Below the pieces are notes generated by a model. That model was not told the origin of the DNA. It did no database searches and was given only the letters and a program-made list of their open reading frames with translations. Shown here piece after piece: positions 1 to 64,000 of a stretch of DNA of 64,000 nucleotides (positions are counted from its first letter, which is position 1; each line of letters begins with the position of its first letter). This DNA comes from Tribonema minus (lineage: Eukaryota > Sar > Xanthophyceae > Tribonematales > Tribonemataceae). A program made the position numbers and the translations under genes. The stretch is taken from NCBI GenBank assembly GCA_017506865.1, contig JAFCMP010000024.1, positions 1,116,001 through 1,180,000 on the forward strand, given 5' to 3'.

Positions 1-3000
1 ACTTCAAAGTACTTCAGTATACCAGGTGCCAGCTGCAGGCGCCATCAGTTCAAGCGGCATGTGGTCATCATGGCCCGAACTGCGAGCCTGTAGGACCAAG
101 ATGTCCGTTGAGCATCACCTGGCGCTGCCGCTTCGGCTGGTACAACTATATGGCAACGAGCACATTAAGCTGGTGGCTTTGGCGCGAGCTGCCTGCGGCG
201 CTCAACTCACAGCAGATCGCATCTCCCAAAAATGCCATGAGGCACCACGAGTTTGCAAGCATTTGACGCAAAGCTGCATGCGACCGTGTTATACTGCAAG
301 AGCCAGGCTTGCTTGCTGCGGCGGTACTGATGCGCCACCGAATGGGTGCGTTGTCTCATTCCACCTGCTGCAGTCTGAGGCGGGCAACCCTCGGCGACGA
401 AGCCGACCAACAGACGTGCAGCAGTTGCGAACACGTTTGAGTGCAGGCTCCAGTGTGCAAAAGCCCACTGCCAATTCTGTGTGCACAAGCATATTGCCAC
501 TGCAGACGCATTCGGCTCTGCTGACCTCGGCCACGGATCAAGTGGCACATGCACACAACTTAACGCAGCGCTTGGCACGGTGTCGTCGTGCGCTGAACTG
601 AGTAAGGTGGAACCAATTTGAGGGATAAAGGGTATACAGGAGGGCAGATGTGCTCACCCTGATGTGTTTGTACACCTCGGCGCTGTACTTGGCACGTTTT
701 CTTCGTCATCTGCCGCATGAACTTAGTAAAACGCAACCATTTTGAGGGGATAAAAGGTGGCACATTCGGCCACCTCGGCGCTGTATTTGGCACGGTCTCG
801 ACATACTGCCGCCTGAACTTGGTGAAGTGGAACATGTAAATTTGAGGGATAATAGGCTACATAAGGGCGCGCTCGTGCTCACCCTGTTGCGTTGATAGAC
901 ATTGGCGCTGTAATGGCACGCTTTCGTTGTACACTGCCATTTGACCTTCGTCAAGTGCAACCAATGTTGAGAGCATTAAGGGTGCACCAGGGGGGCGGTT
1001 GGGCTCACCTTGACGCATTTGTAAACCTCAGCGCTGTAATTGGCACCGTTTCGTCATACAGTGACTCATACGCTGCTGCCTTGGTAAAACGCAATCATTG
1101 CAAGAGGATAAAGGGTACACAGGGGGGCGCTTGATTCTGAGAGGATAAAGGGTACACAGGGGGGCGCTTGATTCTGAGAGGATAAAGGGTACGCAGGGGG
1201 GCGCTTGAGCTCACTCTGATGCGGCGCCCCGCAAACTCCTCCATCTTGAAGTTGTGCTCATCCTGGTCCTTGGACGGCTTGGCCCTGTAGGCCTTGACCT
1301 CGTCCTCGAGCTCCTGTGCGCACAGACAGCGGAGATAGCGCATGCAGAGAGCGACGGTGGCGTCAGTGCTCTGCGTCACCTGCCTGCACTGTGAACTCTC
1401 AAGCGTTTTGAAGTGAAAGGGGGAGGTACGATACTTGATGCCGCACGTGCTTGTCTGTGCACGCGGGCTGCATTTGCACGATCTGCCTGAAAGTCAGCGA
1501 TCAAACGTATCGGTGCGTTATGTCCCGATGCTTCCAGTGGCCTTCCGCACACCGCAGTAACACAAGGCTGCCCACATTGAAATTGAAGTGGCTTGTGTGA
1601 ACGCCGGCTGCATTGACACTCTCTACAGCCAGCCCGCCCGGGAAACAGCGAACTTGAGCCCCTGAGCAGCACTTCATGCCACATACGATATGTTACATAC
1701 CTGGTACACGTCCTCGCTCTCGAACTTCTCAAACTCCTGCTGGCAGCGGTTGAGCAGCTGCGTGCGCAGCTGCGTCTTGCGCGTGCCCTGCTCGCGAGCC
1801 TGGTCCTCGGAGCCAAAGGCCTCCTGCGCAGTGCGAAGCGGACGTTCACACGACATTCACAGGTGGCAGTAGCAGGTTAGTGCATCACAGACGACAACCA
1901 GGGCACGCCACAGCAGCGCAAGAGCACCTCGCATGTGCCGTCCATGACGCAATTAGGAGGGCGGCACAGAAAAAGCAGCACACACACACCATGTCTCCCA
2001 CCCCCAGGCCTCCTCCACCACGCCGCTCTTTTGGTCTCCATGTTCTTTCTTACATCCATTCTTGCTTGCGGCAGAACAGCCCATGTACTAGGCCGCACTT
2101 CAAATTTCATCGCTCATACTTCTAAGTATTTGATGCGCAGCTGCAGCGTTACCTCACTAATTCGAATTTTTTTTTGCACACAGGCAGTTGTTGAACTCAT
2201 GTTCTAGACAGGCAGTTGTTGAACTCATGTTCTAGACCTGATGGCGTGGCACAAGGCGCAGCCGCGCTGCACTTGCCGCATCCACCCACCCCTGTGCTCT
2301 CTGCCGCACTCACTCAAAGCAACCAATTCACTGGTGGAGTGCACGCGCTGAAGTTTGGCTGCAGCGCTCAACTCGATGATGCAGTGCTGCGCGCGGCCCT
2401 CGTCCGCGCTTGCGAACGCGCAGCGGCAGCGTACGGCGCGCGCAGCAAAACTTCCAACTTCAACTCTTGCTGCGCGCCCCGGTCAGACGCTCACCTCGCC
2501 GGAGTACTGGTATTACGGCGTGCGTAAAAATTCACAGCCAACGTCAACTCTTGATCAGACACTCACCTTGCTCATAAAGACGCAGTAATACGGCGCACGC
2601 AGCAAAACTTCTTTTCCAACTTCAACTCTTGCTGCGCAGCCCCCCTGCTCCGGCGCTCACCGTGCTGACAGAGCACTGCCTCCTCGCTCATGAACACGCA
2701 GTGATACGGCGTGCGTGAAACTGTGGAACGGCGTGCGTGAAGCCTCACAGCCAACTTCAACTCTTGATCCGACGCTCACCTCGCTGACGGAGTACTGCGC
2801 GCGGCCCTCCTCCTCGCTCATGAAGACGCAGTAGTACGGCGAACGTGCTGAAACTTCACTTCTAAGTTCAGCTATTGCTGCGAACCCCCGTCAGCGCTCA
2901 CCTCGCTGACGGAGTACTGCACGCGGCCCTCCTCCTCGCTCATGAACACGCAGTAGTACGGCGTCGGCGCGACGACCTCCCCCTCCTCCGCCGGCGCCTC

Positions 3001-6000
3001 CCCCTCGCCCTCCCCCTCGCCCTCCCCCTCGCCGCCCCTCCCCGGCGTCTTGGCGCGCAGCACCTTGATGAACTTCTTGTCCTTGATCATGAGGCGCACG
3101 AGCTCCATGTCGCACGGGCGCGGGATGGGCTGCGGCGCGCCCGCCTCGTCCGTCGCCGCCGCGATCGCCTCCTCGGGACTGCGCCGCGGACATGACGGGA
3201 GGGAGGGGGGAGGGGGAACATGACTTCAACGTGTACCTTCAAGTAGACTGCGCGACACATGGATTCCAGGTGACGGCGACGTTATGTGCGGCACGTCACC
3301 GTGAAGCGTCAGGGTGAGAATGAAGACAAAGCGGGATGGACTGCGGCGCGTTGGCCTCGTCCGTCGCCGCCGCGATCGCCTCCTCGGGGCTGCGCCTCAG
3401 AACGCGTGTGAGCGTGACTTCAGGTTGACTGCGCGTGAACATGGATTCCAGGTGACTGTGACGCAGCGCGGGGCACATGACAAGGCGTTTCTTACATCAC
3501 CCATCCGCGCCTGCAGGCTGGCCCTCTTGGCTGAACCTTGCGGCTGCCAGCGACTACCTTGATGCCACACGCGAAACAGTGTACACTCAGGCGCAACGCT
3601 CATCAGCTGCGATGTCATCGAGGCATGCAGTATCGCCTGGCGTCCTCAACGATTTGCGGTACCAGCCCGCAACTATCAGCCCTCTCAACGGCCGCGCGTC
3701 GGTAAGATTTGTGCCGCCAGCATTGACAATCAGGGCAGCATTGTCGAGTCGCAGTTATGGCCACAACTCTGCATCACCCCAGACGCGCACCCGTGTGGCG
3801 TTCTCGTTGCGTTTAGCGCCTGCAAAAAGAGCGTGACTCAGTGCTCCTCACGGCAAGCGCGCAGCGTACACTGCAGGGGCTCGTGCCTGCTGTCGTGATA
3901 AAGACTTCAAGTTTGAAATACACAGGACTCACGTGTCAAAGGGGCCGACCACCTCTGTGTCCACGCCAACGTCCGTGATGTAGCACCACTGGTTGGCGTC
4001 CATGTTTTGCACGACCTACAGGGTCAGGGTGAGGGTTAGGGTTAGAATGAGCGACACTGGAGGGCAGCTGGTGAGCCACGATTCATGCACGCGTGAACAC
4101 ACGGCTCAGCGGCTCATTGACAACCGGCGGCAAGCATCCAAAACTTGCATGACCCTCGTTCTAGCCTAGGTGATCCTGTAAGCGCGTGACGTGTGCAAGT
4201 GCGCAACATGGCGGCGGGGCGTCCAAAACTTGCATGACCCTCATTATAGCCTAGGTGATGCCGTGAGCGTGTGACATGCGCATGTGTGGGTGTCACGCGC
4301 AGTCATGGCTGTGCAGCGGTGCCGTGACGAGCGGAATCGTTCCCATGCGTACCTTGATGAAGGTCCACCCGCTGCTCTGGCTGTGCAGGCGCACGCAGAG
4401 ATCCGCGTACATGTCCGCAAAGAAGTTCTCCTCAATGGCCTGCGAGCGGGCGCGCGGCGGAGCACGGTCGGGGGGAGTAGGGGGGCAAGGAACAGTGCTC
4501 TGTGAGTGTTTGTGTACTTCAGTACATGGAAGTCCATTTGATCAGGTGACGCACCACCACTTGATGGTGTTGTACAATTGTGCGCTCGAGTGCAAAGATT
4601 GCATGCACGTTCCCATCCGTATTTGAGGTGGTGATAACGCCTGGCTGCCGGTGTGGTGGTGGAACATACAAGTGATTCAACGTGTGATGCAGGGATGTAT
4701 CTTGGAGTCGCATGCGCAGCATCAGGAGCTGCCGGAACAAAGCCTCTACATCGTCATGGGTTTGTTCGCTAGACAAAAATCACCTTCAATTCCTCTATTG
4801 ACGACTCTCAATGAGCTAGACTTCTGCCGCGTCATGGTAAACCAGCGCCGGCTGCCAAGCGCGCTTCATTTCAACTAACCACACTGAAGCAAGAATGCAA
4901 AGAGAGAGCAATTGACGCGGCACTGCTCGCACGCACCTTGTCAAAGACCTGCTCCACCAGCGCCTTGAGCATGTCAAAGCTCTCCATCGGGATCTCGAGC
5001 AGCTGCTGCGAGAGGCGGTCAAACTTCTCGCGCGTCATCTTGTTCAGGATGCCCTGCACGACCTTGGTCATCTTGGCGAGCGGCGACGTGTCCTTCACCG
5101 GCACCCACCTGGTGCAATGTGTAGTATATATAAACGGCGCGGGTGAGTCATGCACGAGGCGGGCAAGTGTTGCATGCCATCAGGCTGCGGCGTTGCGAGG
5201 AGATGGCTGAAGTATTAGTTTTTGATGGGTAACTTTCTCAGAAGCATTTAACTTTCTGGGCTTTATATCTGCACGAGTCTGGTTTGCAATACAACCAAGT
5301 CGTGAGTTGCCTGATCACGTGTCAAATGCTCGCGTCCAGCGGCGGTGAGATGCAGCCTCTGGTGTTGACTTGCATTGATCAGCATTGCTGCACATGCAAG
5401 TCACGCGCAGGCACTGCCAAGTGCTGCAGAAAAGTCGCAGCAGAATTCGCTGCTCGGTTATGCCTGGCTCATCTCGTTTCTTCAGCGTGCTGCCCAGCCT
5501 TACCGATCTCAATGAGTGGGGAGAGGCAAGCTAGACGTGCGTGCGGCGCCGCGCAAGAGCTGTGCTCTGCAGGGGAGACGCTTGACGCTGCGCGTTGAGG
5601 GAAACCACGAGGCACCAGGAGCCCACGCAGGCACCGGCAAGTTATGCTGTGGGGAAAATGCCGTGACGAGCACTGCGTCGCCATGCGCACTCCGACGGCC
5701 AGCCGCCCTCAGCCGTTTGCACTACAAACGTTGAAGCGCGCGCGCCGCGCGGCACATGGCAGGGCGGCCACGTTCACAAAGGTCAGCGCTGTCGCCGCCG
5801 CCGCTGCCGCTGCCGCTGCCGCCAACAGCAACCACAACCACGCTACACACTACACTACTTCGCGAGCGCCCCGCCAGTCTCTGGCCGCTCTCTGCCCTGT
5901 CACCCCAGTCACCGCACCTGTTGGTGCCTGCAGCGGCTCGACGGGCCCGTCAAACACGCACTGCGCAGCACGTCTCAGGACGCAAAGGCCAGCAGCCAGG

Positions 6001-6509
6001 TCAGCGCAGCCGCCGCTGCCGCCGCCGCCGCCGCCGCCCGCAGCCCGCAGCCCACTACACTACTGCGCAGGCGCCGGCCGCGCCAGTAGCGCCACAGCCC
6101 TACCCTGTTGTACTGCATGTGACCTTTGAAGCGCACGCGTCGCGCGGCACAAGGCAGGGTGGCCGCGTTCACAAAGGTCAGCGCTGCCGCAGCTGCTGTT
6201 GCCGCCCCCCCGTAATCCGTAGTGACTACACTGCTGCGCAAGCAGGCGCCGCGCCAATAGCGCCGCAGCCCTACCCCGTCAGCTGAGTCATCGCACGCAC
6301 CTGTTGGCGGATGCCTGCAGGGGCTCGACTGGGCCGTCAAACAGGTCGGCGCTGTAGCCGCCGCCGCCGCGGCCGCCGCCGCGACCGCCCATGCCGCCGC
6401 GTCCGCCCATCGGGCCGCCGCCGCGCCCGCCGCCGCCGCCCTGCTGCTGCGGCGGTGCGGGCGGCAGCTTCGCACCGCGGCTCCACTGAGAGCCGCCGCC
6501 TCCGCCGCC

Positions 6510-6540
<31 letters not shown>

Positions 6541-9500
6541 CCGGCTGCAGGTTTGAGGGGCGCAGAGAGAATCATTGAGGGATGGGAATCGCCACGGGGA
6601 GCGTTGCTTTGCTAAATCGCCGCCGCCGCTACCAACGCCTGCAAATGCAGTGAGGGCACAAGGCTCCCAGCAGGGGGGGCAAGTAGGGGGCACCACGCAG
6701 AGGCGAAGCAATGGGACAGATTGCGCGGTGCATTGAGACCTTGATAATGATGCCTCTCGAGCACTGCAAGCGTTGTCAGGACAGCCGACTGATGAGAGCA
6801 CCTGTGGCGCAAACGGCGCATCACTGCGCATGTAAAAACGCATGCTGCAGGCGGCGATGTCAGCGCTATGGAGTCAACGTACTTCAAAGCGCGGGAGGAA
6901 TGAGAGTGTACGCGCGTTGACCGCCTGTAGTGTACAGCATCAGGATACTGCGCAGCACGCTTCCGTGAAATCTGGCATGAGACTCTCGCAGCAAATGGTG
7001 ACGATAAACAACGTACCACCTGCCGCCTGTTGCGCCGCCGTCTGATGCATCTATTCTTATGAAAAGCGCAGGCCACAAATGACGGCATATGCGCAGAAGC
7101 CCGAAAAGAATTGTGAAGCCGCCGTGCAGTAGACCATGCCTGCTCTAACAGAGGCTCTGCTGCAGACAGATTGGCAAGGGCTGCGCCGGCGCAGAGTCGG
7201 ACTGATTCCGGCACCAGAGACACATCTGCATTCCACCACACACACGCGCGGCACTGCTGTAACCAGCCACTGGCGTGCCGCGATCGTCTTGGACTCCAAA
7301 AACGGGTACTGCCAAGCATGAATAGGAGGTAAGGCCTCTCAAGCCGGCTGAGGCTCAGAGCAGACCCGAAGTGGCCATGGCAGTCCTGAAGCCCCCTGCA
7401 CACAGTACATAGCAAATGACACGTGTAGGCATCACCTGGAGGCCCGTAGTTGCCGCCGCCGCGCCCGCCGCCGGAACGGTCCTGGAACGCGCCGCCCATG
7501 CCGCCGCGATCGTACTGGCCGCCGCCGCCGCCGCTGCCGCCACCGCTGCGGAAGCCGCCGCCGCCGCCGGCCCTGAGCGCACAGTCCGGGGCATGCGAGC
7601 AGCGAAGTCAGTTTGAATGTTGGTTCGTGGTGTCGAGATCGCGCGGGTGACGACTCAGATTCTGCCCCAATGACTCAGATTCTGGCCGAGTACTCTGTTG
7701 CGAAGAATGTCAGCTGCATGTTGATCCCGTTGTGATTGAGCCTGCCATGGCTGCTTGCGACAGCACCATCGCAGTGGTAGGTGAGACCTCAATTTAATTA
7801 CATGAGCACGGTAATGGACTTCTAAATTGGCACGTCATGGCGCCCTGATGGCATTGCAACTTGTGGCCTGGGCAACCTGCACGCCGGGCGCATCTAGCTA
7901 CTCAATCCTCCCCCCCCCCCCCCGTGACATCACGTACCGCAAACTATCAAGTCCTGCAGAGAAGCATCGTTTGCGACAATCCCCCTGCTCACAACTACAA
8001 CCATAAACAGGCTGCCCCCCCCCCAACCCCCCACCCCCCCCCCACGCCCAGCACCACCGCTCAGCCATGACCCCCTCCCCGCGTGCCCCCACCTGCCGCT
8101 GTCCTTAGCGCCGCCGCCGCGCGCCGCGTCCTCCACAATGTCAAACGACGCGAGCCCCTCCGGCCTGTCGCGAATGCCGATAAACCGCTTGAGCTCCTCC
8201 TTCGAGTACACCCATCGCCCCGAGTCCTTGGACCCGATCTTCTCGTCGGCCGACGGCAGCGGCGGCGGCGGCGCCGCGGCAGCGCCGCCGCCGCCGCCGG
8301 GCGCGCGCGCCGCCGCCGGCTGCGCAGACGCAGCGGGGGGACCCCCCCCCAAACCCCCGCCGGGGCCGCGCATGAGTGACGCTCCGGGGCGCAGCATCGC
8401 TCCGGGGGCGCGCAGGCCGCCGCCGGGCCGCAGAGTGGGGGGACTCGCGGCAGCGGCGGCGGCGGGCGCGGGAGCGTCCACGATCGTCGGCGGCTTCTCC
8501 TCGAGGCGCTCCCAGCTGTCCTCGGGCTGCACGACGGCGGCGGCGGCGGCGGCAGCGGCGGCGGGAGAGAGCGGGCGTGAGGAAGGTGCGCAGGGTGAAG
8601 GCGCGCCGGCAGCGCAGTGCTCAGCGGAGTGGACGGCCGTCCCCATGCTGAGCGCTGGGGATGAGCATAACCTCGCATCGTAACGACCAACGCCGACGTG
8701 CGCGTGGCGCACGCGGGAAATTGTGTACCTGTCTCAAGCAAAGAGCCAAGTTCTCAAGAACTCTCTTCATTCCCTACTTGACATGCTCCAAGAGCGCGGG
8801 AGCCGTCGCCGGCGCGCTCGCTTCTTCACCCGCTTCTCTAACAAGAGCAGAGAAATGGAGCGCGAGCGCAGAGCGCAGCGCAGTGCACCGGGGCGAAAAG
8901 GACAACACGGCGACGACTGCCACTCCGATGCAGCGCGCGCCAGGCGATGCGCCCACTCACCTCGTCGGACTCAGGGGGCGGCGCCTTGACGCCGACAGGG
9001 GGGGACCCTGGCCGCGGCGAGCGCGACGCGCGCGGGCTGCGGCTGCGCGCGCGGCGCTCCTTGGCGCCGAGCGCGGGCCCCTTGTGCGGCGAGCGGCTGC
9101 GCGAGCGCTCCGGCGACGCGCCGCCCGCCGCCGCCGCAGCGGGCGTTGCCGCTGCGGCGTCGTCAGGCGCGCTGCTGCGGCCGCGCGCGACGGCGGCGCT
9201 GGGCTCCTCTGCCGCGGAAGGCGTCGGCAGCGGAGAGGCGCGCTTCGGGGAGGGGGGGCGCGCGGGCGGGGAGGCGGCGCGGGGGGGCGTTGGCGGCTTG
9301 GCTGCCGCTGCTGCCGCTGCTGCCGCTGAGGCTGCTGCTGCTGCTGTCTCCGCTTGCTGCGGTGCGCGAAGGGGGGAGGGGGGAGGGGGCATGGAGTGTT
9401 GTGCTCAAGGAACGCTGCTGCGGGCTGTGACTCTATGTGCGTCTCAATAGACGGTTCGAGATCAGTAAAGACTCGGAGTGTGACTCATCAATAGCTGAAC

Positions 9501-12500
9501 TGTGGACTGGCGATGCCATCATCCCTGTAGCTCCAAAGCCACGCACGAGGCCACCAACGAATTGGCATGCAGCAGCACACGACGCTCCGGGCCTGGCCCG
9601 TCCTTCACGTTGATCAGCACTTCGGCGCCAGACGCGCGGGCGAGTCAGCGACTACACGCACCACGCAGCAGCTGCTATGTCTGCCGCAGTGCTCAAAAAA
9701 TGACAACCTACGCAAACTGTCGGCAGGGGTCGCGCGGGAGCTGCGTCTGCTTGCTGGCGGCGCCTGCAAATGATGCCGCCAAGGTGGCGCACCGGCGATG
9801 CATCGCTGATGGCGCACGGACAGTCCGCGTGCGGCGTGCGCTGAAAAGAAAGTCGCCAAGCAGCGCCACGCCATCCACAGGAGTCACGCGATCGTCGCTA
9901 GGTACCTTGGCCTTCTCCGCTGCGGCCGCCTGCGCTGCCGCCTCCGCCGTCGCCTTCGCCTGCTCCGCCGCGGCCTTCGCGTCTGCCTGCGCCTTGGCAG
10001 CGTCCGCTGCCGCCTTCTCGGCAGCAGCGGCGGCCTTGGCGTCCGCCGCAGCCTTGGCTTCCGCAGCAGAGCGCGCGTCCGCCGCCGCCTTCGCTTCCGC
10101 CGCGGCCTTCGCCTCCGCAGCAGCCTTGGCATCAACTGCGACCTTAGCTTCCGCTGCGGCCTTCGTTTCGGCGACAGCCTGCGCGTCCGCGGCGGCCTTG
10201 GCGTCAGCGGCGGACTTCGCGTCCGCCGCCGCCTGCGCGCGCTGCGCCGCTGCCGCTGCGGCGTCCGCTGCAACCTTGGCTTCCGCTGCGGCCTTTGCAT
10301 CTGCGGCAGCCTTCGCGTCCGCGGCAGCCTTGGCTTCGGCAGCGGCCATGGCTTCCGCCGCGGCGTTTGCTTCCGCCGCGGCCTTGGCTTCGGCAGCGGC
10401 GGCAGCCTCTGCCTTAGCGGCGGCCGCCTTGGCGTCCGCGGCGGCCTTGGCATCGGCGGCGGCCTTCGCTTCGGCCGCGGCCTTCTGCTTGGCGGCCTCC
10501 GCGCGCAGCCGCTCGTCCAGCTCCTCGGCCATCTGCGCGGTGAAGGAAACGCACTCTCTCTCAAGCTAAATTTCAATCAGTCATGGGGTGATGATGGCTG
10601 AGTTGCTGTGCGACATGTGCGCGGCTGCCTGCTGCTCAGTTGGTATTCTCTGATGCAGCCCTCGGGACGCTGCAGCAGTTGCGCTGTTGCCGCGCGGGTT
10701 GCTTGCGCGCATCTCGTTGCTGCTGCCGAGGCGGGGAGGAAGCATCACTTGCGAGCTGCAACACTCAAGCCAGACACAAACCCGAGACATGGGAAAAGCA
10801 CTAAACTCATTCATGCTGTATGGTATAACCCATGACGAAGCGATAACGCCGCTGAGGCATACATCTGCCGCTGCCACGGCAAGCGCGCGCGCGCGCGTGG
10901 GTGCTGCAGCTTCTTTGCAGCGCCGTGTAGGACACCCCAACGCTACAAGACGCAACAGGAAACGGACATGTCACGATTTTGACATCCATGAAGAAATGCC
11001 CCCACTGATCAACGCAGGATGCTACCGCTGCTGCGTCTGCTGCTGCTGCGCATGCGGCCGTACCTGCGCCTGCTTGCGCGCCTCTTCTGCCGCCGCCGCC
11101 GCCGCTGCCGCAGCCTCCGCCTTGGCGGTCTCCGCCGGTTTGGTGGGCGACGCCTGCGCAAGCAGGGACGGCACAGGCGATGCAGCACGTGGGTACAGGC
11201 TTGAGCGTAGCCTGTGTGGGCATATGCATGCACGCATGCTTGTATACAAACATATGCATGCATACAGCGCAGCGCGTCAGCTGGCAGGCCCTGTGTTGCC
11301 CAGTGCCTGCGCCGGCTCACTTCAGGCAGCTGCCTGGACCGACTCGATGCGCTTGAAAAGCGGTGAATGAGACAGCGCTCAAAGGTCGCCGCGACGCGGG
11401 TGCCCCGGGAGACGAGCACTGCCACCCGCCACCCCCGGCGCAGCCGCTGGACACGAACGCTGCATAACGGTAAGTCACACTTTGAACTAAACTACTTCAA
11501 CTGATGCGCGTATGGTTTCGTCCCCATTGTTGCACTTCGCAGCCACACGGAGCAGCTCACATGAAGGCCCTCCATGCGCACCCTTCTGCTGATGGCGTTT
11601 GTGTGCATAGCCTTGCACGCTAACGCGTGTTGTCGGAAGTCAGATGGGGCTACAGCAGCGCTCAGCACTCTGGCGCACCCCCGCCGTTGACACCGACGCC
11701 GCAGCGGCAAAGGCGCCTGCCGATGCGCCCCCCCCCCCCCTGTTCCCTTCCAAGCTCTTTTCAGTGGCACAATAACTTCAACACCTTCTTCACCAACAAG
11801 ACGCTGCGACGCCGCGCCACGCACCTGAGCCTCGTCCGCGCCGCCGAAACTGCCAAAGCTGAAGCCGACCTCCGGCTCCGGCTGCACGATGGGGGCCTTG
11901 ACAGGCACCGCCATCGCCGGCGCCGCCGGCGCCGCCGCTGCTGCCGCCGGGGGCGCCGCTTGCGCCGCCGCCGGCGCCGCCGCTGCTGCCGGCGCCGCTG
12001 CTGCTGCTGCTGCCGCTGGCGCAGCCTTAGGCGCGGGCGCCACGGGCGACGGCGCCGCTGCCGGCGAGGACCTGGCGCCGCCGATTGCGGCCGTGAACTT
12101 GGCGAGCATCTCGTTGGCGACGGCGCTCGAGCCGGAGGGGCGCTTGGCGACGACGGGCGGCGACGCAGAAGCTTCCGCCTGCGACGCGGAAGCGGGCGCG
12201 AGCGGGCAGGGCCAGCGGAGTGAGCGACGGCGGCCGCATCTGCTGAGCATTGTGTTGGCGAACGCGCTGCGCCGTCCCATGCAAACATATCGGCGGCCAC
12301 TGGAAGAATATGCATGTTTTATTATAGACAGTGCAGTGCATACATACGGTACACTAACTCCGGCGCCAGCGGCAGCAGCGCCTGCTCACCTGCGGCGGCG
12401 GCGGCGGCGTCACAGCGGCCTTGGCCGGCGGCGGCGCCGTCTGCTGCGTCGGTGCCGGCGAGCCTTCGCCGCCCGTGGACGAGATGGACGTCCGCGTGCT

Positions 12501-15500
12501 GCGCGCGCCCTGCGAGAAGTCGACGCGCGCGCCCGTCTTGGGGTCCATTATCTCCAGCACCTTGCGCACGCGCTGCGATATAGGGGAGGGGGGGGGGAGG
12601 GGGGGGGAAGGGGGGGGGCGTCAGTCTCGAGAAGGGTGCCGCAAGTTGGTGCTGAAGCCATGTCCTCTGTGCGTAAAGCGCTTGAGAAGGGGGGGGGGGA
12701 GGGGGGAGCACGAGCTGAGCCACGCGCAACGCGCGGCAATTGCAGGGCTTGCAGGCTGGAGACCCACGACCTAGTCGAGGCGCAACGCATTCAGGTATGG
12801 GTGTTGCGAAGTCTTTGCACAGAGCAGACACCACTCATACTCGCGGTGCATCCCCTGCTGCACCTGTGCAGCAATCACCACACAGCAACTCCGCTCTGCA
12901 GCATTACGCCGCTGGTTCGTCACCCACTAGCGATATGACACGCTCAGGGCGTTGCAGAGGGAGTTGCACGGCAGGCCTTGCAGCACATGACAATTCTTCA
13001 GCAGTACACGGGCACTGCGAGAGCGCACTACATGCGCACTGCCATTCGGCAGTGCATGACACTGTGTGCCACACGTGCTGACGCATGTGACTGGCGGCAT
13101 TTAGAACTGTGGACTTGCTCGTGCTTCGCCGCCAACAAAAACGCGCAAACCATCGTCTGAACGTCCCTTTGCCCTCAACAGCAGCACGCAAGCGCCGACC
13201 GCGCGCCGCACTGACCTGCTGCACCTGCACGGGCGCCATCTGCTGCTGCGGCGGCTGCGGCGGCGCCTGCTGCGCAATGGGGGGCGGCTGCACCAGCATG
13301 CCGCCGCCGGGCACCATGCCCTGCATGCTCATGCGCTGTGCCATGATTTCAAAGCGCGCAAAGGGGCGGCGGGGACGGCGAGAGGCACGGCTCAGCAGTT
13401 GAAGAAAGGCAGGAGATGAAGAAAAGCACCTCAGCGATGCCCTCCGCTGCATGAGATGCGCTCAAAACTGCAGCTCACTGGAACAGGCGTCTGTGTACTG
13501 CGCGTGTTTCAAGCCACGACGGCTGTTTGCGGCGCCGGTACGGCCCTGTTGCCGCGCGCGTGCAATGTCAACGACAGGCAAAAACGACGCCGCATCAGAT
13601 GCCGCATGACACATCAGCTGACGACCGGCTGCTGCAGTGCGCGGTTCAACTACGCACTTCAAGTACACACGCACAGCCTCGTTCATGCGTACCTGCTGCT
13701 GCGGCATGACCGGCATGCAGCCTGCAGCGGGCTGCCGCGCGTACGTCGTGCAGCAGCAGCTTTTTGACCTTCAACAGACTCCGCAAGAAAAGCTCAGAGA
13801 CAGCAGCTTACAACCAGCTGCTGCAGTGAACATTTCAAAGATACTCAGCGTACAACTTCATGCATACCTGCTGCTGCGGCATGACCGGCATGAAGCCCGC
13901 AGTGGGCGGATACATGCCCTGCTGCGCGTACATCATGGGGTACCCGGGCTGCGGACGGCAGTGCACAGCGCAGAGCAGGGAGGCTGTAAGTATGACGCGC
14001 AAACAAAGGCAGCCATGAGCACGACCGCTCTGCTGGTATATAGTAGTGCTGATAGGCACGTAGAGGTGGCATTTTGTTGATGTCTACTGCATGGCTTACA
14101 CAGACAGCAGCAGCTGCTGGCGGAGGCTTTGACGGCACAGTTGCTGGTGCGCGTAGCAGCAGGCATGGACGAGCGGCATTGTATATGCTGGGCAAAGGCT
14201 GCAGCACCGAGCGTTGCAGCTGTGAGCCGCCACAGACGCACTCCGCGACAGGCATGCTTGTGCAAGTGAAACTAGCATTCAGCATTTCTACAGTGCTGCG
14301 TTAAATATGCTTTCTTCACGGCGAGCCATGCCCAAATCAGGAACATGTCAAGCCTGGCCTGACTGTTGCTAGCAACACCTGTTGCTGCAGCGCTGAAGCT
14401 GCTGAGCACCGTCCACGGCAGCAGGTGCCATGTATGAGTGGGCAACGCGCAAATAAAGGTTTGCTCTGAGCAAGCGTATAGCACATCATACACTCATGGC
14501 AAACTGGCGCTGTTGCGATGCAATTAGCCCTCCGCATGCTTGTCAGCGCAGGCTCTGTGTGACAGCCTGCCCAGCACGCTTCAGGGACCGATGCAGAAAG
14601 CGGCCAAGAATGCTGAAAAGTCGAGCACGGGGGTTTCACCTTGGCAGTGGCCAGGTGCTGGGTACTACGACTGCGCGACTTGTGAATGCTGCCGCACATT
14701 AGCGTTGCTTATGGCGCTCCGCTGTATGGTGCTTCAAAGATGACAGCATATAACACGGCGCAGATGCCAACCGCAGACGCTGCTGCAGCTCACGGTGCCG
14801 TGATGACGATCCCTAGGGTACTTCCAAAACACTAGTGAGCGCTCTGTCGGCCGCGATGCCAGCGGCACCGCCATGTAGCGGCTCCTGAAAGGGCAACTAC
14901 GCAGCAGCAGCAATGTAATGCGCTCTGCGACTACACTACACGGAACATGACGCCTATGCTGATCATGACCTCAAGTACTTTCATACACTTGTACACTAGC
15001 CTATACCACTCGAATTCGCACCTGCAGCTTGTACACTAGCCTATACAACTCGAATTCGCGGGGCGCACCTGCGGCTGGTGGCCCATGTAGACGCGCATCT
15101 GCTGCTGCTGCTGCTGCTGCAGGTACTGCTGCTGCTGCTGCTGCGGGTACAGGACCTGGGCGCCCATCTGTGCGAGACGCGCCCAACGAGCAGCAAAGAA
15201 AGCGCAGGTGAGAGACGCACATGAGGAAGAGAGGTGTACATAGGCATCACCGAACCGAGTGCGCTCTGCGTACGGCTGCGCCGTTCGGTGCGGTGGCTTG
15301 CAGCGCTATGGCCTGAGTGACTTGCGGTACCGTCGTCCATGTGCGCGTGCCCGTCAGCCCATGAGGCAGCTCATGCAGCACAGGGGGGTCGGCGGGCACA
15401 TCCGACTGCGAAATGCAGCGTCGAATGACACGTTGCCTAGCGCGGTCGGCATCACTTGCAGTTCACACAGCACCTGCTTTGCGCCGCGCCGCGCCGCGCC

Positions 15501-18500
15501 CACGCCGCGCACACCTGGCGCAGAAATGCACCACAGCATACAGTGGGCACTGGCGGCGTCGTCAGGCGCGCGCGGAGGGAGCGCTGTTCTCACACACCAC
15601 AAAGCAGCTCCACGCATCGCATGCTCCACGAGAGAGCACATCGATGCAGTAGCGGGCGCACTCGCGCAAGACTGGCAGGGCGTGTGCAAGCGCCATACAG
15701 CACATGTGCGGACAACATCCGCATCATCCTCACCGCATAGAGACCGCACAGAGGGACGCTGCATCGTACGCCTGCGCGCTCATGGTTGTACGGGACGGTT
15801 GCGCGGTGTCGGCAGCACGCGCTGCGTCTCTCTCCGCGGTGAAGATGGCTCGAATGTCGTCGTCAGATCTGCTGTACAGCAGCACCTGCACGCCCTGCCA
15901 GTCTTGCGCGAATGCGTCCGCCAATGCGCCCATGTGATCTCTCATGTAATGTGCAACGTGGAGCTGCTCTGAGCGCTGTGAGATGCACCACGTGTGGTGT
16001 ACTCATGTGTGGCGCCTCCGCTGCCTCAAACTAGAATTGTGACGTTGCGGTCCATTGCAAACTTCCAGCCTTGCGTACCTGACCATGCCTTTGATGGAGC
16101 GTCAACCACGATTACTTGAAGTATTTCATGATCGGACACGGTCGACGCTGAACATCACACCGTTCGCCAAAAGCCCACCTGCTGCTGCGCCCCCTGCCCC
16201 ATGACCCCCATCGCCGCCATGCCGCCCTGCTGCTGCTGCTGCGCCTGCGCCGCCGCCGCCGCCACCGCCGCCGCCTGCTGCTGCCGCATGAGCTGCGCCT
16301 GTTGCTGCTGCTGCGCGAGCTGCGCCGCCGCCACCTGCGGGCTCAGCTGCATGTGCGGCATCCCCGCGGCCTGCTGCATGGGCACGCCGGGACCGTGCAT
16401 GCCGCCGGGCGAGGGCTGCATCACCGGCGAGTGCGCGGCCGCGCCACCGCGCGCCGCCGCCATCTGCGCCTGCTGCGTCATCTGCGACAGCACCCGAATG
16501 AACGCATGACGTCACTGGTCAGCGACGGCAACCGCCGCGCCCCGGACGGCCTGGGCTTCGAGATGAGCGGGGACTTCATCCGTCACCAACTTGAGGTTTG
16601 GTGATTGCCGTGAATGCAGTGACTGCCGGGCCCCTGCAGCGGACTTGCGTGCCGCTCACCCCTCCGGTGTGGATGGACAGAGGCGGGGGGGGGCGCGTTT
16701 GCCATGCGGCGGTCGCGTCTCAGCAGCAGCGGCGGTGGGCGCCGCGTCGCTTGCGGCATGAGCGACGTGGGTGGGTAAATGGGGGTCTGCTGCTGAGCGC
16801 TGCTGTCTGCGCCTGCCTCAGCCACTTCTCTGCAGCAATGAATGCACGTCTGTGATTGCGTCCGGGGCGGTACGCTCTGCCAGCGCGTGACCAGCGCGCC
16901 GCCCACGCGATATGCAGCTTGCAGCAGGCAGCCTGTTGCGCACTGGTGAGCGCAGAGTCGCCGCCGTGACTGCCATCACCCGGCACTGGGCAATGGTTGA
17001 AGTTGTGTGCCGACAATATCAACGGCGTAACAATGTACTTGACGTCGAGCCAAAAGGGCCACAACACCTGAGTGACCCGATGCACACATGAGTGGCAGCT
17101 TGTCCCCCTGTGCTTTGATTGGTCATAGCAGCGCCTGGTTCCGCTCGCATCAATTCTGCCAAACCTAAACTACAGTGTGTATCTTGCGCATCAACTATTG
17201 ATCAGCTGCGCTGAAAAACTCACACAAGGTCAGCTACGTATGGCTGGTGTCGCTGGCTCGCGAAGCCCACAATCATCGTAACAGCAAGGTGCGCATTATA
17301 CTTCACAGTGTCCTTATCGTTGACGCTTGCTGACACTCATCAAAGCGCCGACAGTTACAAAACAGGTGCAAAAGCAGGGGCAGCAGCGCACCTGCGCCTG
17401 GTGCGGCTGCTGCTGCGGCCGCGTTCCGCGCTCCTGCATCCTGCCATGCCCGCCGCTCCTCCCGCCGTGCATGTGCTGCTGGTGCTGGACGGAGGAAAGC
17501 GCGCACAGCGGACGGACGCGGTTGGCACGGGGTGTTCTGATGCCAGCATGTTCAGGCTGCGCTGCGCATCGGCGTCTTGGACTGCCGCGCCGGTGCTGGC
17601 TTCTATATGCTGCCTCTGACCGCGCTTCAGCATCAGTGGCTTGTGCTGGTCATGAGTGCCAGGACGGCACGTGTGAGGTCTAACATGACAAAGACGGGCC
17701 CCTCACAGCTGCTGCGCGCGCACTCGAGCTCCAGCACCCCGGAAGGTCGCCACACGGTGCACCACGCAACACACTGGCACGTAAAACCTCACCCTCTGCC
17801 CCCCCATACCCCCCCCATGAACACACTCGCAACAGCATGCGCATCGCCGCGTCTGCCGAAGGCGCTGTGTCACGCAGTGCCAACAACATGCCGCGCCGCC
17901 TGTCGCCGCCGTGCAGGCGCGCGCGCGCAACATGCGCGTTGCTTCGCCCCACGCCGCACTCAACGACGCGCGCGCCTTCCCGCCGCAGGCGCCAAGGGCA
18001 GTGCTCCATACCCATACCCAATGCTCCGTGTCCACGCGGATGCCGCGCTCTTTGCTGTTCAAGGAGACGACAAGAGAGCCACGCAGCGCCGCCGACGCTT
18101 CGCGGCGCGCTGGCACGAGCGACGCCTCGCTGGGGCTCGCAATGCAGCGGCGCACGCATCCACGCCGCACGCAACAGCGCCAATGCTCCATGCGCCCGCA
18201 CCGGCGTCGTCAGCTTGAGTTCCCAGCAAGACACTCTCGGGCATCACGAGCTCTCCTCTGTTTGAATACAAGTGGGCAAGTAGCAGCGCGCATGGCGGGC
18301 AGTATTAGGAGGGTCACGCACCTGCGGCTGAGAGACCATCTGCACGTGATGGTGCTGCTGCACCGGCTGCTGCAAGTGCTGCGGCACCGCACCGTGCGGC
18401 TGCTGGTGCGGCGGCGACAGATGCTGGTGCTGCTGCTGCTGGTGGTGCTGCTGCTGCTGCTGCTGCTGCTGATGCATCGGCAGAGCGACCTGCTGCTGCG

Positions 18501-19838
18501 GCGGCTTGTGCATCTGCTGCTGCTGCTGCTGCGGCTGCGGCGGGGGCGCTTGCGCCATCGGCAGCTGCTGCGGCGGAGAGACCTGCGGCGGCATCTGCTG
18601 CGGCTGCTGCTGCGGTGCCTGCTGCTGCTGCTGCTGCTGCGCCTGCGGCGCGCCCGCCTGCCCCTGCGCAGATGCTGCGGCAGCGGCGGCCATCTGCGCG
18701 CGCTGGTGGCGCATCATGGACGCCGCCTGCTGCCACGGCTGGTTGTGCTGCATCAGGTTGCTGTGCTCGACGGGGGGCGCGCTGTGCGTGCGGTTTGGCG
18801 TCAACTGCAGCGCGACAACGGGAGAGCAGGGTATGGTTTCTCAGTTTGCAGCCAAGCATGTGTCATCAAAGCTGTGTGAGATGGTGACAGTGATATGGTG
18901 AGAGGTTTGATACTGCCAGTGCACTGCAACGTTGGTCGTGTTTGTCTTCATCTCATCAATGATGCCTGTGTCAGAGACGCATTTTTCCACCGCGACACAG
19001 GAGGCTGCATCAGCCTTCATGCCTGCAGGGTATTGCATGGCATAGAACAATGAGTGCTGCACCCCGACGCACCGGGTGCGGCCGCGAAGGGTCGAAACTG
19101 CCGGAACTGGGCTTGGGCTGAGCCATGACGCCTGCCTGACCGGCACCAGCCTCCGGCTGCTGCTGCAGAGGTGGCTGGCTTGTAGCTGCGCCGTCGGCCT
19201 CGGAAGCATGGCCATTTGTGCCGCCGCGCTGCTGCTTGCCCTTGACAGGCTTTGCACCTGCTGCAAGAGCATAAGCAGCCAGACAGCAACCGCGTGTCAT
19301 GTACAGTACAGGATCCAGCAAGGTTTGCCGCGGCACCGACAGAGCAACGGATGCCATGCGTGGCCAGCAACAACTTACGATTCAAGAGGAATTGGTAAAC
19401 TGATACCGGCACTGCCAGGCAGCATGGCGGCGATGGCATCATAGAGTACAGTGGGCACGAGGTGTTGACGGCTATGTCGCCAAGGAACTGGGAAGCCAGA
19501 CATGGATCCAGCGGCACGCAGGCGCTGAGCGATCATTGCTGTGTTACCTCTATTCCATTACATCTTGAATATCACCAGACCAGGCACTGCATACACATCT
19601 GAGTGCAGAAGCTACAAAGTGTCGCTGCAAAATTGCAAAAAAATCCTGGGTTCCGTCGCAGCCATGTTGAGACCTCACCTGCTTTGCGGCTGCCTCCGAG
19701 GGGCGGCGTGCCTGACTGCGGTGGGGCCACTACATCTTTCCACGCCTTCCCTGCCACCAGGCCGCCGGTGCCACCGCTGCTGCTGCTGACAGGAGTTGCA
19801 GAAGCGGCACCATCCACCTTCGAGTGCGTCGTGGACAT
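1..19838 (-). CDS. EIF4G: Eukaryotic translation initiation factor 4G (eIF4G), 3' end beyond window
   Basis: Scaffold of the cap-binding complex: it bridges eIF4E, eIF4A and poly(A)-binding protein in the cytosol. Exons in order: 19838-19679, 19260-19073, 18804-18322, 16481-16179, 15167-15069, 13948-13868, 13335-13216, 12572-12390, 12178-11825, 11153-11064, 10532-9906, 9356-8961, 8526-8093, 7572-7436, 6544-6301, 5108-4937, 4439-4353, 4015-3933, 3178-2902, 1823-1701, 1313-1215. All have GT donors and AG acceptors and compatible phases, giving 1580 in-frame codons. Diagnostic parts are a VLEIMDPKTG segment (about residue 482), a YX4L eIF4E-binding-like motif (about 1135) and the MIF4G start (from about 1305: VQGILNKMTREKFDRL, then FADMYADLC and LLNRCQQEFEKF). 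The N-terminus is unusually long, Gln/Ala-rich. The start ATG opens MSTTHSKVDG and is followed by an AWKDVV motif. The MIF4G domain continues past the left edge (the exon ending FAGRRIR should lead into an LGNIRFIGE-type helix). Missed micro-exons are possible. Confidence 0.93.
560..1215 (-). repeat. Tandem array copied from eIF4G exon 21 donor edge
   Basis: Degenerate units of roughly 110-150 bp. Each contains a plus-strand GGATAAAGGGTACACAGG-like stretch followed by GCTCACCCTGATG, that is CATCAGGGTGAGC on the gene strand, resembling the exon 21 end CATCAGAGTGAGC. Copies lie near 620-665, 845-895 and 970-1010. Next to the exon is a nearly perfect triplication of a 37-bp subunit (about 1100-1210). 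Upstream of 560 I see no exon or other feature. Confidence 0.75.
2181..2236. repeat. Perfect 28-bp tandem duplication
   Basis: Two identical adjacent 28-bp units beginning CAGGCAGTTGTTGAAC, in eIF4G intron 19 beside a T tract. The perfect identity implies a recent event or an assembly artefact. Confidence 0.9.
2340..2965 (-). repeat. EIF4G: Six-copy array of the eIF4G exon 19 donor edge
   Basis: The true exon end (2902-2965, YYCVFMSEEEGRVQYSVSE then GTGAGC) is followed by copies starting at about 2775, 2656, 2562, 2490 and 2367. The nearest copy is almost identical and still reads YYCVFMSEEEGRAQYSVSE|GTGAGC. Later copies are shorter and more changed. Each carries intron flank of the CAACTTCAACTCTTGCTGCG type. 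Steps are about 122, 119, 94, 72 and 123 bp. Confidence 0.9.
3120..3480 (-). repeat. EIF4G: Duplicated acceptor edge of eIF4G exon 19
   Basis: The acceptor and first codons of exon 19 (PEEAIAAATDEAGAPQPIP, 3178 downward) occur again at about 3330-3392 as PEEAIAAATDEANAPQSIP, preceded by its own GGCGCAG acceptor. Flanking intron (CATGGATTCCAGGTGAC) is duplicated too, so the unit is about 210-230 bp. Exon 19 is therefore copied at both ends. Confidence 0.88.
4013..4050. repeat. Telomere-like TTAGGG tract
   Basis: Degenerate GGGTCAGGGTGAGGGTTAGGGTTAG immediately outside the eIF4G exon 18 acceptor. It belongs to the dispersed TTAGGG-type tracts in this window, each only a few units long. Confidence 0.85.
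4133..4278. repeat. 86-bp period intron tandem duplication
   Basis: Two ~60-bp blocks beginning CCAAAACTTGCATGACCCTC sit 86 bp apart in eIF4G intron 17. Both contain GCCTAGGTGAT on the plus strand. Neither includes exon sequence. Confidence 0.85.
5740..6365 (-). repeat. EIF4G: Array copied from eIF4G exon 15 donor edge
   Basis: The exon 15 end (6301-6365, Gly-rich then SADLFDGPVEPLQ) and intron flank recur toward lower coordinates. GGCTCGACGGGCCCGTCAAAC lies at about 5936, and GGTCAGCGCTGTCGCCGCC-type blocks at about 5780, 5998 and 6175. CGCGCGGCACAAGGCAGGGTGGC and CAGCCCTACCC blocks repeat between them. At least three units of about 190 bp; none clearly retains a complete reading frame. Confidence 0.75.
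8093..8526 (-). other. EIF4G: eIF4G exon 13 with candidate eIF4E-binding motif
   Basis: Near residue 1135 the exon reads GRWVYSKEELKRFIGIRD. YSKEEL fits the Y-X4-L part of the canonical eIF4E-binding motif Y-X4-L-hydrophobic, but Lys fills the last, normally hydrophobic, position. It lies about 170 residues before MIF4G, the expected order. The exon otherwise is Pro/Gly/Ala-rich. Two RGG-rich exons (7572-7436 and 6544-6301) follow. Confidence 0.6.
8961..10532 (-). other. EIF4G: eIF4G Ala/Lys helix exon and RS-rich exon
   Basis: Exon 11 (10532-9906, 209 codons) is almost wholly KAAAEAKAAADAK-type sequence, about residues 688-896. It is predicted to be a single long charged alpha-helix about 200 residues long. 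Exon 12 (9356-8961) has SPERSRSRSPHK and RSRSPRASRSPR, an RS-dipeptide block typical of phosphorylated splicing or mRNP proteins. Both introns are phase 0. Confidence 0.8.
12390..12572 (-). other. EIF4G: eIF4G exon 8 with conserved IMDPKTG segment
   Basis: The exon begins RVRKVLEIMDPKTGARVDF. This matches the short conserved eIF4G segment seen as IRDPNQGG in human eIF4GI, just C-terminal of the PABP-binding site. It is the best N-terminal anchor for the assignment. The following intron edge (12580-12620 on the plus strand) is a long G tract, meaning a C-rich pyrimidine tract before this acceptor on the gene strand. Confidence 0.75.
13600..13948 (-). repeat. EIF4G: Duplicated eIF4G exon 6 donor edge
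   Basis: The exon 6 tail (GFMPVMPQQQ then GTATGC) has a copy at about 13685-13740 ending GCMPVMPQQQ then GTACGC. Similar intron flank extends to about 13610. The period is about 175 bp. A CTGCAG acceptor-like site precedes the copy, but using it would not keep the upstream phase 0 frame. Confidence 0.85.
15000..15075 (-). repeat. Duplicated donor region after eIF4G exon 5
   Basis: Plus-strand GTACACTAGCCTATACNACTCGAATTCG occurs twice, about 43 bp apart. Each copy is followed within a few bases by CGCACCTGC, a GCAG|GTGCG donor on the gene strand. The outer copy could act as a decoy donor. Confidence 0.75.
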
Positions 19839-20049
19839 AAGGGGGTACCGAGCAAAGTTGGTAGAGCTCTACCCCGCTGCCTGCTCGAGCAGGGGGTGGC
19901 TGGAGAGTTGGGGTGGAGCAGGTGTAAGGAACAGGTGTGCTGGCACACACCCTGATTTCTGTGGGGACAACACAACACACACCGAGATCGGCAGCACTGC
20001 TCATCACTGTTTTCGATCTGATCTTCACTTCGATTTTCCTTCCAGCGTC
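19839..20049. promoter_or_regulatory. Divergent promoter region, eIF4G / GrpE
   Basis: Only 211 bp separate the two start codons, so both promoters and 5' leaders must share this stretch, unless 5' leader exons lie elsewhere. I see no convincing TATA box. Inferred from gene layout only. Confidence 0.5.
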
Positions 20050-23000
20050 ATGTGGAGAGCATCAAGGGCCGCGGGAGCTGCAGTCAGCAGACTATCCGTG
20101 GGGCGGAGCGCTGCTCCCTCAGCACAGGTCGCCGCGGTGCTGCGGACTGCAGCAGTTGCAAGCTCGAGACCTGTCACAACCACACTACAGGTGTGTGCTG
20201 TCTGTCTCATTGCGTTGCTTGCCTGCGGCGCTACATGTTGTTGTATGGCCAAGCTGATGGCTTTTATGGCGCCGGCCTTCTCAGCTTCACATATACCACT
20301 GTTGCCGTCTTTCTTGCTGTGCCAGCAGCGCCAACAGCATCAATTGGATTTTGGAGGTTCGTGGCGGACGTACAGCACGTCGCTGAGAGCGATGCGCGAG
20401 GCCGGCGAAGGCAATGGGGAGGCGAAGCAGGAAAAAGAAGCTGCAGAGTCCGGGGAAGCTGAGACGGAAGCAGCTCAGGCATGTATTGCTTGGCGTTCAC
20501 AAACCGTGGCTCGCGCGCTGTCGAAGTTCTCAGAAGTTCGACTCCCTGATTGCTGCGGTTCGGCCACTCCTGATTGACACCGCATCTGCAAATTGCAACA
20601 AGCTGCATTGAGATTTTCTGAGGCGAAGCAACTTAGCACTCCATGTGAGGACTGGCTCCCACCAAAGCGAAGTGTTGAAGTTTGCATCGCCTTTCCCCCC
20701 CTTTCGTATTCGATGATCAAGGTGACAGACAACCAAGGTGCTGCCGCTGCACGTTGCAGAGGAGTTCGCTGAAGACCACACTTCACATGCTTTGAAAGCG
20801 AAGATCTGCCAGGTCACCAGCTGGTATGTTAAGCTGTTTGGTATGCTCAGTTCGGCAAATTGGCAGCCAAGGCGCTGCTGCTGCAGCACGCAGCTGGTGC
20901 TGAACAATCATGAAGCATGCTCAGGGTTGATAACAATTTTGCATTCATCGAGTGTCGAGGTACTGGCCGCTCACGCCAGCACTCCAACTCTGTGCACCGA
21001 ACCTCAGGGCGCAGCGGACGAGCTAGCTGCCAAGGTGCAGAAGCTGGAGGAGGAGCTCAAGGAGGCCAGGCAGCGCGTGGTGTACACGCTGGCGGAGATG
21101 GAGAACGTGCGCGCCATCGCGCGGCGCGACGCGGAGACGGCGCGCAAGTTTGCCGTGCAAGGTGAGCGGTGCGGGTGCGGCTGCATCGCTGGGCCACACG
21201 ACTGCGACATGCGACAAGCAGCGGGTATGGTTTCTGTGCTTGGCGATGAGGACGACTGGCGGGATTTTTTGTTTTGTGGTCATTGCTGTGGTCCTTTACG
21301 GCAATGACCTTGAGACCCCCTGCAGTTTGCGCATCACCGCCTCGTGGCCGTAGTCAGCACAGACCTGACCACACTTCTGTTTGCAGATGTCTTTATTTGA
21401 TGACTTTTTGGCCACATCTTGTCCGCCCTTGACTGTGCAGTGTGCTTTTCTGCTAGTGTGCAAGCCTCCATGCACATGAAGGCAGCCCCTTGTAAGCCAA
21501 AAGTGTCCTGTGCTACATGTGTACGCTGGGTGTCCATGCCAATGCGTCATGACGCTTCGTCATTACTCATCATGAGTTGCAAACCCTCAGAGGAATGTTT
21601 AGCAGTCGCCTAGCTCCTTCTGGGCTGCGCTCTGTCAACAACTTGTCCTCGTTGGAGGCACCTGTGTACTTAATCGGTGCAACTCTTGAACATGGAATGT
21701 TGATGTTTGGAGCCTGGTCCTGCTGACATATAACACACGTTGCGATGCCGCTGCGTTTCGCTGCAGGGTTTGCCAAGGGCCTGCTGGACGTGGCGGACAA
21801 TCTGTCACGGGCAATAGAGGCGGTTCCGAAAGAGGGAGAAAAGGTGAGGGCGGGCACTGGCATTCATTATTGCCTTTCAGTGAACATATGTGACAGCGTC
21901 TCATATCGTAGTCATGATGAGAATCAACCACTCTTCATTGTGAAGTGTGCTGGCAATTAGATGTTTCATTGCATTGTGAGACAGGCCATGCCCGCGTATC
22001 AGTATCAGGTATCGACGGCACAGCTACCACAGCACCGGCCGTTGTGTTTGTTGTCCTTATCAAGGCACCATGGTCAACGACACCGTCCCGGGCCTTCAGT
22101 GTACACTGTCGCCAACGACAAAATGCTGCTGCTGTATTGCAGGATCCCGCGTTGACGGTGCTGCTGGAGGGCGTGGAGATGACGGAGGCGCAGCTACACA
22201 AGGCATTCGCCGCGCAAAACCTCGAGAGGTGTGTGTCGTGTCGCTATGTGAAGGCTGCCACTTCTTGCATCCAGATTCACAATGGCTTGAGCTTGAGCTT
22301 ACGACCTGCATGAGTGTAGGCCGGATCAAGAAGGTGTTAGATTTGCAAGTATGAGATACAAGGCACATGGCGAACCGAAGCATGGCGAGGTATGCCTGTA
22401 TGCGGCCAGCCACGGCGCCTGGACGGTGCTTGCAGCAGAGACATGCGCTCATGATGCGCAGATCTGCTAGTGCGTAATTGTTGCAGCACTTGCCAGTGGT
22501 TGTGGTGATGCATGAACCAGAACAAGACGGGCACTGTTGACAAACGACGGCGCATCGTGTAGGGCGTCTGAGGTGGCAGGGCCGGCCGGTAATGGGCGAA
22601 ATGGGGCGACTTCACTATGCCAAGCAAATCTCAACTTCACCTGTGACGCTTCAAGTTGTGCTGATTAGTCTAAGTCATTCGTTACTGAGAGCAGACTATG
22701 TGTTATGGACACTCATTTGCATGGGACAGGGGGGTTGTTCACTGGCCTTTGGTCTACACGTGGATGGCATTGGGTGGCAGCGCTGCGGCAGAGTGCAGCG
22801 TCGGTCGGGCAGTGATGTCGGCGTTTGTGAGCTGGTGCCAGCATCGTTGGTGCACATGATCCCATTCTGACATCACATGGATGCACAGTGCGTATTCTGG
22901 CATCTGACGCCAATTGTGTTGTTCACTACATGCAGCTGTGTGTTGACAATGATGGCACAATCTCAAGGTCCAACGCTGCAAGGCGAACGGCTTCCAATCA

Positions 23001-23686
23001 GTTCCAATGGTGGCATGCATCATCATTAGCAGGGTCAACCTCACCCAACCCCGACGCTTGCACCTATTGCACACTTGTCGCTCTCGCTCGGACAGATATG
23101 GAGCGCCTGGTGACGCATTCGATCCCAACCTCCACGACGCCCTTTACGAATACGAAGACCCATCATTGTCACCCGGCAGTGTTGGACAGGTGCGTGGCTA
23201 TCAGAATTGAGTCGAATGTGCCTTCCAGAGCTGGTAGGCATCGCAATATGGGGAACCCTGGCCCCGCCATGCGGCGGTGGCTGCGTGTTAGCGAGCGGTT
23301 TTTGTGCGCTTTGCGTACTAGGCACTTGGTGCTTGCACATGACCTCAGGGTAGTGCATGCAATGTGTCAAACTGTGAGTCCCCACTCGCATTGGTGCATA
23401 CAGTAGTAACCTTCCGTACACAGTTTGCACACACTCTGTGAAGGCATTGCTCATGAATGTTGCAGCCCACTCCAGACACGAGAAGTATACGGAAGAACTC
23501 GGCTCCTAAAAACTTGAAGCCGACAGTGGTGATGATGGAAGCTGCTGCCTCGTGTCGCGAGCGCACCATCTGCCTCATGCGATCGCCGCCGCCACTGCAC
23601 CTTGCCCGCAGGTTATGAAGCCCGGCTACAAGCTGCACGGGCGCGTGATCCGCGCAGCACAGGTCGGCTGCGTCAAGAAGCAGTGA
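20050..23686 (+). CDS. GRPE: GrpE, mitochondrial-type nucleotide exchange factor for Hsp70
   Basis: Releases ADP from mitochondrial Hsp70 during protein import and folding. Exons: 20050-20190, 20326-20478, 21008-21161, 21767-21843, 22143-22228, 23096-23189, 23612-23686, totalling 259 residues in frame. The N-terminus MWRASRAAGAAVSRLSVGRS is a basic, acid-free amphipathic presequence typical of matrix targeting. Residues about 99-150 form the long coiled coil (ELAAKVQKLEEELKEARQRV, then YTLAEMENVRAIARRDAE). The four-helix and beta-domain segments follow: FAKGLLDVADNLSRAIEAVP, GVEMTEAQLHKAF, DPNLHDALYEYED and the GrpE signature end GYKLHGRVIRAAQVGCVKKQ. The second intron uses a GC donor (CAG|GCATGT). 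The exon 2 acceptor is ambiguous between 20326 and 20329. Length agrees with mitochondrial GrpE (Mge1) proteins. Confidence 0.95.
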
Positions 23687-24269
23687 GCGCGCGCCCCCGC
23701 TGCAGCGCACTGCGCTCTCACGTGACATGCCGCCGCCGCTGCCTACGAACACGCGCTGCCGCGCCCTCCTGTTGAGGCACTCAGCCTGTACATCACTTCG
23801 TGCCAAATTCATCTGCGCTGATGGAGGTGGCCAGACCGCGCAGGCCTCGCGCCAGGATGCTGCGCATTTCTTGCGCTTCATGGCGCGCCAGTGGCAGCTG
23901 CAGCACTCGGATGGGGACGATGGTGTGCGCTTGGCGCGTAAATGCACTTGCACGTGACCGGAATGTTCGTCTTGCTTTTTCGCACTCGTCAGTTTGCAAT
24001 TTTTCGCCTGCGCGCGATGCGAATGCGATGCACCTGCAGCACATGACTGTGCGTAGTGCACATGGGCTGGACCTCCTGACATCATCCTAAAAAGGGGTAG
24101 TAGTACTCAAATCTTGCCCAGATGATCACCCGTGGACTGCGTAGGCTGTTTTAGGCTGTTTGTGTGAAGGCAGCACTTGCTCGGCATGTCTCACTCGCAG
24201 CACCAGCAGCTGTTCGGCAGCCACTGTTGCAACAACCGCGCCAAATTGCAAGAGTTTGGTTGAGATTTC
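23687..24269. other. Intergenic, GrpE to ankyrin-like gene
   Basis: 583 bp with no convincing gene. An antisense open frame here (24044-23793) has no recognisable domain. A short duplicated GTAGGCTGTTTTAGGCTGTTTG lies near 24137. Confidence 0.5.
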
Positions 24270-24929
24270 ATGCGTCGGTCGGGTAAGAATTCACGGCGGT
24301 TACTTTGCAACGGTGCGAACTTTGCGGTGCTGCGCTGGGCGCTCGCCAACGGCTGCCCGCGCGACGCGACCACGACCGCGCGACTGGCGGTCGGCGGCCA
24401 CCGCCTCCCCATAAACATCAAGCGCTTCTGGGAGCTCATGGCCTCCTACGCAGACGCCCCGCCGTCGGAGACGCCGTACCTCAAGGAGCTTCAGTGGGCG
24501 CGCGCCAGCGACTGCCCGTGGAATGCCAAGACCTGCTCTTCAGCGGCGTTCTTCGGGCGCTTCCGGACGCTGCAGTGGGCGCGCGCAAACGGCTGCGCCT
24601 GGAACGAACACACGTGCTCCGCGGCCGCGCAGGGCGGGCACCTGCAGGTGCTGCAGTGGGCGCGCGCCAACGCGTGCCCCTGGGACGAGCGAACCTGCGC
24701 GGACGCAGCGGGAGAGGGGCACCTCGGCGTGCTGCAGTGGGCGCGCGCGAACGGCTGCCCGTGGGATGAGCAGACGTGCGCGCAGGCAGCGAGGTTGGGG
24801 CACCTCGGCGTGCTTCAGTGGGCACACGACAACGGCTGCCCCTGGGACGAGGAGACATGCGAGATGGCAGAGGACGGAGGACACGTCGAGGTGCTCAATT
24901 GGCCGCGCGCCAACGGCTGTCCGGGGTAG
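24270..24929 (+). CDS. Ankyrin-like repeat protein (GCPWDE-type repeats), intronless
   Basis: A 219-residue single-exon frame. From about residue 70 it consists of some five repeats of about 27 residues with consensus LQWARANGCPWDE-TCA-AA--GHL-V. An additional N-terminal half repeat (VLRWALANGCPRD) is present. GHLxVLxW is the ankyrin helix core; this subfamily is abundant in algae, oomycetes and large DNA viruses and is probably protein-binding. The last repeat is cut by a stop just after NWPRANGCPG. There is no obvious F-box at the N-terminus. The gene could be a truncated member of a larger family. Its lack of introns contrasts with every neighbour. Confidence 0.75.
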   Translation: MRRSGKNSRRLLCNGANFAVLRWALANGCPRDATTTARLAVGGHRLPINIKRFWELMASYADAPPSETPYLKELQWARASDCPWNAKTCSSAAFFGRFRTLQWARANGCAWNEHTCSAAAQGGHLQVLQWARANACPWDERTCADAAGEGHLGVLQWARANGCPWDEQTCAQAARLGHLGVLQWAHDNGCPWDEETCEMAEDGGHVEVLNWPRANGCPG

Positions 24930-27100
24930 TTTACCTGCCAAGCGGTATTCACGGCATCTTCAAGCTGATGTGCCCGAGGACACTAGACAGGCCCCGTTCA
25001 GTGCAGTAGTTCATGAAGTTCAACGGTTGTAGTACACAGGATCGCGCAACTAGTTGTGACCCCTCGTTGTGGTGACCGTCGGCGTTAAGTCACCATGATA
25101 CGATCACAGAAGAGTATACATGATGACATGTGTTGCAGACCAGGCATCGCCACACACAACCGCGTCTGCGCACCCTTTCTTGTTACATCCTACTCTGTGT
25201 CTTTGGGGCAAAGCGCACGTGATCTTTGGCTGTCCTGTGGCTTGTATGATGCAGGTCACTGAACTTCAGGAACGCTGCGCACAAATAGTGTGAGCTCTGT
25301 GCACATGAGTGAATTGCAGCGCGTTGGTTCGGGCTGAGTGCTTGGTGTGCGTGCTGCCTGGTGTGCATGTACTCGCAAATGCGTCTTGGGCTGCACGGAA
25401 TTGGTACCTAGATGTGCAGGTGAATGCTCTGTCCCTAGATGTCCAGGTGAATGCTCTGGCCCAAGAGCAAACAGGCTTAAGGTATCACAAGGTGGATACA
25501 CACACCTGAACAGCTGCAGCTCCTGCATTAGTGGTGGTGGTGGTGGTGTGGCTCAGAGATGGGGCAGATACTCTGTAGCACTTGATGCTGGCCGATGCAG
25601 AGGTGGAACCTGCTCGGGGGGGCGGTCTTGCTCACAGACCTTTAGACTTGTGTGGAGTGACAGACCATTAGCTGATGCCAGTTACGGGTATCCATATGAC
25701 TCAGTCCAGCGTTCATTCATGATCGTGATCATTACTCAAACCCTGACCCTATGGCATGTGTCATGTATGGTCTACTGTTTCACAGGTTCATGATACTGAT
25801 GCACCCGTGTATGATTTCATTCACTTGGCGCACCCCATGCCCGTTCGAGCTCAAGATGCCTGTAGCTACCATCACCATGCCCTTTCCAGAAAGCCGGTCG
25901 GTGTGTGGAAATCAGCTCTGCCTGCATTTTGCTACATTTGTGGGCCGAGCACAGTGGAAAGCAGTGCTTTACTCTATGCGGTGATCAACCAGTCCAGACG
26001 ACACATGCGTCGAGATTGCTCTTGTGACGCTGGACGACAATATATTTTGACGTCCATGTCAGCCAACATTTTTGGGTAAGGCAATGACAGCTTGCAAAGG
26101 GTGGAACGGCACATGCGCTGATGGTGGAGACAGCATAGCCATGCTACATATTCCCAACACTTCCGGACTACTAAGTAGCACCATCACACAATCAATGGTT
26201 CCGGCCCTTGAATGCTTAGAGCCTGCCACTGCATACGATGTGCGAGCTCGACAGTGTGTTGCAATGACGGCACCATGTGATGATTGATGTCAAATAAGTA
26301 GGCATGAGCCAGCTTCTGCTGAGCACCGTCCAGCTAGCAGCGTGAAAGGTACATCGACTCATTGCGTTGCAAATGTGACTTGGCTCAGAGCCATCTTTTG
26401 AGGCAGTATTTAAATGCAGACAATGACAATGCCTACAGTAGCAGGCAGGAAGGCAGGCACACGAGAAACCACTCATGTTCCATATCGCTGAGTGTTGGAG
26501 CATACCTCTTCATCTGCCGAGCTTTTCAGAACTGTCGAGTAGGTCTTGTGGGACCATGCAGCCTCAGGCAGTGATCGAGGCGAAGGGTGCGTTGTACTAT
26601 CGCATCATGAGATGCACGCACTTCAGTGGTAAACCAGCGACTCTAGCTTGATGATGCCGCGCCAGGGTGCCGTGCAGACGGGAAGCAGCACTCTGGCACT
26701 ACCACTTGGGGGTCATTAAACATACACAAACATACACACACCACTCTAGAGACCGAATGTGTGAGCGCACAGCCACGCTGCTCCGAAAAGTGTGGCACTT
26801 GCACTGGCAGCCCTCGTGCACAACACAAGTCACAACAGATACGCTAACACAACCGGCTCGCAGCAGCAGTCAGGCTGCCGTGGCAGTACTTGGTCACTGC
26901 TGGCGGAGGGCACTGCTCAGCAGATTGCACATCGCGTCTACAGTTACGATAATCACTTCTGGGCGTTGAGATGCGCAGACCCTGCTACGGGGCTGCAGCA
27001 CGGGGGCTATCCTCGCTTGCACGCAAGAGAGGTTATCCATGGCGGGATGTTGGACGACGGGTATTAAATCATGGCGCTGCGTGGCCGTCAGGGTCGTAAA
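24930..27100. other. Intergenic, ankyrin-like gene to sulfatase
   Basis: About 2.2 kb with no gene I can support. It holds a two-unit 27-bp tandem repeat (TAGATGTNCAGGTGAATGCTCTG) at about 25408-25460. There is also a GTGGTGGTGGTGG stretch near 25534 and a CA-rich ACATACACAAACATACACAC near 26719. Open frames here are short and without recognisable domains. Confidence 0.5.
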
Positions 27101-27279
27101 CCCTAGCCTTAGCACAGTGCACTTGAGGTCGCGCCTGACTCGCCCTTGTCACAGCGGGCGGTACACGCGCCGCCGCCGCGCGATGGAGCCCCTAGCCTTA
27201 GCACAGTGCACTTGAGGTCGCGCCTGACTCGCCCTTGTCACAGCGGGCGGTACACGCGCCGCCGCCGCGCGATGGAGCC
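27101..27279 (-). repeat. Perfect 89-bp duplication of the sulfatase C-terminus and stop
   Basis: Two identical 89-bp units (27101-27189 and 27190-27278). Each encodes, on the minus strand, SIARRRRVYRPL and a TGA stop plus 3' flank. The upstream (27190-27278) copy ends the frame; the second is therefore 3' untranslated. The perfect match implies a very recent event. Confidence 0.93.
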
Positions 27280-30200
27280 CGACCGATAAAAGAACAGCGC
27301 GAGCAGCGACGCCGCTGCGGCCGCGCCCGCCGCCGTCACGCCCACCGCCGTCGCCCGCGGCGCCGCCGCACCAGCAACGCTGCTGGCGGCGAGAACGGCA
27401 CCAGCGCTGCCGGCCGTCAGCATCGCGGCAGCAGATGTGGCAGCGCTCGCCGGCTGCAGGCCGTAGTACGCGGCGAAGGCGTTGCCGTCGCGGTCGCGCC
27501 ACGGCGCCCACGCGCCGCCGAAGTTGTCGGGGGCGGCGAGGGGGCCGTCGTCCGCCCACTTGAAGGTCGCGGGGGCCATGGCGGCGGACGCGTTCGCGAA
27601 GAACGCCTCCAGCGCCGCCCTGGCGCGCGCGTACGCGCAGGGGGGGGGGGGGGGGGGGGAGGGGGGGGCAGGTGAAGGGGCCCGTGACGGTGGAGCTGAC
27701 TTTGCGCATTGTTGCCGTCAGTGGATCTGCGTGTTTGAAGCGCAAAATGCTTGAGTAGCATACTGAGTGATGCCCGTGTGTACTTCCACAAACACGATGC
27801 AGCGACAGGCAAGGTTTATCGCGATATGTGTGCACTCAGCTGTTGTGGAGGTAGTGAAACCTTGTATTCACACGTGAGCACCACGTACTATGCATCCCTT
27901 CTCATGCAAGAGCCAGTGCGCTACGTAGCACCCCGTAGCATGCATCACTTCTCATGCAACCTTAAGAGCCCAGTGGACTGCACCCCTCCGAGCGCGCTCA
28001 CGCATGCAATGCACGCTCATTGGATCTAGCGACCAGCTTCGACAGCAGCACCCTATATATGATCTTCATCGCACCACAATTTCAGTACCTTGTGGACGCG
28101 TAGTCTGCGTCATCGTACAGGTCGGAGCACGCGGCGGCGACGGTGCAGTTGCCGTCGACGCGCTCTGAAGGGTTTTGGCTGATGTCGAAGAGGTGCATGG
28201 TGGGCACGTCGAGCCCCAGCCGCGCGAGCTCTTGCTGAGCGAGGCTGTACAGCGCGTCCTCGGTGACGTGCGCGTCCTGCTTCTTGAGAAGCGTTTTGAC
28301 CTGAGGGTTACGAGGCACGGTCGAGCAGAGTCGCTTTGAAGGAAGTGTGATTGCGCTGGCCAGCATAGAGAGCGGACTGGTTGAAGCGATGGTCAGCAGC
28401 AGTGCTCGCACAGCGCGTCCTCGGTGGCATACGTGTTCTGCTTCTTCAGGAGGGCTTCGTCCTGAGGGTTACAGACACGACGGTGCGGCAGTCTCTGAAA
28501 AGGAGGCCTGATGATACTGGCCGGCATAGCTATAGTAATAAAAATGGCTGAAGCAATGGTCAGCAGCAGTGCTCATACAGGGCATCGTCGGTGACATACG
28601 TGTCCTGATTCTTCAGGAGGGCTTAGACGTAAGAGTTACCGGGCATGATGTTTGCGCAGAGCCGCTTTGAAGGAGGCCTGATTGCACTGGCCATAGTCAG
28701 CATTACAGACACGATGGTTGGGCAGTGTCTGAGAAGCAGGCCGGATTGCACTGGTCAGCATAGTCAGTGGATTCAAAAGATGGTCAGCAGCAGTGCTCAG
28801 CACACGCGCCTGACACTCACAGCCCTTGTGCAGTGAGCGAGCGGCGCTGTGTAGACAAAGTCTCGCTGTGAGGCTTATCATGCCATGGAAGAAAAACAGG
28901 GTCCAGAGGCACTGCCATCACTGGCATATGCTGAGTCTGTGAGTTTCGGATTGCGCCGGGCCATCCAAGTCACATTGCTGAGCACCTCGTGAGGGTCCAC
29001 GTCACTGCAGCAGCAAACGCCTTTGCATACAACTGCTGCCTGTTTCAGGCAGTGAAGGCAAATGGCGACCGCTGGCGTGTCTTGCACAAAGGCCCAAGGC
29101 CATCCCGCACATAGATGCATTACTGGGCAGGGGGCTCCGTCGCGTCAAATGACGTGTTTTGAACCCGCACACCGCGCTCGCCTGCCGCGCTTGATCTTGG
29201 CGGTGTGCACACGATGCATGACCGCGGTCGATGAACAGCACCCTGCAGAACGCGAGCTGCCTCACGCAACACCTGCCATTACGTCGCAACGACAACCCCC
29301 CCATGCCCCCCTCCCCCCCCGGGGGGGCCTCCACACACTGAGCAGAGAGAACTCGACCCTCTGCCCTCACCTTGGCATAGATCTGCGCCTCCTTCGGGTC
29401 GGCGTTGCGCAGCAGCTTGAAGTTGCCGACGCGCACCGCGCCGCTGCCGCCGAAGTACGGGGAGTTGAGGTTGATGACGAGCGCGTCGCGCGCGGCCGCC
29501 CCCGTCGCCACGAAGGCGCGCCAGTGGTCGACGCCGTCGAGCGCTGACTGTGGAGCGCTGCTGTAGCCGGCAACGCTGAGGGCGGTCGCGTGGACGTCCG
29601 TGACGTGCACCATGCCGGTGAACGTGTACGGGGCCTTGCCCCTGAGGCAAACGCGGCGGCGAATGCGCGGCACAGCAGCATGAGCGATGGCGGTACAGAG
29701 TACTTTGGTGATGCCCTACAGCACAAAATTCATGGGGTCTGCTCCCTGAGGTGATGCGGTGAATGCGCGTCACGGTAGCATGAGCGATGGTACTACTTCA
29801 AAGTACTTCGTTTACTTCCGCTCGAGGGGCGGAAACCCCATGAGACATACAAGCAAGTAAGCACAAGCCTCCTTGTCCCTGAGGCGATGCGGTGAATGCG
29901 CGTCATCACCAGCATGAGCGATGGCGCTTCAGAGTGCTTTGATGGAGCTCGAGAGCACATTTCCGCATGCGTGCCGGTTTGACGTGCTGCAGCTTGCGGC
30001 ACCGGCGGTGATCGGCCGAGCTGCAGTGACAGCTGGCGACTCCTTCACTGCGTACACACATTGCACGTGTGGCATTTTTGGGCTGGTCATGATGCCGCCA
30101 CTCAGGGCCACTCAGGGGGACAGTGCGAGTCGCATCTCACGGGCTTGATGCGAGTCGCTGACAACTGCGGCACTGCTGCTGGCTACGACGCTCGCCTGAC

Positions 30201-32811
30201 AAGAACGGCGCTCAAATTGACAACGTAAAGGCAAAGGCATGCATTTTTAAACTGTAAGGCGCTGAGCACCTGCGTGCGAGCGCCCGCGCGACGTAGCCGC
30301 CGCTCACAAACGCCGGCACGCGCACGCCGCCCTCCCAGTACTCGCCCTTGCCGCCGTAGAGCGGCAGGTTGCTGCTGCCGTGCGCCGCGACGCCGCCGTT
30401 GTCGGACAGGAAGAAGACGACGGTGGAGTTCCACGCGCCCTGCGCCTCGAGCTCCGCGCGCAGCTGCACGCGATGCGATCATTTTGTAACCGTCACCTCA
30501 ACTGAAAAAGCGCGTTACAGCAGGGGCGGTGGTGGAGTGGCATCGCCTTCCGCATGGCATGCACCGAACCTCAAGCATGTCGCAAAGTAGAGGGGAAGCC
30601 AGCTGCGGGTGTGTCTCGCGGAGCACGCAGGAAACGGCGTGGTGTTGCCACTGCGCTCGCACGTGCTTGATCTGCAGTAAATGACTTGTCCGTTCTGACC
30701 ATGTGACAGGTCCGTGCTGACTTGTCACAGCATACGCGGAGGCCTGCTGTAGACGGGTAAACAAGTCGTTGGGAACAAGTCGTTGGGACTCATGAGTCAT
30801 GGCAGCAGCTCATTGTTGATGTACCCGATTGATAATCCTTATTTTTACATACAGTGACAAAAAAGACTAGTGCGTGCACCACATGAAATCACACATCACA
30901 GGATGCGCTGGATATATGGAGGTCAGTGGAGGCATGTGAACACCTCGACTTACACAAAAATAGCTGATTGCCTCAGACTGAGCTGCAGCCAGCAATCCCC
31001 ACTGCACCACTGAGCCACGCCGCAGTCATGTAGACGCACCTGACCGAGCCCATAATCGATCTGAGCCGCCATGCCGCACAGCACGGGCCGGTTGTCCCAG
31101 TCTATGTCCGCGCCCGCGGCGTCGCCCGTGTCTGAGATGTTTGCGCAGGAGTTGCCGGTGTACCAGGCCGCGTCGGTCTCCACGGGGTCATGAACTGCCT
31201 GCCTCACAAGCGCAGGAAGAGGGGCACACAGGCAGCACAGCATTGCATTTGTCACTGGCGTTGAGGGCACTGCCGCACAAGTCAGCAGTATGAGTGCGTG
31301 CGTTCCGTCCGCCAAGATGCACACCCTTCCCGGGTTCCTGTCTCTGTCGCGATGGAGGTACCTCAGGACCGGTCATCAAATGGCGGTTGGCGTCCCATGC
31401 AAACCGCCTTCTGATCGCTCCCCTGTGTGATGATAACTTTTTCAGTGCTCCGTGTCCAAAGCGCTGCAGCTCATCTTTGTTCCATGCACGTAGGTGGTTG
31501 ATGAACAGGACGAATGATAAAGCATTCCACAAGCTATACGATTTTGCAGGGTGTAAAGTATGTTTTGGGACGATCGACCACATCTATGGACGACTTGAGC
31601 AATGTCCAACTGAAAATGAATCAGCATCAGACAACAGACAACTCAATGTTCGAATGATACTTCGCCTATCAATATCCGCACATTGCTGACACGACAGCAT
31701 CACCTGCTGAACTCGGATGCAGAGGCTGTCGCCGGATGCATTCATGCCGCACAAGCAGTACTGTGGAGCACTTCACAGAACTTGCAGTCCTTGCCGCTGG
31801 TGCTCGCCACCAACGACAGAGCTACACAATCACATCACAAACTTTGACGTCGCAGCACGCCTAGCACAGCACTCACCTGGTATGCAAGGTAGACGAACCA
31901 TGGCGCGTCCTGCGCGCCGAGCTCCTGCAGGTACTGCAGCGCCTTGCCCGAGTACAGCTCGCTGCTGTGCGTGGTCCCGTAGTTGTCGGCAGACACGGCG
32001 CCGTCCTCCCAGATGTTGTACCCGTCGAACGTGCGCGACACGTTCGTCTGACGCGTGGTGAAGGACTGGCTTACGCTGCGGTGCGCCGTGTGGCCGCCGC
32101 CGCCCGTGAGGATGCCGTAGTGCCTGTCGAAGCCGCGGCGCAGCGGCGTGTACTGCTCCTGGTGCATGCCCAGGTGCCACTGCCGGCGGCGGCCAGGGAG
32201 AGGAGAGCGGCGCGGTGAGGTGACCGCCGTGACGAAGCTATCATCTAGAGATGTGACTGATGCAGTCATGAGGCACTCGAAATATTCAGCGGTCTTCTGA
32301 CATGTTCAAGAGGCCGTCACTGGTGGTGCGGTGATCAACTGACTGAACAGCAGCTGCAGCACTGTGAGCGTGCCATTGCATGTAGCGCAGCAGTGCTGCA
32401 ACGTACATTCGTACTTTCTGACACTGCCGCTGTTGTGACTTCATGCTATTATTTGATAGCCATACTGACCTTGCCAACTGCAGCAGTTGCGTAGCCAGCG
32501 CGCTGCAGCTTCTGGCTCAGGAACTGTTGGTTCAGCGGCACCCCCCGCGGCTCCGTGGAGTGCACCACGCTGTCCTGCATCCCGGTCTTGTAGTTGTACC
32601 GTCCCGTCATCAATTGAGCCCGGGTTGGAGTGCACGTAGGGCTGACATAGAAAGCATCCAGGTTCACTCCCTCCGCTGCCAGCGCATTGATGTTTGGTGT
32701 ACTGAAGGTTGGATCATTGAAACCCACATCTGACCATCCTAGATCGTCCACCACCACCACCAATATGTTGGGCTTGCCATCTGCAGAAGCTGCAGCAACA
32801 GGCACCGGCAT
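27238..32811 (-). CDS. Type I sulfatase (arylsulfatase family)
   Basis: Hydrolyses sulfate esters. Exons: 32811-32470, 32179-31877, 31198-31040, 30463-30270, 29641-29371, 28300-28089, 27619-27238, totalling 620 residues in frame. Hallmarks: metal-binding VVDDLGWSD (Asp22/23); the formylglycine motif CTPTRAQLMTGR with Cys60; GK|WHLG split across exons 1/2 (Lys114, His116); AVHDP (His218); SDNGG (Asp289, Asn290); GGKGEYWEGGVRVP (Lys307); and LFDISQNPSER. The Cys form needs formylglycine-generating enzyme in the ER, yet the first ATG (MPVPVAAASADGKPNIL) gives no clear signal peptide, so an upstream leader exon may be missing. Residues about 575-610 are Ala/Leu-rich and hydrophobic (AAAAASLLALFF), then strongly basic, suggesting a C-terminal membrane anchor. 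Which substrate it acts on cannot be told. Confidence 0.93.
28220..28800 (-). repeat. Array copied from sulfatase exon 6 acceptor edge
   Basis: The start of exon 6 (28300 downward: VKTLLKKQDAHVTEDAL) with its CCCTCAG acceptor recurs at about 28412-28474 and 28578-28640. Both preserve CTTCTTCAGGAGGGCTT and GAGGGTTAC or its derivative. Further intron-only partial copies (GGCCTGATTGCACTGGCC, GATGGTCAGCAGCAGTGCTC) run to 28800. Period is about 161-167 bp. Confidence 0.88.
29630..29950 (-). repeat. Array copied from sulfatase exon 5 acceptor edge
   Basis: The acceptor region CGAATGCGCGGC...GCCTCAG of exon 5 (at 29641) recurs as CCCTGAGGTGATGCGGTGAATGCGCG (about 29744) and CCCTGAGGCGATGCGGTGAATGCGCG (about 29878) on the plus strand. 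Each is followed by CAGCATGAGCGATGG or similar. Mostly intron side is copied. Confidence 0.82.
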
Positions 32812-33146
32812 CCTGAGGCCACCGTGTCGCAGGAAGCTCGCTCACACCAGCAGCACGCCTGTGCAGCCCAGTTACCAGTGCCGTTGTTGCTTTAGTTCTG
32901 TGACGCCTGCGCTAGATCATTGTAGAATCATTCAATAGCTTTAGAAGGTGCTGTCGATCTAGCGTGCGTGGGGCACAAAACAAACAGATCTTTCCCAAGG
33001 TCGACGGTTCAAACGCCCAACGCTTGAAGTTCACAACTTCACTTTCAGAGTTCCAGAGAGACGGAAAGCAAAGCAGCCGCGTTGCGGCTTAACATTGGGA
33101 AGCCGACACGGAGCAAAGGCGAGCACTTCGGATATCAGCGCGTGCC
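32812..33146. promoter_or_regulatory. Divergent promoter region, sulfatase / USP5
   Basis: 335 bp separate the two start codons, implying shared or abutting promoters. It contains an inexact TTCAAACGCCC / TGAAGTTCACAACTTCAC stretch but no element I can name. Inferred from layout. Confidence 0.45.
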
Positions 33147-36100
33147 ATGTCTCAGTCTCAGCAGCCAGTGCCCACATTGGAGCTGACGGAATCCATTCTG
33201 GATGCGATCAGGGCGATCATGCGTGGAGGCGGCATCAGGGTGCCTTCCACGCACGACAAGGTGTACAAGGACGAGGACATGTTCAGCTTCGACACGTGAG
33301 TCCCCCTGATTACCGGCCGACAGCAGCAACAACCATGCTCAAAGCACGAAAGATCTCACTGACTTGAACATGCGCAATGTGCATTTTAGTGCAATTACTC
33401 TGGAATCGAAGGTCATTATTGGAATACGGCTGCTAACCCAGTTGCCTCATTCAGGCTTCTGCGGTGCTTGGTGCTGAGTCCAACAAGTCTACATCACCTT
33501 GACAGGTGCACCAAACCCGATTTACCTCAAGTATTGTGTACTGTGCTCTTGCGTGCAATCAGTGTGAATAGACGCTCTGACCTAGAATGTGGTTGTGTGT
33601 AAGCATATACAAGGTAGTGGGAAGGACTTAATATTTAATGACTCAACGCCATGCGCATTGAAGCAGCAAAAGATGTGTGCATCACGCTCCTGCGCGCTGC
33701 AGGAGGTCATTCATGTCCTTTGGTGCTTAAAGGTCTTTCACTAATAGTAGCACGCGTATATGCTGCGCAGTAGCGACGTGTGTGGTTTTCTGTGGGCTTC
33801 CTGTCCCTGCGCATGTCAAATGGCACCCAACACAGCAGCGCAGGCATATGCAACATGAGCCATCTACCTGAAGCACTGCTTGACCGTCATGCAGAACCCG
33901 CAAGCCCTTCCGTAAATACCCAGTCCCTGCACGCGCGTGACACGACATCTCACGCAGCTGAGCACTGCCTCTCGCCACTGCAGCCCGCTGTCCGCCGGCG
34001 GCCTCTACGTTAACCTGAAGACGTGGCAGGGGTTTGGCGCTGAGAGCATTGCTTTGGACAAGGCCGGAGCGGATGGCGCCGTGTACCTGAGGCAGATCTG
34101 GAGGCGCGTGCCGCGCGCGCCGGCAGAAGACGCCCCCGCCGAGGTCCTTCAGAATGTTGATATGTCTGGTGGTTTGCGGGTGTGGGTGTATATATGTTGC
34201 CGACGCCATGTGCTGATGGGCTGGAGGCGTGCCAGCGCATGTCGTCGATGTCGTGTGCGCAACAACGGTTGAGCCATCAAATGCGGAATGTGTTATGGAA
34301 CGGTGTGATGCGTTCGTACTTGTGTAGAATAAAGCACCAGCATTGCATATATGGTAGCATGCATGACGTGTTTGCATGGTGGCATTTGTGTTTCAAACGC
34401 ATAACTTGCGCGCGGACCACAACTGCTGCACAAGTGTGTCGTCTAATGGCAGTGGTGACGCATCCGTAATGCGGTGGTAGCGGCGCGCCTTCAGTGGTAC
34501 GTGATCGATTCACCCCCCGTGGCATGCCCTTTGTGCATGGATGCCGCAGCGTCCTTCTGATTTCCCGCCTACTGCCGCACGGAAAGTACCAGCTGGCGCG
34601 GCAGACTGTGAGCGCCCTAGCTCACGCGTTCACTCATCGCAGCATCGCGCAGTGCTGTGCACGCGTCACGCCAAATGTGCCCTGTATGTATGGAAAACAC
34701 TAGCTGGCGTGGGACTGTGAGCGCCCTAGCTCATGCGTCCAGTCATCGCAGCATTGCACGGCGCCGCGCGCCGCCGCCGCCGCCTGACGCGTCTCCGCCG
34801 ATCCCCGTGCGCTCCGCATCGCCGCGCGGCTCGCAGGGCGCGACGCGGCTGGCCATCGGCATCGCGGGCGGCTTCATGACGGACGCGCAGAAATACGAGC
34901 TCGTCAAGGAGCACGCGCTGGCGGTGCGCGGGCCAGGCGGCGGCGGCGGCGGCGGCAGGGGGGGGGGGGCCCTGGTGGTGGTGCCGTACCCGGACGCCGG
35001 GGACAGGCTCCCGACGCTCGTGTGTCAGGCCGCAGACGCCGTCATCACGCATCAGGTGAGGCATGGCATATAAGTATACTTCATGAAGCACGATGCTGGG
35101 AATGGTGTTTGGTATCGCGGTCAGAGCTATGTAGGTACGGCATGATCCTTACGTGGGGATTCAGGGGCTGGTGTCTTGTATCGGGGCGGAAGGCATGCAG
35201 GTACGGCAACAGGTAGTACGGCAACAGGTGGTGCAGTGCGGCGGTGGTCGTTCGTCAGGTTCTAGAACATGGACTGCGAATCAGGCTTTACGGGGGGTTT
35301 TGATTCTGCTGTGTGCTGTCCAGTCACCTCGTGCGCGCAAGAGACGTACTTTTTCTGCATATGCTGCAGGGCGACAGTGCATTCGCTCGCCACAGCATGC
35401 GTTTGGTACGCTATGTGCAACTCTGAGCATGTCGAGCGCCATGCTAGTTTGCCAGTAATGGTATCTCATCACTCGGGGAACATGGAACATCAATGCGAGA
35501 AGAAATAATTAGACTAAGCTGTACCTAAGTAGTGATTCGCCACAGAGTTGCTGCATTACTGCTACCATCAACTGCCTTCATGCATGACAGGTTTGTGATG
35601 TTTTCAAAGCAGCAACATAACCCTAGCCCTGTCACCAATACCGCAATTACCCCACCATCAACGAGGCCAGCTTCCAGTGATAATCTTGATCTTCAAGCTA
35701 CGCAAATGATGTTTGCGACAAGGAGCTGGCTATGCGGTTGCTGTCTCTTCTCAACTGCCTCTTACAAATGCGCAAGTGCTGCTGCCGCTGCTGTTGCCAG
35801 CATCTGGACCACATTAGCGGCGATGGCGTACAGCAGCGCGTGCATCGAAGCAATTCTTTTGTCCGACTGTGACATGCGTCGCAAGTTGAACTTGATGTTG
35901 CTCTCAAGTCTTGGTTTGATGTACTTGCCCGCCTGCCGCAAATTGATGTTCCTGCTACTCTCACTAACGCTGCTGCTGCTTTCACTGCCGTCGCTGCTGC
36001 TGCCGCCGCCGCCGCTGCTGCTGCCGGACTGGTGGACTGCTGATATCACAGGGAGCGGCAGAGCAAGCCGAGGTAGGTGAACTTGAAGTTATTGTGTGGA

Positions 36101-39100
36101 ACCAGTATCGCACATGCTCTCGGTCAACATCATGTTGCCATTCAAAATGCAGAGCACCCAGACACAAATTGGTAGATTTGGCGGCCATCGACGAATGCTT
36201 CATTGCGTCGCACCCATGGCACGGCAGCACCAGATGTCATGCAATGACCTGATGCGACTTCTTAGTTTCCTGACCAGCCAATGGCCCACTCCACTCGTGG
36301 TAAAGTCGGTGTCGGCAGCAAGCTCAGAATGTGCTCTCACACACACCTGTGATCATTCCACATGCTGTCGTTGACAGGTGGCAAGCTGGGAGGCGGAGCA
36401 GGAGCTGCCAGTGAGCAAGTATGCGGAGAACCTGCCAGTGGTAAGCAGCTGCGATTGGCGTGGTCCACACTATGTGAATGTGTGCGAATGGAACAGAAAA
36501 TATCATGTCGCAGAGCATTGCAATCTGAGCGGCGTGCATTGTGTCATCGCTTTCGTCATTGTTAGCGTGGTACTGGCCGCCCAAGCAGGAGGCCGTACTC
36601 AGACAAATGCTGGGACATTCCTTGTGGGGTGGGACGTTGGTGTAATTCTGTGTTGAGCACTCTGCAATAGCGACAAAGGCACTTTCAAGGTTTTGCTTGG
36701 GAACTGCAGCTTTGATCGCATGTTGACTGCCCATGCACGTCATACTGCCATCCCAGAACAGATGAGCCTGCGACTTGCCAACTTGTTACAGATTTATATC
36801 CATGTCTTTCTTTTGTGCCTTGGTCTCAATTACTGGTCAGCACATGCCAGGCCGCCGTGCGGTCCTCGCTGATTGTATGCCTCATATGGAGTCGCAAGTG
36901 AGCAATCAATTAAAGCTTATGATGTGTTCGGTCCTTGACGTATGGCATAGGCCCTCTATAGTCATTGGCACAAGCATCCGTCTTGCTGAGACAAACTCAC
37001 TCTGGGACACGTCCACGTTTGGATGCTGATGTTTGATGATCCATAATGGCACCGTCATTTGCAAAAAGCGCAGGCCGTTTGCAGGTTCCTGACTAATCAT
37101 CTTTTCTTCATGACTGCTCCGGCAATAACATGGTTTTATGGAATTGTCCTTGCCTGTGGTCACTGGCAGCGGTTTGCATATCGCGATGTACCGATTCAAC
37201 AGCTGCAAGCACGCAAACGAAGCGCACAGCTGATGCAGCAGATTTCGTTAATCGCCCCATTGGTCACTGCTGTTCATGGCTGTTGTGAGCAACCGGCCAC
37301 ATGGCATCAGGCGACAAGTCCTCCACATTCCAGTGCACCCATTGCAGCTTGACGGCAACGCGCCGTCGATTTACGCGTACGTGAAGCAGCGCTGCATTGC
37401 GCTGCCCACATCCCCTCATGACCCCCCTATGTTCACCCCTGCAGCGCTGCTCAAAGGTGCTGGCATACCCTCCTGCCCCCCCCCCCCCCCCCCCCCTTTG
37501 GCTCACCCCTAAGCCAAATACCGATTCTGACGCCTTTGCCAGCAAGTTGCCGTCTGTCTACCAGCACAGCGCGCTTCACGAAGTCGACGAAGTCGAAGGC
37601 GCTGCTGAGAATGTGCTCACAAATTTCACCTGAAGGTGATTGCTGGAATTTCATGCTCCCTCTGAACTGGTGCGTGCCTTGGCAGGAGGACAACGGCGTG
37701 CGCATCAGCAATGACCCGTCCTCGTGGAAGTGCGCCGACAGTGGCGTCACAGAGAACCTGTGGCTCAACCTGAGCACCGGGTACATCGGGTGAGCACTTG
37801 GCCATATACCACGGCTCTGCTTTTCAGTCTCACACTGCCCCCATGGGATATGCGTGAGTGGAGTGTGTTGGCTTAAGCTGTGCACCGGCAAGTGCGGTCA
37901 GCTCCTCTGCGAGCCGTGCTGAATTCTGCGGGATGAAGCCGTGATGACGCTGATCCTACCCCAACGCTAACCCTGAACCTAACATGTGCTGCACTGCCGC
38001 CACGGCTCGGCGTCTTCAGTGCACCCGCTCTGCACGCCTCTGCTGTGCGTGATGTGCTGCTGTGTTGAGTGAGATGAGACGTGCCGTTGTAACGAGTGAC
38101 AACTGCCACAGGGCTTGCGAGCGTCTGGTGCGGCAACGTGCATGACATGCACGCCTCAAGAACACGCATATTGACAAACATGCGTTTCATGGCGCAGGAG
38201 TTGATGGGATGTGCATTGTGCGATTGCTCTCTTGCGCTGGCCGCTGCTGCTGCTCAGGTCCGGGCGGAGAAACTGGGATGGGTCCGGCGGCAGCGGTGCC
38301 GCACTGAAGCACTACGAGGTGCGCTTGGCACCCTCAGACTTCTACGCACTTCTACAAAGTGCAGGCACGCCTGACGTTGTTGTGGTCGCACCCAAACGAG
38401 GCGCCAGAACTGAAGTACATTGCAATTGCAAATAAGCGCTTTGTGATGACCAGTAAGTACACATGACAGCTGTTGCAATGTAGCGAGCTGCCAGTTATGG
38501 CAGTTGCACTCGACGATACTCAGACCACAACATATTCACCTTAGCAGCACAGGACTGACGTCGGTCTGTAGCATTACTCACTTTAATGTCCACCTCTGTC
38601 AGCAACAGGCTAGTGAGCAGCAGCTCTCTATCGCAACAGGTCATGAGTCCTTGAGTCCTAGCTTACGCGTAGACACAAGGGTAAACTTTCTTAATCGCCT
38701 TTGAAGCAATCAAAATAGTTTACCCTTGTGTCTATCCGTAAGCCAGAACCCGTGACCTGTTGCAACGAAGAGAGCTGCTGCTCCCTAGCCTGTTGCTCGA
38801 CACCGACAGAGGCAGACATCAATGTGACCAACGCAACAGAAGACCAACGCCAGCTCCGTGCTGCTAGAAGTGAATGTATTGCGATCTGTGTACCGGCAAG
38901 TGTGTCTGCCGTAAGCACCAAGCGTGCCAACGGCAATGCGCACGTAACTGCCATATGCTCCAACAACAGCGCGTTTGCAGTGCCCGTGTTCACAACTGGC
39001 CTCTCGGGGCAAGAGTGTATGCTGCAATGCGGCAATGCGGCACTTGACGTCGACGGTGGACGCGTTAACTCATATTCATCAACGACAGCACCAATCACAG

Positions 39101-42100
39101 AGAACTCGCTGCGGGCCGTCGGCGCACTGTGCAGCGTCCCGTGCAGTGACGCGGTCACGCTTTGAAGGCGTGTGCATAAGACGCCGCTCCAACCTTCTTG
39201 GCCGCTTTGACGCACAGCGAAGCCGAAGGCGGACATCACTTCAGCGCTGCAGGCCAAGTGAACTCATACTTCAGAAGCATCCCTTTTCAGCCAGACCAAG
39301 TGCGGACAATGTGCTGTTTTGGCAGCGCCTGCTGATCTAGGCGGAGCCAAAACAACAATCTGCTGCGCATCACTGTGGCTGCTGCCGCCACAACGGCAGC
39401 TGACATGAAGTGCGGCTTCTGACTTCGCATTAACGTGCACCACCCCGTACTGCGGCGTGCTCCATGTATGCAGGAAACCGGCAGGAAGTACCCCCTGGCA
39501 GTCAAGCTGGGCACCATCACCGCACAGGTACACTGGCGCTGTACCTGAGCAGCCGCGTCTGTGCTTCAATGGGCACGATGCAAAGGATTGTAGAGCTCTA
39601 GGTGACAAGGTGTGGTTGGCCGCCAGTGCCTTCCACCAATAACCATGGTCGCCGCTGCTGTAGCAATTGGCCACGAGTGCTTCAATGTCGTGCGGCATGT
39701 TCTGATGCCATACGCATGACGTCACGTAGCTCGTTGCCAGCATTTGAAAACTCTGCAGCTTCCTCATCTGCACCCTGTTTTCAACCACTAACCCCTGCAT
39801 TGCTCATTTGCAGCGCTTTTTATGCCGTTCACGCCGGCACTTTGATTTTTGTGTCCGTTCACTGGTTTGGTTGCGAGGCATCGTCGTGGCACTGTCCGCC
39901 ATTTGACTGGTCGCTGTTACTTCGAAGTACAATTGTTCGCCATGTGAATAGATGCCTGCGATGACTGGAGGTGCAGGTACACTGCATCGCCAAGACGCTT
40001 CCTCTGCGCAACGCTGATTCCGCTCATGCTTGTGTGTTTGTGCTGATCTGGCTCTGTGCATGCAACACTGATTCCACTCACGAGTGTGCGTGTTTATTTG
40101 TGTTGATCTGGTGCAGGGGGCTGACGTGTACAGCTACGCTCCAGAGGAGGATTGCATGGTAAGCAAGCGCAAAACTTATCCATTACTGCGGATTGCACAA
40201 CGATTGAGACCTTTGTTCAAAACCAAAACACAAAACACGGTGAAAAACACGGTGAAAACGGTCAAAACACGGCAGAAAACACGATGCAAAACACGCAAAA
40301 CACGATGCAAAACACGCGGAGGATTGCATGGTGAGCAAGCAGGACTTGTTGGTTTTACACTGGCAGACCTTTGGGAGTGCAGTCTACAGCAGTGCTGTTT
40401 TTCTTTCTTATTGCGGCTGCGATGCGGGCTCCAGCAAGCAACCGTTGTGACGACGCACATGCATGGTATCTAGAATTGTGACGACACATATGCATGGTAT
40501 CTAGAAGTCGTCAGAAGCATGCAATGGATCAGGGTGGCGATTCTGAAGAAGCAAGTGATTCAGGCGGCTGGCGGGGGGTGTAACCCGCTGCTGACACAGG
40601 TGCTTTGAACGCTACGCCTGTCAGAATACACCGTGTTCTTGTGCGCATGACATGTCGATGAGCGCATACTTCGAGGTCTTGCATCCTGTCAGTTTCTGCT
40701 ATCGCTGTCGTCATACACGGTATGGTCGAGCATCGCTGACCAATCCAACGGCCACTTCTGCAAGTGGGCTGCAAGCGGGTGCTGTCACAATGACTTAGGT
40801 GCCCTGAGGATTGCCTTGCAGTCGTTGTTGCACGTTGCAATCGCTGATCTACGCACCCCCCTGCGACTGCCGCCGTCGCCACGCTTGTCTCCCTAGAGCA
40901 GTGGAAGGCAGAGTGCGACGCGTGGCATTAATTACTCTGTGCGGCTGACAGAGCGCTGCCTTTGACTTCTGATAACTATGTGACTGGTCTCTGACGCTCA
41001 ATCATAATTGACAGCGCCTGATTGATGTTCACCCTGGACTCTTGTGTGATGCGCGGCTGCTGGTCTGTACAGGTCAGGGATCCCAAGCTGGCCGAGCACC
41101 TGCACAGACTGTAAGTGGTCGCGCGTGCTGACCTTGCATGCTGATCATCTGGAGTACATCACGCACTTTGAGTGCATAGCTACGTCCAGCAAGTGATGTC
41201 ATGACCTAATGTGTACCACTGCTGGGTTCGCTACAGATATTGCGCCTGGCGCGTCGCTACTTCCTTTCAATGATCAAAGCTTTTGTGCGTGTGGACCTGA
41301 GACAGTCCGCACCATATGCTTGCAACACTGGTGCACTACAGTAGAGGGAAGTAGCCCATCATGAGAGTACCTGTGACACACTGCCACAGAGCTGAGAGCT
41401 GCGAGCAGCAACTGCCCTCCGTCTCCTGCTTAAGAGTGATGCGCTCCTGCAGCATGGTGCTGTGCTATCAAGCACAAGGCATGCTTTGATAGATAAGCGT
41501 CATACCCTCTCATTCACTCAGCACATATCGCACCGCGATACCGAACTTGCAGCACAGCTCGCCTTGATGGGTGTCCTCAACTCTGGGGCGTGCGTGAGGC
41601 GTGAGCAGCCCACCTATGCATCTGGCGTTGATGCGTTGACCTTCCTGGTACAAGGTCTTTTTCTTCATGACCCCCTTGTGTGCCCTCAATCATTTATGTA
41701 TCATGACAGCTCCAGCACTGCGCACGCGCAGCTGTTGCCTGCCGCCAGCTCGAACGTTTCACCTAAAGCGGGAAAGGAAGCTGTTGACTGCGCTTGTGGA
41801 CGAAGCGCTATGCACGGCGTGTTTGAAGCTGAAGCGCAACGTTGTCCCCAAGACGTGCCAGCACCCGCAGTGCACTAGGCACCCCAGCAATCTTCCTGCA
41901 GCAGCCAAAGTCGCACAGCTTGACCCTGCCGCACCGATCGCGCAGGAGGCCGGCGGGCTTGACATCCGCATGCACGTATCCCATGCCATGCATGCCGCTG
42001 TGCTGGAACGGGTCGTCTCACAATCGCCCTCCGCAAGGGCCTAGGACAAAGCTTCTGACGGTCGAGGGCAGTGTGGTCTTTGACACAGCGGTACACTGGC

Positions 42101-45100
42101 AGATGGAGCCACACTTTTTTTTTTTTGCGGTGGATGTCACATGAGCGTTCCTGGACCATGTTCTCCGCGCGCGCAGGGGGATAGACGCCATGTCCCTGCA
42201 GCGCACCGACAAGACCATGGCGGAGCTGGAGGTGGAGCTCAACAAGTCCTACGACTTCAGCAAGGTATGGGTATGGGCCATCGATCGGGGCTGTACGCTG
42301 CTTTTGTACAAGTCGATAGCGAGACGGGTCGACGCGTTGGCAGTTTTCGAGTCGCAAAGCATCCGTGGGCATTTATTTTCCGTTCACTGTGCCGTTGAAG
42401 CTGCACTTCCGTGATGAATGCATCATGGCACCAATGATGTGTAGAGCACCCTGTACATCCGCGCAATTTATTGCGGTCAGTGAGGTGTATACACAATGCA
42501 TCGTGGTCGTATGACTTCAGCAAGGTGTTGCCCCCCCCCCCCTCTCCTGTGCTGCGCCTGTGCGCATTCGCAAGAGGACAGCGACATGGGGGGGTGCTTG
42601 ACATGTGGCATCAACTCGCCAAGCGTAACTTTGAAGTATTTGAACTTTATCCGTAGCTCACTGTGCGCTTTAACTGCATGGCCAGTGACGCGACGTATGC
42701 AGGCGCCGATGGTGCTTGGTCATGCTCATTGGACGTTCTCACACTCTCCGAAGTAGTCCGCCAAATGTGCAAGTGCATTGGCTTCTGGCGCAGGTAACCA
42801 TGCAGCAGCGCTCACGACTCGTGACTCTAGTGACTCTCCCCTTCATGACGGCCCACAATATATGACTCATGACTTGCACACCGCTTGTGCCTCTCCGTGC
42901 CTGGGCCGCAGATCACGGAAGCCGGCAAGAAGTTGACGCCCCTGCAGGGCCCGGGCTACACGGGCCTCAAGAACCTGGGCAACTCGTGCTACATGAACTC
43001 ATGCCTGCAGGTTAGCACGCGCTGCTTCCATGGCACCTGCTTGTTGTTGTTGTTGTGTTGCCCTGTCATTAGTGCCCTCGTGCCATTTGGTCGCTCAACG
43101 GATGCTTGTTGCAACTGTTACGCCGGTATCGTCTCATGCAAGCATGGGCGGACATTAAGGGTCACCCTTAGCCGTGAAGTTGGTGCTCAAGCCTCTCAAG
43201 TCTTAATTCAAGAGTGTGTCAACGGCAAGCGTTGATTCTGTCCACCTGAGGAAGAATCCGCAGAGTATTTGCTGCATGCGAGCAGCTGTCCTGGCAATCA
43301 CAAACTGTTCGAGAAAACCTCATGCTCGAGTGGTCATGTGCATACTTTGTGCCACATGCTATTCACGGTTGTGTTTTAAATACTATTTGTGAGCATGCTG
43401 TCGGCTGCTGCTGTGTAGTTTGTGCATACCTGCCAGCAAGGCCACAGCTCAGATATCATGCATTGGACGCGTGTCACTAATTGATTCAGCGGGCAAACCC
43501 TGCACTACCTTCACACTAGCAGACGCAGACAGGCACGATGGGCACATCAGTTGCAAAGTGACGACAGCCGAACTGTACAGACTCTACTGAGTAATGACTA
43601 GCACCCATTTTTATACTGCACACATACGTGATCATCTCATTATGCTCATCATATGTAGCCACTGTGGACCACGCTGCGCTGCAACAGCCCATTCGCATCA
43701 GCCGCACTGTTCAGATCAGCGTCTCACGTGCGCATGCACATGACTGTTTTTGAGGGCGCTCATCAACCGCATCATCAGGGCTGGTCAAATCATCGCGCAA
43801 TTTCTACTTGAGCGGCCGCTGACACGATCGCGCACTGTTGATTCTCTTGCCACCTGTGCAGCTGCTCGGCGTACTTCCCGAAGTGGCCCAGCGCTACGGC
43901 GCAGAGGCGCAGCAGGTGCGCGCACATCTAGGGTTAGGGCAGTTCTCGGGCAAGTGTTGCCGGCGGAGCGTTGCTGCAAGTGGGTTAGAATGAGGGTCAG
44001 GTTTAGGTTTGTTTAGGGTTAGGTTAGGGTTAGGGTTAGGATTAGGCCTAACTGTACCCCAAACCTAACCCTTACCCTAACCCTAATCCTAACCCGAGTG
44101 TTGCCGGCGGAGCGTTGCTGCAAGTGGCAGGCCGGCATGCCGGCGACGCTCTTAGTAGACACTAGGGTAGGCGCGGAAGTCCCAGTGAGAGACGCTCACG
44201 CGCTCTGCTGCTGCGCACAAGCACGTGCTAACCACACAAAGCCCGTGGAGTGCTTGAAGTTGCTGTTCCAGCTGCGCTACAGCCGCTATACGGTATTGTG
44301 TGAGCTGTCGGCATCCCCTGCAAGCTTACCTACTGTAGCACCTGTCCTTTGCTCAGCATAGTACCGAACCTGCCAATGATTAGGCCCAGGAAACGTGCTG
44401 GCAGACAGAGTGAAACAGGTTGTTAGTCGGGCGCTGGCTGCGCGCAGTCAATTGCTATGATGCATGGGATGTAAGAGGTGCACGGACCCGGCTAGAATTC
44501 AAGGGCCAACATGCCGAATTGGACTCTCTGTGAGGTGAGCCAGGGAGGGCCTTGTTATGTGGTGAGCATGCTGGTACCTGCGTGTCTGGCGCTGAGCACC
44601 CATCGCGGCGCGCCCACCCATGCTCACCCTTACTCCCGCGCTGCGCATTGGCATTATCATCATGGCCGACTGGCGCCGTGAAACGTCAGCAGCCCCACGT
44701 TCCTCGGCTGCGTTTTCGCCCGCTCTGCCGCAGATCTTCCACGAGGCGCCGGCGGACCCCTCGAGCGACTTCCGCACTCAGGCAAGCCCTGCGCCACGCA
44801 GCGCATGGCGCGATTGTGTCGCCTTCACGCTGCGCTGATGGCATCTGCACCTGCCGTCGCGCTGACCTGCAGAGGCCGCGCTACAGGCGTCCATCGCGCA
44901 ACATGCGTTGAAGCCTGGCGCGCTCGCGCTTGCGAATGCTTGTGATCGCAGCCTGTGTGAAGTACCAGAGTATCTTCGCAGAGTATCGACCGATTCGCGC
45001 AACTGCCGTGTAGCCGTGGGTCACAGGCATGTGCTTGCATCTGAAGCTTTGCGCTATCTGCTGTACTGCGCTGTGGTCATTTGAGGCCAGGACACGACTG

Positions 45101-48100
45101 CTGATGCGCCATTCTGCGTCGTCACACGAGCTTGGTAGTCCATGGGCACAAGCTTGTTCTCATGTGGCGCTGAGGGTGGTGTGCAGTTGGAACCCTTTGA
45201 AAGTGCACAATGCGCTGTCCGACGGCACATGCAGATGGTCAGTATGACCCAAATAGGTGCCTTCTGGATGCCCGGGTACTTCTATGATTTTCGCACTTGC
45301 TGAGCACGGCTGCTCGCCATCAGCATTCATCAGTGCTTCAGCTGCACACCAGCAAGCAGCGTCTCTGATGGTGCGTGCCACAAAATTATCTATGGCATTG
45401 TTTACTGATGTCCCTTCCCCCGTCGCCGCCACGCGTGCAGATGGCCAAGGTGGTCAGCGGCATGCTGTCCGGCAAGTACTCGCAGGTGAGGCGTGCTACC
45501 CAGCGCTCAGCACCCAATCGGTACTCAACAAGGATTCTGCAGCTAGTCAAAGTTGCGTGTTGCTGTGAGAGAGCCGCAGGAGCTGCTTTCCCACGCAGAT
45601 TGAGCCAACTCACACGCTCTTACAGCGCGCGCTGCAGTTGTGGTGGTTGCGTGCAATCCTGGGAAACAGTTCACACACAGAAAAATGTTTGACATTGTGG
45701 CAATTTTTTGTATTACATATAGCATCCTCTCCGCATAGTTGGACATGTATGGAATTTGAAGCGTGAGTTGAAAGGTTACCCACCGCGTTAACACATTACA
45801 CTGAGCAATCAACGTGACAAAAACCAACAAATCAGTCGTGTAGTCCATGCCATATATCGGCAGGCAAGCACCTTGTACTTGTTGTGACGTCGCGGCGCTT
45901 TGTACTGATCCATGTGGGGGCGCCCTTTGGTGCGCCATGCGAGAGAAAGCCATTCTGCACAGCTCTCACATGGCCGGACCAGCATCATCTCATCTGCTAC
46001 CCATTGGTTGTGTCACTTTCTATGCAGCTTCCGGAAGAGGCCTCCGCATCCGATATGGAAGTTTCCCCGCCATCCGCTGAAGTTTCCGGCGGCGGCATCG
46101 TGGAAGAGGCGGCGCCGCGCATGTTCCGACAGCTTGTCGGCAGGGGCCACGCGGAATTTTCCACGGGGCGCCAGCAGGTGAAGTAAAATACGGTCTTTCA
46201 AAAAAAAGTCTTTAGTGTATTATATACTTCTTAAATAGAAGTAGTTAATAAATAGAAGTAGTTAATAACTATTAGTTATGATGCAGGAACTTCCGGCATC
46301 GTGGAGTAAAATAAAGTCTTTTCAAAAACGTCTATTGGACTCAAAATATAGTTATGATGTGACCGCCATGCGCCACTCGGAATGCTCCACAGGGCGCCAG
46401 CAGGTGACTGCAACTAATTCTGGTCCTCCGGAATTTTCCACAGGGCGCCAGCAGGTTATTGCAATTGAATTCTGGTCCTTAGCATCCAGCAGCTCATTTT
46501 TTTTGCGGCAACCGCACGGGCTTGTTCATTAATGCGACTGCGACATCGTTTTGTGTCTGCGGCGGAATGGGTCAGTTCTGTTTTGTTTTATGGAGTGTTT
46601 GTCAAACGTCGTTCGTAACTGCTGTCCCTCGATGCATACTTGAATTCAGATCGGCGCTCACTTGGCGTCATGTGGTCTTGTGGCACTTGCGCCAAGGCGC
46701 ACCAGCGCAATGCCAGTCTCCAACTGTGTGAAGCCTCAGCTGATAGTTGAGGTTTTCTTGAGCTACTGATCGCCGCTGCCTTTGCACGACCTGCTCCGAA
46801 CACGCCCGTTGATAGCGTCACTGCAGCAAGCACACGTGCAGCGTGATCATGAGGCTGCTGCGGTGAGCCACCATACTCGTATCAAGTACTTGTGTGCAAA
46901 ATACTTAAAGTACACTTTTACGCACTATGCAAAAAACTACAACACACCGATAATCAGATCTCAAGTGCTGTGGTGTGATGATCTTGTGGCAGGATGCTGT
47001 GGAGTACATGCAGCACCTGCTGCAGCTGCTGGAGAGGAACGAGCGGCGCGTCGGCGCCGACGGCGCCGCACTGCCCACGCACTCGCTCTTCCAGTTCAAG
47101 TGTGAGGACAGGTAAGGCTCTGCGCTTCACTTTCGATGACCTACACCGGCAGCTGCTCTGGGCACAAATAGTTCAGCTGGTCTTTACTTCAAGTTTTTGT
47201 ACTTCTCAAATGTGTCTGGAGGTGTTGTGGGCACGGCCGCTGCTGTGCCCGCCCCCATTGGTTTCGCTGCGCAAGACTCTCTCCCAGTTCGAGTATGAAG
47301 GCAGGTGAGAGCTTCCCGCAGCTGCACCGGCTCCAGCATTGATGCCCAACACTGCCACATGAAATTGGTGCTTGGCTGCTATGCCCTGGCCCCTTCCTCT
47401 TTCTTTCTCTGCGCAAACCTATTCCAAAAACCGGTTGCACCAGCGGTGGTGTGCGCTGGCGGCCGAAGCGCATGCGCTGCTGCGATGGGCAGCAGGTCTT
47501 GCGTTTGCAACGTTGGTTGTCATCTGCATCAACGAAAGGTGCAGGAATTCAACGCTCACTTTCAGGAACATAGAGCCCATGTTGAAGTGTATGTAGTGTC
47601 GTCGGCTGTCGGCAAGACAGTGCTACGACAAATATTACTGGTCACAGTGCAGCGCTTACGATGCCGCGCCGGCAGCGTGCGGGGCTGCGCGCCGTGCGCC
47701 CTTGCGTGAACGCTCTTATGGGTGCTGAGCCGGGTCACGAGTCGTCATACGCTCGTGGCGCGCATTCCAATTGACTCAGCACGCTGCGCCTTGACGGCAC
47801 ACACATTGATGGTTGACGCATTTGCTGAGCGCTGATGCTGCGACGCCGCCTGCGCGCTGCGCCGCGCCCGCAGGCAGGAGTGCATGCGCACCAACATGGT
47901 GCGCTACCGCGAGGGCGCCAAGGAGAACGTGCTGTCGCTCAAGGTGCGGTTGCGTATGTATGTATATGTGCCTGTGCGTACCTTGGTCGGATCGTCTATG
48001 CATTCTCTCAAACCAGGCTTGAGTACTGACAGCAGCGACTGACTGCACGCGCTCCGGCGACCAGGTACAAGGAGCACGCAGCGTTCTTGTGTGCCACCGT

Positions 48101-51100
48101 GGTTGCCTACTGTGGACGAGGATTGGGGCTGTGAAGTCCGGATCTGCATTCCCAGGTTGCATGAGTTGACGCCCAGTGATTTTGTTTGTACGGATAATCG
48201 CAGGGCCAAGCTTCGTACAGCAGCACATCAAGCCCTAACCTAACCCTGCCTGTGACACCAACTCAAACCTGCCCCTCATCCTAACCCTTAGTCAGGCCCA
48301 GTGATCAATGCATCTGCAGTGCGGCTGTACCCACTTCCTGCTGCACTCCTCTCCTACAGGGCGCATTATTGCCTGAACGCCCTGATTATTTTCACATGTA
48401 CCTGCCATGCGCAATGCTGGTTACGAAGGGTAGTTGGACGGCTGTTCGGTCGTAGCAGGTCGTTGACTTGGTGTCTGTGAATGGCTGCGCCATGTGCGCG
48501 GCGCAGCATGGCAGTGGGCATGCAGTGACAGCGCGTTGCTTCCCGCGGCGCAGTGTTCGAGACTTCTTCCGCTCATGTCTTCCATCACAACTTCAACGTG
48601 GAAGAGGCTGGCGGCGATGCTCCCCTCTCCTGTTGGCTGCGGCGCATTCAGACGCGCTGATCGCCGCCTCTCTCTGCATTTCTCCCCTTTTGCAGATACC
48701 GCTGGAGGCCGCCACCAACAAGGCGGAGGTCGAGGCGTACAAGGAGCGGGTCAGCAAGAAGCAGAAGGTCGGCGACGCCGCGCAGACATCCGCCGCAGAG
48801 GACGAGGAGGCGAGTTCAGCGCACGCGCCATTCGCTGCAAGCGTTTGTCAGTCATTGCCTCGAGTTTGTTTCATAGTTCTAGAAGTATTTTCTACCTGGC
48901 TCAAAATTCTTGTGACTGCTGTGACCGGTCTACGCTGCTACACGGTGCAGCGCTGTGGTCGCCTGCTCCCAGCGAGACGGACTCTGCTACAGTAATCATG
49001 CACACCACACTGCGGTGCGAATGTACGCCAGCGTCAATCCTCGTTGCAGCCGCATGAGCATTGGCACGACCTTTCTGCCGCCTGCCCCCACTGCACCCCT
49101 TGCCGCGCTCCCGAGGCACGACGCTGCAGTGGATGACTCATGCATGTACTCGCCGACTCGTTGTGGGGGCGCGTTGCTGCGTAGACCGTGCACTCTGCGG
49201 CTCTGCTGTCGGCGTGCCTGGAGGCGCTTTGACTCACTCACTCACTCACTCACTCACTCACTTGCTGCGTGTCGCATTGATCAAAAGGAGGTGCACCCCC
49301 CCAGGGCTGCTGGCCATGTGCCTGGAGGCATTTTTTACGCAATTCACTCACTCACTCACTCACTCACTCACTCACTCACTCACTCACTCCCTGACTTGCT
49401 CTGCTCCAGGAGGTGCGCCCCGCAGTGCCCCTGTCCGCATGCCTTGAGACCTTCTTTGCGCCGGAAATGGTGGCGAATTTTATATCCACGGCGGTGCCGG
49501 GCCGCGGCATGGCCAGCAAGAGACAGGTGGGTGGGGGTCACACTTTCAGCGCTTGCTTCTTTGACTTTTGTACCGGCAGAAACTGTTTCTGGATATGATG
49601 TACCACTAATAGAAATTGGGCAATTGTTGTGCACAGACTGAAGAAGAGGCAGTTTAATGCATGGCTGTAGGCGCGGTTCGATAACACCTTGTGGTGAGAC
49701 AAAGAGTGTGTGACTGATTGACTCTACTTGGAAGTATTATGTGTTGTGAGTCGTTTCATGTTGAATGTGCGATCCTCCACATCCCATGTTCATTCAAAAA
49801 GCGGTCCAATGTACGTGTTCCTTGCATGCGAAAGATTCAGATCAGACTGTCAGGTATGCATTTCGCGGCAACACATGACAGATGCGCCAAGAGATTGTGG
49901 CTTTGGTTTGACGGGTCAAATGTGTCAGCGCAAGCGCCTTGAATCCATGTTTCAACAGCACCAACAGATGCTTTGCCAGCCTCTGGTCTGACCCACATTT
50001 AACATGACAGTTTGTAGGTACAACTTACAGGATACTTTGTAAAAGTCTTGAATATGAAATTGCTTATTTGCGCGCCACTGACGCACATCAGCAGCGGAGC
50101 AAAGGTACCATGGGCTGCACATCATGACCCATTTCCTTCGTTTAAACTGCCACTGCTAAGTATCCTAATCAAAGCAAAGCTCAAAATTCAAACGTAATTA
50201 GCCATGCCAGCCCGCCTGCTCGCATGCCAGCCACCTTTGTGTCACCGCTTCACAACGCAACAACAGTATGCTATGCCATCAAACACACCCCGCCTCGCCC
50301 ATGCTCATCTTCAATTCCGCGCCCGCCCTGTTCTGTGTGCCATCCACATTAACAACATCAAAAACCTCAAACTGCGTATGTGTGCGCGAGCTCCGCTGCC
50401 CTTGCGTCAGCGTTCCACCACCTGTCAGCACGCCATAAAAGATCCCCCGCCTCGCCCCCCATGCCCACATGTCATCTCCCGTGTCACGCGTCCCAACCCT
50501 AACCCTAACCTAAGTTGACCCTGACCTGTGCCTCGTTTGTCGCCGTGCAGCGCCTGGCCAACTTCCCGCGCTACCTGCTGGTCCAGCTGAAGCGCTACTA
50601 CGTGGACGAGTCGTGGCAGCCCAAGAAGCTGGAAGTCGAGGTGCGTCACAGGTTGAAGTGTGCGAGACGCGAAGCTTGCTTGGTGTTCGCCCGTCTGCAG
50701 AGTGATGTTGTCAGAAAGTGCTTTCGCACGAGACGCCAAACTCAACGCATCCGCCCTCCTGCGGACCCAAGTTGGCAAAAAGCGCTTCAATGCAGCTCGA
50801 TGGCACCACACTGTCAGAACCTGCACGCCAGGCTGACCTCAGGTCGGCGTGGAACGGGCGCAGCATGTATGCTCATGCCAGGGCGTCCTTGCGATCGCTG
50901 CAAGCGACCCAGATGCGCGTCAAAACCTCTAGAACTTGCATCTCGGAGGTGCACACGCCCCGATGCGGCTTTGCCCTCGAGATAACCGCCTGTGCCGCAG
51001 CGCTGCGCTGGCGTCACAGCAACGCTCAGACGCAGTAGCGTGCCACACAGAAGCTGCCCTCAAATTTCTGAATCATCTCGGCCCTACCTCCGCAACTTGA

Positions 51101-54100
51101 CAGCGCTTCGTTCTGTGCACTTGCCTGCCCTCTTATTAGGTTGACGTGCCCGACAAACTGGACCTGACGGCATTCAGGGCGCAGGGCCTGCAGCCGGGAG
51201 AGTCACTTCTGCCAGAGGAGCCTGTGGGCGGGGCAGCAGACGCCGCCGCCGCCCTCGCGCCGTCTCCAGGTGCCGCTGATGGCAAAGAAAGATGATCGCT
51301 GCGTGAATATAGTTTCTCTAGATTGATCAAATCCTGAATCATACCTCAAGGTTGAAGGAAGAGTTTCCCGACTTTGCCGAACTTCTTGGGTGCTGCACGG
51401 CTCAGCATGTGGGACAGCTGCTGCTTCCGCCGCCCTTGCGCCGTCTCCAGGTGCTGCTGACGGCGCATGAAAACTGTGCAGTCGAAGGTGTCTGGGTGCT
51501 GCTTGGCTTGCGGATGGTTGCTACTCTCCAGCTCGAACTGGAAAGAAGTGGTACCTCGTGCTGAAATTTACAGACCCACAGTGGACCCACATTGCAGATG
51601 CGATGAACAGCGCAATACGGCACATGCCCCAGCGTTGCCTGAGCGACTGGGATCTCTCGCTCAGCAGCATGTACAGGCATGCGCGGCGCGTGAAGGATGT
51701 TAACTACATTCCTGAGGGTTACCTTCATCGCAAACACGCAGTACCGACCTTCATCGCTGCAGCCGCACTAATGCTTAAACCACCAGCCAGATCCCGAGTT
51801 GGCAGGCACAGCTCTATGCGGAGCGCGCACATGCTGTACAAGAGTTCATGCGCATTTCGCATCCAAAACCCAATATGCCCGTGCACAAATGCTTGCGCAC
51901 GCCTGGTGTCCGCGAGCGCGCGTGCGCTGCACTCGCTAACCCTAACCCCAACTTCAACCCTAAATCTGCAGCCGTGGCGTCGGTGCCGGATGAGGCCATC
52001 GTGGCGCAGCTCCTGGACATGGGCCTGTCGCTCAACGGCAGCAAGAAGGCGGCGCTGGCAACGGGCAACGCATCTTCCGAAGCCGCCATGGAATGGGTGC
52101 GTGCGCAGACTGTACAGCATGTGTACGTCTATCTGTGTAGGGGCGATGCGTCATCCGAAGCCGCCATGGAATGGGTGTGTTCGCAGAGTATGTAGCGTAT
52201 CCGTGTAGGGGCAACGCGTCATCCGAAGCCTCCATGGAGTGGGTGCGTGCGTACAACGTATGGTGTTTGTATACTTCAATGTGTGTACAGGCCTTGGATT
52301 GGGTGCGCGCGCAGAATGCTATTGTGCACTTCGATGTTTGTGCGGGCAACGCGTCATCCGAAGCCGCCATGCAGTGGGTGCTTGCAGAGAGCGTACAGCG
52401 TATGTGTGTAGGGGCGACGCGTCGTTCAAAACCGCCATGGAATGCGTACTTCAAAGTCTATACGAAGTAGTCTATACGAAGTAGCGATGGAGGGGCTGCG
52501 TGCATAGAACGGATAAAGTATGTGTCGTAAACAAAAGCCTATTTCTGGCAAATAATATGTACGTACACCGCGCAAATTTCTTGAACCAAGGTGTCGCTGG
52601 CGACATGGTGAGTGTGCTGATGTAACCCTAACCCTCACCCTGATGGGGTTCGACAGTGTTTTCTCCGTGATCGCTGTGTGATGCATGCTCCTTGCACAAG
52701 CACAACGCTCGGCTGAACGCCTGGTGCTCGCTGTGCACAGTTGCTGTGCTCGCACTCATCGCTTATGTGCGATTTCTGATGCACGTCGGCGCTGTCTGCA
52801 GTACTTCGAGCACTCCACGGACGCCGACTTCGATTCACCGGTCATGGAGGCCGGTGCTGCCGCCGCCGCTGCGCCCGCCACTGGTGGTGAGTGCCTCTAA
52901 CTCTTTGTGTGTGTGATGCATGTATGCTCGAACAATTCCGCTTTTGTGTTTTCTTTGGGGTCTGCAATGCGCACCCTGCTCTCTCGTCCAAGGTTTCTGA
53001 AGGTCAGGTTAGGGTGCAAATCAGGGTTAGGCTCACCCTTCCCCTCCTACAGTGAGAGGACACGCTCCCGGTGATTCCCGTTGAGTTACCATTGTGGCGC
53101 GCAGTGCGATGAGGCATCGATGTTGTTGTTGTGTGAATGGTCAGGCCGATACGCCCTGGCTGTATCAGATGCCCTGATACTGCGCAGCTGTTTTTAATGA
53201 GCCCTGCAGAAGCAGGAGCGGAAAACACAGCGCTCAGCGGCAGTGAGCAGTGCTCAGCTCAGGTCATGGTTGGAATGGTCAGCTCTGGACCAGAATTACC
53301 ACTGACCCATATCAGCACCAGCCGGCAAATCGGTATTGCGATCACGCGCATGCGTAGCGGCGGTTGGCACAGGTGAGGTTCTTGCTGCCATGCCGCCGCT
53401 GCTTTGACAATGGGGGAATATCACGACGCAAATGCCCCAATTAATGTGACATGGTCGTTTGGTCCAGTCTCGCTCGCCACCATGCGGAGGTGGTGACCAT
53501 GCCAATATGAAAAGTAGTCGTGGTGAGTCTGCACCTGATGCGCATGGCGCGCACTGATGGCAGTGCTCACGCATCGCCGCACGCGTTTTTCACTTGACAC
53601 AGGCGCATCCTTCGATCCCGCCACGGTTCAGGAGCTGTGCGGCTTTGGTTTCACTGAGGAGCAGGCAAGTGCTCACAGTTACCTGTAGGGAGCCCATTGA
53701 AGTGTTGGAGTACAACCTCAGTCAGAACATTGCAATCATAACCTATGCGTAAATCTCAGCCAGCGAGTGCATGCACATTGCCATTGCACGTGGAAAGACT
53801 GAATCCGCATTTCTGGGATAATACCTTCATTTTCCTCTGTACAGCGAAGTGTCGCCCCAGTTTTGTTGTTGGAAGGACTATTGGAACATGCAAAGGTTGC
53901 AACGTCATTGTAATATGGAAATACTTATCAGTACACACACCCTCATCACCAATTTCCATGTAGTTTGTGAACACATGGAGTCGTCATCTCAGATTATCGA
54001 TGACACGACCGGCCCATGTTGTCCCTGCAAGGTGTAGGCTAAAGACACAAGTGATTTACTGATTAATGGCTTTGAACCGCTCTGTTTAACACAGGAAATT

Positions 54101-57100
54101 GAAAGAATTGCTGAGCTGTGCAGCAGCTCCATTTACAAGTACTAACTTATCAGGTCGCTTCAAAGCACAACTACGTTCTGTGGCTTGTTTTGTTGCAGAG
54201 AAGGATACTTCAAGTACATGTCAGGGGGCCCATGTGGTGATTTGCTGAACAATTCCCTGAATTACTCGCCGTCCGCCGCAGCACTCACTGCCTGATTACT
54301 CAACCATTTCTTCCCCTGGTGCCGCTCTCACTCCGTTGAAGGCCGCGCTCAAGCCCACCGATGTCGGGCCGAACAACCCCCTCATCATTCGGCGTCCGGC
54401 GCAGCACTCACTGCCTATTTAATCATTCCGTCTGTTCATGTGAACAATCCCCTGCATCATGTGCCGTCCGGCGCAACACTCACTGCCTACTTACTTGGTC
54501 ATTCCCTCCGCTTGTGCCGCGCTGACACACACAGGCGAAGGCCGCGCTGAAGTCCACCGATGTCGTGCCGTACTACCCCCTGTATCATCTGCCGTCCCGG
54601 CGCAACACTCACTGCCTATTGAATCATTTCTTCCACTCGTGCCGCTCTGACACATGTGCAAGTCCACCTATGGGGCGCTGAACAAGCCCCCTGTCTTATT
54701 TGCTGTTTGCGCAACACTTACTGCCTATTTAATCATTGCGTCCGTTCGTGTCACTCCGAGACACACAGGTCAAGGCAGCGCTCAAGTCCACCCATGTCGT
54801 TCTTAGCAACCCCCTGCATCGTTTACCATTCGGCGCTACACACTCGCTGCCTACTCACTCCAGCATATCGTCCGCTCGTGCCATCCTGAACAATCCCCTA
54901 GGTCATCTGCCGTCCGCGCAGCAATCAATGCCTATTTGCAACAATCAAATTTTTTCCTCAATGATTTCTTTCGCTCGTGCCGCTCTGACACACGCAGGTG
55001 AAGGCAGCGCTCAAGTCCACCGGCGGCGCGGCGGACCGCGCCGCGGACTGGCTCTTCAGCCACGCCGACGACATGGACGCGGCCGTGGCGGCTGCGAACG
55101 GCGCCGGCGCCGGTGAGTCTTGACTCGACATATATTACTGTATGTGTGTTGCGGGTGTGAACATGCACGATCATGTGATGGTCGCAAGCAGCACTGCGGT
55201 TTGCGGTGGCGGGGTGACCATGCATGATTATGTGATGGTCGCCCGAAGGCACTGCTAACGGCGCCGGCGCCGGTGAGTCCTGCCCCGACGTACGTATGTA
55301 TGTATGTGTGCCACGGGCGTGACCATGCGCACCATGTCTTGCCCGGACGTATGAAAATCTGCTGCGAGTATGAATATGCGTGATACTGCGATGGGCGTTT
55401 GAAGCGGCACTTTGGACGGCGCCGGCGCCAGTGAGTCCTGCCCCGACGTACGTATGCATGTGTGCCGCAGTATGACCATGCACGATCGTGTGATGGGCGC
55501 CCAAAGGTACTGCGTCGCAAGATCCGCCTATGGGGCAAAGGCTGTTTGCCGCACAACATGGCGCCGGCGCCAAACTGTCTGGAGGATTTGTTCATGAACG
55601 CTGTAGGCCGAGAAAAGAGCGACTGTGGTCAGAAAGCCCAGCGTAAGGGGCAGAAAGGGTATGAGGGTCCCGCAGGGGGTGAAGACTGCAGCAAGGTGTC
55701 TGATGGAGGACACAAGGCAATGGGTGCTGGTGCCATCTATGCTGCTACAAACGCAGGAGTTACCACAGAGGTCAGACGGAAGCACTCAGTGACATCATCC
55801 ACCCTGCCATTGTCTGCGTTCATGTTTGCTGCTGTTGTCGCAGTGGCGGCCCCTGCAGGAAGCGCGGGCGGCGCTGACGATGCTGCCATCGACGATGGGG
55901 AGGGCAAGTGAGTGCTGCTGTGCAGATACTTCAAAGTACTAGTAAGGCGGGCTTTGCTCTTGCACTGACTTGAAGTGCATGTAGGGAGCCTGCTCTCGTT
56001 GCTGAGACTGGGTGCACTTTTTGGTAATACTGTCAGCAAGAAGAATCTGAGCACGCAGCAAATCAGGACCGCAGCTAATCGACAGCTGCAGTACGATGTG
56101 GCACAACGTGACGCGACATTGGCAGATCGACATGCTCTGCTATGTATTTCAAAATGTTACGAGCACGCTGTACAGTCCTTAGCACACTAATCAGCCATGC
56201 GCAACTAGCGGCCAAGTGTAGGAGTCTTGTATGTATGGCTGACGAGAGCTGATTTACTTGACAGAACAATAATGGCGTCAGACAATTTGCATGTCGGCCA
56301 CGGTTTGTTCCCAGATGTTGCGGGCAATCATCGCGCAGACAAGCAGCAACGTACGACACAAAAACAGTTTTGATGCACCAAGGAGTTCCTGTGCGTTTGA
56401 ATGCCATCTGTCTTGACTCGCACGCCAGCAGACGTCGCCGTCAGAACAATGTCGTCAAACACCTGCAGGCGGATGCTGCTGCCATGCACAACAAACCCGC
56501 GCACATGTTGGCCACAAAATGCGGCCCTATGCTCCGCCCCCGTGCCGTCGCTCTCTGGCAGCTGATTACCCGCGCACGTTCTGGCCACAGAATGTGGCCC
56601 CTATGCTGCGCACTGGTGCCGTTGCCCCCCATGCAGAGTAGTTACTCATCACGCTGCGCTCACGCATCCCCCTCTCAGGTACACGCTGGTGGGGTTCATA
56701 TCGCACGTAGGCCGCTCGCTCGGCAGCGGACACTACGTGGCGCACATCAAGCGCGAGGGGCGCTGGGTGATCTACGACGACCTCAAGGTATGCATGTATG
56801 CGACGCCGACAAGCACTGAGCACTGCGAGAGGCAGGTCTGCAAGTATGCCTCTTCTGCGGCAAAGGATTTCTTTTCGTGTTTGCTGACCGTCAGAGCGGT
56901 AGTGCGTGTTGTTCTTGCGCTTCTGCGAGAAGGCTGACAGAACAGGAACGCCTTGCTGCTGCCACCTTAGTATCATCCAGAAATTTGAGGTTTCAGCTCA
57001 GGGTGTGATAAATTGTGCCTGTTAGAGCACCGCATTTGTTTCTGTTTTTATTTTTGCGTAAAGTTTGTTTCAACCTCATGTGGCTCCTTGTTGAGCGTAC

Positions 57101-57614
57101 AAGGCATGGTGGTGGTGGAGGGTAGAGCCTAAACCGCAACCAGAGTTGCTGCAGAGGTGCAAGGGCCTTTTGAAGTGCAGGCCAATGCGTGCCAGCCTGG
57201 TGCCCTTGTGGTAGCAGCAGCATGTACTTCTGAAGTAGCATACTGCAATGGACACATATGGCGACAATCCATGTCGCCTTCAGTCCATCAGCAACTGTGG
57301 TCATGCCGATGTATGCTGCAGTCTTCGTGCGCATTCATCAATGTACTTAGAAGTACGCAGCTCATGCTATTGTGGTGTCCTGATGCATAGACTCCGACAC
57401 TTCGGGAGAAGACCAAGGAAGCACCCTGAATGTCAGGTAACCACACTCAATGTAAACACACTAGGACCAGCAGTCAACAACCCTTGCATCGCAACCACTG
57501 ATGGAAGGCCTCACCAGGAGTGCCCCATTGTGCCTCTTTGCTCATCAGGTGGCTGCCAGCGAAGCGACGCCTCTGCGACTGGGGTATCTCTACCTCTACC
57601 GCCGTGACGATTGA
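33147..57614 (+). CDS. USP5: Ubiquitin carboxyl-terminal hydrolase 5 (isopeptidase T), complete
   Basis: Disassembles unanchored polyubiquitin chains. 28 exons, 878 residues (human USP5 has 858): 33147-33295, 33984-34143, 34837-35055, 36378-36440, 37686-37789, 38258-38318, 39474-39527, 40117-40158, 41073-41110, 42177-42264, 42912-43010, 43862-43915, 44734-44781, 45441-45485, 46028-46177, 46993-47111, 47874-47943, 48696-48809, 49410-49526, 50551-50640, 51140-51266, 51972-52096, 52802-52886, 53603-53664, 54998-55112, 55844-55907, 56679-56787, 57549-57614. Domain order matches USP5: N-terminal variant UBP finger ([22 protein letters not shown]), ZnF-UBP, catalytic Cys box, two UBA domains inside the catalytic domain, His box and the [11 protein letters not shown] end. 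Introns 13, 18 and 24 have GC donors. The 24.5-kb span for a 2.6-kb coding sequence reflects introns enlarged by edge duplications. Introns 1 (33296-33983), 7 and 14 show no other structure. Confidence 0.97.
34591..34764 (+). repeat. Duplication upstream of USP5 exon 3 acceptor
   Basis: Blocks with GTGAGCGCCCTAGCTCA and TCATCGCAGCAT occur at about 34608-34650 and 34718-34757, roughly 110 bp apart, in USP5 intron 2. Both contain an acceptor-like CATCGCAG. The exon 3 acceptor chosen by frame is the later CTCGCAG at 34836. Confidence 0.7.
35762..36049 (-). pseudogene. Histone-fold-like exon fragment, antisense in USP5 intron 3
   Basis: A 95-residue frame with a Ser/Gly-rich start, then [20 protein letters not shown] and [21 protein letters not shown]. 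The second part resembles the alpha-2 helix of core histones (compare H2A EYLAAEVLELAGNAARD, or H2B ending LAH). An acceptor-like CAGCAG precedes it, and the stop overlaps a donor-like GTAAGAG. It could be an exon of a nested gene, a captured fragment or chance. Confidence 0.3.
37475..37500 (+). repeat. Poly-C tract in USP5 intron 4
   Basis: A run of about 21 C followed by TTTGG. Similar C tracts on the gene strand lie before other acceptors in the window (see the finding on C tracts). Confidence 0.85.
37686..38318 (+). other. USP5: USP5 ZnF-UBP domain exons lacking most zinc ligands
   Basis: Exons 5 and 6 encode [19 protein letters not shown], then [20 protein letters not shown]. Against human USP5, Cys199 is kept (Cys213), but Cys202, Cys219 and His232 are replaced by Ser216, Ser233 and Ala246. 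The ubiquitin-tail-contacting Trp209 and Arg221 positions are kept (Trp223, Arg235). The fold may be metal-free here. Confidence 0.85.
38504..39257 (-). pseudogene. Inverted duplication of a receptor-like gene fragment in USP5 intron 6
   Basis: The minus strand 39257-38691 is open for 188 residues. Its end reads [20 protein letters not shown], then [20 protein letters not shown] and RVNYF, resembling the middle of type I periplasmic-binding/ANF-receptor ligand domains. The plus strand 38595-38699 encodes a diverged copy (QQASEQQLS, then LRVDTRVNF). The two arms form an imperfect inverted repeat of about 115-125 bp. Its core TAGACACAAGGGTAAACT (38670-38687) pairs with 38717-38734 across a 29-bp loop. 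Family assignment is tentative; the inverted repeat is certain. Confidence 0.5.
39918..39930. repeat. Palindromic TACTTCGAAGTA motif
   Basis: Perfect 12-bp palindrome. It is the best example of a motif recurring across introns and intergenic DNA as TACTTC plus 0-3 bases plus AAGTA, including 1-16, 4514-4525, 16113-16123, 29794-29809, 49725-49736, 54206-54217, 55927-55940, 57225-57237 and 57343-57356. Confidence 0.8.
40147..40345 (+). repeat. Duplicated USP5 exon 8 donor edge and AAAACACG minisatellite
   Basis: The exon 8 end GAGGATTGCATG|GTAAGCAAGC (at 40158) recurs at about 40319 as GAGGATTGCATG|GTGAGCAAGC. Between them, 40215-40318 is a purine-rich minisatellite of AAAACACG(G/A)-type units. 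The copied donor is a better consensus (GTGAGC) than the true one, so it could compete. Confidence 0.85.
41883..42002 (-). pseudogene. Protein kinase catalytic-loop exon, antisense in USP5 intron 9
   Basis: Exactly 40 codons between a CGTTCCAG acceptor and a weak GTGCC donor read [20 protein letters not shown], then [14 protein letters not shown]. This is kinase subdomains VIb-VII: HADVKPxGLL for HRDxKPxNLL and DFG intact. The HRD Arg is Ala and the metal-binding Asn is Gly, so it is probably inactive. I found no neighbouring kinase exons on this strand, so it is likely a captured exon. Confidence 0.7.
42240..42540 (+). repeat. Duplicated USP5 exon 10 donor edge
   Basis: The exon end TACGACTTCAGCAAG|GTATGG (42264) has a copy at about 42508-42530, TATGACTTCAGCAAG|GTGTTG. 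It lies just before a C tract. Confidence 0.8.
42912..43010 (+). other. USP5: USP5 catalytic Cys box exon
   Basis: Encodes [19 protein letters not shown], the USP Cys box, with nucleophile Cys352 (human Cys335). The oxyanion-supporting Asn of GNSC is present. The exon is phase 0 at both ends. Confidence 0.95.
43953..44127. repeat. Telomere-like inverted block flanked by 31-bp direct repeats
   Basis: A perfect 31-bp repeat (AGTGTTGCCGGCGGAGCGTT..., 43953-43983 and 44097-44127) brackets about 113 bp. That block is (TTAGGG)-like on the left (43984-44046) and (CCCTAA)-like on the right (44060-44096), so it could fold into a hairpin. It lies in USP5 intron 12, 37 bp after the donor. A separate GGGTTAGGG lies at 43931. 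Confidence 0.92.
46120..46470 (+). repeat. Array copied from USP5 exon 15 donor edge
   Basis: The exon end GAATTTTCCACGGGGCGCCA|GCAG then GTGAAG (46177) recurs near 46379-46406 (GAATGCTCCACAGGGCGCCA, then GCAGGTGACT) and 46433-46458 (GAATTTTCCACAGGGCGCCA, then GCAGGTTATT). An AT-rich block with AATAGAAGTAGTTAATA duplicated in tandem (46234-46275) sits between. Confidence 0.9.
47080..47310 (+). repeat. Duplicated USP5 exon 16 donor edge
   Basis: The exon end CTCTTCCAGTTCAAGTGTGA, then GGACAG|GTAAGG (47111) has a copy at about 47278-47307 reading CTCTCCCAGTTCGAGTATGA, then AGGCAG|GTGAG. The copied peptide FQFKCEDR becomes SQFEYEGR, still in frame. Confidence 0.87.
48233..48295. repeat. Telomere-like CCCTAA tract
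   Basis: Degenerate CCCTAACCTAACCCTGCC...CATCCTAACCC in USP5 intron 17. Other tracts of the same type lie at 37955-37982, 50493-50515, 51938-51966, 52623-52642 and 53003-53045, all in USP5 introns. Confidence 0.85.
49190..49440 (+). repeat. Duplicated USP5 exon 19 acceptor edge with (CACT)n
   Basis: The true exon start (49410: [18 protein letters not shown]) has a decayed copy at about 49285-49343 (GGAGGTGCACCCCCCCAGGG..., GTGCCTGGAGGCATTTTTTA). An older piece (GTGCCTGGAGGCGCTTTGA) lies at about 49214. Each is followed by a CACT microsatellite (49235-49262 and 49343-49390). Confidence 0.85.
51220..51480 (+). repeat. Duplicated USP5 exon 21 donor edge
   Basis: The exon end CCCTCGCGCCGTCTCCAG|GTGC (51266) has a copy at about 51430-51453, CCCTTGCGCCGTCTCCAG|GTGC, about 183 bp on. 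Flanking intron TGACGGCGCATG / TGATGGCAAAG is also shared. Confidence 0.87.
52063..52455 (+). repeat. Six-unit array of USP5 exon 22 donor edge
   Basis: The exon tail [10 protein letters not shown] then GTGCGTGC (52096) is followed by units starting near 52141, 52209, 52290 (partial), 52344 and 52411. Four still read [ND]ASSEA[AS]M[EQ]WV-like peptides. The unit is exon tail (about 34 nt) plus about 45 nt of intron. Several units also begin after TGTGTAG, an acceptor-like site, so each resembles a mini-cassette exon. Confidence 0.92.
54220..55010 (+). repeat. Array copied from USP5 exon 25 acceptor edge
   Basis: The acceptor and first codons of exon 25 (54998: [29 protein letters not shown]) recur upstream near 54340, 54530, 54655 (truncated) and 54770, each after GTGCCGCTCTGACACAC-like intron. 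Shared CAACCCCCT..CATC..TGCCGTCCGGCGCA blocks lie between. At least five units of about 110-190 bp. Confidence 0.9.
55095..55460 (+). repeat. Three-copy array of USP5 exon 25 donor edge
   Basis: The exon end ACGGCGCCGGCGCCG|GTGAGTC (55112) recurs at about 55258-55280 and 55417-55440, about 160 bp apart. Each is followed by CCCCGACGTACGTATG and GACCATGC-type intron. The next exon (55844) is joined from the first donor by phase. Confidence 0.92.
56500..56640 (+). repeat. Tandem duplication in USP5 intron 26
   Basis: Blocks CGCGCACATGTTGGCCACAA and CGCGCACGTTCTGGCCACAG, each followed by AATG[CT]GGCCC and CTATGCT.CGC, lie about 73 bp apart just before the exon 27 acceptor. No exon sequence is included. 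Confidence 0.8.
56679..56787 (+). other. USP5: USP5 catalytic His box exon
   Basis: Encodes [31 protein letters not shown]. His839 (human His818 region) and the Asp854/855 pair complete the USP triad. Confidence 0.93.
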
Positions 57615-58750
57615 AAAAACAAGGTGCCAAGGAGCAGGGACACCATCAGCCAAGGCCAAGCGGCGATAAGTCACATGGGCAGCACAGCCATGCACCACTG
57701 ACTGTTGCCATTGCAGTGGAATGACGCGTAGCACCACGGCAACATGCCGCTTGTCCGCAGGCGCTAGTGTCAGTCACAGTGTGAAGCTATGCAGCACGGT
57801 GCAGGCTGCAAACGGGGAACTGTTGTGCGTACACAGTGAAACCGCAACCTGCCTCTTGGGGCTTTGAGATGATCACGCCAATATGGGCTACCTGGTGCCA
57901 ACAGTGGTGGCCGTGGCAATGACCAATATTTGATGACACACAATGCGAACACCTGCGGTAGCGCCGGCCCTTGCTGCGTCTGATGCATGCAGGTGCCTGC
58001 TGTTCATGTGACATTTGAGCATTTTCGTGCACCGCGTTGCTACAAGAACCGCTCATGGGCAGTGCCGGCTTCAAGTACACGGGTTTTTTTTCGTGCCCTG
58101 AGCGACACCAGTACACAAGTACGTATACTTCCAAAGTATACAGAAGTAGACAACTTGCGCAACGGCAGCTGACAATGTGCAAATAATGCAAATGATGAAC
58201 ATCTTTCTGCGGCAAATGCTGGCTGCTTGAAGGAGCCCAATGAATGCCTACGGGCAGCATAAGCCGGTGCACCTTGCTTGCAAGACACACGTCAATATAA
58301 GCTTACCCCCATTTCAGTGCGCGCACCAGTAACGTCAGCATGCAGTCATTCCATTTGTGGCTTGCGTCGACTTCTTGCTGCTGCTGCTACATATGCAGCA
58401 CAATGCACATTCTATTCAATACGTCAACAGGGCATGTGCTGTGCCAGCCTAGCCAGTGTGCTATAGCACCATCACAGGAGTACAACACGTGAAGAGTGCC
58501 AGAAAGTCCGCAATGTCAAAAATCACCTGCTTCCAATGCAGCAAGCACAAGCAAAGAGGCACTCAGGTGCAATACAAATTCAACGATGATCGAAGGACCT
58601 CAACATGAAGGTGCACGCCGAACAACTTGGGAAAAGCGAATCGCGAGCCAGGGCACTGACGCCACCGCTTTCAAACAACAGCCACAGAGAGTCACATTGC
58701 AACGTGGTCGTGCAAATCTAGTACCGCGCTCGTGCGGCAGCAGCGGCGCG
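57615..58750. other. Intergenic between convergent USP5 and synergin-like genes
   Basis: About 1.1 kb of 3' flank for both genes. I see no further gene. It includes a TACTTCCAAAGTATACAGAAGTA motif at about 58126 and nothing else of note. Confidence 0.5.
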
Positions 58751-61700
58751 CTACTGCGTGCCCTCCGCAAGCGCCGCCGCCGCCGCGCTGCCGCTGCGCG
58801 ACCACTCCCCCCCGCCGCCCCCCCCTCTATCCAACGACGGCGACGCCGCACTCGGCAGCGGCGACGGCAGGTGCAGGCGCGGCCCCTGTATCGCATCGCT
58901 CAGCATGAAGGTGAGGTCCGGGATCTGCGCCAGGATCTTCTGCGCGGCGGGGGAGAGGCCGGCGAGTGGCGGCGGCGTCGCCGCGCGTGCGGCGCGCATC
59001 AGCGCCGCCAGCGCGTCGTTGCCGTGCGGCGCGGCGGCGCCGGGGCTCAGGGAGCGGAACGGCGAGCCGTTGGCGGCGGGCCACGCGGAGCGCTGCTGCC
59101 GCGAGTTCGGCGTCACTACAGACGGCGCGCTGCGGAGGCACGTAGGGTAGGGGAGATGCAGGGGGGGTTGGGGGTGATGGGTCGTGGCCGGACGTGTGCG
59201 TGACGCGCAGCGCGAATGGGGCCCCGAGGGCCTGACATGTGATCTACTGTAGGGCGTGAGTTGGCGAGCGGGCTGTCGTGATGGACGTCGAGTCATGGTA
59301 CGTGCAGACGCTGCGTGCGTGCATGTGACGGCTACGGCAAACCTCAATGCATGCAGCAGGTTGATAGTATCGCTGCTGAATGGGGTCTTGAAAGTGGCAA
59401 AATGGTTGGCAATGAAAAGCAAATCAAAAGTTTGACTTTTAATAGCATCGACAGCGCTAGTTAGAAGTTTGACTATTCAAAGCATCGACAGCGCTAGGCA
59501 AGTGGTTTCTGGAGCTGCACCCTACGATGGCACACCAACTCAGCGATACCAGTTGTGCAGGTGCAAACGTCCGTGTGACCGCATCGCATCCCGTATCTAT
59601 GCAAAATATTTGAACATTTGAGCGGTCGTTTGTGGGGCAGACCTGACGCCTTGTTCTGATTCGTGCAGCACGTTTACATCCATGGACGACAGACGCCCAC
59701 TTCTGCATGGGACGTCGTCACTAATAAGGAATGCGCACTCACCGCGGGCTGGGCTTGGCGGGCAGGCCTATGCCAGCTAGGGTGGCCTCCAGCAGGTCCG
59801 CACCGCTGGTTGAGCTCCCCTCTGCAGCAGTACACATGGAAGAAATAGAGTGTTCAAAGCAGGCTTAGGCCGTTGTTTACATTAGCATGGAGTGGGAGCG
59901 GGCGGGCACAAGGGTTACACACGCCTTCAGAGGGGGCAACTGTTGCACACAGAGAGTCCTAGTTGCAGTTAAAGCGACACGTCAATGCGTCAGTGACATG
60001 GCAAGTACAGCCCATGACACATCACAACGGCACCACGCACGCTGGCGGTGCGATGGACACTGAAACACGCGGGGGACGCGTGTGCGTCGCGGCGGCGTTG
60101 CAAACGGCTCGCCCCAATGCGCCGCACAATCGCGCAGCGCACACGCCATCGCCGCGTCTGCTCCACGCCCCACTGCAAACGCAGTGCCGCCTGCTGCGCC
60201 AGCCATCCCAACGCACTCAGCGAACCGCACGCTGCGCCGTCAGCAAACCGCACGCTGACCCAGGCGTGCCTCACACAACGCCGCAGAACCCAAAATCGCG
60301 CAGCAACGGCGGGCCTCAAATCACCACTGCGTGCGCTCTCACCGGGAGCCGCCCCCCCTGACCCTCCCGCCCCCGCCCCCAGCAGAGCCCCCCAGTCCCA
60401 CGCCGCTTTGGGGGGGCTGAGGGGGGTGCCCCGCCCCCCCGCTGCCATGCTCCCCGAGCTAGGGGAGCCCGGAAAGAGGACAGAGCGCGCGCGCGCCGCC
60501 GCCGTCGCGAGCAGCCCTTTCGTGCGCGGGGACGGCTCCGTCGCTTCCTGGAAGTCGGTGAAGTCGTCGTGCGCGTCTGACGGGTGTTGCGGCGCGGCGG
60601 CGGCAGCGGCGGCGGCGCGCGGCGATCGGCCTGGCGCGGAAGGAGTTGGCGCGCGGGGGAAGGGAGAGGGGGGGGGGGGGCGTGAGCACCTCAGGGGCAG
60701 AGATGGGGGATGCGACTGCGCAACTGCTGCAGCAGGGTGTGTGAGAGGAGGCGCAGGCGCTGCGGTGGAGGCGAGCTGTAAGGCATGCAGCATGGTCACA
60801 CGCTCTGTCCCAGACTTGATGCAGTCAAAAACCTGCAGGTCTACATTGGCCGCGGCCCGGCGCGTGCATACTCAATTCAGAGCATCGCTGCTGTCACGCC
60901 GCTATGGTCGCTGCAACGAGAGCTTTTGTGCGGTCGCAACGGGACCGTGGCGAGCGTGCCTCAATGGGACGCGAGTGCTCACCGTCATCAACGGTGACGA
61001 TGGGCTGCGGCGCGCGGGGCGTGGCAGCGCTTTGGTCCTGAGCGCTGCTGCTGCCGCGGCTGTCGCGCCGCACCTCCCATGCAGGCGTACCTGGCACGTC
61101 ACAGCGGGCGTCGAGATGACCAGTCAGCGCATTGATGCTCCGCTGATTCGATGTGGTGTACAGAAGGCATAAAGGATGCTTCGAAGTATGAGTCATGCTC
61201 TGAGAATAGAACTAGGCGCGTGGCGGCGCGCACAGGCGTGCGCAGGTGTCAGATTTGTAAACTCAAGCTGAAACAGCAGCAGCGACGTGTCGCTGGCTGA
61301 GGCTCACGCACAGCACAGGAAGCGCATTTGATAATGTACACGCGCCACTCAGCCTCGCAAACGCACTGCTGTCGGCTGCAACATTTGCTGACGAAGAGGC
61401 GAAGCTTGATCTTTGCTGACTAAAATGCAAAGTTCACTGCGGCGACACTGTCGGACGTAAAGACGCCGCTGCCTTAACGTTCATATTACTGCCTGCCCAA
61501 GGCAGTGTGTGTATACGTCGAAGTATGTAATAAACAGAAATGATATTTACAAGCGGGGCAGATGCGCTGTGAATGAGCTTTTGCCTCGACTGCTGATCAC
61601 CGGTTCCATTTGTGAGGTGTGAATGCAAGCATTACCCACTGTGCCGCCATAGGGCCCTTCATATCCACGCTTGTGCGGCTGCAAGCATGACCAACTGTGC

Positions 61701-64000
61701 ATTCTGAGAGTGCATAAACATGTGTGAGAACCACACGGTGACCAGGGCAGGCATGAGATTCCTCACTATGCTGCTCTGCGCGAGCCACTGCATGAATGCG
61801 TGCAAGCTGCCAGTGGAAGGCTCAATTCGGCGCACATTTGAACGCTTGAAGGATATGACAAAGACCTGCCATAAATCGAGGTATGCTCTCGACTCAAATG
61901 CTTCAGTCAGAATACACATGGAACTGCCGCGAAAACATCTCTCCACCTTCGCTAGCCCTGGTAATGCAGCCCTTAAGGCCTGCAGGCCTGGACCCCTGAG
62001 GCGCAAGTGCACACAGCGTTTTTGTTCTAGGCGCATTTGCGTTGACGCCGGCGGCTGTCTCTGTGGCCTCCGAGCCAGCGCGCGCGCGCTACCAACGGCA
62101 GTGCGCGCCAGATCCGCCGCCAGCAACATCACACGACCAGCAGCGGCTGAACGTGTGTGCATACCCCATAACATACCAACATACCTACCTACCTCCCTGA
62201 GAACACGCACGCGAACTCACCAGAGCGCGACGGCGCCCGCCTGCGGCTCGGCGACGGCTCCACGCCCCCCTGCTCAGGCCCCGCAGCCGCAGCGCCCGCC
62301 GCCGCCGCTGCGCGCTGCCGCCGCGCTGCCGCGGCGGCGGCGCTGCGCGCCTGCACCGCCGCTGCCGCCGCGTCGCGCGCAGCCTCCTCCTCGCCCTCCG
62401 CCGCGCCCGCATCCGCCGCCGGCACCAGCGCATCAAGGATCTGCTGCATGGCCCACGCGCACAGCTGCGGGGTTGCGCCGCTGCTGCTGTCGCCGCTGCC
62501 GCCGTCGCCGCCACTGCGGTGCCGCGGCGGCACTTGCAGCAGCACGGACAGGTCCGCTTGCGGCTCTTCGATGGCGGCGGGCGCGGCGGCGGCTGCGGCG
62601 GCGGCGGCGGCGCTGTCCATAGGACGGTCCGCGAAGGCGGCAAAGATCTGCGAGGGCGCGTGTGATACTGTCAGTGCCGTACGCGTGCGGAGCGTGAGAC
62701 GTGAGCAGCCTGCATATGTAAGCGAGTGGCACATCAGCAAGGAATGATAGAGCCTATGCGCGACACCTGAACACGGGCGCAGCGCTTAGCTTAGTGCAGA
62801 TTGACGGCGACGGTGCAGTGCTAAGCCTCGGGCGACCCAAGTACAAAAACAGAGGCGACACAAGTGGGCGCCCAAAAGAGTTTGAAGGACGTGCGCACAG
62901 CATCAACCCTCGCGGCATATTGACACTTGTGCCAATTTTCACGGCCGCGGAAACGATCAGGCCACGAAAAACAACAGCACGCCTATTTCACTGTTGATCT
63001 GCAACGACATGTGAATGAGGCTGGAAACATCCATTCGTCAGTGAGAGTTGCATGGACTGCCGCGTTTCTGATCTACTCGCTAATCGCACATCACAAGTGA
63101 CAACATCTGCTGCCTGCGCAGAAGCTGGCACGCCCACTGCGCCACATTCAATGAAATACTGCATGCGCTCGGTGCAAGGAGTGGCACGCATCATCGCTGC
63201 GCTGCGCATACCTGCTCGGCCCGCTGCTGCACGGCCGCGCATGCAGCCGCCACCGCATCCGCCGCGGCCGGCGGCGGCACCGCCGCTGCCGCCGCCGCTG
63301 CTGCTGATGGCGGCGGCGCCGCCGCCACTGCAGCACTCCTGTCAGTGTCTGCACCCCCCCTTCGCTCCCCCTCCTCCGCTCCTCCAAAGCCCCCTTCTTC
63401 CGCTTCCTCGAAGGCGCCGAAATCCCCCCAGTCATCGCCGCTGGCCGCACTCCGCGCGCCGGGCGTTGCTGGCGCATCAGGCTCCGTCGCTGCCGCCGCC
63501 TCAGTCGCAGCGTCTGCAGCGTCAAGCGGCGCTGCTGCTGCTGCTGCTGCGCCTGCCGCTGCGCCGTCCGTCGGCGCCGCATCGAAGTCGCCCCAATCGT
63601 CAGTGGCTGACATATCGGCGACAGCTAGCGGCGGCGGCGAAACGGGGCGGCGTGACTCGGCGGGCAGCGCCGGAGCCTCGCCAGTGAGTGCCGCCGCTAT
63701 TGCTGCCGACGGCGGCGGCGCCGATGCCGCCGCTGCGCTGGGCGGCGCCCCGTCAAACGCACCCCAGTCGCTGTCCTCCTGGCTGCTGCTGGAGGTGGCG
63801 GCAGCGGCAGCAGCAGCAGCGCCCATGCCGGCCTCTGCCGTTGGACCAGCAGCAGCGGGCGGCGATAGTGGCGCACTATCAGCAAACGGCGACAGGTGCG
63901 GCAATGCGTCATCAGAGAGTGCCGCCGAGTGAGACGCGGTTGCTCCCGCAGCCGCAGCGCCAGCAGGCGACGGGGACACTGCGCCAAAGTCTCCCCAGTC
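58751..64000 (-). CDS. Synergin/aftiphilin-like AP-1 adaptor accessory protein, 5' part beyond window
   Basis: Exons in order: 64000-63212 (cut by the window edge), 62647-62221, 60630-60343 and 59115-58751, 623 in-frame codons ending in TAG. The first visible exon carries four acidic-aromatic motifs in Ala-rich linkers: DWGDFGA, DSDWGAFDG, DDWGDFDAA and DDWGDFGAFEE. A later exon has DDFTDFQEA. Such WxxF/DFxxF motifs bind the gamma-ear of AP-1 and GGA proteins. The C-terminus has LAQIPDLTFMLSDAIQG, like the LPDLxFML segment I associate with synergin-type proteins. This supports a role in clathrin-coated trafficking at the trans-Golgi or endosome. Exon 4's acceptor was chosen by phase (CTGTAG). 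The family name is moderately supported; a generic adaptor-binding protein is the alternative. Confidence 0.55.

Follow-up and report, generated by a model that had tools for sequence, protein, structure and literature searches.

Why should the ends of exons, together with their splice sites, recur in tandem inside the introns that adjoin them? The question is raised by three genes, eIF4G, a sulfatase and USP5, in a 64-kb stretch of DNA that was analysed as a whole and is called the window here. The original prediction named 16 exon edges as sources of such arrays, and tandem copies of the edge in the adjoining intron are confirmed at 15 of them, namely at ten donor edges (eIF4G exons 6, 15, 19 and 21; USP5 exons 10, 15, 16, 21, 22 and 25) and five acceptor edges (eIF4G exon 19; sulfatase exons 5 and 6; USP5 exons 19 and 25); the interpretation that came with them is partly supported. 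At all 15 edges the copies lie head to tail and carry the exon end, the splice site and the intron flank, and such copies occupy 14 of the 52 introns examined, about a quarter. The arrays are splice-junction-spanning tandem duplications, that is, internal gene duplications, copied into existing introns.

Which copy is the true edge was fixed by spliced gene models, which were curated by hand after prediction with removal of weak terminal exons and of pseudo-exons predicted inside the arrays. The exon numbers and the eIF4G and sulfatase models follow the original numbering, in which the USP5 exons appear to carry the model number plus five. The spliced USP5 model matches human USP5 (3ihp) with an E-value of 2.7e-146, which identifies the copies beside the exons as the real edges in this gene. 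A search for relatives of the USP5 and sulfatase proteins in viral_contigs gave none, nor did one with part of USP5 in genome_contigs. The arrays and their true and spare sites are as follows.

535..1215, minus strand: array of the donor flank of eIF4G exon 21, with the true donor after 1215, spares near 1008, 882 and 657 and weaker ones at 769 and 554.
2365..2971, minus strand: array of the donor edge of eIF4G exon 19, with the true donor after 2902 and spares at 2779, 2660, 2566, 2494 and 2371.
3120..3481, minus strand: array of the acceptor edge of eIF4G exon 19, which truly starts at 3178; the spare at 3389 has its AG intact.
5698..6465, minus strand: array of the donor edge of eIF4G exon 15, with the true donor after 6301 and the clearest spare at 5917; the downstream acceptor of this intron is provisional.
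13586..13907, minus strand: duplication of the donor edge of eIF4G exon 6, with the true donor after 13868 and one spare at 13692.
28248..28809, minus strand: array of the acceptor edge of sulfatase exon 6, which truly starts at 28300; of the spares, 28461 still has its AG and 28628 has lost it.
29634..29959, minus strand: array of the acceptor edge of sulfatase exon 5, which truly starts at 29641, with spares at 29745 and 29878.
42247..42545, plus strand: copy of a USP5 donor edge, with the true donor after 42264 and the spare at 42525 (probe z 7.1; E 7.5e-4).
46138..46479, plus strand: copies of a USP5 donor edge, with the true donor after 46177 and spares at 46404 and 46455.
47072..47309, plus strand: copy of a USP5 donor edge, with the true donor after 47111 and the spare at 47305 (probe z 6.9; E 3.6e-4).
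49263..49461, plus strand: USP5 acceptor-edge copy; true exon start 49410, the spare exon start preceding an ACTC microsatellite.
51230..51464, plus strand: copy of a USP5 donor edge, with the true donor after 51269 and the spare at 51451.
52062..52525, plus strand: donor-edge array of the USP5 UBA exon; true donor after 52096, spares 52175, 52243, 52303, 52378 and 52446.
54243..55036, plus strand: array of a USP5 acceptor edge, the exon truly starting at 54998, with spares near 54336, 54535, 54656 and 54769.
55073..55513, plus strand: array of the donor edge of the USP5 exon that starts at 54998, with the true donor after 55112 and spares at 55273 and 55431.

Copy numbers range from 2 to 6 as had been claimed, while the periods, placed earlier near 70-190 bp, spread more widely, from about 50 to 260 bp. 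Two exons, eIF4G exon 19 and the USP5 exon at 54998-55112, have separate arrays on both sides. The unit at eIF4G exon 21 consists mainly of intron flank and donor, with an exon part of only about 8-10 nt, and in three USP5 cases (46177, 47111 and 51269) only 44-54 nt around the edge are still recognisable. The match at 46177 stops 4 nt past the edge; it was labelled intron/intron by the script and counted as an edge. The copy at 49410 has an E-value of 9.4e-17 with the microsatellite included and a score of 48 without it, the best of 500 shuffles reaching 30.5. The edge left unconfirmed was the donor of USP5 exon 8, where the nearby model donors at 38318, 39527 and 41971 score 21, 22 and 28, below the highest shuffle scores of 32.5 to 34; the USP5 model may be without the exon that was originally numbered 8. 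That the arrays are an artefact of assembly is scarcely credible: a perfect tandem duplication of 2 x 89 bp does lie at 27101..27280 (minus strand), over the sulfatase stop codon and with no splice site, but the edge-array copies mostly differ by 10-40% and carry independent indels, which mis-assembly does not make.

Matches of this kind are rare by chance, as dinucleotide-shuffled introns gave 0.33 matches per 52-intron set at E<=1e-3 (three shuffles) and the exon-masked window gave none in five shuffles and none in inverted orientation. The matches in eIF4G introns 10 and 14, which were exon-exon low complexity, had been discarded before counting. A BLAST comparison of a sequence against itself overlooks repeats close to the main diagonal, and the BLAST array counts are therefore valid for periods of about 50 or more; shorter periods were covered by TRF on each intron and by one alignment of sulfatase intron 6. 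The claim that there are few comparable arrays elsewhere does not stand, since BLAST of each intron found intron-only arrays in four introns at E<=1e-3 and in seven at E<=0.01. A further intron-only array with a period near 50, overlooked by BLAST, lies in sulfatase intron 6, and every intron TRF row with a period of 10 to 50 is intron-only. The window also holds a coding ankyrin tandem array. Together with the intron-only arrays and the duplication over the stop codon, this shows that duplication is not restricted to splice sites. In tandem exon duplication, exonic sequence likewise comes to lie in tandem, with a whole exon and both its edges copied; the arrays here copy single edges, and no whole-exon tandem duplication with both edges was seen in the per-intron comparison.

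Whether exon edges are nevertheless over-represented depends on how arrays are detected and on what is expected by chance. Of 18 arrays whose units measure at least about 50 nt, 14 lie at edges; the introns at their present lengths would lead one to expect 4.3 (P 9e-7), and 6.6 if the array copies are subtracted from those lengths (P 2e-4). This test left out eIF4G exon 21, whose downstream exon is absent from the model, and sulfatase intron 6; unit lengths, copy numbers and exon overlaps were entered by hand and the null was designed post hoc. When exons are masked, 8 of 10 detectable arrays are at edges (P 1e-4 or 3e-3), a subset without the matches at 535-1133 (exon 21), 49136-49376 (microsatellite) and 63219-63802 (low-complexity, putative coding). 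The odds ratio of edge over intron interior is 6 to 11. These figures are what a mutational hotspot at the exon-intron boundary would give, if breaks, stalled forks, R-loops or nucleosome edges raised the rate of tandem duplication there several-fold over intron interiors. The two exons with separate arrays at both ends point in the same direction, as does the exon-side border of the unit, which in 7 of 14 arrays appears to lie 38-43 nt inside the exon (scan P 2e-4; USP5 49410 left out), a clustering that was noticed post hoc and has a P of 0.02-0.08 in the strict subset.

The same excess shrinks under other conditions. With laxer detection (E<=0.01), 14 edge arrays stand against 7 intron-only arrays (14/21), the nearest P that was computed being 0.0087, for 14 of 22. 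At E<=0.05 and 0.2 the counts are 15 vs 7 and 15 vs 8, with eIF4G intron 14 counted by the script, and shuffled sets at these thresholds gave no edge arrays and 0.6 and 1.0 intron-only arrays. The short-period arrays avoid edges altogether. The check proposed with the original prediction, in its simplest form a comparison of edge probes with mid-intron probes, does not set the edges apart: P<0.05 was obtained for 12/51 donors, 7/51 acceptors and 24/138 mid-intron probes, and z>4 for 9/51 donors, 3/51 acceptors, 6/51 donor flanks, 4/51 acceptor flanks and 18/138 mid-intron probes, where 11 of the 14 best mid-intron probes fall in introns that have an edge array. The outcome further depends on intron length at the time of duplication. 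If introns are assumed to have measured 200-250 nt, the expectation among the 18 arrays is 14.1 to 11.9 at edges, with 14 observed, and the excess is gone if introns measured about 250-300 nt or less when duplicated. Introns without arrays have a median near 580 nt (38 model introns, counted by hand), so that short ancestral introns are without independent support.

The P value for an edge bias thus ranges from 9e-7 to 0.0087 with the choice of null and detection, neither the probe test nor the short-period arrays show an excess, and all of this comes from three genes in one window. The claim that exon edges are duplicated again and again, with introns lengthened as a result, is supported, and junctions are over-represented relative to a tolerance null when units measure at least about 50 nt. 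A true hotspot behind this recurrence is possible, with one window as its basis, though we regard it as unlikely. A more specific form, in which only units above about 50 nt are affected, duplication starts by preference about 40 nt inside the exon at a feature linked to transcription or splicing (a paused polymerase, an R-loop or a nucleosome edge) and introns grow from their edges, is more doubtful still. If the edge bias were mutational, exon structure would be tied to DNA repair and introns could grow from their ends; if it reflects only tolerance, enrichment at junctions must be weighed against unit length and past intron length.

The explanation that we favour, with a probability of roughly 60%, is that these are ordinary small tandem duplications which are tolerated at exon edges by virtue of geometry in introns that were formerly shorter, perhaps with a modest mutational bias at edges. 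Tandem duplications with units of about 50-260 bp would arise in the genome through the repair of staggered breaks or through slippage, and the duplicated units would then multiply through ordinary repeat dynamics. A duplication that straddles an exon edge could survive because the copy beside the exon body retains a complete splice site, which the spliceosome presumably picks, while the extra copies end up in the intron and then drift neutrally. Most of the edge excess would accordingly stem from the geometry of tolerance in once shorter introns. Several points count against tolerance: from present or array-subtracted intron lengths it predicts 4.3 or 6.6 edge arrays where 14 are observed, array-free introns have a median near 580 nt, the excess persists with exons masked, an additional competent donor should, if anything, do more harm than a duplication inside the intron, and the cluster of exon-side borders near 40 nt is unpredicted.

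Small tandem duplications of the type of origin proposed for these units are described in the available part of a study of nuclease breaks and their repair in cells of mouse and human, where the overhangs measured 43 and 50 bp (PMC8355091), although that part does not show them at exon edges or for units of 100-250 bp. In the available parts of other sources, internal gene duplication and the creation of introns by tandem genomic duplication are traced to Rogers 1989, Gao and Lynch 2009 and Hellsten 2011 (cited in PMC4974935 and PMC3443670). The likeness to these cases lies in small tandem duplications that bear splice sites and fall partly into the intron; as far as those accounts go, the difference is that here the copied junction and the intron receiving it both existed already, with no new intron and no AGGT signature. 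It is very improbable that the introns were themselves born by tandem duplication of exonic AGGT, as in the Rogers/Hellsten model, with the arrays as a remnant. Splice sites are indeed present in the tandem copies, but in 51 introns the 3' end of the intron resembles the upstream exon end no more than a control does (mean 12.6 and 12.7), the same holds for the intron start and the downstream exon (12.2 and 12.2), and the arrays that were inspected directly end well before the opposite intron edge.

In UBC and VCX3A, introns are embedded in tandem repeats whose units carry splice sites, as here; according to the available part of PMC10809524, the intron there spans a whole number of units, and a single dual-specific site serves as both donor and acceptor, whereas the present units hold one type of edge and stop inside the intron. 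The authors of that study argue that expansion of spliced-out repeats has a low fitness cost. Direct repeats around exon-intron borders are also known as pairs of 4-30 bp that link both borders of one intron and are interpreted as insertion scars (PMC11782384, available part); the units here are longer and repeat one border 2-6 times. No description of arrays of this kind was found in searches of open papers, and the word splice is absent from the available part of a Daphnia tandem-repeat paper (PMC3152781). Introners are reported in 5% of the species searched (PMC9860276, available part), yet the insertion of introner-like or other mobile elements at junctions is hardly plausible as a source, as the repeats are private to each intron within the window. 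A comparison for dispersed repeats more than 1500 bases apart (low-complexity filter, E<=1e-3) gave only three GC-rich matches in the window, mostly called or putative coding, and no dispersed non-coding repeat that could represent an introner family at unrelated introns.

It had also been suggested that the process keeps making spare splice sites, and this is true only in the sense of a by-product. Spare copies seem to evolve neutrally, as unused DNA. Among 31 spares from 13 of the 15 arrays (eIF4G exon 15 and USP5 49410 excluded), identity between spares is 1167/1467 (79.6%) on the former exon side and 1418/1791 (79.2%) on the intron side (36 pairs), while spares compared with the true edge reach 841/994 (84.6%) on the exon side and 1265/1596 (79.3%) in the intron. 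Equal decay of the spares on both sides, with higher identity to the constrained true exon, fits the prediction of neutral decay. Selection for the spares as alternative or decoy splice sites is improbable: GT or AG is kept in 26/31, which is near the approximately 22 given by a per-base identity of 84.6%, and the former exon side is no better conserved among spares. The use of a spare site would nearly always break the reading frame, as the insert is a multiple of three in 4/31 and free of stops as well in only one (USP5 49410 again left out), so that almost none could be used productively. In 11/31 spares the predicted splice-site score is at least that of the true site, which, like the GT or AG kept in 26/31, would suit a function; with a frame that needs the exon-adjacent site, these spares amount to a natural experiment in splice-site choice.

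Tandem copies of an exon end together with its splice site and intron flank are found inside the adjoining introns of three genes, a pattern which is genuine and dense in these genes and whose parts are explicable. Two agreeing routes lead to these edge arrays, a BLAST comparison of the window with itself and a comparison run intron by intron. In the latter (E<=1e-3), a copy spanning an exon edge is present in 14 of 52 introns and intron-only copies in four (USP5 introns 3 and 7, eIF4G introns 2 and 17), with shuffled introns giving 0.33 matches per set; none of the five GrpE introns bears an array. The 14 include the USP5 donor at 46177, which was printed as an intron/intron match because the match ends 4 nt beyond the edge, and the acceptor copy at USP5 49410 survives removal of its microsatellite. 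One more donor array lies after eIF4G exon 21, where the model has no downstream exon, and two exons, eIF4G exon 19 and USP5 54998-55112, are flanked by separate arrays on both sides. The original prediction had named 16 exon edges in eIF4G, sulfatase and USP5, of which 15 were recovered by the two comparisons, while an edge array at USP5 exon 8 was not confirmed. At E<=0.01 the intron-only introns rise by three, giving 14 edge versus 7 intron-only introns (shuffles 0 and 0.4), and they would come to eight with a further repeat which was found by alignment and missed by BLAST:

28088-27620, intron-only repeat in sulfatase intron 6, period near 50

The spliced genes led to the window being treated as eukaryotic. 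The edges are anchored by gene models that were curated after prediction with a small hidden Markov model, whose training set comprised 1087 codons from peptides of the window and had 88% G+C in third position. The USP5 model (22 exons, 645 aa) and the sulfatase model (7 exons, 610 aa) read stop-free throughout, with the former covering residues 205-832 of human USP5 (3ihp; E 2.7e-146), and domain identity was confirmed for GrpE and for sulfatase. The eIF4G-like gene reads open across exons 1-11 and again across exons 16-21; its MIF4G match (E 2e-5) lies under the family's curated cut-off. GC rather than GT stands at 5 of the 43 non-array donors of the model, 44782 and 53665 among them, some of which may be mis-calls. 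At the start of eIF4G exon 19, a spare copy (3389-3342) is intact enough for the gene finder to call an exon, and near-intact spare copies of this kind can mislead automatic annotation.

The excess of arrays at edges is suggestive, not decisive. An enrichment over intron interiors shows in a placement null, not clearly in a probe test, and not in short-period TRF rows. This null, which was devised after the data had been seen and whose parameters were entered by hand from the per-intron results, counts, array by array, the tolerated placements of a unit as long as that array's own, either within an intron or over one edge up to the exon length (at most 150). At today's intron lengths, 14 of 18 arrays lie at edges against 4.27 expected (odds ratio 11, P 9.3e-7); subtracting the extra copies from these lengths raises the expectation to 6.56 of 18 (odds ratio 6, P 2.2e-4). 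Of 10 arrays that are still detected once exons are masked, 8 sit at edges (P 1.0e-4 and 3.4e-3). Two results weigh against the excess: P is 0.0087 when the count is 14 of 22, and a uniform intron length at the time of duplication gives P 0.20 at 250 nt and 0.044 at 300 nt. The median length of array-free introns today is near 580 nt (hand count of 38), and such short ancestral introns are therefore without other support. In the probe test, P<0.05 was reached by 12/51 donors, 7/51 acceptors and 24/138 mid-intron probes, a comparison confounded because, of the 14 highest-ranking mid-intron probes, 11 fall in introns bearing an edge array; taken alone, it reveals no clear excess at edges. TRF run intron by intron returned no row spanning an edge, and every intron row in its 10-50 period range is intron-only.

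The true splice site belongs to the copy joined to the exon body, which is the first in donor arrays and the last in acceptor arrays. Decay of the spare copies was followed in 13 arrays with 31 spares (eIF4G exon 15 and USP5 49410 left out) by alignments run outward from the junction until the score dropped, under the same rule on both sides. Spares agree with the true copy at 841/994 positions on the exon side (84.6%) and 1265/1596 on the intron side (79.3%), and with one another at 1167/1467 (79.6%) and 1418/1791 (79.2%), respectively (36 pairs), which is the expectation for spares drifting neutrally beside one constrained master. An intact GT or AG remains in 26 of the 31, near the 22 or so predicted from per-base identity. 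In the slightly different set of 31 spares, from 14 arrays, used for site usability, 27 keep the dinucleotide (11 of these also scoring at least as high as the true site) and four, if used, would add a segment with a length divisible by three, only one of them stop-free (52175, 78 nt); spare-copy counts are not independent, because copies within one array share a history. The copies at eIF4G exon 19 seem to have two alternating types of intron part, as from an amplified dimer. In 7 of 14 arrays the exon-side homology reaches 38-43 nt into the exon from the splice edge before it ends (scan P 2e-4). The borders are not sharp, however, and P is 0.02-0.08 when a strict set of 11 arrays is used; we take this oddity as a lead.

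The best-supported mechanism would be ordinary small tandem duplication, tolerated where it crosses an exon edge. The same logic of tolerance appears in the available part of PMC10809524, where spliced-out repeat expansions are argued to have little fitness cost. Excerpts of PMC8355091 describe small tandem duplications from 3' overhangs filled in at breaks, an origin that may apply to the edge arrays as well. Exonic tandem duplication is treated as a path to new introns in portions of PMC3443670, PMC2891723 and PMC4974935; among 51 introns tested, no trace of such a birth was found. An introner origin is disfavoured because, with low complexity filtered, only three GC-rich matches in the window lie more than 1500 bases apart, mostly within called or putative coding sequence. 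The repeats between intron borders in the accessible part of PMC11782384 are much shorter than edge-array units.

Other repeats in the window are as follows:

24326-24926, ankyrin-like coding array, tandem repeats of 81/162-bp
27101-27280, perfect tandem duplication (2 x 89-bp) over the sulfatase stop codon and 3' flank
29794 and 55927, short palindromic motif TACTTCAAAGTA; TACTTCAAAG also at 6880 and 52447
44013-44095, 50496-50509, 51939 and 52625, telomere-like TTAGGG/CCCTAA runs within USP5 introns

The duplication at 27101-27280 looks very recent, and the motif TACTTCAAAGTA may be a small mobile element. The telomere-like runs are possibly scars of break repair; one of them lies between the two copies of a perfect direct repeat of 31 bp (43953-43983 and 44097-44127).
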